Assembly (NCBI GenBank): GCA_947650365.1
Contig: OX393553.1
Location: forward strand, 41,463,949 to 41,527,948
Length of the DNA stretch: 64,000 nucleotides
From: Chamaelirium japonicum
Lineage: Eukaryota > Streptophyta > Magnoliopsida > Liliales > Melanthiaceae
Direction of reading: 5' to 3'
The first letter of the stretch is position 1. Each line of letters opens with the position of its first letter. The position numbers and the translations under genes are program-made. Below, one piece after another: positions 1 through 64,000 of the stretch. The notes beneath the pieces were generated by a model. That model made no database searches. It was not told the DNA's origin and saw only the letters and a list, made by a program, of their open reading frames with translations.

Positions 1-156
1 ACAGTCCCTTTTCTATAGCATCCAATTCCACTGCAATAATCTGCTTATGCCTAGATGGACCATAATAGCTCAAAATGTCCTGACCTTCAGAATTTCTGAA
101 AATCCCTCCAATTGAGGTTTTATTCTCTTTAACAGCCCCATCTGTGTTGAGCTTAA
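1..156 (-). other. RNase H domain (N-terminal part), cut by the window edge
   Basis: WIKLNTDGA places the first catalytic aspartate at codon 140-142. ELDAIEKGL places the catalytic glutamate at 26-28. This is the RVT_3-type RNase H found at the C-terminus of many plant L1 elements, where it removes RNA from the RNA:DNA hybrid. The remaining catalytic residues lie left of the window. Confidence 0.85.
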
Positions 157-1327
157 TCCAGTCAGCTGAAGGTTTCTCCCAGAAAACTTGTTTTATATGC
201 TTGTGATAAGAAGAGAAAGGCAATCCCCATTTTGCTGCAGATATTCTAGCTTCATAGTTGTCTTCTTCATGCAACTTGCTATCAGATATTCGAAGATGAA
301 TTACCCTAGTAATGTTAGCAAGCAGCACTCTTTTATGTCTATAACTCTTTTCAAAAATTCTCTTATTCCTTTCCTCCCACAACAGATAGACTACACATCC
401 TAAAGCAATCCTAGCAATAGTAGCAATCACACCTTCCCCTTTGAATTTATTATTCAGTCTATGAATTTCCTCTTTAATACCTCCAATACTCACAGCTTTA
501 ATCCCTAGACGAGCAAGAACTGATCTCCATATCCAATTGGAGTAGGAACATTTTAAAAAAATGTGATCATGATTCTCCCTGTCCGACCAACAAAGAGAGC
601 ATAAAGAATGAACATTTATCCCTCTTTTTTGCAGTTTATCAGAAGTTAGAAGAGTTTGTTGAATAGATCTCCATAAACAGGTCGCATGTCTTTCAATCCT
701 TTGCTTGTGCCAAATCCAAGAATATTCAGCAAGAAGAGGCATTTTAGACCTGAGAGCATCCCAAGCTGATTTAAGAGAGTAAATACCATTGCTTGAAGGC
801 TTCCACACAATTAAATCTGGGCTATCTGGATAAGGAATATAATGATCTATAATCTTATCATACATATTCATTAAATCTGCAGAAGTAGGAGAAGGAAGAG
901 TCCAGCAGCTACCATTCCTGAATTTACTAATCATAAATTCAGTCCCATAACCCATATCATAAGCTGCTCTTGTGCCAAAATTATCTATCAACCTACCATC
1001 TGAGAGCCATCTGTCCATCCAAAAATTTGTATTGCATCCATTCCCCACAATATTCTGAATAAGAGGTTTAACCTGTTCTCTACAATTAAGAATACCTCTC
1101 CAAATACCTGAAGCACTTGGACTATATTTACATTCCCAAATAGTATCTTTCTTTAAATACTTCATTCTAATCCATTTAGCCCAAAGAGATTGATCATTTG
1201 AGCAAATTCTCCAAATGTATTTTGCTAAAGCTGCAGTATTCCACTCCCTAATATTTCTGAAGCCCAGCCCTCCTTCCTTTTTGGGAAGACAAAGGTTTTT
1301 CCAAGCTACAGGAATAAGCCTCTTAGA
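1..1327 (-). CDS. LINE ORF2 C-terminal part (zinc-binding and RNase H), frameshifted, runs off the window
   Basis: I translated this stretch by hand. It is open for about 442 codons with no stop from 1327 to base 1, in a different frame from the upstream ORF2. It begins around FSPDSKRLIPVAWK, a sequence plant LINEs carry just after the RT, followed by LPKKEGGLGF. A zinc-binding domain lies near 515-790, with CSLC spaced before an H-x-F-x2-C. RNase H starts near 156 with LNTDGA and continues to ELDAI at the window edge. There is no start codon of its own, because it is the tail of ORF2. With the upstream frame the protein would exceed 1,260 residues. The rest of RNase H lies left of base 1. 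Confidence 0.88.
515..790 (-). other. Zinc-binding domain after the reverse transcriptase (zf-RVT type)
   Basis: It reads GIYSLKSAWDAL, then a tryptophan-rich stretch, then C-x2-C-x7-H-x-F-x2-C (CSLC ... HDHIFLKC). This matches the zinc-binding region common to plant LINE ORF2 proteins, which is thought to bind nucleic acid. All four metal ligands are present. It lies in the shifted frame. Confidence 0.85.
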
Positions 1328-1345
1328 ATCTGGAGAAAAGTCTTT
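1315..1345 (-). other. Frame change in LINE ORF2
   Basis: Upstream, the endonuclease/RT frame ends EIERLFSRF then TAA. Overlapping bases in the next frame read FSPDSKRLIPVAW, the usual continuation. Family members normally have several more residues (a FLWSG-like stretch) between these parts, so a small deletion with loss of frame is likely. This is the only break I found in ORF2 within the window. A sequencing or assembly error cannot be excluded. Confidence 0.75.
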
Positions 1346-3806
1346 CAATTTCCTTTATAATGGACTTAGGAAATTCAAAAACTCCAGACCAATAAACGTG
1401 TATAGAATTTAGAACTGATTTAATCAATTCTACTCTACCAGCAAATGAGAGAAATTTCTTATGCCAAGAGCAGATTCTGGCTCTAATTTTATCAATCAAA
1501 GGTTGGCAGTCAGCTTGTTTAAGACATTTTGATATGAGTGGAAGCCCAAGATACTTAACAGGCAACTTTCCTTCCCCAAATCCAAGAATGGAAATAAGAT
1601 TTTCCTGATCCATAACATTATGACTAAAGAAAATCTTAGATTTATTGTGGTTGATATCGAGACCTGATTGAGCAGAAAAGGCTTTGAGAACTTCATTTAA
1701 ACCTTCAGCTGACTTCCTTTCAGCCTTACAGAAAATGAGTAGATCATCTGCATAAGCAAGATGGGAGATTGCAAAACTGCCCAAAGATGGAACTTCTATA
1801 CATTTGTTATCCACTGCTTCCTTAAGCATGCAAGAGAGAACATTCATCACAATGGTGAATATATATGGGGACAATGGATCACCTTGTCTAATGCCTCTAT
1901 AAGCTTGAAAATAACCTGATGCTGCCCCATTGATTAAAACTGAAAACTTGACTGTAGAAAGACACCACTTGATCCAATTAATCCATTTTGTAGGAAAATT
2001 CATTCTTTCCATAGCTTCCAAAATAAATGTATGATTCACTGAATCAAATGCTTTCTTTAAGTCAATCTTGAGACACATACGAGGGACTCCTCCCGTCAAA
2101 TGAAAACGATTAAGGAGTTCATGAGCTAACATCACTGCATCCTGAATGTGTCTTACACTGATGAAAGCAAACTGATTTTCAGCAATGAGAGGAGCAAGAT
2201 AAAGCTTGAGCCGGTTAGCTAGAAGAGAAGAAATAATCTTATAAGAAAAGTTGCACAAAGATATCGGTCTGCAGCATGCAAAACTAGTAATCCTGTCTTC
2301 TTTCGGAATAAGGGCAATAAGAGTGTGATTAAGAAATGAAACTTTGTCAGGATGATCATAGAAATAATGGATCATATTATATATATCTTCTTTGACAATA
2401 GGCCAACATTTCACATAGAAAGCAGCTGAAAAACCATCAGCACCTGGGCTTTTATCAATATCTGAACTATGCACAGCAGTAAATATATCATCTGGCGTAA
2501 AAGGTTGACAAAGCTTATCACTGTGATCATTAGGCAACTGAGCTAAACCATTACAACTGAAGTTCACACATTTTTGATATAAGAAGAGCTTGGAAAAATA
2601 TCTAACACCTTCTTCTTTGATGTCATTTGAGTCCTCAATTAGTCTACCCTCATCAGAAAGAATGCAGTAAATTTTATTAGCTGATCTCCTGCTCTGGATT
2701 GCATTGTAAAAGAATTTGGAATTTGTATCTCCTTTTGAGAGCCAATTAACTCTAGCTTTTAGTTTCAGCAGTTCTATATGCAGAGCATTTTCCTGCTTCA
2801 AATAAGAAAGAGCAGCCCTTTCCTCTATCACTAAATTACAATCCAAAGGATTAATATTTATCCGATCCTGAATATTATCCAGATTTTTCTTTGCTGCATC
2901 ACATCTGATTTTAGTATGACCAAAGCTATTCTTATTCCAATCTTTAAAAATAGCTTTCATTCTCTTGAGTTTTGAACAAATTTTGCTAATAGGGTCTCCC
3001 TCCACACTTTGAGTCCACGAATCTGAAACCAACTGAGTATAAGTAACATGCGATTCCCAAATCCGCAAATATTTAAAAGGAGAAGAGCCATAAGTCCAGG
3101 AGGGGTTCATAATAATGATCATAGGAGTGTGATCAGAAGAACCCTGATTATAGAATTTAGTGACACTATTTGGGAAGCCAAAATTCCAATGATGATTGAT
3201 GAGAATGCGATCCAATTTTGCTGCAATCCTATTAGCATCTGCTCTATTATTCCACGTAAGATGAGCACCATGAGAGCTCATATCATCAAGCTCACAATCT
3301 TCCAAAACTTCATTAAATTGCTTAAGAATAGCAAAAGGAACATGATTACCTCCAATCTTCTCATTTTCAAATCTTACTATGTTGAAATCTCCTCCAACTA
3401 ACCATGGTCCAAAAATTCCAGTGCTAATAGACAGAAGAGTAGACCACAGATCATTTCTGTCAGAAGCCAAATTGTGCCCATAAACAACTGTAAAGGAGAA
3501 CTTTTTATTCCCTGGGATCCATTTGACATCACAATGTATCACTTGATCTGTTTCTACTTTAGCTTGAAAATAAAACAAAACCTGATCCCAAATGATAATA
3601 ATTCTCCCAGCTTCATGCTTAGAATGATTTGAAAGGATATTCCAATCAGGTTTAATACTGTGATGAATTTTTGGAATATTCTGAATCTGAACTTTGGTCT
3701 CCATTAATGCAATAATACCCAAATTATGCTTGGAAATAAGGGAAACAACATCTTGGCAACGTTCAGTACTGTTTAAACCTCTAGTATTCCAAACACCAAT
3801 ATTCAT
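1323..3806 (-). CDS. LINE ORF2 polyprotein, endonuclease and reverse transcriptase part
   Basis: This 827-codon open frame nicks target DNA and copies the element RNA. Residues 1 to about 230 are an exonuclease-endonuclease-phosphatase fold: WNTRG with Asn7, Glu36 in METK, GGDFN with Asp140 and Asn142, and SSDH with Asp225 and His226. Residues about 490-750 are the reverse transcriptase: RPISLCN, motif A KIDLKKAFD with Asp582, motif B RGIRQGDPLSP at 637-647, and motif C YADD at 685-688. The plant-LINE motif KYLGLPL follows. All catalytic residues I looked for are present. The start is the ATG at 3806, which overlaps the ORF1 stop. The frame ends at a TAA at 1323-1325, where family members continue. 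The next frame picks up the expected sequence there, so this stop is a lesion and not the natural end. Confidence 0.93.
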   Translation of the reverse strand: MNIGVWNTRGLNSTERCQDVVSLISKHNLGIIALMETKVQIQNIPKIHHSIKPDWNILSNHSKHEAGRIIIIWDQVLFYFQAKVETDQVIHCDVKWIPGNKKFSFTVVYGHNLASDRNDLWSTLLSISTGIFGPWLVGGDFNIVRFENEKIGGNHVPFAILKQFNEVLEDCELDDMSSHGAHLTWNNRADANRIAAKLDRILINHHWNFGFPNSVTKFYNQGSSDHTPMIIIMNPSWTYGSSPFKYLRIWESHVTYTQLVSDSWTQSVEGDPISKICSKLKRMKAIFKDWNKNSFGHTKIRCDAAKKNLDNIQDRININPLDCNLVIEERAALSYLKQENALHIELLKLKARVNWLSKGDTNSKFFYNAIQSRRSANKIYCILSDEGRLIEDSNDIKEEGVRYFSKLFLYQKCVNFSCNGLAQLPNDHSDKLCQPFTPDDIFTAVHSSDIDKSPGADGFSAAFYVKCWPIVKEDIYNMIHYFYDHPDKVSFLNHTLIALIPKEDRITSFACCRPISLCNFSYKIISSLLANRLKLYLAPLIAENQFAFISVRHIQDAVMLAHELLNRFHLTGGVPRMCLKIDLKKAFDSVNHTFILEAMERMNFPTKWINWIKWCLSTVKFSVLINGAASGYFQAYRGIRQGDPLSPYIFTIVMNVLSCMLKEAVDNKCIEVPSLGSFAISHLAYADDLLIFCKAERKSAEGLNEVLKAFSAQSGLDINHNKSKIFFSHNVMDQENLISILGFGEGKLPVKYLGLPLISKCLKQADCQPLIDKIRARICSWHKKFLSFAGRVELIKSVLNSIHVYWSGVFEFPKSIIKEIERLFSRF
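1563..2339 (-). other. Reverse transcriptase domain of LINE ORF2
   Basis: The domain runs from IALIPKED (near residue 497) to the KYLGLPL motif (near 748). The metal-binding aspartates are visible: Asp582 in motif A and Asp687/Asp688 in YADD. The usual QSAFIPGR-like box reads QFAFISVRH here, a modest deviation. Upstream, SPGADGF near residue 450 matches the conserved stretch found before the RT in plant LINEs. Confidence 0.92.
3111..3806 (-). other. Endonuclease domain of LINE ORF2
   Basis: This is an apurinic-type (EEP fold) endonuclease that would nick the target to prime reverse transcription. Visible active-site residues are Asn7, Glu36, Asp140, Asn142, Asp225 and His226, with a YG at 109-110 and LDRILIN at 198-204. 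Its presence excludes older LINE groups that use a restriction-like endonuclease. Confidence 0.9.
3803..3806 (-). promoter_or_regulatory. ORF1 stop / ORF2 start overlap (ATGA)
   Basis: On the minus strand the four bases read ATGA. The first three are the ORF2 start and the last three the ORF1 stop. This arrangement is consistent with ORF2 being translated by termination and reinitiation. That role is inferred from the layout, not shown. Confidence 0.65.
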
Positions 3807-4216
3807 TGTACTGAATTCTGGGCATTTATAGTGCCCTCATCTAATAATTTGGTTCCAGGATCTGAAATTTGATCATTCTCCATATCCAAATCCTCCTTAT
3901 AATCAGAAGCAATGTCTAGAAAATGTGTCTTAGAATTTATAGAGTCAATAACTCTAATTCTAGCAGCTTTCCTATAAGCCTGAATTTCAGTATGTGGAGC
4001 TGCCAAACTTGCTTGTTTGATTGCCAAAAGATATTCAATATTGGCCTTTGATCTCAGCCTTTCCTCTGTATGCCTGAAATTCTCTATATCTGCACTTAAA
4101 CTCTGCTTGCGAACATTGTCGCCCTTACTTGTCATATTGATCAATGATAACTCTGGATTAACTTGCTCTTCCACAAGACTTGAAACAAATCTATTGCTAT
4201 CAAGCCCAAGATCCAT
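3803..4216 (-). CDS. LINE ORF1 C-terminal remnant (137 codons, 5'-truncated)
   Basis: This is the frame directly upstream of ORF2 on the same strand, so by position it is the C-terminal tail of ORF1, the nucleic-acid-binding LINE protein. No RNA-binding fold or CCHC knuckle remains. What is left is polar and charged, for example RHTEERLRSKANIEYLLA, which could be helical. The ATG at 4216-4214 and most of the second codon are supplied by the satellite, and LINE sequence begins at the third codon. The frame is therefore a chimera at the junction and not a natural gene start. Immediately upstream in frame the satellite gives a TGA. It ends in TGA at 3803-3805, overlapping the ORF2 ATG by ATGA. 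Confidence 0.7.
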   Translation of the reverse strand: MDLGLDSNRFVSSLVEEQVNPELSLINMTSKGDNVRKQSLSADIENFRHTEERLRSKANIEYLLAIKQASLAAPHTEIQAYRKAARIRVIDSINSKTHFLDIASDYKEDLDMENDQISDPGTKLLDEGTINAQNSVQ

Positions 4217-4222
4217 TCTAAT
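4200..4222. other. LINE / satellite junction
   Basis: The LINE ends with AAGCCCAA at 4202-4209, and a complete satellite unit start (GATCCATTC) follows at 4210. The base pairs before 4210 do not match the end of a unit, so the switch is sharp. If the LINE inserted into the array, the first bases from 4210 should reappear as a target-site duplication beyond the LINE's poly(A), left of this window. Confidence 0.8.
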
Positions 4223-7200
4223 TCATTCGTACGATCCATTCTAATTCATTCGTACAATCCATTCTATTTCATTCGTATGATCCATTCTTACTCATTCGTA
4301 AGATCTATTCTAATTCATTCGCACGAATGTATCTATCTATTTCATTCGTATGATCCATTCTAATTCATTCGTACGATCCATTCTAATTCATTCATACAAT
4401 CCATTCTAATTCCTACGATCCATTCTAATTCATTCGTACAATCCATTCTAATTCATTCTCTAATTCTTTCGCACGATCCTTTCTAATTCATTCTTACGAT
4501 CCATTCTAATTCATTAGCACGATCAATTCTAATTCATTCATACAATCCATTCTAATTCATTCGTACGATCCATTCTAATTCATTCGTACGATCAATTCTA
4601 ATTCATTCGTACGATAAATTCTATTTCATTCGCACGATCCATTCTAATCCATTCGCACGAATATATCCATTCTAATTCATTCATACGATCCATTCTAATT
4701 CCTTCGTACGATCCATTCTAATTCATTCATACGATCCAATCTAATTCATTCGTACGATCCATTCTAATTCATTCGCACGATCCATTCTAATTCATTCATA
4801 CGATCCATTCTAATTCATTCGTACGATCCATTCTAATTCCTTCGTACGATCCATTCTAATTCATTCATACGATCCATTCTAATTTATTCATACAATCCAT
4901 TCTAATTCTTTCACACGATCCATTCTAATTCATTCATACGATCCAATCTAATTCATTCGTACGATCCATTCTAATTCATTCGCACGATCCACTCTAATTC
5001 ATTCATACGATCCATCCTAATTCATTCGTACGATCCATTCTAATTCCTTCGTACGATCCATTCTAATTCATTCATACGATCCATTCTACGACCCATTCTT
5101 ACTCATTCGTACGATCCATTCTAATTCATTCGCACGATCCCTTCTAATTCATTCGCATGAATGAATCCATTCTAATTCATTCGTACAATCCAGTCTATTT
5201 CATTCGTACGATCCATTCTTACTCATTTCGTACGATCCATTCTAATTCCTTCGCACAATCTATTCTAATTCATTCGTATGATCCATTCTAATTCATTCGT
5301 ATATGAATGAATTAGAATGGATCGTACGAATGAGTAAGAATGGATCGTACGAATGAGTAAGAATGGATCGTACGAATGAATTAGAATGGATCATACGAAT
5401 GAAATAGAATGGATTCACACGAATGTATCTATTCTAATTCATTCGTACGATCCATTCTAATTCATTCGTACAATCCATTCTAATTCATTCGCACGATCCA
5501 TTCGAATTCACTCATACGATCCATTCTAATTCATTCATACGATCCATTCTATTTCATTCGCACGAATGTATCCATTCTAATTCATTCGTACGATCCATTC
5601 TAATTCAGTCGCATAATCTATTCTAATTCATTCGTACGATCCATTCTAATTCATTCGGACGATCCATTCTAATTCATTTGCACGATCCATTCTAATTCAA
5701 TCATACAATCCATTCTAATTCTTTTGCACGAATGTATCCATTCTAATTCATTCGTACGATCCATTCTAATTCCTTCGTACGATCCATTCTAATTCCTTCG
5801 TACGATCCATTCTAATTCCTTTGTACGACCCATTATATTTCATTCGTATGATCCATTCTAATTCCTTTGTACGATCCATTCTAATTTATTCGCAAGAATG
5901 TATCCATTCCATTCTAATTCATTCGTACGATCCATTCTAATTCATTCACACGAATGTATCCACTCTAATTCATTCATACGATCCATTCTAATTCCTTTGT
6001 ACGATCCATTCTATTTCATTCGTATGATCCATTCTATTTCATTCGTATAATCCATTCTAATTCATTCGCACGATCCATTCTAATTTATTCATACGATCCA
6101 TTCTAATTCATTCGTACGATCCATTCTAATTCATTCGTACGATCCATTCTAATTCATTCGCACGATCCATTCTAATTCATTCATACGATCCATTTTTACT
6201 CATTCGTACGATTCATTCTAATTCATTCGCACGATCCATTCTAATTCATTCGTACGATCCATTCTATTTCATTCGTACGATCCATTCTTACTCATTCGTA
6301 CGATCCATTCTAATTCATTCGCACGAATGTATATATTCTAATTCATTCGCACGATCCTTTCTAATTCATTCGTACGATCCATTCTAATTCATTCGCATAA
6401 TCTATTCTAATTCATTCATACAATCCATTCAAATTCTTTCACACGATCCACTCTAATTCATTCGTATGATCCATTCTAATTCATTCATACGATCCATTCT
6501 AATTCATTCGTACGATCCATTCTTATTCATTCGTACGATCCATTCTAATTCATTCGCACGATTCATTCTAATTCCTTCGTACGATCCATTCTTATTTATT
6601 CCCATGAATGTATCCATTCTAATTCATACGTACGATCCATTCTAATTCATTTATACGATCCAATCTAATTCATTCATACAATCCATTCTTATTCATTCGC
6701 ACGAATTTATCCATTCTAATTCATTCGTACGATCCATTCTAATTCATTCGCACAATCCATTCTAATTCATTCATACGATCCATTCAAATTCATTCGTACG
6801 ATCCATTCTAATTCATTCGCACGATCCATTCTAATTCATTCATGCGAATGAATTAGAATGGATCGTACGAATGAATTAGAATGGATCATATGAATGAATT
6901 AGAATGGATCGTGCGAATGAATTAGAATGGATCGTACGAATGAATTAGAATGGATCGTACGAATGAATTAAAATGGATACATTCATACGAATGAATTAGA
7001 GTATGATCCATTCTTACTCATTCGTATGATCCATTCTAATTCATTCGTACGAATGTATCCACTCTAATTCATTCGTACGATCAATTCTAATTCATTCGCA
7101 CGATTCATTCTAATTCATTCGTACGATCCATTCTATTTCATTCGGACGATCCATTCTTACTCATTCGTACGATCTAGTCTAATTCATTCGCACGATCCAT

Positions 7201-8282
7201 TCTAATTTATTCGTACAATCAATTCTATTTCATTCGTACGATCCATTCTTACTCATTCGTATGATCCATTCTAATTCATTCGCACGAATGTATCTATTCT
7301 AATTCATTCGTACGATCCATTCTAATTCATTCATATGATCCATTCTAATTCATTCATACAATCCATTCTAATTCTTTCACACGATCCACTCTAATTCATT
7401 CGTACGATCCATTCTAATTCATTCGCATGAATGTATCCATTCTAATTCATTCGTACATGTATGAATGAATTAGAATGGATCGTACGAATGAATTAGAGTT
7501 GATACATTCGTGCGAATCAATTAGAACGGATCGTACGAATGAATTAGATTGGATCGTATGAATGAATTAGAATGGATCGTGCGAATGAATTAGAATGGAT
7601 CGTACGAATGAATTAGAATGGATCGTACGAATGAATTAGAATGGATACATTCGTGCAAAAGAATTAGAATGGATTGTATGAATGAATTAGAATGGATCGT
7701 GCGAATGAATTAGAATGGATACATTCGTGCGAAAGAATTAGAATGGATCGTATGTATGAATTAGATTGGATCGTATGAATGAATTAGAATGGATCGTGCG
7801 AAAGAATTAGAATGGATTGCACGAATGAATTAGAATGGATACATTCGTGCGAATGAATTAGAACGGATTGTATGAATGAATTAGAATGGATCGTGCGAAT
7901 GAATTAGAATGGATCGTACGAATGAATTAGAATGAATACATTTGTGCAAAAGAATTAGAATAGATCGTATGAATGAATTAGAATGGATCGTATGAATGAA
8001 TTAGAATGGATCATACGAAGGAATTAGAATGGATCGTACGAAGGAATTAGAATGGATCGAACGAATGAATTAGAATGGATACATTCGTGCAAAAGAATTA
8101 GAATGGATTGTATGAATGAATTAGAATGGATCGTGCGAATGAATTAGAATGGATCGTACGAATGAATTAGAATGGATACATTCGTGCGAATGAATTAGAA
8201 TGGATTGTACGAATGAATTAGAATGGATCGTACGAATGAATTAGAATGGATCGTGTGAAAGAATTAGAATGGATTGTACGAA
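4210..8282. repeat. Array section 1: mostly F, with three R blocks
   Basis: Orientation by eye: F 4210-5302, R to 5418, F to 6843, R to 7003, F to 7456, R to 8282. The switch at 5302 reads CGTATATGAATG and the one at 7456 reads CGTACATGTATGAATG; both lie at the CGTAC end of a unit. A composite block carrying CCCATGAATG sits near 6590-6740. No non-satellite sequence is seen. Confidence 0.85.
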
Positions 8283-11200
8283 TGTATCCATTCTAATTCA
8301 TTTGTGCGATCCATTCTAATTCATTCGTACGATCGATTCTAATTCATTCATACGATCCATTCTAATTCATTAGCACGATCCATTCTAATTCATTCGTACG
8401 ATCCATTCCAATTCATTAGCACGATCCATTCTAATTCATTCATACAATCCATTCTATTTCATTCGTACGATCCATTCTTACTCATTCGTACGATCCATTC
8501 TTACTCATTCGTATGATCCATTCTAATTCATTCGCACGAATGTATCCATTCTAATTCATTCGTACGATCCATTCTGATTCATTCGTACGATCCATTCTAA
8601 TTCATTCGTACGATCCATTCTAATTCATTCGCACGATCCATTCTAGTTCATTCGCACGAATGTATCCATTCTAATTCCATCGTACGATCCATTCTAATTC
8701 ATTCGTACGATCTATTCTAATTCATTCATACAATCCATTCAAATTAATTCGCACTATCCATTCTAATTCATTCATACGATCCATTCTAATTCATTCATAC
8801 AATCCATTCTAATTCATTCTAATTTATTCGTACGATCCATGAATTAGAATGGATCGCACGAATGTATCCATTCTATTTCATTCGTACGATCCATTCATAC
8901 TCATTCGTACGATCCATTCTAATTAATTTGTACGATCCATTCTAATTCATTCGCACCATCTGTTCTAATTCATTCATACGATCTATTCTAATTCATTCGC
9001 ACGAATGTATCCATTCTAATTCATTTATACGATCCATTCTAATTCATTCGTACGATCCATTCTAATTCACCCATACGATCCATTCTAATTCATTCGCACG
9101 AATATATCCATTCTAATTCCTTTGTACGATCCATTCTAATTCCTTCATACGATCTATTCTAATTCATTCGTACGATCCATTCTAATTCATTCATACGATC
9201 CAATCTAATTCATTCATTCGATCCATTCTAATTGTACGATCCATTCTTACTCATTCATACGATCCATTCTAATTCATTTGCACGAATTCATTCGTACGAT
9301 CCATTCTAATTCATTCACACGATCCATTCTAATTCATTCATACGATCCATTCTAATTCATTCGCACGATCCATTCTAATTCATTCATACGATCCAATCTA
9401 ATTCATTCATACGATCCATTCTAATTCATTCGTACAATCCATTCTAATTCAATCGCACGATCCATTCGAATTCACTCATACGATCCATTCTAATTCATTT
9501 GTATGATCCATTCCGAATGAATTAGAATGGATCGTGCTTATGATTTAGAATTGATCGTACGAATTAATTAGAATAGATTGTGCGAATGAATTAGAATGGA
9601 TCGTACGAATGAATTAGAATGGATCATACGAATGAATTAGAATGGATATATTCGTGCAAATGAATGAGAATGGATCGTATGAATGAATTAGAATGGATCG
9701 TATGAATGAATTAGAATGGATACATTCGTGCGAATGAATTAGAATGTATCCATTCATTCTAATTCTTACTAAATCGTATGATCCATTCTAATTCATTCGC
9801 ACGAATGTATCCATTCTAATTCATTCGCACGATCCATTCTAATTCATTCATACGATCCATTCTAATTCTTTTGCACGAATGTATCCATTCTAATTCATTC
9901 GTACGATCCATTCTAATTCATTTGTACGATCCATTCTAATTCATTCGCACGATCCATTCTAATTCATTAATACGATCCAATCTAATTCATTCGTACGATC
10001 CATTCTAATTCATTAGCACAAATGTATCAACTCTAATTCATTCGTACGATCCATTCTAATTCATTCATACATGTACTAATGAATTAGAATGGATACAATC
10101 GTGCGAATGAATTAGAATGGATCGTACAAATGAATTAGAATGGATCGTGTGAAAGAATTAGAATGGATTGTATGAATGAATTAGAATGGATCGTACGAAT
10201 GAATTAGAATGGATCGTACGAATGAATTAGAATTGATACATTCGTGCGAATGAATTAGAATGGATCGTACGAATGAGTAAGAATGGATCGCCATTCGAAT
10301 TCATTCGCACGATCCATTCTAATTCATTCGTACGATTCAATCTAATTCATTCATACGATCCATTCTAATTCATTCGTACGATCCATTCTAATTTATTCAT
10401 ACGATCCATTCTAATTCATTCGAACGATCCATTCTAATTCATTCGTACGAACCATTCTAATTCATTCGCACGAATGTATCCATTCTAATTCATTCGTACG
10501 ATCCATTCTAATTCATAAGTACGATCCATTCTAATTCATTCATACGATCCATTCTAATTCATTTGCAAGGAATGAATTAGAATAGATTGTGCGAATGAAT
10601 TAGGATGGATCGTGCGAATGAATTAGAATGGATTGTACGAATGAATTAGAATGGATCGTACGAATGAATTAGAATGGATCATGCGAATGAATTAGAATGG
10701 ATCGTACGAATGAATTAGAATGGATCGTACGAATGAATTAGAATGGATCGTGCTAATGAATTAGAATGGATCGTACGAAGGAATTAGAATGGATCGTACG
10801 AATGAAATAGAATGGATACATTCGTACGAATGAATTAGAATGGATCATACGAATGAGTAAGAATGGATCGTACGAATGAATTAGAATGGGTCGTACGAAG
10901 GAATTAGAATGGATCGTATGAATGAATTAGAATGGATCGTACGAATGAATTAGAATGGATATATTCATGGGAATGAATAAGAATAGATCGTACGAATGAA
11001 TTAGAATGGATCGTACGAATGAATTAGAATGGATCGTGCGAATGAAATAGAAAGGATCGTACGTATGAATTAGAATGGATCGTGCGAAAGAATTAGAATG
11101 GATCGTATGAATGAATTAGAATGGATCGTACGAATGAATTAGAATGGATCGTGCGAATGAATTAGAATTGATTGTACGAATGAATTAGAATGGATACATT

Positions 11201-12489
11201 CGTGCGAATGAATTAGAATGGATCGTATGAAAGAATTAGATTGTATGAAGGAATTAGAATGGATCATACGAATGAAATAGAATGGATCATAATCTAATTC
11301 ATTCATACGATCCATTCTAATTCATTCGCACAATCTATTCTAATTCATTCGTACGATCCATTCCAATTCATTCGTACGATCTATTCTAATTCATTCGTAC
11401 GATCCATTCTAATTCATTCGCTCGAATGTATCCATTCTAATTCATTCGCACAATCTATTCTAATTCAATCATACGTTCCATTCTAATTCATTAGCACGAT
11501 CCATTCTAATTCATAAGTACGATCCATTCTAATTCATTCATATGATCCATTCTAATTCATTTGCACGATCCATTCTAATTCATTCATACGATCCATTCTA
11601 ATTCTTTCGTACGATCCATTCTAATTTATTCATACGATCCATTATAATTCATTCGTACGATCCATTCTTACTCATTCGTACGATCCATTCTAATTCATTC
11701 GCACGAATGTATCAACTCTAATTCATTCGCACGATCCATTCTAATTCATTCGTTTGATTCATTCGTATGATCCATTCTAATTCATTTATACGAATGTATC
11801 CACTCTAGAATGGATCGTGCAAATTAGAATGGATCGTACGAATGAATTAGATTGGATCATATTAATGAATTAGAATGGATCGTACGAATGAATTAGAATG
11901 GATACATTCATGCGAATGAATTAGAATGTATCGTACGAATGAATTAGAATGGATACATCCATTCGAATGAATTAGAATGGATCGTACGATAGAATTAGAA
12001 TGGATCATACGAATGAAATAGATCGTACGAAGGAATTAGAATGGATCGTACGAAGGAACTAGAATGGATCGTACGAAGGAATTAGAATGGATCATACTAA
12101 TGAAATAGAATGGATCGTACGAATGAATTAGAATAGATCGTGCGAATGAATTAGAATGGATCATACGAATGAATTAGAATAGATTGTGCGAACGAATTAG
12201 AATGGATCGTACAAATGAATTAGAATGGATCGTACGAATGAATTAGAATGGATCGTATGAATGAATTAGAATGGATCGTGCGAATAAATTAGAATGGATC
12301 GTACGAATGAATTAGCATCAAATGAATGAATTAGAGTGGATACATTCATACGAATGAATTAGAATGGATCATACGAATGAATCGTACGAATGAATTAGAA
12401 TGGATCGTGCGAAAGAATTAGAATGGATCGTACGAAGGAATTAGAATGAATCGTACGAATGTATCCATTCTAATTCACTAGCACGATCG
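8282..12489. repeat. Array section 2: eight alternating blocks
   Basis: Orientation by eye: F 8282-9512, R to 9745, F to 10072, R to 10291, F to 10568, R to 11291, F to 11806, R to 12455, then a single F unit to 12489. Several switches fall inside a unit (for example ATCCATTCCGAATG at 9505-9518), so not all use the CGTAC end. No non-satellite sequence is seen. Confidence 0.83.
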
Positions 12490-14588
12490 TACGAATAAAT
12501 TAGAATGGATTGTGCGAATGAATTAGATTGGATTGTATGAATGAATTAGAATGGATCGTGCGAATGAATTAGAATAGATCGTACGAATGAATTAGAATGG
12601 ATCGTACAAATGAATTAGAAAGGATCGTGCGAAAGAATTAGAATGGATTGTATGAATGAATTTGAATGGATCGTGAGAATGAATTAGAATGGATCGTACG
12701 AATTAATTAGAATGGATCGTACGAATGAATTAGAATGGATACATTCGTGCGAATGAATTAGAATAGATTGGATCGTATGAATGAATTAGAATGGATCGTA
12801 CGAATGAAATAGAATGGATACAAATGAATTAGAATAGATCGTGCGAATGAATTGGAATGGATCGTATGAATGAAATAGAATGGATCGTATGAATTAGAAT
12901 GGATCGTGCGAATGAATTAGAATGGATCGTACGAATGAGTAAGAATGGATCCTGCGAATGAATTAGAATGGATCATACGAATGAATTAGAATGGATCGTA
13001 TGAATGAATTAGAATAGATCGTGCGAATGAATTATAATGGATCGTATGAATGAACTAGAATAGATTGTGCGAATGAATTAGAATGGATCGTACGAATGAA
13101 ATAGAATGGATACATTCGTGCGAATAAATTAGAATGGATCGTATGAATGGAATTAGAATGGATCGTACGAAGGAATTATAATGGATCGTACGAATGAGTA
13201 AGAATGGATCGTACGAATGAAATAGAATGGATCGTACAAATGAATTAGAATGGATAAATTCATGCGAATGAATTAGAATGGATCGTATGAATGAATTAGA
13301 ATGGATCGTGCGAATGAATTAGAATAGATTGTGCGAATGAATTAGAATGGTGCGAATGAATTAGAATGGATCGTGCGAATGAATTAGAATGGATCGTACG
13401 AATGAATTAGAATGGATCGTACGAATGAATTAGATTAGATCGTATAAATGAATTAGAATGGATCGTACGTATGAATTAGAATGGATACATTCATGGGAAT
13501 GAATTAGAATGGATCGTACAAATGAATTAGAATGGATACATTCGTGCGAATGAATTCGAATGGATTGTACGAATGAATTAGAATGGATAAATTCATGCGA
13601 ATGAATTAGAATGGATTGTATGAATGAATTAGATTGGATCGTATAAATGAATTAGAATGGATCATACGTATGAATTAGAATGGATACATTCATGGGAATG
13701 AATAAGAATGGATCGTACGAAGGAATTAGAATGGATCATACGAATGAAATAGAATGGATCGTACGAAGGAATTAGAATGGATCGTACGAAGGAATTAGAA
13801 TGGATCGTACGAAGGAATTAGAATGGATCGTACGTATGAATTTGTACGTATAAATGAATTAGAATAGATCGAATTAGAATGGATCGTACGAAGGAATTAG
13901 AATGGATCATACGAATGAATTAGAATAGATCGTACGAATGAATTAGAATGGATAAATTCGTGCGAATGAATTAGAATGGATCGTGCGAATGAATTAGAAT
14001 GGATCGTATGAATGAAATAGAATGGATTGTGCGAAGGAATTAGAATGGATCATACGAAGGAATTAGAATAGATTGTATGAATGAATTAGAATGGATACAT
14101 TCGTATAAATGAATTAGAATAGGTTGTGCGAATGAATTAGAATGGATCGTACAAATGAATTAGAATGGATACATTCGTGCGAATGAATTAGAATGGATCG
14201 TACGAATGATTAAGAATGGATCGTACGAATGAAATAGAATAGATTTTACGACTGAATTAGAATGGATTCATTCGTGCGAATGAATTAGAATGGATCGTGC
14301 GAATGAATTAGAATGGATCGTATAAATGAATTAGAATGGATACATTCGTGTGAATGAATTAGAATGGATCGTACGAATGAATTAGAATGGATCGTACTTA
14401 TGAATTAGAATGGATCGTACAAAGGAATTAGAATGGATCATACGAATGAAATATAATGGGTCGTACAAAGGAATTAGAATGGATCGTGCGAATGAATTAG
14501 AATGAATGAATTAGAATGGATCGTATGAGTGAATTCGAATGGATCGTATGAGTGAATTCGAATGGATCGTGCGAATAAATTAGATCGT
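12489..14588 (-). repeat. Array section 3: about 2.1 kb of uninterrupted R units
   Basis: All units are in R orientation. Two copies of the composite block with CATGGGAATG occur near 13480-13500 and 13560-13720. The second is the reverse complement of the block near 48240-48400. The GGGTCGTACAAAGG marker occurs near 14458. No non-satellite sequence is seen. Confidence 0.83.
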
Positions 14589-14759
14589 ACGTTCCATTCT
14601 AATTCATTTGCATAATCTATTCTAATTCATTCGTACGATCCATTCTAATTCATTAGCACGATCCATTCTAATTCATTCGCACGATCCATTCTAATTCATT
14701 CGCACGATCCATTCTAATTCATTCGCACGATCCATTCTAATTCATTCGTACAATCCATT

Positions 14760-15530
14760 CCATTTCATTCGTACGATCCATTCTAATTCCTTCGTACGAT
14801 CCATTCTAATTCAATTGTATGATCCATTCTAATTCATTCGCACGAATGTATCCATTCGTGCGAATGAATTAGAATGGATCATACGATTAAATAAGAATGG
14901 ATCGTACGAATGAAATAGAATGGATTGTACAAATGAATTAGAATGGATCATACGAATGAATTAGAAAGGATCGTACGAATGAATTAGAATGAATCGTACG
15001 AATGAATTAGAATGGATTATATGTAGGAATTAGAATGGATTGTATGAATGAATTAGAATGGATCGTATGAATGAATTAGAATGGATCGTACGAATGAATT
15101 AGAATGGATCGTGGGAATGAATTAGAATGGATCGTACGAATGAATTAGAATGGATCGTACGAATGAAATAGAATGGATCGTACGAATAAATTAGAATGGA
15201 TCGTGTGAAAGAATTAGAAAGAATTAGAATGGATCGTGCGAATGAAATAGAATGGATCGTACGAATGAATTAGAATGGATCGTACGAATGAATTAGAATA
15301 GATTGTGCGACGAATTAGAATGGATTTTATGAATGAATTAGAATGGATCGTATGAATGAATTAGAATGGATCGTATCAATGAATTAGAATGGATCATACG
15401 AATGAATTAGAATGGATCGTGCGAATGAATTAGAATGGATTGTATGAATGAATTAGATTGGATCGTATAAATGAATTTGAATGGATTGTACTTATGAATT
15501 AGAATGGATACATTCGTGCGAATGAATTAG
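14760..15530. repeat. Tandem segmental duplication, copy 1 (offset 831 bp)
   Basis: This copy matches 15592-16340 unit by unit at offset 831-832. Shared rare markers are the foldback with TATC spacer (14849 vs 15681), AGATTAGAAAGAATTAG-like doubled half-units (TCGTGTGAAAG at 15201 vs 16032) and a 2-base-short junction GTGCGACGAATTAG (15305 vs 16136). Such rare shared marks cannot be explained by the basic repeat alone. Confidence 0.82.
14817..14884. repeat. Inverted repeat, 32-bp arms, 4-nt spacer
   Basis: The left arm 14817-14848 is the exact reverse complement of the right arm 14853-14884. The spacer is TATC. It marks the F-to-R switch. The second copy at 15649-15716 is the same except for one arm mismatch, so this foldback existed before the 831-bp duplication. 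Confidence 0.85.
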
Positions 15531-15591
15531 AACATACGATCCATTCTAAATCATTCATATGATCCTATCTAATTCATTCGTACGATCCATT

Positions 15592-16340
15592 CTAATTCCT
15601 TCGTACGATCCATTCTAATTCCTTCGTACGATCCATTCTAATTTAATCGTATGATCTATTCTAATTCATTCGCACGAATGTATCCATTCGTGCGAATGAA
15701 TTAGAATGGATCATACGATTAAATAAGAATGGATCGTACGAATGAAATAGAATGGATTGTAGGAATGAATTAGAATGGATGGTATGAATGAATTAGAAAG
15801 AATCGTACGAATGAATTAGAATGGATCGTACGAATGAATTAGAATGGATTATACGATGGAATTAGAATGGATTGTATGAATGAACTAGAATGGATCGTAT
15901 GAATGAATTAGAATGGATTGTACGAATGAATTAAATGGATCGTGCGAATGAATTAGAATGGATCGTACGAATGAATTAGAATGGATCGTACGAATGAAAT
16001 AGAATGGATCGTATGAATGAATTAGAATGGATCGTGTGAAAGAATTAGAAAGAATTAGAATGGATCGTGCGAATGAAATAGAATAGATCATACGAATGAA
16101 TTAGAATGGATCGTACGAATGAATTAGAATAGGTTGTGCGACGAATTAGAATGGATTGTATGAATGAATTAGAATGGATCGTACGAATGAATTAGAATGG
16201 ATCGTGCGAATGAATTAGAATGGATCATGCGAATGAATTAGAATGGATTGTATGAAAGAAGTAGATTGGATCGTATAAATGAATTAGAATGGATCGTACG
16301 TATGAATTAGAATAGATACATTCATGGGAATGAATTAGAA
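15592..16340. repeat. Tandem segmental duplication, copy 2 (offset 831 bp)
   Basis: This is the partner of 14760-15530. It differs by scattered substitutions and by one or two unit-level indels near its right end. It ends in a block with CATGGGAATG (near 16325) where copy 1 has CGTGCGAATG. Confidence 0.82.
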
Positions 16341-17100
16341 TGGATTGTACGAATGAATTAGAATGGATCGTATGAATGAATTAGAATGGATCGTATGAAT
16401 GAATTAGAATGGATCGTACGAATGAATTAGAATGGATCGTATGAATGAATTAGAATGGATCGTGCAAATGAATTAGGATGGATCGTATGAATGAAGTAGA
16501 ATGGATCGTACTTATGAATTAGAATGGATCGTACGAATGAATTAGAATGGATACATTCGTGTGAATGAAATAGAATGGATCGTACGAATGAATTAGAATA
16601 GATTGTACGAATGAATTAGAATGGATCGTACGAATGAATTAGAATAGATTGTGCGAATGAATTAGAATGGATCGTATGAATGAATTAGATTACGATCCAT
16701 TCTATTTCACTCGTATAATCCATTCTAATTCCTACGAATGAATTGGAATGGATCGTATGAATGTATTCGTGCGTGTGAAATAATTAGAATGGATTGTGCA
16801 AATGAATTAGAATGGATACATTCGTGCGAATGAATTAGAATGGATCGTATGAATGAATTAGATTGGATCGATTGTATGAATTAGAAAGGATCATACGAAT
16901 GAATTAGAATGGATCGTACGAATGAATTAGAATGGATCGTATGAATGAATTAGAATGGATACGTACGAATAAATTAGAATGGATCGTATGACTGAATTAG
17001 ATTGGATCGTATGAATGAATTAGAATGGATCGTGTGTCGTACGAATGAATTAGAATGATTTAGAATGGATCGTACAAATGAATTAGAATGGATACATTCG

Positions 17101-20100
17101 TACGATCCATTCTAATTCATTCATACAATCCATTCTAATTCTTTTGCACGAATGTATCCATTCTAATTCATTCGTACGATCCATTCTAATTCCTTTGTAC
17201 GATCCATTCTAATTCCTTCGTACGATCCATTCTAATTCATTCCCATGAATGTATCCATTCTAATTGATACGTACGATCCATTCTATTTCATTCGTACGAT
17301 CCATTCCTACTCTTCGTACGATCCATTCTAATTCATTCGCACGAATGTATCCACTCTAATTCATTCGTACGATCCATTCTAATTCCTTCGTACGATCCAT
17401 TCTAATTCGATCCATTCTAATTCATTCATACGTACAAATTCATACGTACGATCCATTATTACGATCCATTCTAATTCATTCGTACGATCCATTCTAATTC
17501 CTTCGTGCGATCCATTCTAATTCATTCGTATGTATCCATTCTAATTCATTCGCACAATCCATTCTAATTTATTAATACGATCCATTCTAATTTATTCGTA
17601 CGATGCACGATCCATTCTAATTCATTCATATGATCCAATCTAATTCATTCATACGATCCATTCTAATTCATTCGTATGTATCCATTCTAATTCATTCATA
17701 CGATCCATTCTAATTCATTCGTACGATTAGAATGGATCATACAAATGAATTAGAATGCATACATTCGTGTGAATGAATTAGAATGAAGGAATTAGAATGG
17801 ATCGTGCGAATGAATAAGAATGGATCGTACGAAGGAATTAGAATGGATCGTACGAATGAATTAGAATGGATACATTCGTGCGAATGAATTAGAATGGATC
17901 GTACGAATGAATTAGAATGGATTGTGCAAATAAACTAGAATGGATCGTACGAATGAATTAGAATGGATACATTCGTGTGAATGAATTAGAATGGATCGTA
18001 CGAATGAGTAAGAATGGATCATACATTCGTGCGAATGAATTAGAATGGATTGTATGAATGAATTAGATTGGATCGTATAAAGGAATTAGATTGGATCATA
18101 CGTATGAATTAGAATGGATACATTCATGGGAATGTATAAGAATGGATCGTACGAATGAATTAGAATGGAACGTATTCATACGATCCATTCTAATTCCTTC
18201 GTACGATCCATTCTAATTCATTCGTACGATCCATTCTAATTCATTCGCACGATCCATTCTAATTCATTCATACGATCCATTCTAATTCATTCGCACGAAT
18301 GTATCCATTCTAATTCATTCGTACGATCCATTCTAATTCATTCGCACGAATGTATCCTACGAATGAATTAAAATTGATATATTCGTGCAAATGAATTAGA
18401 ATGGATCGTATGAATGAATTAGAATGGATCGTAGGAATGAATTAGAATGGATCGTACGAATGAATTAGAAATGGATCGTATGAATAAAATAGAATGGATC
18501 GTACGAATGAATTAGAATGGATCGTGCTAATGAATTAGAATGGATCGTACGAATGAATTAGAATGATCGTACGAATGAATTAGAATGGATCATGCTAATA
18601 TATTAGAATGGATCGTGCGAATGAATTAGAATGGATCGTATTAATGAAATAGAATGGATTGTACGAATGAATTAGAATGGATCGTACGAATGAATTAGAA
18701 TAGATTGTATGAATGAATTAGAATGGATACATTCGTGCGAATGAATTAGAATGGATCGTACGAATGAATTAGAATAGATTGTACGAATGAATTAGAGTGG
18801 ATCGTACGAATGAATTAGAATAGATTGTGCGAATGAATTAGAATTGATCATACGAATGAATTAGAATAGATTGTGCGAATGAATTAGAATGGATCGTACG
18901 AATGAATTAAAAATAGAATAGATCGTGCGTCGTACGAATGAATTAGAATGGTTCGTATTAATGAATTAGAATGGATCGTGCGAATGAATTAGAATGGATT
19001 GTACGAATGAATTAGAATGGATCATATGAATGAATTAGAATGGATACATACGAATAAATTAGAATGGATTGTATAAATGAATTAGATTGGATCGTATGAA
19101 TGAATTAGAATGGATCGTGCGTCATACGAATGAATTAGAATGGATCGTGCGAATGAATTAGAATGGATCGTACGAATGAATCACAATGGATCGTATGAAT
19201 GAATTAGATTGGATCGTATGAATGAATTAGAATGGATCGTGCGAATGAATTAGAATGGATCGTATGAATGAATTAGAATGGATCGTACAAAGGAATTAGA
19301 ATGGATCATACGAATGAAATATAATGGGTCGTACAAAGGAATTAGAATGGATCGTACGAAGGAATTAGAATGGATCGTACAAATGAATTAGAATGGATAC
19401 ATTCGTACAATCCATTCTAATTCATTCGTACGATCCATTCTAATTCATTCGTACGATTCATTCGTATGATCCATTCTAATTCATTCGTACGAATGTATCC
19501 ACTCTAATTCATTCATACGATCCATTCTAATTCATTCGTACGATCCATTCTAATTTCTTCGTACGATCCATTCTAATTCATTCGTACGATCCATTCTAAT
19601 TCATTCGTACGGTCCATTCTAATTCATTCGCACGATCCATTCTAATTCATTCATACGATCCATTCTAATTCAATCATACGATCTATTCTAATTCTTTCGC
19701 ACGAATGTATCCATTCTAATTCATTCGCACGAATGTGTCCATTCTAATTCATTCGTACGATCCATTCTAATTCATTCGCACGAATGTATCCATTCTAATT
19801 CATTCCTACGATCCATTCTCATTCCTTCGTACCGTACGATCCATTCTACTTCCTTCGTACGATCTATTCTATTTCATTCGTATGATCCATTCTAATTCCT
19901 TCGTACAATCCATTCTATTTCATTCGTACGATCCATTCTTACTTATTCGTACGATCCATTCTAATTCATTCGCATGAATATATCCATTCTAATTCATTCG
20001 TACGATCCATTCACTCTAATTCATTCGTATGATCCATTCTAATTCCTTCGTACGATCTATTCTAATTCATTCGTACGATCCATTCTAATTAATTCATACA

Positions 20101-21305
20101 ATCCATTCTATTTCATTCGTACGATCCATTCTTACTCATTCGTATGATCCATTCTAATTCATTCGCACGTGCGAATGAATTAGAATGGATCATACGAATG
20201 AATTAGAATGGATCGTACGAATGAATTAGAATAGATACATTCGTGCGAATGAATTAGAATGGATCGTACGAATGAGTAAGAATGGATCGTACGAATGAAT
20301 TAGCACGATCCATTCTAATTCATTCATACGATCCATTCTAATTCATTCGCACGATCCATTCTAATTCATTCGCACGAATGTATCAATTCTAATTCATTCG
20401 TACAATCCATTCTATTTCATTCGTGCGATCTATTCTTACTCATTCGTACGATCCATTCTAATTCATTCGCACGAATGTATCCATTCTAATTCATTCGTAC
20501 GATCCATTCTAATTCATTCGTACGATCCATTCTAATTCATTCGTACGATCCATTCTAATTCTTTCCCACGATCCATTCTAATTCATTCGCATGAATGATT
20601 CCATTCTAATTCATTCGTACGATCCATTCTAATTAATTCGTACGATCCATTCTAATTCATTCGTACGATCCATTCTAATTCATTCGCACGAATAAATCCG
20701 ATACATTCTAATTCCTTCGTACGATCCATTCTAATTCATTTGTACGATCCATTCTAATTCATTCGCACGATCCATTCTAATTCATTCGCACGAATGTATC
20801 CGATCCATTCTAATTCCTTCGTACGATCAATTAGAATGGATCGTACGAATGATTTAGAAAGGATCGTGCGAAAGAATTAGAATGGATTGTATGAATGAAT
20901 TACAATGGATCGTACGAATGAATTAGAATAGATCGTACGAATGAATTTGAATGGATTGTATGTCACACAATCTTTTCTAATTCATTCGCACGAATGTATC
21001 CATTCTAATTCATTTGTACGATCCGTTCTAATTCATTCGTACGATCCATTCTAATTCCTTCGTACGATCCATTCTAATTCATACGATCCATTCTATTTCA
21101 TTCATACGTTCCGATCTTACTCTACGATCCATTCTTACTCAATCGTATGATCCATTCTAATTCATTCGCACGAATGTATCCATTCTAATTCATTCGTACG
21201 ATCCATTCTAATTCATTCGCACGATCCATCACGAATAAATTAGAATGAATTAGAATGGATAATATGAATGAATTAGAATGGATCGTATGAATGAATTAGA
21301 ATGCA
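17101..21305. repeat. Array section 5: ten alternating blocks
   Basis: Orientation by eye: F 17101-17727, R to 18173, F to 18358, R to 19405, F to 20168, R to 20303, F to 20829, R to 20962, F to 21229, R to 21305. The junction motif GTGCGTCGTACG or a near form recurs at about 17033, 18925 and 19118. The switch at 20168/20169 is a perfect palindrome and is listed separately. Confidence 0.83.
20136..20201. repeat. Perfect 66-bp palindrome at an F-to-R switch
   Basis: The arms are 20136-20168 and 20169-20201, 33 bp each with no spacer. The centre reads CGCAC|GTGCG. Beyond the arms the match continues with a few differences. It could extrude as a cruciform, or form a tight hairpin if transcribed. 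Confidence 0.9.
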
Positions 21306-24300
21306 TTCTAATTCATTCGTACGATCTATTCTAATTCATTTGCACGAATGTATCCATTCTAATTCATTCGTACGATCCATTCTAATTCATTCGCACGATC
21401 CATTCTAATTCATTCATACGATCAAATCTAATTCATTCGTACGATCCATTCTAATTCATTCACACAATCTATTCTAATTCATTAGCACGATCCATTCTAA
21501 TTCATTCGTATGATCCATTCTATTTCATTCGTACGATCCATTCTAATTCATTCGTACGATCTATTCTAATTCATTCGCACGAATGTGTCTATTCTAATTC
21601 ATTCGTACGATCCATTCTAATTCATTCATACGATCCATTCTAATTCATTCGCACAAATATATCCATTCTAATTCATTCGTACGATCCATTCTAATTCATT
21701 CGCACAATCTATTCTAATTCATTCGTACGATCAATTCTAATTAATTCGCATGATCCATTCTAATTCATTTGCACGATCTATTCTAATTCATTCATACAAT
21801 CCATTCTAATTCTTTTGCACGAATGTATCCATTCTAATTCATTCGTACGATCCATTCTAATTCATTCGTACAATCCATTCTATTTCATTCGTACAATCCA
21901 TTCTAATTCATTCGCACGATTCATTCTAATTCATTCATACGATCCAATCTAATTCATTCATACGATCCATTCTAATTCATTAATACGATCCAATCTAATT
22001 TATTCATACGATCCATTCTAATTCCTTCGTACGATCCATTCTAATTCATACGATCCAATCTAATTCATTCATTTGATCCATTCTAATTCGTTCGTACGAT
22101 CCATTCTAATTCATTCGTACGATCCATTCTAATTCATTAATACGATCCAATCCAATTCATTCATACAATCCATTCTAATTCCTTCGTACGATCCATTCTA
22201 ATTCATACGATCCATTCTATTTCATTCATACGATCCATTCTAATTCATTCGCACGATCCATTCTAATTCATTCATACGATCCATTCTAATTCATTCGTAC
22301 GATCCATTCTAATTCACTCGTACGTTCCATTCTAATTCATTAGCACGATCCATGCTAATTCATTCGTACGATCCATTCTAATTCATTCGCACGATCCATT
22401 CTAATTCATTCATACGATCCATTCTAATTCATTTGTACGATCCATTCTAATTCATTCGTACGATCCATTCTAATTCATTCGCACAATCGATTCTAATTCA
22501 TTCGTACGATCCATTCTAATTCATTCGCACGATCCATTCTAATTCATTCATACGATCCATTCTATTTCATTCGTACGATCCATTCTTACTCATTCGTACG
22601 ATCCATTCTAATTCATTCGCACGAATGTATCCATTCTAATTCATTCATACGATCCATTCTAATTCATTCGTACGATCCATTCTAATTCATTCGCACAACC
22701 TATTCTAATTCATTCGTACGATCCTTTCTAATTCATTTGCACGATCCATTCTATTTCATTCGTACGATCTATTCTTACTCATTCGTATGATCCATTCTAA
22801 TTCATTCGCACGAATGTATCCATTCTAATTCATTCGTACGATCCATTCTAATTTCTTCGTACGATCCATTCTAATTCCTTCGTACGATTCATTCTAACTC
22901 CTTTGTATGACCAATGGATCGTATGAATGAATTAGATTGGATCTTATGAATGAATTATAATGGATCGTGCGTCGTACGAATGAATTAGAATGGATACATT
23001 CCTGCGAATGAATTAGAATGGATCGTACGAATGAGTAAGAATGGATCGTACGAATGAAATAGAATGGATTATATGTATGAATTAGAATGGATCGTGCGAA
23101 TGAATTAGAATGGATCGTACGAATGAATTAGAATGGATCGTGTGAAGGAATTAGAATGGATTGTATGAATGAATTAGAATGGATCGTACGAATGAATATT
23201 CTAATTCATTCGTACGATCCATTCTAATTCATTCGTACAATCCATTCTATTTCTTTCGTATGATCCATTCTTACTCATTCGAACGATCCATTCTAATTCA
23301 TTCGCACGAATGTATCCATTCTAATTCATTCGTATGATCCATTCTAATTCATTCGTACGATCCATTCTAATTCATTCGTACGATCCATTCTAATTCATTC
23401 GCACGATCCATTCTAAATCATTCGCACGAATGAATCTATTCTAATTCATACGTACGATCCATTCTAATTCATTCATACGATCCATTCTAATTCATTCATA
23501 CAATCCATTCTAATTCTTTCACACGATCCATTCTAATTCATTCGTACGATCCATTCTAATTCATTAATACAATCCATTCTATTTCATTCGTACGATCCAA
23601 TTATACTCATTCGTACGATCCATTCTAATTCATTCGTACGATCCATTCTACTTCATTCGCACGAACTATTCTAATTCATTCGTACCCATTCTAATTCATT
23701 CCCACGAATGTATCCATTCTAATTCATTCATACGATCCATTCTAATTCATTCGTACGATCCATTCTAATTCATTCGCACGATCCATTCTAATTCATTCAT
23801 ACGATCCTATCTAATTCATTCATACGATCCATTCTAATTCATTCGCACGAATGTATCCATTCTAATTCATTCGTACGATCCATTCTAATTAAGTCGCACA
23901 ATCTATTCTATTTCATTCTTAAGGGATACATTCGTGCGAATGAATTAGAATGGATCATGCGAATGAATTAGAATAGATTTTGCGAATGAATTAGAATGGA
24001 TCGTACGAATAAATTAGAATGGATCATACGAATGAATTAGAATGGATCGTATGAATGAATTAGAATGGATCGTACGAATGAATTAGAGTGGATCGTGTTT
24101 TTTCGTGCTATTGAATTAGAATGGATCGTACGGAATGAATTAGAATGGATCGTGGAAATGAATTAGAATGGATCGTGAGAATGAATTAGAATGGATCGTG
24201 CGAATGAATTAGAATGGATACATTCGTGCGAATGAATTAGAATGGATGCATTCGTGCGAATGAATTAGAATGGATCGTACGAATGAATTAGAATGGATCG

Positions 24301-26242
24301 TACGAATTAATTAGAATGGATCGTGCGAATGAATTAGAATGGATCGTATGAATGAATTAGATTGGATCTTATGAATGAAATAGAATGGATCATATGAATT
24401 AGAATGGATCGTACGAAGGAATTAGAATGGATCGTACGAATGAAATAGAATGGATCATACGAAGGAATCAGAATGGATCGCGTACGAATGAGTAAGAATG
24501 GATCATACGAATGAAATCGAATGGATTATACGAATGAATTAGAATGAATTCATTCGTGCTAATGAATTAGAATGGATCGTGCGAAAAAATTAGAATGGAT
24601 CGTACGAAAGAATTAGAATTGATACATTCGTGCGAATGAATTAGAATAGATTGTGCGAATGAATTAGAATGGATCGTACGAATGAATTAGAATGGACATA
24701 TTCGTACGAATGAATTAGAATGGATCATACGAATGAGTCAGAATGGATCATACGAATGAAATAGAATGGATCGTACGAATGAATTAGAATGGATCATACG
24801 AATGAATTAGAATGGATCGTACGAATGAATTAGAATGGATACATTCGTGCGATTGAATTAGAATGGATCGTACGATCCATTCTAATTCATTCAGTACGAT
24901 CCATTCTAATTCATTCATACGATCCATTCTAATTCATTCGCACGAATGTATCCATTCTAATTCATTCGTACGAGCCATTCTAATTCATTCGCACAATCTA
25001 AATTCATTCGTACGATCCATTCTAATTCATTCGCATGCATTCTAATTCCTTCGTACGATCCATTCTAATTCCTTCGTACGATCCATTCTATTTCATTCGT
25101 ATGATCTATTCTAATTCATTCGTACGATCCATTCTAATTCATACGATCCATTCTAATTCATTCGTACTATCCATTCTAATTCATTCGCACGATCCATTCT
25201 AATTCATTCGCACGATCCAATCTAATTCATTCATACGATCCATTCTAATTCATTCGCACAAATGTATCCATTCTAATTCATACGATCCATTCTAATTCAT
25301 TTGCACCAATATATCCATTCTAATTCATTCGTACAATCCATTCTAATTCCTTCGTACGATCCATTCTAATTCCTTCGTACGATCCATTCTAATTCCATCG
25401 TACGATCCATTCTATTTCATTCATATGATTCATTCTAATTCCTTCGTACGATCCATTTTTATTCATTCCCATGAATGTATCCATTCTAATTCATATGTAC
25501 GATCCATTCTAATTCATTTATTCGATCCAATCTAATTCATTCATACAATCCATTCTAATTCATTCGCACGAATTTATCCATTATAATTCATTCGTACGAT
25601 CCATTCTAATTCATTCGCACAATCTATTCTATTTCATTCGTATGTTCCATTCTAATTCATTAGCACGATCCATGCTAATTCATTCGTACGATCCATTCTT
25701 TTTAATTCGTACGATCCATTATTACGATCCATTCTAATTCATTCGTACGATCCATTCTAATTCATTCGCACAATCTATTCTAATTCATTCGTACGATCAA
25801 TTCTAATTCATTAGCACGATCCGTTCTAATTCATTCGCATAATCTATTCTAATTCATTCGTACGTTCCATTCTAATTCATTCGCACGAATGTATACATTC
25901 TAATTCATTCGTACGATCCATTCTAATTCCTTCGTACTATCTATTCTAATTCATTCGCATAATCTATTCTAATTCATTCGTACGATCAATTCTAATTTTG
26001 TAACCATTCTAATTCATTTGTACGATCCATTCTAATTCATTCGTACAATCCATTCTATTTCATTCGTACGATCCATTCTTACTCATTCGTACGATCCATT
26101 CTAATTCATTCGCACGAATGTATCCATTCTAATTCATTCGTACGATCCATTCTAATTCATTCGTACGATCTATTTTAATTCATTCGCACGATCCATTCTA
26201 ATTCATTCGCACGAATGTATCCATTCTAATTCCTTCGTACGA
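21305..26242. repeat. Array section 6: large F and R blocks
   Basis: Orientation by eye: F 21305-22914, R to 23198, F to 23924, R to 24873, F to 26242. A composite block with CCCATGAATG lies near 25450-25700. Small foreign-looking patches occur: TCTTAAGGGATAC near 23916, six Ts near 24098-24103, and TTTTGTAACC near 25996. Confidence 0.83.
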
Positions 26243-29200
26243 CGAATGAATTAGAATGGATTGTATGAATGAATTAGAATAGATCGTACGAATGAATTAG
26301 AATGGATCGTACAAAAGAATTAGAATGGATACATTCGTGCGAATGAATTAGAATGGTTCGTGCGAATGAATTAGAATGGATCGTACGAATGAATTAGAAT
26401 GGATCTTGCGAATGAATTAGAATGGATTGTATGAATGAATTAGAATGGATCATACGAATGAATTAGAATGGATACATTCGTGCGAATGAATTAGAATGGA
26501 TCATACGAATGAGTAAGAATGGATCGTATGAATGAAATCGAATGGATTGTACGAATGAATTAGAATGGATCGTACGAATGAAGTAGAATGGATACATTCG
26601 TGCGAATGAATTAGAATGGATCATACGAATGAATTAGAATGGATCGTGCGAATGAATTAGAATAGATCGTATGATCTATTCTATTTCATTCGTATGATCC
26701 ATTCTATTTCATTCGTACGATCCATTCTAATTAATTCGTACGATCATGCTTGTGAATTAGAATGGATCGTACGAATGAATTAGAATAGATTGTACGAATG
26801 AATTAGAATGGATCGGAATTAGAATGGATCGTATGAATAAATTAGAATGGATCGTGCGAATGAATTAGAATGGATCGTACGAATGAATTAGAATGGATTG
26901 TACGAATGAATTAGAATGGATCGTACGAATGAATTAGAATGGATACATTCGTGCGAATGAATTAGAATGGATCATACGATTGAGTAAGAATGGATCGTAC
27001 GAATGAAATAGAATAGATCGTACGAAGGAATTAGAATGGATAATACGAATGAATTAGAATGGATCGTATGAATGAATTAGATTGGATCGTCTGAATGAAT
27101 TAGAATGGATCGTGCGAATGAATTAGAATAGATCGTACAAATGAATTAGAATGGATCGTATGAATGAATTAGAGTGGATACATTCATGCGAATGAACTTG
27201 AATGGATCGTACGAATGAATTAGAATAGATCGTACGAATGAATTAGAATGGATTGTATGAATGAATTAGAATAGATTGTACGAATGAATTAGAATGGATC
27301 GTACGAAGGAATTAGAATGGATTAATTCGTGCGAATGAATTAGAATGGGTCGTGCGAATGAATTAGAATGGATCGTATGAATGAATTAGAATGGATCGTA
27401 CGAATGAATTAGAATGGATACATTTTTGCGAATGAATTAGAATGGATCGTACGAATGAGTAAGAATGGATCATACGAACGAAATAGAATGGATTGTACGA
27501 ATGAATTAGAATGGATCGTACGAATGAAGTAGAATGGATACATTCGTGCGAATGAATTAGAATGGATAATACGAATGAATTAGAATGGATCATTCGAATG
27601 AATTAGAATGGATCATACGATCTATTCAATTTCATTCGTATGATCCATTCTATTTCATTTGTGCGATCCATTCTAATTAATTCGTACGATCGTGCTAGTG
27701 AATTAGAATGGATCGTACGAATGAATTAGAATAGATTGTACGAATGAATTAGAATAGATCAGAATTAGAATGGATCGTATGAATGAATTAGAATGGATCG
27801 TGCGAATGAATAAGAATGGATTGTACGAATGAATTAGAATAGATTATGCGAATGAATTAGAATAGATCGTACGAATGAATTAGATTGGATACATTCGTGC
27901 GAATGAATTAGAATGGATCGTATGAATGAATTAGAATGGATCGTATGAGTGAATTCGAATGGATTGTGCGAATGAATTAGAATGGATTGTACGAATGAAT
28001 TAGAATGGATCGTACAAATGAATTAGAATGGATACATTCGTGCGAATGAATTAGAATGGATCATACGATTGAGTAAGAATGGATCGTACGAATGAAATAG
28101 AATGGATCGTACGAAGGAATTAGAATGGATCATACGAATGAATTAGAATGGATCGTATGAATGAATTAGATTGGATCGTATGAATGAATTAGAATGGATC
28201 GTGCGAATGAATTAGAATGGACCATACGAATGAATTAGAATGGATCGTATGAATGAATTAGAGTGGATACATTCGTGCGAATGAATTAGAATGGATCGTA
28301 CGAATGAATTAGAATAGATCATACGAATGAATTAGAATGGATAGTATGAATGAATTAGAATAGATCGTACGAATGAATTAGAATGGATCGTACGAATGAA
28401 TTAGAATGGATACATTCGTGCGAATGAATTAGAATGGATCGTGCGAATGAATTAGAATGGATCGTACGAATGAATTTGAATGGATCGTACGAATGAATTA
28501 GAATGGATCGTACGAATGAATTAGAATGGATATATTCGTGCGAATGAACTAGAATGGATCGTACGAATGAGTAAGAATGGATCGTACGAATGAAATAGAA
28601 TGGATTGTACGAATGAATTAGAATGGATCGTACGAATGAATTAGAATGGATACATTCGTGCGAATGAATTAGAATGGATCATACGAATGAATTAGAATGG
28701 ATCATGCGAATGAATTAGAATGGATCGTACGATCCATTCTATTTCATTCGTATGATCCATTCTATTTCATTCGTACGATCCATTCTAATTAATTCGTACG
28801 ATCGTGCTAGTGAATTAGAATAGATCGTACGAATAAATTAGAATAGATTGTACGAATGAATTAGAATGGATCGTACGAATGAGTAAGAATGGATCGTACG
28901 AATGAAATAGAATGGACTAAACGAATGAATTAGAATGGTCGTACGAATAAATTAGAATGGATCGTATGAATGAATTAGAATGGATCGTATGAGTGAATTC
29001 GAATGGATCGTGCGAATGAATTAGAATGGATTGTACGAATAAATTAGAATGGATCTTATGTGGTAATGAATTAGAATGGATCGTATGAATGAAATAGAAT
29101 GGATCGTATGAATTAGAATGGATCGTACGAATGAATTAGAATGGATCGTACGAATGAATTAGAATGGAACGTACGAATGAATTAGAATGGATCGTGTGAA

Positions 29201-30254
29201 AGAATTAGAATGAATTGTATGAATGAATTAGAATGTATCGTATGAATGAATTAGAATGGATCGTGCGAATGAATTAGAATGGATCGTACGAAGGAATTAG
29301 AATGGATCGTACTAATGAATTAGAATAGATTGTGCGAATGAATTAGAATGGATCGTATGAATGAATTAGATTGGATCGTACGAATGAATTAGAATGGATA
29401 CATTCGTGCAAATGAATTAGAATGGATCGTACGAATGAGTAAGAATGGATCGTACGAATGAAATAGAATGGATTGTATGAATGAATTAGAATGGATCGTG
29501 CGAATGAATTAGAATGGATTGTACGAATATATCCATTCTAATTCATTCGTACGAATTAGAATGGATCGTACGAATGAATTGGAATGGATCGTACGAATGA
29601 ATTAGAATGGATCGTGCGAATGAATTAGAATGGATCGAATTAGAATGGATACATTCGTTCGAATGAATTAGAATGGATACATTCGTTCGAATGAATTAGA
29701 ATGGATCATACGATTGAGTAAGAATGGATCGTACGAATGAAATAGAATAGATCGTACGGAATGTATCGTACGAAGATATTAGAATGGATCGTACGAATGA
29801 ATTAGAATGGATCGTACGAATGAATTAGAATAGATTATGCGAATGAATTAGAATGGATCGTATGAATGAATTAGAATGGATCATATGAATGAATTAGAAT
29901 GGATCGTACGAATGAATTAGAATGGATCGTATGAATGAATTAGAATGGATCGTATGAGTGAATTCGAATGGATCGTGTGAAAGAATTAGAATGGATTGTA
30001 TGAATGAATTAGAATGGATCGTACGAATGAATTAGAATGGATCGTACGAATGAATTAGAATGGATCGTACGAATGAATTAGAATGGATACATTCGTGCGA
30101 ATGAATTAGAATGGATCATACGAATGAGTAAGAATAGATCGTATGAATGAATTAGAATGGATCGTACGAATGAATTAGAATGGATCGTACGAATGAATTA
30201 GAATGGATACATTCGTGCAAATGAATTAGAATAGATCGTACGAATGAATTAGAA
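26242..30254. repeat. Array section 7: mostly R, with a higher-order repeat of about 1 kb
   Basis: Orientation by eye: R 26242-26672, F to 26745, R to 27618, F to 27695, R to 28732, F to 28805, R to 29527, one F unit to 29553, R to 30254. The three short F blocks of about 75 bp are copies of each other. See the higher-order repeat entry. Confidence 0.84.
26480..28870. repeat. Higher-order repeat of about 0.95-1.1 kb, at least 2.3 copies
   Basis: A marked string recurs three times: an R run ending GAATGAAGTAGAATGG or similar, then a short F insert with TTAATTCGTACG, then TGCT(A/T)GTGAATTAG. The marker TTAATTCGTA lies at 26731, 27677 and 28789 (spacings 946 and 1112). An internal marker GATTGAGTAAGAATGG lies near 26980 and 28069 (spacing 1089). 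The unequal spacing shows unit-level indels between copies. Confidence 0.8.
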
Positions 30255-33200
30255 TGCATTCTAATTCATTCATACGATCCATTATAATTCATTCATACAA
30301 TCCACTCTAATTCATTCTAATTTATTCGTAATTCGTACGATCCATTCTAATTCATTAGCACGATCCATTCTAATTCATTCGTACGAACTATTCTATTTCA
30401 TTCGAACGATCCATTCTTACTTAATCGTATGATCCATTCTAATTCATTCGCAAGAATGTATCCATTCTAATTCATTCGTACGATCCATTCTAATTCATTC
30501 GCACAATCCATTCTAATTAATTAATACGATCCAATCTAATTCATTCATACGATCCATTCTAATTCATTCGCATGAATGTATCGATTCTAATTCTTTCGTA
30601 CGATCCATTCTAATTCATTTGCACAATCTATTCTAATACATTCGTACGATCCATTCTAATTCATTAGCACGATCCATTCTAATTCATTCGTACGATCCAT
30701 TCTAATTCATTCGTACGATCCATTCTAATTTATTCGCACGATCTATTCTAATTCACTCATACATGTACGAATGAATTAGAATGGATACATTCGTGCGAAT
30801 GAATTAGAATGGATCGTATGAATGAATTAGATTGGATCGTATGAATGAATTAGAATGGATCGTGCGAATGAATTAGAATAGGTCGTACGAATGAATTAGA
30901 ATGGATCGTACGAATGAATTAGAATGGATACATTCGTGCAAAAGAATTAGAATGGATTGTATGAATGAATTAGAATGGATCGTGCAAATGAATTAGAATG
31001 GATCGTACGAATGAATTAGAATGGATACATTCGTGCGAATGAATTAGAATGGATCGTGCGAATGAATTAGAATGGATCGTGCGAATGAATTAGAATGGAT
31101 CGTATGAATGAATTAGAATGGATCGTGTGAATGAATTAGACTGGATCGTGCGAATGAATTAGAATGGATCGTACGAATGAATTAGAATGGATTGTATGAA
31201 TGAATTAGAATGGATCGTACGAAGGAATTAGAATGGATCATACAAACGAATTAGAATGGAACGTATGAATGAATTAGAGTGGATACATTCGTACGAATGA
31301 ATTTATCCATTCTAATTCATTCGTACGATCCATTCTAATTTATTCGTACGATCCATTCTAATTCATTCATACGATCCATTCTAATTCATTCGTATGATCC
31401 ATTCTAATTCATTCGCACGATCCATTCTAATTCATTCATACGATCCAATCTAATTTATTCATACGATCCATTCTAATTCATTCGCACAATTTATTCTAAT
31501 TCATTCATACGATCCATTCTAATTCATTCGTACGATCTATTCTAATTCATTCGTACGATCCATTCTAATTCATTCATACGATCCATTCTAACGTACGAAT
31601 GAATTAGAATAGATCGTACGAAGGAATTAGAATGGATCGTACGAAGGAATTAGAATGGATCATACGAATGAATTAGAATGGATACATTCCTACAATCCAT
31701 TCTAATTCATTCGTACGACCCATTCTAATTCATTCGCACGAATGTATCCATTCTAATTCATTCGAACGATCCATTCTAATTCCTTCGTACAATCCATTCT
31801 TATTCATTCGCACGATCTATTCTAATTCCTTCATTCTATTTCATTCATACGATCCATTCTAATTCATTCATACGATCCATTCTAATTCATTTGCATGATC
31901 CATTCTAATTCATACGTACGATCCATTCTATTTCATTCGTACGATCCATTCTAATTCATTCGTACGATCCATTCTAATTCATTCATACGATCTATTCTAA
32001 TTCATTCGTACGATCCATTCTTATTCATTCCCATGAATGTATCCATTCTAATTCATACGTACGATCCATTCTAATTCATTTATACGATCCAATTTAATTC
32101 ATTCATACAATCCATTCTAATTCATTCACACGAATTTATCCATTCTAATTCATTCGTACGATCCATTCTATTTCATTTGTACGATCCATTCTTACTCATT
32201 TGTACGATCCATTCTAATTCATTTGCACGAATATATCCATTCTAATTCATTCGTACGATCCATTCTAATTCCTTCGTACGATCCATTCTAATTCATTCGC
32301 ACGAATATATCCATTCTAATTCATTCGTACGATCCATTCTAATTCATTCGTACGATCCCTTCTAATTCATTAATACGATCCAATCTAATTCATTCGTACG
32401 ATCCAATCTAATTCATTCGCACGATCCATTCTAATTCATTCATACGATCCAATCTAATTCATTCATACGATCCATTCTAATTCATTCGCACGAATGTATC
32501 CATTCTAATTCATTCGGACGATCCATTCTAATTCATTCATACAATCCATTTTAATTCATTCGTACGATCCATTCTAATTCATTCGCACGATCTATTCTAA
32601 TTCATTCATACGATCCAATCTAATTCATTCGTACGATCCATTCCTTCATACGACGAATGAATTAGAATGGATCGTGCGAATGAATTAGAATGGATCGTAC
32701 GAATGAATTAGAATGGATCGTACGAATGAATTAGAGTAGATACATTCGTACGAAGGAATTAGAATGGATCGTACGAATGAATTAGAATGGATACATTCGT
32801 GCGAATGAACTAGAATGGATCGTATGAATGAATTAGAATTGATTGTGCGAATGAATTAGAATGGATCGTGCGAATGAATTAGAATGGATCGTACGAATGA
32901 ATTAGAATGGATACATTCGTGCGTTCTAATTCATTCCTACGATCCATTCTAATTCATTCGCACGAATGTATCCATTCTAATTCATTCGTACAATCCATTC
33001 TAATTCTTTCGTACGATCCATTCTAATTCGCACGAAGGAATTAGAATGGATCGTACAAAGGAATTAGAATGTACGATCTATTCTAATTCATTCGCACGAT
33101 CCATTCTAATTTATTCGTATGATCCATTCTAATTCATTCGCACGAATGTATCCATTCTAATTCATTCGTACGATCCATTCTAATTCATTCGTACAATCCA

Positions 33201-36200
33201 TTCTATTTCATTCGTACGATCCATTCTAATTCATTCATACGATCCATTCTAATTCATTCGTACGATCTATTCTAATTCATTCGTACGATCTATTCTAATT
33301 CATTCGTACGATCCATTCTAATTCATTCATACGATCTATTCTAATTCAATCATATGATCCATTCTAATTCATTCGTCCGATCCATTCTAATTCATTCGCA
33401 TGATCCATTCTAATTCATTCATACGATCCAATCTAATTCATTCGTACGATCCATTGTAATTCATTCGTACGATCCATTCTAATTCCTTCGTACGATCCAT
33501 TCTAATTCCTTCGTACGATCCATTCTAATTCCTTCGTATGATCCATTCTAATTCATTCATACGATCTATTCTAATTCATTCGCACAAATGTATCCATTTA
33601 ATTCATTCGTACGATCCATTCTAATTCATTCGCACGAATGTATCCATTCTAATTCCTTCGTATGATCCATTCTAATTCCTTCGTACGATCCATTCTAATT
33701 CCTTCGTATGATCTATTCTATTTCATTCGTATGATCCATTCTAATTCATTCGTACGATCCATTCTAATTCCTTCGTACGATCCATTCTAATTCATACGAT
33801 CCATTCTATTTCATTCATATGATCCATTCTAATTCATTCGCACAATCCATTCTAATTCATTCATACGATCAATTCTAATTTATTCGTACGATCCATTCTA
33901 ATTCATTTGCACGATCCATTCTAATTCATTCATACGATACATTCTAATTCATTCGTACGATCCATTCTAATTCATTCGCACGATCCATTCTAATTCATTC
34001 ATACGATCCATTCTAATTCATTCGTACAATCCATTCTAATTCATTCGCACGAATGTATCCATTCTAATTCATTCATACGATCCATTCTAATTTATTCGCA
34101 CGATCCATTCTAATTCATTCATACGATCCAATCTAATTCATTCATACGATCTATTCTAATTCATTCGCACAATCTATTCTAATTCATTCGTACGATCCAT
34201 TCTAATTCATTCGTACGATCCATTCTAATTCATTCATACGATCCATTCTAATTCATTCATACGATCCATTATAATTCATTCGTACGATCCATTCTAATTC
34301 ATTCGTACGATCCATTCTAATTAATTCGCACGATCCATTCTAATTCATTCATACGATCCAATCTAATTCATTTATACGATCCATTCTATTTCATTCGCAC
34401 AATCTATTCTAATTCTTTCGCACGATCCATTCTAATTCATTCGCCGTACGAATGAATTAGAATGGATCGTATGAATGAATTAGAATGGATCGTGTATCCA
34501 TTCTAATTCATTCGCACGATCCATCCTAATTCATTCATACGATCCATTCTAATTCATTCGCACGAACGTATCATTCTAATTCATTCGCACGAATTTATCC
34601 ACTCTAATTCATTCGTACGATCCATTCTAATTCATTCGAACAATCAATTCTAATTCATTCGTACAATCCCCTCTATTTCATTCGTACGATCCATTCTTAC
34701 TCATTCGTACGATCCATTCTAATTCAGAATGGATACATTCGTGCGAATGAATTAGAATGGATCATACGATTGAGTAAGAATGGATCGTACAAATGAAATA
34801 GAATGGATCGTACGAAGGAATTAGAATGGATCGTACGAAGGAATTAGAATGGATCGTACGAATGAATTAGAATGGATACATTCGTGCGAATGAATTAGAA
34901 TGGATCGTGCTAATGAATTAGAATGGATCGTACGAAGGAATTAGAATGGATCGTACAAATAAAATAGAATGGATACATTCGTATGAATAAATTAGAATGG
35001 ATACATTCGTACAATCCATTCAAATTCATTCGCACGATCCATTCCGTACGATCCGTTCTAATTCATTCGCACGAATGTATCCATTCTAATTCATTCGTAC
35101 GATCCATTCGAATTCATTCGTACGATCCATTCTAATTCATTCACACGATCTATTCTAATTCATTCGTACGATCCACTCTAATTCATTCGCACGATCCATT
35201 CTAATTCATTTGCACAATCCATTCTAATTCATTCATACAATCCATTCTAATTCATTTGCACGAATGTATCCATTCTAATTCATTCGTATGATCCATTCTA
35301 ATTCATTCGTACAATCCATTCTATTTCATTCGTACGATCCATTCTAATTCATTCGTACAATCCATTCTAATTCATTCGTACGATCCATTCTACAATCCAT
35401 TCTAATTCATTCATACGTTCCATTCTAATTCATTAGCACGATCCATGGTAATGAATTAGAATGGATCGTACGAAGGAATTAGAATGGATCGTACGAAAAA
35501 ATTAGAATGGATCGTACGAAGGAATTAGAATGGATCATATGAATGAATTAGAATGGATCGTACGAATGAACTAGAATGGATACATTCGTCGTACAATCTA
35601 TTCTAATTCATTCGTACGATCCATTCTAATTAATTCGTACGATCCATTCTATTTCATTCGCACGATCCATTCTAATTCATTCGCACGAATGTATCCATTC
35701 TAATTCATTCATACGATCCATTATAATTCATTCATACAATCCATTCTAATTCTTTCACACGATCCATTCTAATTCATTCGTACGATCCATTCAAATTCAT
35801 TCGTACCATCCATTCTATTTCATTCGTACGATCCATTCTAATTCATTCGTACGATCCATTCTTATTCATTCATACGAATGTATCCACTCTAATTCATTCG
35901 TACGATCCATTCTAATTCATTCCCACAATCTATTCTAATTCATTCATACGATCCATTCTAATTCATTCGCACGAATGTGTCCATACGAATGAATTAGAAT
36001 GGATACATTCGTCTGAATGAATTAGAATGGATCATACGAATGAGTAAGAATGGATCGTACGAATGAAATAGAATGGATTGTACGAATGAATTAGATTGGA
36101 TCGTATGAATGAATTAGAATGGATCGTGCGTCGTTCGAATGAATTAGAATGGATTGTATGAATAAATTAGAATGGATCGTGCTAATGAATTAGAATAGAT

Positions 36201-36949
36201 TGTGCGAATGAATTAGAATGGATCGTACGAATGAATTAGATTGGATCGTATGAATAAATTAGAATGGATCGTGCGAATGAATTAGAATGGATCGTACGAA
36301 TGAATTAGAATGGATCGTACGAATGAATTAGAACGGATCGTACAAAGGAATTAGAATGGATCGTACGAAGGAATTAGAATGGATACATTCGTCGCACAAT
36401 CTATTCTAATTCATTCGTACGATCCATTCTAATTCATTCGTAAGATCCAATCTATTTCATTCGCACGATCCATTCTAATTCATTCGCACGAATGTATCCA
36501 TTCTAATTCATTCATACGATCCATTCTAATTCATTCATACAATCCATTCTAATTCTTTCACACGATCCATTCTAATTCATTTGTACGATCCATTCTAATT
36601 TATTCGTACAATCCATTCTAATTCATTCGTACGATCCATTCGAATTCATTCGTACGATCCATTCTAATTCATTCGTACGATCCATTCAAATTCATTTGCA
36701 TGAATGTATCCATTCTAATTCATTCGTACGATCCATTCTAATTCATTCGCACAATCTTTTCTAATTTATTCATATGATCCATTCTAATTCATTCATACAA
36801 ACCATTCTAATTCTTTCACACGCACGAATACATTCGTACGATCCATTCTTACTCATTCGTACGATCCATTCTAATTCATTCGCACGATCCATTCTAATTC
36901 ATTCATACGGTCCATTCTATTTCATTCATACGGTCCATTCTAATTCATA
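30254..36949. repeat. Array section 8: the most finely interleaved part
   Basis: Orientation by eye: F 30254-30768, R to 31305, F to 31591, R to 31690, F to 32654, R to 32924, F to 33030, R to 33072, F to 34443, R to 34494, F to 34727, R to 35012, F to 35446, R to 35589, F to 35985, R to 36393, F to 36949. Blocks of only two units occur (33030-33072, 34443-34494). A composite CCCATGAATG block lies near 32015-32160. Confidence 0.82.
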
Positions 36950-39615
36950 TGGATACATTCGTGCGAATGAATTAGAATGGATCGTATGAATGAATTAGAA
37001 TGGATCGTACGAAGGAATTAGAATAGAACGTAAGGATGAATTATAATAGATTGTGCGAATGAATTAGAATGGATCGTACGAAGGAATTAGAATGGATCAT
37101 ACGAATGAATTAGAATGGATATATTTGTGCAAATGAATTATAATGGATCGTATGAATGAATTAGAATGGATCGTACGAATGAATTAGAATCGATACATTC
37201 GTACGAATGAATTAGAACGGATACATTCATGGGAATGAATTAGAATGGATCGTACAAAGGCATTAGAATGGATCATACGAATGAAATATAATGGGTCGTA
37301 CAAAGGAATTAGAATGGATCGTACGAAGGAATTAGAATGGATCGTACGATGGAATTAAAATGGATCGTACGAATGAATTAGAATGGATACATTCGTGCGA
37401 ATGAATTAGAATGGATACATTCGTGCGAATGAATTAGAATGGATCGTACGAATGAGTAAGAATGGATCGTACGAATGAATTAGAATGGATCGTGTGAATG
37501 AATTAGATGGATCGTACGAATGAGTAAGAATGGATCGTATGAATGAATTAGAATGAATCGTGCGAATGAATTAGAATGGATCGTACGAATGAATTAGAAT
37601 GGATCGTACGAATGAATTAGAATAGATCGTATGATTGAATTAGAATGGATCGTGCGAATGAATTAGAATTGATTATACGAATGAAATATAATGGATCATA
37701 CGAATGAAATAGAATGGATAGTACGAAGGAATTAGAATAGATCGTATGAATGAATTAGAGTGGATACATTCGTGCAAATGAATTAGAATGGATCGTACGA
37801 ATTAATTAGAATGGAATGGATACATTCATGGGAATGAATTAGAATGGATCGTACAAAGGAATTAGAATGGATCATACGAATGAAATATAATGGGTCGTAC
37901 AAAGGAATTAGAATGGATCGTACGAAGGAATTAGAATGGATCGTACGAATGAATTAGAATGGATACGTTCGTGCAAAAGAATTAGAATGGATTGTATGAT
38001 TGAATTAGAATGGATCGTGCAAATGAATTAGAATGGATCGTGCGAATTAATTAGAATGGATCGTACGAATGAATTAGAATAGATTGTGCGAATAATTTAG
38101 AATGGATCGTACGAATGAATTAGAATGGATACATTCGTGCGAATGAATTAGAATGGATCGTATGAATGAATTAGAATGGATCGTATGAGTGAATTCGAAT
38201 GGATCGTGCGAATGAATTAGAATGGATTGTACGAATGAATTAGAATGGATCGTACGAATAAATTAGAATAGATACATTCATGTGAATCCATTCTATTTCA
38301 TTCGTACGATCCATTCTTACTCATTCGTACGATCCATTCTTACTCATTCGTATGATCCATTCTTACTCATACGTACGATCCATTCTAATTCATTCGCATA
38401 CGAATGAATTAGAATGGATCATACGAATGAATTAGAATGGATCATACGAATGAATTAGAATAGATTGTGCGAATGAATTAGAATGGATCGTACGAAATGA
38501 GTAGAAATGGATCGTACGAATGAAATAGAATGGATTGTACGAATGAATTAAAATGGATTCATTCGTGCGAATAAATTAGAATGGATCGTGCGAATGAATT
38601 AGAATGGATCGTACGAATGAATTAGAATGGATCGTACGAATGAATTAGAATGGGTACATTCGTGCGAATGAATTAGAATGGATCGTACGAATGTGTAAGA
38701 ATGGATCGTACGAATGAAATAGAATGGATTGTGCGAATGAGTTAGAATGGATCCTACGAATGAATTAGAATGGATCGTATGAATGAATTAGAATGGATCG
38801 TATGAATGAATTAGAATGGATCGTGCGAATGAATTAGAATGGATCGTACGAATGAATTAGAATGGATCGTATGAATGAATTAGAATGGATCGTACGAATG
38901 AATTAGAATGGATCATATGAATGAATTAGAATGGATCGTGCGAATGAATTTGAATGGATCGTACGAATGAATTAGAATGGATTGTATGAATGAATTAGAT
39001 TGGATTGTATGAATGAATTAGATTAGATCGTATAAATGAATTAGAAAGGATCGTGCAAATGAATTAGAATGGATCGTACGAAGGAATTAGAATGGATCGT
39101 ACGAATGAATTAGAATGGATCGTATGACGTGTGAAAGAATTAGAATGGATTGTATAAATGAATTAGAATCGTACAAATGAATTAGAATGGATACATTCGT
39201 GTGAATGAATTAGAATGGATCGTATGAATGAATTAGATTTGATCGTATTAATGAATTAGAATAGATCGTGCGAATGAATTAGAATGGATCGTACGAATGA
39301 GTTAGAATAGATACATTCGTGCGAATGAATTAGAATGGATCGTATGAATGAATTAGAATAGATCGTATGAGTGAATTCGAATGGATCGTACGAATGAATT
39401 AGAATAGATTGTGCGAATGAGTAAGAATGGACCGTACGAAGGAATTAGATTGGATCGTATGAATGAATTAGAATGGATCGTGCGAATGAATTAGAATGGA
39501 TCGGACGAATGAATTAGAATGGATCGTATGAATGAATTAGAATGGATCGTACAAAGGAATTAGAATGGATCGTACGAATGAATTAGAATGGATCGTATGA
39601 ATGAATTAGAATGGA
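36949..39615. repeat. Array section 9: R with one short F block
   Basis: Orientation by eye: R 36949-38287, F to 38398, R to 39615. It contains a local duplication: the block with CATGGGAATG followed by GGGTCGTACAAAGG appears at about 37215-37345 and again at about 37814-37944, offset 599 bp. Confidence 0.83.
37215..37345 (-). repeat. Local duplication copy 1 (offset 599 bp; partner 37814-37944)
   Basis: Both copies share, in order, ATACATTCATGGGAATG, a CGTACAAAGG unit, a GAAATATAATGGGTCG unit and a second CGTACAAAGG. The same string also occurs near 53755-53850, and in F orientation near 53870-53960. Confidence 0.8.
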
Positions 39616-42600
39616 TCATGTATCCATTCTAATTCATTCGTATGATCTATTCTAATTCATTCGCACGATCCATTCTAATTCATTCATACGATCCATTCTA
39701 ATTCATTCGCATGAATGTATCCATTCTAATTCATTCGTACGATCCATTCTAATTCATAAGTACGATCTATTCTAATTCATTCATACGATCCATTCTAATT
39801 CATTTGCACGATCCATTTTAATTCATTCATACGATCCATTCAAATTCAATCGTACGATCTATTCTAATTCCTTTGTACGATCCATTCTAATTCATTCATA
39901 CGATCCATTCTAATTCATTCGTACGATCCATTCTAATTCATTCACACGATCCATTCTAATTCATTCATACGATCCAATCTAATTCCTTCGTACGATCCAT
40001 TCTTACTCATTCGCACAATCTATTCTAATTCATTCGTACGATCCATTCGAATTCACTCATACGATCCATTCTAATTCATTCATACGATCCATACTAATTC
40101 ATTCGCACGAATGTATCCATTCTAATTCATTCGTACGATCCATTCTAATTCAATCGCACGGTCCATTCTAATTCATTAATACGATCCAATCTAATTCATT
40201 CATATGATCCATTCTAATTCATACGCATGAATGTATCCATTCTAATTCATTCGTATGATTCTAATTCATTCATACAATCCATTCTAATTCTTTCATACGT
40301 CATACGATCCATTCTAATTCATTTGTACGATCCATTCTAATTCCTTCGTACGATCCATTCTAATTCATTTGCACGATCCATTCTAATTCATTTATACGAT
40401 CGAATCTAATTCATTCATACAATCCAATCTAATTCATTCATACGATCCATTCTAATTCATTCTTACGATCTATTCTAATTTATTCGCACGATCCATTCTA
40501 ATTCATTCATACGATCCATTCTAATTCATTCGTACGATCCATTCTAATTCATTCGCACGATCCATTCTAATTCATTCATACGATCCATTCTAATTCATTC
40601 ATACACTCCATTCTAATTCTTTCGCACGATCCATTCTAATTCATTCGTACGATCCATTCTAATTCATTCGTACAATCCATTCTATTTCATTCGTACGATC
40701 CATTCTTACTCATTCGTACGATCCATTCTAATTCATTCGCACGAATGTATCCATTCTAATTCATTCATACGATCCATTCTAATTCATTCGTACGATCCAT
40801 TCTAAATCTTTCACATGATCCATTCTTACTCATTCGTATGATCCATTCTAATTCATTCGTACAATCCATTCTATTTCATTCATACGATCCATTCTAATTC
40901 ATTCGTACGATCCATTCTAATTCATTCTTACACATGCACGATCCATTCTAATTCATTCGCACGAATGTATCCATTCTAATTCATTCGTACGATCTATTCT
41001 AATTCATTCATACGATCCATTCTAATTCATTAGTATGATCCATTCTAATTCATTCGTACGATCCATTCTAATTCCTTCGTACGATCCATTCTAATTCATT
41101 CATACGATCCATTCTAATTCATTCATACGATCCATTCTAATTCATTAGCACGATCCATTCTAATTCAATCATACGATCCATTCTAATTCATTTGTACGAT
41201 CCATTCAAAATCATTCGCACGATCCATTCTAAATCATTCATACGATCTATTCTAATTCATTCGTACAATCCATTCTAATTCATTCGCACGATCCATTCGA
41301 ATGCACTCATACGATCCATTCTAATTTATTCCTACGATCCATTCTAATTCATTCGTACGATCCATTCTAATTCATTCTTACGATATCCACTCTAATTCAT
41401 TCATACGATCCATTCTAATTCATTCGTACGATCCATTATAATTCCTTCGTACGATCCATTCTAATCCATTCATACGATCCATTCTAATTCATTCGCACGA
41501 TCCATTGTAATTCATTCATATGATCCATTCTAATTCATTCATACGATCTATTCTAATTCTTTCGCACGAATGTATCCATTCTAATTCATTCGCACGAATG
41601 TATCCATTCTAATTCATTCGTACGATCCATTCTAATTCATTCGCACGAATGTATCCATTCTAATTCATTCGTATGATCCATTCTAATTCATTCGCACGAT
41701 CCATTCTAATTCATTCATACAATCCATTCTAATTCTTTTGCACGAATGTATCCATTCTAATTCATTCGAACGATCCATTCTAATTCATTCGTACGATCCA
41801 TTCTAATTTATTCGCACGATCCATTCTAATTCATTCATATGATCCAATCTAGTTCATTCATACGATCCATTCTTACTCATTCGTATGATCCATTCTAATT
41901 CATTCATACGATCCATTCTAATTCATTCGTACGATCCATTCTAATTCATTCATACGATCCATTCTAATTCATTTGCACGAATATATCCATTCTAATTCAT
42001 TCGTACAATCCATTCTAATTCATTCGTACGATCTATTCTTATTCATTCCCATGAATGTATCCATTCTAATTCATACGTACGATCCATTCTAATTCATTTA
42101 TACGATCCAATCTAATTCATTCATACAATCCATTCTAATTCATTCGCGCGAATTTATCCATTCTAATTCATTCGTACGATCCATTCTAATTCATTCGCAC
42201 AATCTATTCTAATTCATTCGTACGTTCAATTCTAATTCATTAGCACGATCCATGCTAATTCATTCGTACGATCCATTCTATTTCATTCGTACGATCCATT
42301 TTAATTCATACGATCCATTCTATTTTATTCATACGATCCGTTCTAATTCATTCGCACGATCCATTCTAATTCATTCATACAATCCATTCTAATTCATTCG
42401 TACGATCCATTCTAATTCATTCGCAAGATCCATTCTAATTCATTCATACGATCCAATCTAATTCATTCATACAATCCATTCTAATTCATTCGCACAATCT
42501 ATTCTAATTCATTCGTATGATCCATTCTAATTCATTCCTACGATCCATTCTAATTCATTAATACGATCCAATCTAATTCATTCATACGATCCATTCTAAT

Positions 42601-43097
42601 TCCTTCGAATGATCCATTCTAATTCATACGGTCCCTTCTATTTCATTCATACGATCCATTCTAATTCATTCACACGAGCCATTCTAATTCATTCGTACGA
42701 TCCATTCTTATTCATTCGTACGATCCATTCTAATTCATTCGTACGATCCATTCTAATTCATTTGCACGATCCATTCTAATTCATTCGCACGATCCATTCT
42801 AATTCATTCGCATGATACATTCTAATTCATTCGTATGATCCATTCTAATTCAATCGTACGATCCATTCTAATTCATTCGCACGATCCATTCTAATTCATT
42901 CATACGATCCATTCTAATTCATTCATACAATCCATTCTAATTCATTCACACGAATGTATCCATTCTAATTCATTCGCACGATCCATTCTAATTCATTCGC
43001 ACGATCTATTCTAATTCTTTCATACGATCCATTCTAATTCAGTCGTACGATCCATTCTAATTCATTCGCACGATCCATTCTAATTCATTCGCACGAA
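39615..43097 (+). repeat. Array section 10: the longest single-orientation block, about 3.5 kb of F
   Basis: I found no orientation switch across about 3.48 kb. 28-bp variants occur at irregular spacing, some only a few units apart (for example near 41570, 41593 and 41647). A full composite CCCATGAATG block lies near 42035-42280 and resembles those near 25450, 32015 and 48240. Confidence 0.84.
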
Positions 43098-46000
43098 TGG
43101 ATCGTACGAATGAATTAGAATGGATACATTCGTGCGAATGAATTAGAATGGATCATACGAATGAGTAAGAATGAATCGTACGAATGAATTAGAAGGAAAT
43201 GGATTGTACGAATGAATTAGAATGGATCGTGCGAATGAATTAGAATGGATCGTACGTATGAATTAGAATGGATATATTCATGGGAATGAATAAGAATGGA
43301 TCGTACGAATGAATTAGAATGGATCGTACGAATAAATTAGAATGGATATATTCGTGCAAATGAATTAGAATGGATCGTATGAATGAATTAGAATGGATCG
43401 TACGAATGAATTAGAATGGATCCAATCTAATTCATTCATACAATCCATTCTAATTCATTCGCGTGAATGTACGATCCATTCTTACTCAATCGTACGATCC
43501 ATTCTAATTCATTCGCACGAATGTATCATTTCTAATTTATTCGTACGATCCATTCTAATTCATTCGCATAATCCATTCTAATTCATTCGTACGATCCATT
43601 CTAATACATTCGCACGAATGTATCCATTCTAATTCATTCGTACGATCCATTCTAATTTCTTCGTACGATCCATTCTTATTCATTCGCACGATCCATTCTA
43701 ATTCCTTCATTCTAATTCATTCGCACGAATATATCCATTCTAATTCATTCGTACGATCCATTCTAATTCATTCGCACAATCTATTCTAATTCATTCGTAC
43801 GATCCATTCAAATTTATTAGCACGATCCATTCTAATTCATTCATACAATCCATTCTAATTCTTTTGCACGAATGTATCCATTCTACTTCATTCGTACGAT
43901 CCATTCTAATTCATTCGTACGATCCATTCTAATACATTCACACGATCCATTCTAATTCATTCATACGATCCAATCTAATTCATTCGTACGATCCATTCTA
44001 ATTCATTCGCACAATCTATTCTAATTCATTCGCACGATCCATTCTAATTCATTAATACAATCCATTCTATTTCATTCGTACGATCCATTCTAATTCATTC
44101 GTACGATCCATTCTAATTCATTCGTACGATCCATTCTATTTCATTCGTACGATCTATTCTAATTCATTCATACGATCCATTCTAATTCAATCGCACGAAT
44201 GTATCCATTCTAATACATTCATACGATCCATTTTAATTCATTCGTACGATCCATTCTAATTCACTCATACGATCCATTCTAATTCATTCGCATGAATGTA
44301 TCCATTCTAATTCCTTCGTACGATCTATTCTAATTCATTCGTACGATCTATTCTAATTCATTCATACGATCCAATCTAATTCATTCGTACGATCCATTCT
44401 AATTCATTCATACGATCCATTCTAATTCATTCGCACGATCCATTCTAATTCATTCGCACGATCCATTCTAATTCATTCGTATGATCCATTCTAATTCGTT
44501 TGTACGACCCATTATATTTCATTCGTATGATCCATTCTAATTCCTTTGTACGATCCATTCCAATTCATAAGTACGATCCATTCTAATTCATTCATACGAT
44601 CCATTCTAATTCATTCGCACGAATGTATCCATTCTAATTCATTCGTACTATCCATTCTAATTCATTCGCACGATCCATTCTAATTCATTCATACGATCCA
44701 TTCTAATTCATTCGTACGATCCATTCTAATTCATTTGCACGATCCATTCTAATTCATTCGCACGAATGTATCCATTCAAATTCATTCGTATGATCCATTC
44801 TAATTCATTCGTACGATCCATTCTAATTCTTTCGCACGAATGTATCCATTCTAATTCATTCGCATGAATGTATCCATTCTAATTCATTCGTACGATCCAT
44901 TCTAATTCATTTGCATAATCTATTCTAATTCATTAGATCGTACGAAGGAATTAGAATGGATCGTACGAATGAATTAGAATGGATACATTCGTGCGAATGA
45001 ATTGGAATGGATCGTACGAATGCATTCATACGATCCATTCTAATTCATTCAGTCGAATGTATCCATTCTAATTCATTCGTATGATCCATTCTATTTCATT
45101 CGTACGATCCATTCTAATTCATTAGCACGATCCATTCTAATTCATTCGTACGATCCGTACGAATGAAATAGAATGGATCGTACAAATGAATTAGAGTTGA
45201 TACATTCGTGCGAATGAATTAGAATGGATCGTACGAATGAGTAAAAATGGATCGTACGAATGAATTAGAATGGATCGTATAAATGAATTAGAATGGATCG
45301 TACGAATGAATTAGAATGGATCGTATGAATGAATTAGAATGGATCGTGCAAATGAAATAGAATAGAATGATTCGTACGAATGAATTAGAATAGATTGTGC
45401 GAATGAATTAGATCGGATCGTACGAATAAAATAGAATGGATCGGTAAGAATGGATTGTACGAATGAATTAGAATGGATCGTGCGAATGAATTAGAATGGA
45501 TCGTACGAATGAATTAGAATGGATCGTACGAATGAGTAAAAATGGATCGTACGAATGAAATAGAATAGATTCTACAAATGAATTAGAATAGATTGTGCGA
45601 ATGAATTAGAATAGATCGTACGAATGAATTAGAATGGATACATTCATGCGAATGAATTAGAATGGAACGTACGAATGAATCAGAATGGATACATTCATGT
45701 GAAAGAATTAGTATGGATCGTATGAATGAATTAGATTGGATCGTATGATTGAATTAGAATGGATCGTGCGAATGAATTAGAATGGATCGTACAAATGAAT
45801 TAGAATAGATCGTATGAATGAATTAGAATGGATTGTGCGAATAAATTACAATGGATCATACGAATGAATTATAATGGATAAATTTGTGCGAATGAATTAG
45901 AATGTATTGTATGAATGAATTAGATTGGATCGTATAAATGAATTAGAATGGATCGTACGTATGAATTAGAATGGATACATTCATGGTAATGAATAAGAAT

Positions 46001-48455
46001 GGATCGTACGAAGGAATTAGAATGGATCGTGCGAATGAATTAGAATGGATCGTACGAATGAGTAAGAATGGATCATATGAATGAATTAGAATGGATCGTG
46101 CGAATGAATTCGAATGGATTGTGCGGATGAAATAGAATGGATACAAATGAATTAGAATGGATCATACGAATGAATTAGAATAGATCGTATGAGTGAATTC
46201 GAATGGATCGTGCGAATAAATTAGAATGGATTGTACGAATGAATTAGAATGGATCGTGCTAATGAGTAAGAATGGATCGTACAAATGAAAAAGAATGGAT
46301 TGTACGCGATCCATTCTAATTCCTTCGTACGATCCATTCTAATTCCTTTGTTCTAATTCATTCATACGATCCATTCTAATTCATTCGTACGATCCATTCT
46401 TACTCATTAGCACGATCCATTCTAATTCATTCGTACAATCCATTCTAATTCATTCGCACGATCCATTCAAATTCACTCATACGATCCATTCTAATTAATT
46501 CGTATGATCCACTCTAATTCATTTGTATCCATTCTATTTCATTCGCACGATCCATTCGAATTCATTCGCACGATCCATTCTAATTCATTCATACGATCCA
46601 ATCTAATTCATTCATACGGTCCATTCTAATTCATTCGTACGATCCATTCTAATTCATAAGTACGATCCATTCTAATTCATTCGTACGATCCATTCTAATT
46701 CATTCCCATGATCCATTCCAATTCCTTTGTACGATCAATTCTAATTCATTCCCTTGAATGTATCCATTCCATTCTAATTCATTCGCACGATCCATTCTAA
46801 TTCATTCATACGATCCAATCTAATTCATTCATACGATCCATTCTAATTCTTTCGTATGAATGTATCCATTCTAATTTATTCGTACGTTCCATTCTAATTC
46901 ATTCGCACGAATGTATCTATTCTAATTCATTCATACGATGTATTCTAATTCATTCGCACAATCTATTCTAATTCATTCGTACAATCCATTCTATTTCATT
47001 CGTACGATCCATTCTTACTCATTTGTACGATCCATTCTAATTCATTCGTACGATCCATTCTAATTCATTCGCACGATCCATTCTAATTCAATCGTACAAT
47101 CCATTCTTACCGATCCATTCTATTTCATTCGTACGATCCATTCTAATTCATTCGCACAATCTATTCTAATTCATTCGTACGATCCATTTTAATTCATTCG
47201 CACGATCCATTCTAATTCATTTGCACGATCCATTCTAATTCATTCATACAATCCATTCTAATTCTTTTGCACGAGCACGATCAATTCTAATTCATTCGCA
47301 CGAATGAATCCATTCTAATTCATTCGTACAATCCATTCTATTTCATTCGTACGATCCATTATTACTCATTCGTACGATCCATTCTAATTCATTCGCACGA
47401 ATGTATCCATTCTAATTCATTCGTACGATCCATTCTAATTCATTCGCACAATCTATTCTAATTCATTCGTACAATCCATTCTAATTCATTCGCACGAATG
47501 TATCCATTCTAATTCATTCATACGATCCATTCTAATTCATTCGTACAATTAATTAGAATGGATCATACGATTGAGTAAGAATGGATCGTACGAATGAAAT
47601 AGAATAGATCGTACGAATGAATTAGAATGGATCGTGTAAAAGAATTAGAATGGATTGTATGAATGAATTAGAATAGATCGTATGAATGAATTAGAATGGA
47701 TCGTGCGAATGAATTAGAATGGATCGTACGAAGGAATTAGAATGGATCATACGAATGAAATAGAATGGATCGTACGAAGGAATTAGAATGGTGTACGATC
47801 TATTCTATTTCATTCGTACAATCCATTCTTACTCAATCGTATGATCCATTCTAATTTATTCGTACGATCCATTCCATTCTAATTCATTCGCATCCATTCT
47901 AATTCCTTTGTACGATCCATTATAATTCATTCCCATGAATGTATCGATTCTAATTCATACGTACGATCCATTCTAATTCATTCATACGATCCAATCTAAT
48001 TCATTTGCACGAATATATCCATTCTAATTCATTCGTACGAAGCATTCTAATTCATTCGCACGATCCATTCTAATTCCTTCGTACGATCCATTCAAATTCA
48101 TTCGCACGATCCATTCTAATTCATTCATACGATCCATTCTAATTCATTCGTACGATCCATTATAATTCCTTCGTACGATCCATTCTAATTCCTTCGTACG
48201 ATCCATTCTAATTTCATTCGTATGATCCATTCTAATTCCTTCGTACGATCCATTCTTATTCATTCCCATGAATGTATCCATTCTAATTCATACGTACGAT
48301 CCATTCTAATTCATTTATACGATCCAATCTAATTCATTCATACAATCCATTCTAATTCATTCGCACGAATTTATGCATTCTAATTCATTCGTACGATCCA
48401 TTCAAATTCATTCGCACGAATGTATCCATTCTAATTCATTCGTACGATCCATTCC
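43097..48455. repeat. Array section 11: eight alternating blocks
   Basis: Orientation by eye: R 43097-43425, F to 44935, R to 45022, F to 45156, R to 46307, F to 47549, R to 47794, F to 48455. An R copy of the composite block lies at 45880-46015 and F copies near 47930 and 48240-48400, so the same block is present in both orientations within 2.5 kb. Confidence 0.83.
48240..48400 (+). repeat. Composite block A, reference F copy
   Basis: This is a string of linked variants: CTTATTCATTCCCATGAATG, TCATACGTACG, CATTTATACGATCCAATC, CATACAATCC, then CGCACGAATTTATCC. The same order recurs near 6590-6740, 25450-25700, 32015-32160 and 42035-42280 in F, and near 13560-13720, 18045-18150 and 45880-46015 in R. 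Several linked variants kept in order show that blocks of many units were copied and moved together. Confidence 0.8.
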
Positions 48456-51400
48456 GTGCGAATGAATTAGAATGTATGGTACGAATGAATTACAATGGAT
48501 CGTATGAATGAATTAGAATGGATCGTACAAAGGAATTAGAATGGATCGTATGAATGAATTAGAATGGATCGTGCGAATGAATTAGAATGGATCGTACGAA
48601 TGAATTAGAATGGATCCTACGAATGAATTAGAATGGTAACATTCGTGCAAAAGAATTAGAATGGATTGTATGAATGAATTAGAATGGATCGTGCGAATGA
48701 ATTAGAATGGATCGTACAAATGAATTAGAATGGATACATTCGTGCAAAAGAATTAGAATGGATTGTATGCATGAATTAGAATTGATCGTGCTAATGAATT
48801 AGAATGGATCGTACGAATGAATTAGAATAGATTGTGCGAATGAATTAGAATGGATCGTAGGAATGAATTAGAATGGATCGTAATAATGGATCGCACGAAT
48901 GTAATAGAATGGATCGTACGAATGAATTAGCATGGATCGTGCTAATGAATTAGAATGGAACGTACGAATGAATTAGAATAGATTGTGCGAATGAATTAGA
49001 ATGGATCGTACGAATGAATTAGAATGGATAAATTCGTGCGAATGAATTAGAATGGATTGTATGAATGAATTAGATTGGATCGTATAAATGAATTAGAATG
49101 GATCGTACGTATGAATTAGAATGGATAATTCATTCATACAATCCATTCTAATTCTTTCACACGATCCATTCTAATTCATTCGTACGATCCATTAGAATTC
49201 ATTCGTACGATCTATTCTAATTCATTCGCATGAATGTATCGAGATCCATTCTAATTCATTCGCACGATCCATTCTAATTCATTCGCACGATCCATCCTAA
49301 TTCATTCGTACAATCCATTCTTACTCATTCGTACGATCCATTCTAATTCATTCATACAATCCATTCCAATTCTTTTGCACGAATGTATCCATTCTAATTC
49401 ATTCGTACGATCCATTCTAATTCCTTCATACGATCCATTCTAATTCCTTCATACGATCCATTCTAATTCATTCCCATGAATGTATCCATTCTAATTGATA
49501 CGTATGATCCATTCTATTTTATTTATACGATCCAATCTAATTCATTCATACAATCCATTCTAATTCATTCGCACGATCCATTCTAATTCCTTCGTACGAT
49601 CCATTCTAATTCCTTCGTACGATCCATTCTAATTCATTCGTACGATCCATTCTAATTCATTAGCATGGATCGTGCTAATGAATTAGAATGGAACGTACGA
49701 ATGAATTAGAATGGATTGTACGAATGAATTAGAATGGATCGTACGAATGAAATAGAATGGATAGTACGAATGAATTAGAATAGATCATACGAATGAATTA
49801 GAATGGATACATTCATGTAAAAGAATTAGAATGGATCGTACGATTGAATTAGAATGGATACATTCATGCGAATGAATTAGAATGGATCGTACGTACGAAT
49901 GAATTAGAATGGATACATTCGTGCGAATGAATTAGAATGGATCGTACGAATGAAATAGAATGGATCGTACAAATGAATTAGAATGGATCGTGCTAATGAA
50001 TTAGAATGGATCGTACGAATGAATTAGAATAGATTGTGCGAATGAATTAGAATGGATCGTACGAATGAATTATAATGGATATATTCGTGCGAATGAATTA
50101 GAATGGATCGTATGAATGAATTAGAATGGATCGTGTGAATGAATTAGAATGGTCCGTACGAATGAATTAGAATGGATCGTACGAATGAATAAGAATGAAT
50201 ACATTCGTGCGAATGAATTAGAATGGATCATACGAATGAGTAAGAATGGATCGTACGAATGAATTAGAATGGATCGCATCTAATTCATTCGTACGATCTA
50301 TTCTAATTCATTCGCACGATCCATTCTAATTCATTAATACGATCCATTCTAATTCATTCATACGACGCACGATCCATTCTAATTCATTCATACGATCCAA
50401 TCTAATTCATTCATACGATCCATTCTAATTCATTCGTATGTATCCATTCTAATTCATTCATACGATCTATTCTAATTCATTCATACAATCCATTCTAATT
50501 TATTCGCATGAATGTATCCATTCTAATTCATTCGTTTGATCCATTCTAATTCATTCGCACGATCCATTCTAATTCATTCATACAATCCATTCTAATTCTT
50601 TTGCACGAATGTATCCATTCTAATTCATTCGTACGATCCATTCTAATTCCTTCGTACGATCCATTCTAATTCCTTCATACGATCCATTCTATTTCATTCG
50701 TATGATCCATTCTAATTCATTCGTATGATCCATTCTATTTCATTCGTACGATCCATTCTTACTCATTCGTACGATCCAGTCTAATTCATTCGCACTAATG
50801 TATCCATTCTAATTCCTTCGTACGATCCATTCTAATTCATTCACACGATCCATTCTAATTTATTAGTGTAATCTATTCTAATTCATTCATACGATCCATT
50901 CTAATTCATTTGCACGAATGTATCCATTCTAATTCATTCGTACGATCCATTCTAATTCCTTCGTACGAATGTATCCACTCTAATTCATTCGTACGATCCA
51001 TTCTAATTCATTCGCACGATCCATTCTAATTCATTCGTACGATCCAATCTAATTCATTTGCACGATCCATTCTAATTCATTCGTCGTACGAAGGAATTAG
51101 AATGGATACATTCGTGCGAATGAATTAGAATGGATCGTACGAATGAATTAGAATGGATCGTATTAATGAATTAGAATGGATCGTGCAAATGAATTAGAAT
51201 GGATCATACGAATGAATTAGAATGGATCGTACGAATGAATTAGAATGAATCGTATAAATTAATTAGAATGGATCGTGCGAATGAATTAGAATGGATCGTG
51301 CGAATGAATTAGAATGGATCGTACGAATGAATTAGAATGGATCGTGCGAATGAATTAGAATGGATCGTATGAATGAATTAGAATGGATCGTGCGAATGAA

Positions 51401-51800
51401 TTAGATTGGATCGTACGAATAAATTAGAATGGATACATTCGTGCGAATGAATTAGAATGGATTGTATGAATGAATTAATGGATCGTATGAATGAATTAGA
51501 ATGGATCGTGCGAATGAATTAGAATGAATCGTACGAATGAATTAGAATGGATCGTATGAATGAATTAGAATGGATCGTGCGAATGAGTTAGAATGGATCG
51601 TGCGAATGAGTTAGAATGGATCGTGCGAATGAATTAGAATGGATACATTCGTGCGAATGAATTAGAATGGATTGTATGAATGAATTAGAATGGATCGTAC
51701 GAATGAATTAGAATGGAACGTACGAATTAATTAGAATGGATACATTCGTGCGAATGAATTAGAATGGATCATACGAATGAGTAAGAATGGATCGTACGAC
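48455..51800. repeat. Array section 12: five alternating blocks
   Basis: Orientation by eye: R 48455-49127, F to 49666, R to 50278, F to 51086, R to 51800. The R block 48455-49127 ends inside a composite block (CGTACGTATGAATTAG then GGATAATTCATTC), so an inversion breakpoint cut that block. A similar cut block occurs near 57000-57076. Confidence 0.82.
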
Positions 51801-52700
51801 CCATTATATTTTATTCGTATGATCCATTCTAATTCCTTTGTACGATTCATTCAAATTCATTTCCATGAATGTATCCATTTTAATTCATATGTACGATCCA
51901 TTCTAATTGATTCGCACAATCTATTCTAATTCATTCATACGATCCATTCTAATTCATTCGCACGAATGTATCCATACGAATGAAATATAATGGGTCGTAC
52001 AAAGGAATTAGAATGGATCGTATGAAGGAATTAGAATGGATTGTTTGAATGAATTAGAATGAATTCGTACGATCCATTCGAATTCATTCATACGATCCAT
52101 TCTAATTCATTCGTACGATCCATTCTAATACGAATGAATTAGAATGGATCGTGTGAAAGAATTAGAATGGATTGTATGAATGAATTAGAATGGATCGTAT
52201 GAATGAATTAAATTGGATCATATTAGTGAATTAGAATGGATCGTGCGAATGAATTAGAATGGATCGTACGAATGAATTAGAATGGATCGTATGAATGAAT
52301 TAGAATGGATCGTGCGAATGAATTAGAATGGATCGTATGATACGAATGAAATATAATGGGTCGTACAAAGGAATTAGAATGGATCGTACGAAGGAATTAG
52401 AATGGATCGTATGAAGGAATTAGAATGGATCGTACGAATGAATTAGAATGGATACATTCGTGCGAATGAATTAGATTGGATCGTACGAATGAGTAAGAAT
52501 GGATCGTACGAATGAAATAGAATGGATCGTACGAATGAATTAGAATGGATCGTGCAAATGAATTAGAATGGATCGTACGAATGAATTAGAGTGGATACAT
52601 TCGTACGAAGGAATTAGAATGGATCATACGAATGAATTAGAATGGATACATTCGTGCGAATGAATTAGAATGGATCGTATGAATGAATTAGAATGGATTG
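51796..52700. repeat. Segmental duplication copy 1 (offset 2075 bp; partner 53871-54775)
   Basis: Four independent markers keep the exact offset of 2075: CTTTGTACGA (51836/53911), TGGGTCGTAC (51991/54066), GTGTGAAAG (52151/54226) and GTGGATACATTCG (52591/54666). The copies share three orientation switches. Matching falls off at about 51796 on the left, where copy 1 has R units and copy 2 has F. On the right it fades after about 52700. Confidence 0.88.
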
Positions 52701-54204
52701 TATGAATGAATTAGAATGGATCGTACGAATGAATTAGAATGGATCATACGAATTAATTAGAATGGATACATTCGTGCGAATGAATTAGAATGGATCATAC
52801 GAATGAGTAAGAATGGATCGTACGAATGAATTTGAATGGATTGTGCGAACGAAATATAATGGGTCGTACAAAGGAATTAGAATGGATCGTACGTGAATTA
52901 GAATGGATCGTACGTATGAATTAGAATGGATTCATTCGTGCGAATGAATTAGAATGGATCGTGCTAATGAATTAGAATGGATCGTACGAATGAATTAGAA
53001 TGGATCGTACGAATGAATTAGAATGGATCGTGCGAATGAATTAGAATGGATCATACGAATGAGTAAGAATGGATCGTGCGAATGAAATAGAATGTATTGT
53101 ACGAATGAATTAGAATGGATCGTACGAATGAATTAGAATGGATCGTATGAATGAATTAGAATGGATCGTATGAATGAATTAGATTGGATCGTATGAATGA
53201 ATTAGAATGGATCGTGCGAATGAATTAGAATGGATCATACGAATAAATTAGAACGGATACATTCTTGCGAAAGAATTAGAATAGATCGTATGAATGAATT
53301 AGAATGGGTCGTATGAATGAATTAGAATGGATCGTACGAATGAATTAGAATGATCGTACGAATGAATTAGAATGGATCATACGAATGAATAAGAATGGAT
53401 CGTACGAATGAAATAGAATTAATAGTACGAATGAATTAGACTGGATCGTACGAATGAATTAGAATGGATCATGTGAAAGAATTAGAATGGATTGTATAAA
53501 TGAATTAGAATGGATCGTACGAATTAATTAGAATGGATCGTATGAATGAATTCGAATGGATCGTACGAATTCATTCTAATTCATTCATACAATCCATTCT
53601 AATTCCTTCGTACGATCCATTCTAATTCCTTTGTACGACCCATTATATTTCATTCGTATGGATACATTCGTGCGAATAAATTAGAATGGATCGTATGAAT
53701 GAATTAGAATAGATTGTGCGAATGAATTAGAATGGATCGTACGTATGAATTAGAATGGATACATTCATGGGAATGAATTAGAATGGATCGTACAAAGGAA
53801 TTAGAATGGATCATACGAATGAAATATAATGGGTCGTACAAAGGAATTAGATCCATTCTAATTCCATTGTATGACCCTTTATATTTCATTCGTATGATCC
53901 ATTCTAATTCCTTTGTACGATCCATTCAAATTCATTCCCATGAATGTATCCATTCTAATTTATATGTACGATCCATTCTAATTCATTCGCACAATCTATT
54001 CTAATTCATTCATACGATCCATTCTAATTCATTCGCACGAATGTATCCATACGAATGAAATATAATGGGTCGTACAAAGGAATTAGAATGGATCATACGA
54101 AGGAATTAGAATGGATTATATGAATAAATTAGAATAAATTCGTACGATCCATTCGAATTCATTCATACGATCCATTCTAATTCATTCGTACGATCCATTC
54201 TAAT
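51800..54204. repeat. Array section 13: duplicated segment and nested palindrome
   Basis: Orientation by eye: F 51800-51974, R to 52065, F to 52129, R to 53570, F to 53658, R to 53850, F to 54049, R to 54142, F to 54204. From 53505 to 54203 the order R F R | F R F is mirror-symmetric. The right half of that palindrome is a copy of 51796 onward. Confidence 0.85.
53505..54203. repeat. Nested imperfect palindrome of about 700 bp, centre near 53,854
   Basis: The left arm (53505-53849) and right arm (53859-54203) are near-identical reverse complements around a 9-nt spacer at 53850-53858. The match holds through every internal orientation switch and through rare markers (GAATTCGAATGG, ACCCATTATATTTC, CCCATGAATG). 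Frames on opposite strands at 53704-53925 and 53783-54004 encode nearly the same peptide, which independently places the centre at 53,854. This is two copies of one segment in opposite orientation, not chance satellite symmetry. Confidence 0.9.
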
Positions 54205-56213
54205 ACGAATGAATTAGAATGGATCGTGTGAAAGAATTAGAATGGATTGTATGAATGAATTAGAATGGATCGTATGAATGAATTAAATTGGATCGTATTA
54301 ATGAATTAGAATGGATCGTGCGAATGAATTAGAATGGATCGTACGAATGAATTAGAATGGATCGTATGAATGAATTAGAATGGATCGTGCGAATGAATTA
54401 GAATGGATCGTACGATACGAATGAAATATAATGGGTCGTACAAAGGAATTAGAATGGATCGTACGAAGGAATTAGAATTGATTATACGAAGGAATTAGAA
54501 TGGATCGTACGAATGAATAAGAATGGATACATTCATGCGAATGAATTAGAATGGATCGTACGAATGAGTAAGAATGGATCGTACGAATGAAATAGAATCG
54601 ATTGTACTAATTAATTAGAATGGATCGTGCAAATGAATTAGAATGGATCGTACGAATGAATTAGAGTGGATACATTCGTACGAAGGAATTAGAATGGATC
54701 GTACGAATGAATTAGAATGGATACATTCGTGCGAATGAATTAGAATGGATCGTATGAATGAATTAGAATGGATCGTACGAATGAATTAGAATGGATCGTA
54801 CGAATGAATTAGAATGGATCGTACGAATGAATTAGAATGAATCGTGCGAATGAATTAGAATGGATCGTATGAATGAATTAGAATGGATCGTACGAATGAA
54901 TTAGAATGGATCGTACGAATGAATTAGAATGGATCGTGCGAATAAATTAGAATGGATCGTGCGAATGAATTAGAATGGATCATACGAATGAGTAAGAATG
55001 GATCGTACGAATGAAATAGAATGGATTGTACGAATGAATTAGAATGGATCGTACGAATGAATTAGAATGTATCGTACGAATGAATTAAAATGGATCGTAT
55101 GAATGAATTAGATTGGATCGTATGAATGAACTAGAATGAATCTTGCGAATGAATTAGAATGGATCGTACGAATGAATTAGAACGGATATATTCGTGCGAA
55201 AGAATTAGAATAGATCGTATGAATGAATTAGAATGGATCGTATGAATGAATTAGAATGGATCGTACGAATGAATAAGAATGGCTCGTATGAATGAATTAG
55301 AATGGATCATACGAATGAGTAAGAATGGATCGTACGAATGAAATAGAATGGATAGTACGAATGAATTAGAATGGATCGTACGAATGAATTAGAATGGATC
55401 GTATGAATGAATTAGAATGGATCGTGTGAATGAATTAGATTGGATCGTATGAATGAATTAGATTGGATCGTATTAATGAATTAGAATGGATCGTACGAAT
55501 TAATTAGAATGGATCGTACGAATGAATTAGAATGGATAAATTTGTGCGAATGAATTAGAATGGATCAAATTAGAATGGATCGTACGAAGGAATTAGAATG
55601 GATCGTACGAATGAATTAGAATAGATCATACGAATGAATTATAATGGATACATTCGTGCGAATGAATTAGAATGGATCGTGCGAATGAATTAGAATGGAT
55701 CATGCAAATGAATTAGAATGGATACATTCGTGCGAATGAATTAGAATGGATCGTATTAAGGAATTAGAATGGATACGAATGAATTAGAATGGAATGGATC
55801 GTACTTATGAATTAGAATGGATCGTACGAATGAATTTGAATGGATACATTCGTGCGAATGAAATAGAATGGATCGTATGAATGAATTAGAATGGATCGTA
55901 CGAATGAATTAGAATAGATCGTATGAATGAATTAGAATGAATCGTATGAGTGAATTCGAATGGATTGTGCGAATGAATTAGAATGGATCGTATGAATGAA
56001 TTAGAATGGATACATTCATGCGAATGAATTAGAATGGGTCATACGAATGAATTAGAATGGATCGTATGAATGAATTAGTGTGGATACATTCGTGCGAATG
56101 AATTAGAATGGATCGTACGGATGAGTAAGAATGGATCGTACGAATAAAATAGAATGGATCGTACGTATCAATTAGAATAGATCGTACGAATGAATTAGAA
56201 TAGATTGTGTGAC
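54204..56213 (-). repeat. Array section 14: about 2.0 kb of R units
   Basis: Single R orientation. The left part, to about 54775, is copy 2 of the 2075-bp duplication. An irregular stretch with partial units (GGATACGAATG, GGAATGGATC) occurs near 55770-55800. No non-satellite sequence is seen. Confidence 0.83.
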
Positions 56214-59200
56214 GAATGTATCCATTCTAATTCATTCGTACAATCAATTCTAATTCCTTCGTACGATCCAATCTAATTCCTTCGTATGATCCATTCTAAT
56301 TCCTTCGTACGATCCATTCTAATTCATTCGTACGATCCATTCTAATTCATTCGTACGATCCATTCTAATTCTTTCGCACGATCCATTCTAATTCATTCAT
56401 ACGATCCAATCTAATTCATTCGTACGATCCATTCTAATTCATTCGCACAATCTATTCTAATTCATTCGCACAATCTATTCTAATTCATTCGCACAATCTA
56501 TTCTAATTCATTCGTACGATCTATTCTAATTCATTCGTACGATCCATTCTAATTCATTCGTACGATCCATTCTAATTCATTCATACGATCCAGTCTAATT
56601 CATTCGTATGACGCACGATCAATTCTAATTCATTCATACGATCCAATCTAATTCATTCGTACAATCTATTCTATTTCATTCGTACGATCCATTCTTACTC
56701 ATTCATACGATCCAATCTAATTCATTCGTACGATCCATTCTAATTCATTCGTATGATCCATTCTAATTCATTCATACGATCCATTCTAATTCATTCGCAC
56801 GATCCATTCTAATTTATTCACAGGATCCATTCTAATTCATTCGCACGAATGTATCCATTCTAATTCCTTCGTACGATCCATTCTAATTCATTCGTACGAT
56901 CCATTCTAATTCATTCGCACGATCCATTCTAATTCATTCGCACGAATGTATCCATTCGTACGAATGAATAGAATGGATCGTACGAATGAATTAGAATGGA
57001 TAAATTCGTGCGAATGAATTAGAATGGATTGTATGAATGAATTAGATTTGATTGTATAAATGAATTAGAATGGATAATTCATTCATACGATCCATTCTAA
57101 TTCATTCATACAATCCATTCTAATTCTTTCACACGATCCATTCTAATTCATTCATACGATCCATTCCAATTCATTCGTACGATTAGAATGGATCGTACGA
57201 ATGAATTAGAATGGATACATTCGTGCGAATGAATTAGAATGAAGGAATTAGAATGGATCGTGCGAATGAATAAGAAAGGATCGTACGAAGGAATTAGAAT
57301 GGATCGTATGAATGAATTAGAATGGATACATTCGTGCGAATGAATTAGAATGGATCGTACGAATGAATTAGAATGGATTGTGCGAATGAATTAGAATGGA
57401 ACGTACGAATGAATTAGAATGGATACGGTCCATTCTAATTCATTCGTACAATCCATTCTATTTCATTCGTACGATCCATTCTTACTCATTCATACGATCC
57501 ATTCTAATTCATTCGCACGAATGTATCCAATCTAATTCATTCGTACGATCCATTCTAATTCATTCGTACGATCCATTCTATTTCATTCGCACGATCCATT
57601 CTAATTCATTCGCATGATCCATTCTAATTCAATCGCACGAATGTATCCATTCTAATTCCTTCGTACGACGAATGAATTAGAATGGATCGTGCGAATGAAT
57701 TAAAATGGATCGTACGAATGAATTAGAATGGATCGTGCGAATGAATTAAAATGGATCGTACGAATGAATTAGAATGGATACATTCGTGCGAATGAATTAG
57801 AATGGATCGTATAAATGAATTAGAATAGATTGTGCAAATGAATTAGAATGGATCATGCGAATGAATTAGAATGGATTGTATGAATGAATTAGAATGGATC
57901 GTACGAATGAATTAGAATGGATTGTGCGAATGAATTAGAATGGATCGTACGAATGAATTAGATTGGATCGAACGAATGAATTAGAATGATCATATGAATG
58001 AGTAAGAATGGATCGTATGAATGAATTAGATTGGATCGTATGAATGAATTAGAATAGATCGTGCGAATGAATTAGAATGAATCATACGAATGAAGTAGAA
58101 AGGATCGTACGAATGAATTAGAATGGATACATTCGTGCAAAAGAATTAGAATGGATTGTATGAATGAATTAGAATGGATCGTGCGAATGAATTAGAATGG
58201 ATCGTATGAATGAATTAGATTGGATCGTATGAATGAATTAGAATGGATCATGCGCTATACGAATGAATTAGAATGGATCGTATTAATGAATTAGAATGGA
58301 TCGTGCGAATGAATTAGAATGGATCATACGAATGAATTAGAATGGATCGTATAAATGAATTAGAATGGATATATCCATTCTAATTCATTCGTACGATCCA
58401 TTCTAATTCCTTCGTACGATCCATTCTAATTCCTTCGTACGATCCATTCTAATTCCTTTGTACGACCCATTATATTTCATTCGTACGATCCATTCTAATT
58501 CATTCGCACGATCCATTCTAATTCATTCGCACGAATGAATCCATTCTAATTCATTCGTTAAATCCATTCTATTTCATTCGTATGATCCATTCTTACTCAT
58601 TCGTACGATCCATTCTAATTCATTCGCACGAATGTATCCATTCTAATTCATTTATATGTTCCATTCTAATTCCTTCGTACGATCCATTCTAATTCATATG
58701 ATCCATTCTATTTCATTCATACGATCTATTCTAATTCATTCATACGATCCAATCTAATTCATTCATACGATCCATTCTAATTCATTCGTATGATCCATTC
58801 TAATTCATTCGTACGATCCATTCTAATTCATTAGCACAATCCATTCTAATTCATTCGTACGATCCATTCTATTTCATTCATACGATCCATTTCTTATTCA
58901 TTCGTACGATCTATTATATTTCATTCGTACGATCTATTATATTTCATTCGTACGATCCATTCTAATTCATACGATCCATTCTATTCCATTCATACGATCC
59001 ATTCTAATTCATTCGTACGATCCATTCTAATTCATTCGTGCGATCCATTCTAATTCATTCGCACTATCAATTCTAATTCATTCATACAATCCATTCTAAT
59101 TCTTTCGTACGATCCATTCTTACTCAATCGTACGGTCCATTCTAATTCATTCGCACGAATGTATCCATTCTAATTCATTCATACGATCCATTCTAATTCC

Positions 59201-60063
59201 TTCGTACAATCCAGTCTAATTCATTCGTACGATCCATTCTAATTCATTCACGATCCTGCGAATGAATTAGAATGGATCGTACGAATGAATTAGAATGGAT
59301 CGTATGAATGAATTCAAATGGATCGTGCGAATGAATTAGAATGGATCGTGCGAATGAAATAGAATGGATACAAATGAATTAGAATGGATCATACGTACGA
59401 TCCATTATATTTCATTCATACAATCCATTCTTACTCATTCGTATGATCCATTCTAATTCATTTGCACGAATGGATCCATTCTAATTCATTCATACAATCC
59501 ATTCTTACTCATTCGTATGATCCATTCTAATTCATTTGCACGAATATATCCATTCTAATTCATTCGTATGACCCATTCTATTTCATTCGTATGATCCATT
59601 CTTACTCATTCGTACGATCCATTCTATTTCATTCGCACGATCCATTCTAATTCATTCGCACGAATATATCCATTCTAATTCATTCATACGATCCATTCTA
59701 ATTCATTCATACAATCCATTCTAATTCTTTCACACGATCCATTCTAATTCATTTGTATGATCTATTCTAATTCATTCATTCGTACGAATGTATCTATTCT
59801 AATTCATTCGCACGAATGTATCCATTCTAATTCATTCATACGATCCATTCTAATTGATTCGCACAATCCATTCTAATTCATTTGCACGAATATATCCATT
59901 CTAACTCATTCGTATGATCCATTTTAATTCATTCCTACGATCCATTCTAATTCATTCGCACAATCTATTCTAATTCATTCATACGATCAATTCTAATTCA
60001 TTAGCATGATCCATTCGAATTTACTCATACGATCCATTCTAATTCATTCGTATGATCCATTCC
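56213..60063. repeat. Array section 15: nine alternating blocks
   Basis: Orientation by eye: F 56213-56958, R to 57076, F to 57183, R to 57427, F to 57667, R to 58373, F to 59252, R to 59396, F to 60063. The switch at 56958 reads CCATTCGTACGAATG, a palindromic core. No non-satellite sequence is seen. Confidence 0.82.
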
Positions 60064-63000
60064 GAATGAATTAGAATGGATTGTACAAATGAATTAGAAT
60101 GAATTAGAATGGATTGTACGAATGAATTAGAATGGATTGTACGAATGAATTAGAATGGATCGTATGAATGAATTAGATTGGATCGTATGAATGAATTAGA
60201 ATGGAATGTGCGAATGAATTAGAATGGATCGTACGAATGAATTAGAATGGATCGTACGAATGAATTAGGATGGATCGTGCGAATGAATTAGAATGGATCG
60301 TACGAATGAATTAGAATGGATACATTCATGCAAATGAATTAGAATGGATCGTACGAATGAGTAAGAATGGATCGTACAATTAGAATGGATCGTGCGAATG
60401 AATTAGAATGGATCGTACGAATGAATTAGAATGGATCGTACGAATGAATTAGAATGGATCGTGCTAATGAATTAGAATTGATCGTACGAATGAATTAGAA
60501 TAGATTGTGCGAATGAATTAGAATGCGTACGAATGAAATAGAATGGATGGTACGAATGAATTAGAATGGACTCATTCGTGCGAATGAATTAGAATAGATT
60601 GTGCGAATGAATTAGAATGGATGGTACGAATGAATTTGAGTGGATAAATTCATGCGAATGAATTAGAATGGATTGTATGAATGAGTAAGAATGGATCGTA
60701 CGAATGAATTAGAATGGATTGAATTAAAATGAATCGTACGAATGAATTAGAATGGATCGTATGAATGAATTAGAACAAAGGAATTAGAATAGATCGTATG
60801 AAGGAATTAGAATGGATCGTACGAAGGAATTAGAATTGATCGTACGAATGAATTAGATTGGATACATTCGTGCGAATGAATTAGAATGGATACATTCGTG
60901 TGAAAGAATTAGAATGGATCGTACGAATGAATTAGAATGGATACATTCGTGCGAAAGAATTAGAATGGATCGTATGAATGAATTAGAATGGAACGTACGA
61001 ATGAATTAGAATGGATCGTACGAATGAATTAGAATGGATAGATTCGTGCGAATGAATTAGAATGGTCGTACGAATGAGTAAGAATGGATCGTACATTCGT
61101 GCGATTGAAATAGAATGGATTGTACGAATGAATTAGAATGGATCGTACGAATGAATTAGAATGGATACATTCGTGCAAAAGAATTAGAATGGATTGTATG
61201 AATGAATTAGAATGGATCGTACGAAGGAATTAGAATGGATCGTACGAAGGAATTAGAATGGATCATACGAATGAAATAGAATGGATCGTATGAATGAATT
61301 AGAATGGATCGTGCGAATGAATAAGAATGGATCGTACGAATGAATTAAAATAGATTGTGCGAATGAATTAGAATGGATCGTACGAATGAATTAGAATGGA
61401 TCGTACGAATGAATTAGAATGGATCGTATGAATGAATTAGAATGGATCGTGCGAACGAATTAGAATGGATCGTACGAATGAATTAGCATCGAATGAATGA
61501 ATTAGATTGGATCGTATGAATGAATTAGAATGGATCGTACGAATGAATTAGAATGGATCGTATGAATGAATTAGAATGGATCGTGCGAGTGAATTAGAAT
61601 GGATCGTATGAATAAATTAGATTGGATCGTACGAATGAATTAGAATGGATCGTACGAATGAATTAGAATGGATCGTACGAATGAATTAGAATGGATCGTA
61701 TGAATGAATTAGAATGGATCGTGCAAATGAATTAGAATGGATCGTACGATACGAATGAAATATAATGGGTCGTACAAAGGAATTAGAATGGATCGTACGA
61801 AGGAATTAGAATGGATCGTACGAAGGAATTAGAATGGATACATTCGTGCGAATGAATTACAATGGATTGTTCGAATGAGTAAGAATGGATCGTACGAATG
61901 AATTAGAATGGATACATTCGTGCGAATGAATTAGAGTGGATCGTGCGAATGAATTAGAATGGATTGTATGAATGAATTAGAAATTCATTCATACGATCCA
62001 ATCTAATTCATTCATACGATCCATTCTAATTCATTCGTACGATCCATTCTAATTCTTTCGTACGATCCATTCTAATTCATTCATTCGATCCATTCTAATT
62101 CATTCGCACGAATGTATCCATTCTAATTCATTCGCACGAATGAATCCATTCTAATTCATTCGTACAATCCATTCTAATTCCTTCGTATGATCCATTCTAT
62201 TTCATTCGTATGATCCATTCTAATTCATTCGTATGATCCATTCTAATTCCTTCGTACGATCCATTCTAATTCATACGATCCATTCTATTTCATTCGTATG
62301 AATTAGAATGGATCGTATGAATGAATTAGAATGGATCGTATGAATGAATTGGAATGGATCGTACGAATGAATTAGATTGGATCGTATGAATGAACTAGAA
62401 TGGATCATGCGAATGAATTAGAATGGATCGTACGAATGAATTAGAATGGATCGTACAAAGGATTGATACATTCGTGCTAATGAATTAGAATGGATCGTAC
62501 GAATGAATTAGATTGGATCGTATGAATGAATTAGAATGGATCGTGCGAATGAATTAGAATGGGATCGTACGAATGAATTAGAATGGATATATTCGTGAAA
62601 ATGAATTAGAATGGATCGTATGAATGAATTAGAATGGATCGTACGAATGAATTAGAATGGATCGTACGAATGAATTAGAATGGATCGTACGAATGAATTA
62701 GAATAAATGGATCATATGAATGAATTAGAATAGATACATTCGTGCGAATGAATTAGAATGGATCATACGAATGAGTAAGAATGGATCGTACGAATGAAAT
62801 AAATGGATTGTATGAATGAATTAGAATGGATCGTACGAATGAATCATAATAGATTGTGCGAATGAATTAGAATGGATCGTACGAATGAATTAGAATGGAT
62901 TGTTCGAATGAATTAGAATGGATCGTACGAATGAATTTTAATGGATACATTCGTGCAAATGAATTAGAATGGATCGTACGAATGAGTAAGAATGGATCGT

Positions 63001-64000
63001 ATGAATGAAATAGAATGGATTGTACGAATGAATTAGAATGGATTCATTCGAATGAATTAGAATGGATCGTACGAATGAATTAGAATGGATCGTACGAATG
63101 AATTAGAATGGATACATTCGTACGAATGAATTAGAATGGATACACGATCCATTCTAATTCATTCATACGATCCATTCTAATTCATTCGTACGATCCATTC
63201 TAATTATTTCACACGATCCATTCTATTTCATTCATAAGTTCCATTCTAATTCATTCGCACGATCCATTCTAATTCATTCATACGATCTATTCTAATTCAT
63301 TCGTACGATCCATTCTAATTCATTTGCACGATCCATTCTAATTCATAAGTACGATCCATTCTAATTCATTCGTACGATCCATTCTAATTCCTTCATACGA
63401 TCCAATCTAATTCATTCGTACGATCCATTTTAATTCATTCGCACAATCTATTCTAATTCATTCGTACGATCCATTCTAATTCATTCGTACGATCCATTCT
63501 AATTCCTTCGTACGATCCATTCTAATTCCTTCGTACGATCCATTCTAATTCATTCGCACGAATGTATCCATTCTAATTCATTCATACGATCCATTCTAAT
63601 TCATTCGTACAATCCACTCTATTTCATTCGTACAATCCATTCTTACTCATTCGTACGATCCATTCTAATTTATTCGCACGAATGTATCCATTCTAATTCC
63701 TTCGTACGATCTATTCTAATTCCTTGTACAATCCATTCTATTTCATTCGTACGATCCATTCTTACTCATTCGTACGATCCATTCTAATTCATTCATACGA
63801 TCCATTCTAATTCATTCGCACGATCCATTCTAATTCATTCATACAATCCAATGTAATTCATTCGTACGATCCATTCTAATTCATTCGTACGATCCATTAT
63901 AATTCATTCGCACGATCCATTCTAATTCATTCATACAATCCAATCTAATTCATTCTTACGATCCATTCTAATTCATTCGTATGATCCATTCTAATTCCTT
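60063..64000. repeat. Array section 16: large R block, then F to the window edge
   Basis: Orientation by eye: R 60063-61982, F to 62300, R to 63145, F to 64000, where the array runs off the window. A rare junction TTAGCATC followed by GAATGAATGAATTAG lies at about 61482 and matches one at 12312. Confidence 0.83.

Follow-up and report, generated by a model that had tools for sequence, protein, structure and literature searches.

The holocentromere satellite of Chionographis japonica consists of Chio1 (23 bp) and Chio2 (28 bp), the consensus sequences of which differ by a 5-bp indel and one further substitution; it is bound by CENH3, carries dyads, and was reported from a HiFi assembly as a mixture of forward and reverse arrays (Kuo et al. 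2023, PMC10264360). The 9-mer TTCGTACGA is common to Chio and Chama, the centromere satellite of Chamaelirium luteum, and the Chama report itself describes Chio, in contrast to Chama, as having a "frequently alternating orientation" (PMC12722358). Non-allelic conversion, reinsertion of eccDNA, and inversion have been proposed in the literature as routes of centromere unit spread. Here, we report an analysis of a 64,000-nucleotide stretch of Chamaelirium japonicum contig OX393553.1 (the window; the contig is called C5 below), most of which is a minisatellite array that flips orientation about every 0.6 kb. Both the satellite and the alternation of its orientation have been published before; what is new are the numbers and the tests of mechanism. 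We consider, with a probability of roughly 0.72, that the array is part of a repeat-based holocentromere and that its flips arise from joins blind to strand and phase, spread by copying among centromere units.

Identity of the satellite and its orientation blocks

The first-pass annotation did not recognise the satellite as a described one. It is almost certainly Chio1/Chio2, since the scaffold total and N50, the 23- and 28-bp monomers, and the 9-mer all agree with what is published (PMC10264360, PMC12722358). The 12 large contigs of the assembly sum to 1,090,673,439 bp and the eighth is 81,106,678 bp long, compared with the published 12 scaffolds of 1090.73 Mb (0.06 Mb more) and N50 of 81.11 Mb. 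Of 5,158 monomer pieces, 3,934 have a length of 23 bp and 543 one of 28 bp; the former read GATCC... and the latter GAATGTATCC..., a 5-bp indel apart as for Chio1 and Chio2, and the consensus ...CATTCGTAC/GATCC... contains TTCGTACGA, as does Chio. A literature search with the satellite sequence returned no match; the published monomer letters stand in Fig. 3b of PMC10264360. The unit ahead of Chio2 often reads GCAC (uncounted).

The left end of the window is occupied by a plant LINE (Table 1). One of its ORFs (1323-3806) encodes reverse transcriptase and endonuclease (Pfam RVT_1, E = 9.8e-46; Exo_endo_phos, E = 2.3e-05) and the other (2-1348), in a different frame, a zf-RVT domain (E = 1.8e-18). 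A T-run lies at its left end, and the element is apparently 5'-truncated. The candidate target-site duplication is possible but weak, the satellite flanks containing the word regardless. Satellite is found on both sides of the LINE, and the same insertion is present in a second contig, C143. The first-pass annotation placed the array at 4210-64000: this interval is indeed satellite throughout, but the array extends past both coordinates, as satellite fills all 19.4 kb examined left of the LINE and, except for one 2.2-kb insertion, the 40 kb examined right of the window.

Table 1. Positions of the features discussed in the text (window coordinates)
Feature	Position	Strand	Remark
Plant LINE inserted in array	1-4209	-	Extends 583 bp beyond left window end
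Candidate 10-bp target-site duplication of LINE, GATCCATTCT	4210-4219	+	Flank reading
Chio1/Chio2 centromeric satellite array	4210-64000		105 orientation blocks; extends past window
Odd R-to-F junction	23168-23210	-	3 exact genomic copies, also on C6
Odd F-to-R junction	32620-32665	+	3 in genome: window, C143, C12
Block run R258/F119/R41	32653-33070		Recurs on C12 as R283/F117/R41
Odd F-to-R junction	34432-34460	+	34 exact genomic copies (23 +, 11 -); also on C2, C3, C4, C7, C10, C12
Ends of 6.3 kb absent from C143	37919-44201		R block left, F block right, 3 bp shared
Ends of 1.9 kb absent from C143	45015-46907		R block left, F block right, 7 bp shared
Odd F-to-R junction	59239-59270	+	8 exact genomic copies, also on C4
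Odd F-to-R junction	60039-60074	-	62 exact genomic copies (24 +, 38 -), on 9 of 12 chromosome-size contigs and small contigs
Place of only small flip seen between C5 and C143	61640-61730		27-bp flipped piece

Orientation was mapped with an HMM of 23 circular forward (F) states and 23 reverse (R) states, with insertions, deletions, and switches. It divides the array interval into 30,002 bp F and 29,789 bp R, where a hand tally had given about 103 blocks and 29.9 kb for each orientation. The mean block is 569 bp (median, 424 bp), in agreement with the earlier figure of less than 600 bp, and the blocks of one or two units noticed before are present, the shortest complete one being 24 bp. The block count is unchanged at a switch prior of 1e-3 or 1e-5 and is 99 at 1e-8. 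The alternating orientation of the array is thereby confirmed, and both the flips and the near balance are real.

The near 50:50 balance is weak evidence, because blocks alternate by definition and balance then amounts to equal mean lengths of F and R blocks (550 versus 573 bp, Mann-Whitney p = 0.63); the difference F minus R would be expected to vary with an SD of ~5.6 kb. Block lengths fit an exponential (KS p = 0.57, n = 181 blocks). Balance and exponential lengths are both in line with repeated random inversion in place, in which a segment between double breaks is rejoined reversed until 50:50 is reached, or with flip-flop by homology between blocks of opposite orientation, whereby segments are turned over and no new junction arises. 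We regard this explanation as rather unlikely in view of the contig comparison and junction statistics below.

Two haplotype-like contigs differ by deletions and a direct duplication

C5 and C143 were compared by unique 60-mer anchors, BLAST having given one long match only. All 122 C5 switches in C143-alignable stretches are common to both contigs, and counted from the C143 side, 122 of 126 switches have a C5 partner. Judged from these two contigs, which were assembled separately, the flips are no assembly errors. Tandem repeats are prone to misassembly; nevertheless, an assembly artefact is scarcely credible, given this agreement between contigs ~1% apart, the mixture that the authors of the HiFi assembly report themselves (PMC10264360), and the flips in 11 of 12 other stretches examined (C143, three C5 stretches, and seven of eight 5-kb pieces). 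That the orientation flips are real is, to our judgment, practically certain.

Along 68 kb of aligned satellite, the two contigs diverge by 1.08% and show 70 indel-type diagonal changes, of which 26 are exactly 23 bp. They differ by unit indels, by a duplication of 1.8 kb in direct orientation, and by two clean deletions that bring opposite blocks together. The latter account for two of the four C143 switches without a partner: the 6.3-kb join makes a new R-to-F switch in C143, with all 127 join bases explained by the two C5 flanks, and the 1.9-kb join, another C143 R-to-F switch, scores 98/101, its shared 7 bp being ACGAATG, with a Chio2 unit on the right. Both are read as deletions in C143; as to polarity, C143 may have lost the pieces or C5 may have gained them. 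Of the other length differences, one of 1.5 kb (34882-36444) has no clean join and one of 2.1 kb joins blocks of the same orientation. In C143, the duplication appears as 1.37 kb of sequence that recurs at an offset of 1,768 bp (1,359 of 1,369 positions identical), with three switches per copy; C5 has no such offset at this place. Direct duplication copies flips, and joins of opposite blocks at microhomologies of 3 and 7 bp leave a new flip junction.

The remaining two partnerless switches bound a single 27-bp flipped piece, which is present in C143 and in a C5 paralogue 36.8 kb away and absent at the corresponding place in the window; this flip thus predates the split of C5 and C143. No new inversion was seen along the 68 kb, against 70 diagonal changes. 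Six reverse-anchor clusters do not belong to the forward alignment; each is either more than 600 bp from the diagonal or past the point where the diagonal ends. When 20 inversions of 150-1000 bp were implanted, 18 were called; flips below ~60 bp are poorly covered by this test.

Junctions are diverse and show no excess of pairing

The 184 junctions analyzed carry 150 distinct 24-bp signatures, and 131 F-to-R matches comprise 70 distinct strings. Neighboring junctions stand in the phase relation of a simple inversion in 37 of 274 cases (null, 34.4), in a test that recovered 49 of 60 simulated inversions. A model of blocks as clean insertions is likewise unsupported (39/274, null 38.7; 37 of 60 simulated insertions recovered). 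Same-orientation phase-shifting joins are about as numerous as switches, 150 distinct each (shifts 3-20 without 18); this parity is loose, as the count includes slippage deletions. Of 215 simulated same-orientation joins, 165 were detected. The idea that switches far outnumber same-orientation phase jumps was dropped, since parity appeared once insertion-type events were counted. Saturated long inversions would also leave unpaired neighbors and many same-orientation phase shifts, and old, long inversions or flip-flop predict most of the observed patterns.

Duplicated segments within C5 point the other way. Those scoring above 25 (shuffled maximum, 12.8) are direct in 15 cases and inverted in one, and the largest direct duplicates keep 7 and 10 switches inside. 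F and R blocks draw on one variant pool, which inversion or flip-flop would also produce: their monomer spectra correlate with a Pearson coefficient of 0.993 and a Spearman coefficient of 0.73 (60 commonest variants), and in 28 of 60 pairs of rare variants separated by more than 1.5 kb, both members have the same orientation. Exact matches, direct versus inverted, number 68,484 versus 68,288 at 40 bp, 5,174 versus 4,916 at 60 bp, and 103 versus 61 at 100 bp; we rejected this near equality as evidence of exchange because it stems for the most part from common variants that occur in both F and R. In summary for the first-pass proposal of repeated random inversion behind the balance, the flips and the near balance stand, but no inversion is demonstrably new, the resolvable switch differences are deletions and a direct duplication, and neighboring junctions show no excess of the inversion phase.

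A further possibility is fold-back template switching, in which an end that has broken or stalled would fold back at the short dyad TCGTACGA and copy its own sequence in reverse, leaving one palindromic junction per event. The Chio dyads, the unpaired junctions, and a 2025 proposal of hairpin-induced breaks for spreading fit with it, as do the 8 of 150 distinct junctions sharing 8 bp (5.3% versus 2.0% in HMM-called random joins) and the Chio2-type links found within 10 bp of 38 of 184 junctions (16.9 expected). However, junction flanks barely exceed random F/R pairs in mirror identity, which is 0.891 versus 0.888 for 115-bp flanks (201 junctions, p = 0.25) and 0.889 versus 0.886 for 230-bp flanks (142 junctions, p = 0.043). 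Moreover, 54 of the 150 distinct junctions lack microhomology. We consider fold-back improbable.

The pattern is genome wide and individual junctions recur on other chromosomes

The mixture of forward and reverse Chio1/Chio2 arrays is present in the window, in neighboring stretches, and genome wide. The F:R balance, for which the first-pass annotation proposed a comparison beyond the window, extends to exact dimers (104,647 F versus 104,273 R) and exact neighbor pairs (2,983,762 versus 2,941,368) in the whole assembly. Pattern counts imply, as a rough genome fraction, 277-390 Mb of satellite (pooled, 335 Mb; at least 136 Mb) in the 1,519-Mb assembly, with an estimated ~330,000 orientation switches; among small tiles, which are not length-weighted, 4 of 40 are satellite (0 of 20 on C5 and 4 of 20 elsewhere).

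One 5-kb stretch on C7 has no orientation switch. This, together with the memoryless switch spacing and the diverse junctions, speaks against a selected architecture, i.e., alternation maintained for its role in hairpin building or CENH3 loading, as does the constant orientation reported for the centromere satellite of sister-genus Chamaelirium luteum (PMC12722358). The published CENH3 binding and dyads of the satellite (PMC10264360) and the inverted sub-arrays reported in putative centromeric arrays of Tribolium madens (PMC13081366) would be in its favor; overall, we find selection on orientation still less probable than fold-back.

Five junctions of the window (Table 1) were picked for their oddness, the 62-copy one being already known from several examined places, and all five recur on another chromosome-size contig. 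The C12 locus of the 32620-32665 junction keeps four successive switches at nearly equal spacing. The 60039-60074 type occurs on both strands within 136 kb (C5 14.79-14.93 Mb; -,+,-,+,-), indicating that formed junctions are turned over or copied either way round; inversion or flip-flop would be compatible with this observation as well. Two junctions 753-800 bp apart have differing relative strands at C5 14.908 Mb and on C103. Of the 70 distinct F-to-R strings from the regions examined, only 2 reappear in a list of 32 distinct ones covering the first part of C1, so that many junctions are local to arrays.

A proposed origin and turnover of the flips

The two deletion joins and the direct duplication carrying switches lead us to rate a joining mechanism as likelier and inversion as less likely. 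That switches spread by copying is well favored by these data; that orientation-blind joins are the main origin of the junctions is favored with somewhat less confidence. The exponential block lengths, the absence of inversion or insertion pairing between neighboring junctions, the lack of mirror identity at 115 bp, the similar number of same-orientation phase-shifting joins, and a microhomology of 1.73 bp, compared with 0.90 bp in re-called random joins, all count toward such joins. In the mechanism we propose, older events would have placed the first blocks in opposite orientation, an older source being needed because deletions create junctions but cannot increase the number of switches. Strand- and phase-blind joins, i.e., deletions, duplications, and reinserted or converted segments ending in opposite blocks, would then make and renew the pattern, and transfer between centromere units would spread existing switches in either orientation. 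Chio2 units, with their short inverse piece GAATG, and the dyad may help such joins, though most junctions are not explained by them. Orientation-blind turnover at equilibrium could yield both the near 50:50 balance and the memoryless lengths of the blocks, neither of which would then be a sign of current inversion.

Each odd junction marks a segment lineage, the copies of which on other chromosomes can be mapped, dated, and set against the proposed routes of non-allelic conversion, eccDNA reinsertion, and inversion, and the junctions offer a direct test of how centromere units multiplied along holocentric chromosomes. The two haplotype differences show that a new switch can form without inversion. 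We hold it at even odds that junctions are inherited barcodes, that centromere units exchange segments across chromosomes regardless of strand, and that the alternation is a footprint of holocentromere spread and turnover rather than of local inversion.

Comparison with known systems

The closest system is Chio1/Chio2 itself (PMC10264360), the same satellite, for which the published text states neither a switch density nor a block-length law and presents no comparison of haplotypes or analysis of junctions. Chama of Chamaelirium luteum, as described in PMC12722358, is a sister-genus centromere satellite that shares TTCGTACGA with Chio and, unlike Chio, has a 60-bp monomer, consistently oriented arrays, and higher-order repeats. 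The plant satellite CUS-TR24 of Cuscuta europaea likewise has LINE insertions, segmental duplications, and inversions, whereas its neighboring arrays are mostly in the same orientation (40-45% versus 10-15%) according to PMC8091179. BvMSat05 of sugar beet, a plant minisatellite, shows a head-to-head junction within multiple arrays as Chio does; its junction arrays, in contrast, are described as bordered by a conserved 50-bp motif on one side (PMC2820488). TmSat1 and TmSat2 of Tribolium madens resemble Chio in being abundant, putatively centromeric, and variable in monomer orientation within arrays, and their macro-dyads are reported as mostly two sub-arrays of several kb with conserved inversion sites (PMC13081366). 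Instead of such long paired sub-arrays, the window holds 105 sub-kb blocks in 60 kb (mean 569 bp), and instead of a few highly conserved inversion sites, its junctions are mostly individual (150 signatures among 184; 70 strings among 131 F-to-R matches).

The array and its orientation blocks

An HMM that models the 23-bp unit GATCCATTCTAATTCATTCGTAC in both orientations divided window positions 4210-64000 into 105 orientation blocks, with totals of 30,002 bp in the F and 29,789 bp in the R orientation, which bears out the strand-flipping, balanced array described in the first-pass annotation. The satellite flanks a LINE on either side (fetched flanks of C5, the contig that carries the window at 41463949-41527948), and this insertion is also found in C143, a second haplotype-like contig aligned to the region. 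Across the 124-kb C5 region, i.e., the window plus flanks, the HMM called 184 switches of orientation in 117 kb of satellite; the 181 complete blocks have lengths compatible with an exponential distribution (KS p 0.57) and means of 611 bp for F and 633 bp for R blocks, without difference between the two orientations (p 0.86). The 50:50 total thus arises because blocks alternate and the F and R means are equal.

The assembly (1,518,659,071 bp in 3,253 contigs, 12 of chromosome size totalling 1,090,673,439 bp, the eighth of 81,106,678 bp) is filed under Chamaelirium japonicum, the taxonomy name of Chionographis japonica, which is the host species of the holocentromere satellite Chio with its 23-bp (Chio1) and 28-bp (Chio2) units (Kuo et al. 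2023, PMC10264360, accessible part). Among 5,158 monomer pieces in our array, 3,934 are 23 bp and 543 are 28 bp long, and the array carries TTCGTACGA, which PMC12722358 (2025) gives as a 9-mer shared by Chio and the centromere satellite of Chamaelirium luteum; that paper also describes Chio as having "frequently alternating orientation". Because monomers and 9-mer match, the flipping array is a published feature of an already published centromere satellite. CATTC, which occurs twice per unit in window 4210-64000, also makes up the pentamer known from human satellites 2 and 3 (PMC4022460), a likeness that is probably coincidence.

Switches shared by two haplotype-like contigs

C143 is collinear with C5 (28,498 of 30,100 unique 60-mer anchors in a single chain), with a satellite divergence of 1.08% over 68,159 aligned bases. 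The 184 C5 switches fall beyond the chained part (41), in unaligned gaps (21) or in aligned stretches (122), and all 122 aligned ones are common to C143; conversely, C143 has 131 switches, 5 in gaps and 126 aligned, 122 of the latter being common to C5. The chain changes diagonal 70 times, by exactly 23 bp in 26 cases, and the six reverse-anchor clusters outside the forward alignment all lie >600 bp off the diagonal or past its end; therefore, gain or loss of units is common, and no new inversion was seen between C5 and C143 in the aligned stretches, at a sensitivity of 18 of 20 implanted inversions called by the HMM, flips below about 60 bp being poorly detectable. Repeated random inversion, earlier proposed behind the F:R balance, is thus not supported as an ongoing process.

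Four C143 switches are without a C5 partner. Two of them bound one 27-bp flipped piece that is also present in a C5 paralogue 36.8 kb away, and it therefore existed before the alleles separated, its absence from the C5 allele being due to loss or conversion. The remaining pair are joins where C143 is without pieces that C5 has (see the table), and deletion in C143 would be the simpler reading of the polarity of these piece differences. A further difference of 2.1 kb joins R to R, and one of 1.5 kb (R to F) has no clean resolution. In C143, moreover, 1.37 kb occur twice in direct orientation at an offset of 1,768 bp (1,359 of 1,369 positions identical); each copy holds three switches, and C5 has no such repeat. 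The two contigs thus show direct duplication multiplying switches, and joins between blocks of opposite orientation at microhomology renewing them. Elsewhere, an insertion in C143 stands against a single copy in C5, which looks like a full-length LTR element versus a solo LTR, judged from the sequence of the ends.

Spread of junctions

Local alignment at the level of monomers across the 124 kb of C5 gave 15 direct duplicate segments and 1 inverted one scoring >25, where shuffled tokens score up to 12.8, and the two largest direct duplicates hold 7 and 10 switches. Five odd (unusual) junction strings, hand-picked from the window, have 62, 3, 8, 3 and 34 exact genome copies, and all five also occur on one or more further contigs of chromosome size; before the genome count, four were known only from C5 and C143, the 62-copy string also from a further C5 stretch. 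For one of the five strings, the copy on contig C12 continues R283/F117/R41, its window counterpart being R258/F119/R41, and nowhere else in the 124 kb of C5 does the C12 stretch match as well (score 1290 versus 878 for the next); we read this likeness as a sign of common descent. An argument against wide sharing is that, of the 70 distinct F-to-R strings in the fetched regions (those retrieved for HMM calling), only 2 are found among the 32 distinct strings of the first 100 places listed on contig C1.

One junction occurs five times in C5 14.79-14.93 Mb on strands -,+,-,+,-; therefore, copies have also been inverted, or else went in in either orientation. At four places a pair of odd junctions is separated by 753-800 bp, and the strands of the pair differ between places in the way that inversion of a piece between paralogues would produce. 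On C1, a few junction strings recur at some-kb spacing among the matches listed, which suggests higher-order repeats containing switches.

Coordinates of the LINE, of C143 joins and insertion, and of junction pairs and other stretches named in the text
Feature	Place	Orientation or strands	Detail
LINE	4,792 bp, 4,209 bp of that inside window		domains RVT_1, Exo_endo_phos, zf-RVT
C143 join	window 37919/44201	R block to F block	3 bp common; C5 flanks account for 127/127 bases
C143 join	window 45015/46907	R to F	7 bp common, ACGAATG; Chio2 unit on right; score 98 of 101
10-kb insertion	C143:695501-705509		2.1-kb ends 97.8% alike
Single 2.16-kb copy	C5 window-equivalent 69080-71239		at site of the C143 10-kb insertion
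Odd-junction pair	window 59239 and 60039	+/-	exact string matches
Odd-junction pair	C143:685796 and 686596	+/-	exact string matches
Odd-junction pair	C5:14908107 and 14908884	+/+	exact string matches
Odd-junction pair	C103:139778 and 140531	+/+	exact string matches
Switch-free Chio array	C7:43842001-43847000		5 kb
Recurring junction strings	C1:1.36-1.93 Mb		some-kb spacing

Origin of the switches

Judged by their 24-bp signatures, 150 of the 184 junctions are distinct. They have slightly more microhomology than simulated joins under the same HMM calling (1.73 bp versus 0.90 bp; at least 3 bp in 22% versus 9.5%), and 54 of 150 junctions have none. The phases of neighbouring junctions fit neither a simple inversion (37 of 274 cases versus 34.4 permuted) nor a clean insertion (39 of 274 versus 38.7); the expected relation was recovered in 49 of 60 simulated inversions and 37 of 60 simulated insertions. 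It is possible that saturated long inversions made the switches. Junction flanks are not clearly mirror images (p 0.25 at 115 bp, p 0.043 at 230 bp). Phase-shifting joins within one orientation, counted for shifts of 3 to 20 and leaving aside the Chio2 insertion, are about as common as switches (150 distinct versus 150 distinct). The simplest reading is that satellite ends would be joined or re-copied without regard to strand and phase. Copying of old junctions together with such orientation-blind joins is best supported; the first flips would require some older source, and their ultimate source we can only infer.

Switch density across the genome

In eight 5-kb pieces on other contigs the number of switches ranges from 0 to 11, with a sum of 41 over 38.3 kb of satellite, and the switch-free array on C7 means that flip density varies between arrays. 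Genome-wide, exact neighbour pairs number 2,983,762 (F-F) and 2,941,368 (R-R); of the exact pairs that span a switch, 90,184 run from F to R and 64,659 from R to F. The ratio of switch to same-orientation pairs is 0.026 genome-wide versus 0.042 in the fetched regions, and the window is therefore richer in flips than average. Calibrated by the 206 of 440 HMM switches that match exact-pair patterns (the C5 window region and C143 entering separately, and an equal detection rate elsewhere in the genome being assumed), the pattern counts suggest ~330,000 switches in the assembly, roughly one per kb.

Comparison with known systems

The satellite and its alternation are already in print, and neither the open-access text searched nor the passages of the two Chio papers contained an analysis of the origin of the Chio flips that we could find. 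In the two Chio papers, array spread is discussed via interlocus conversion, inversions and eccDNA (PMC10264360), and hairpin-induced breaks with non-allelic conversion are proposed (PMC12722358, 2025); the junctions common to several chromosomes fit the 2025 proposal. A head-to-head junction is found in multiple arrays of sugar-beet BvMSat05 (PMC2820488), and LINEs occur together with duplications and inversions at Cuscuta CUS-TR24 loci (PMC8091179). Among described systems that we found, the macro-dyads of Tribolium madens come closest at the level of arrays; they differ, however, in that most arrays consist of two sub-arrays several kb long and the sites of inversion are conserved (PMC13081366).
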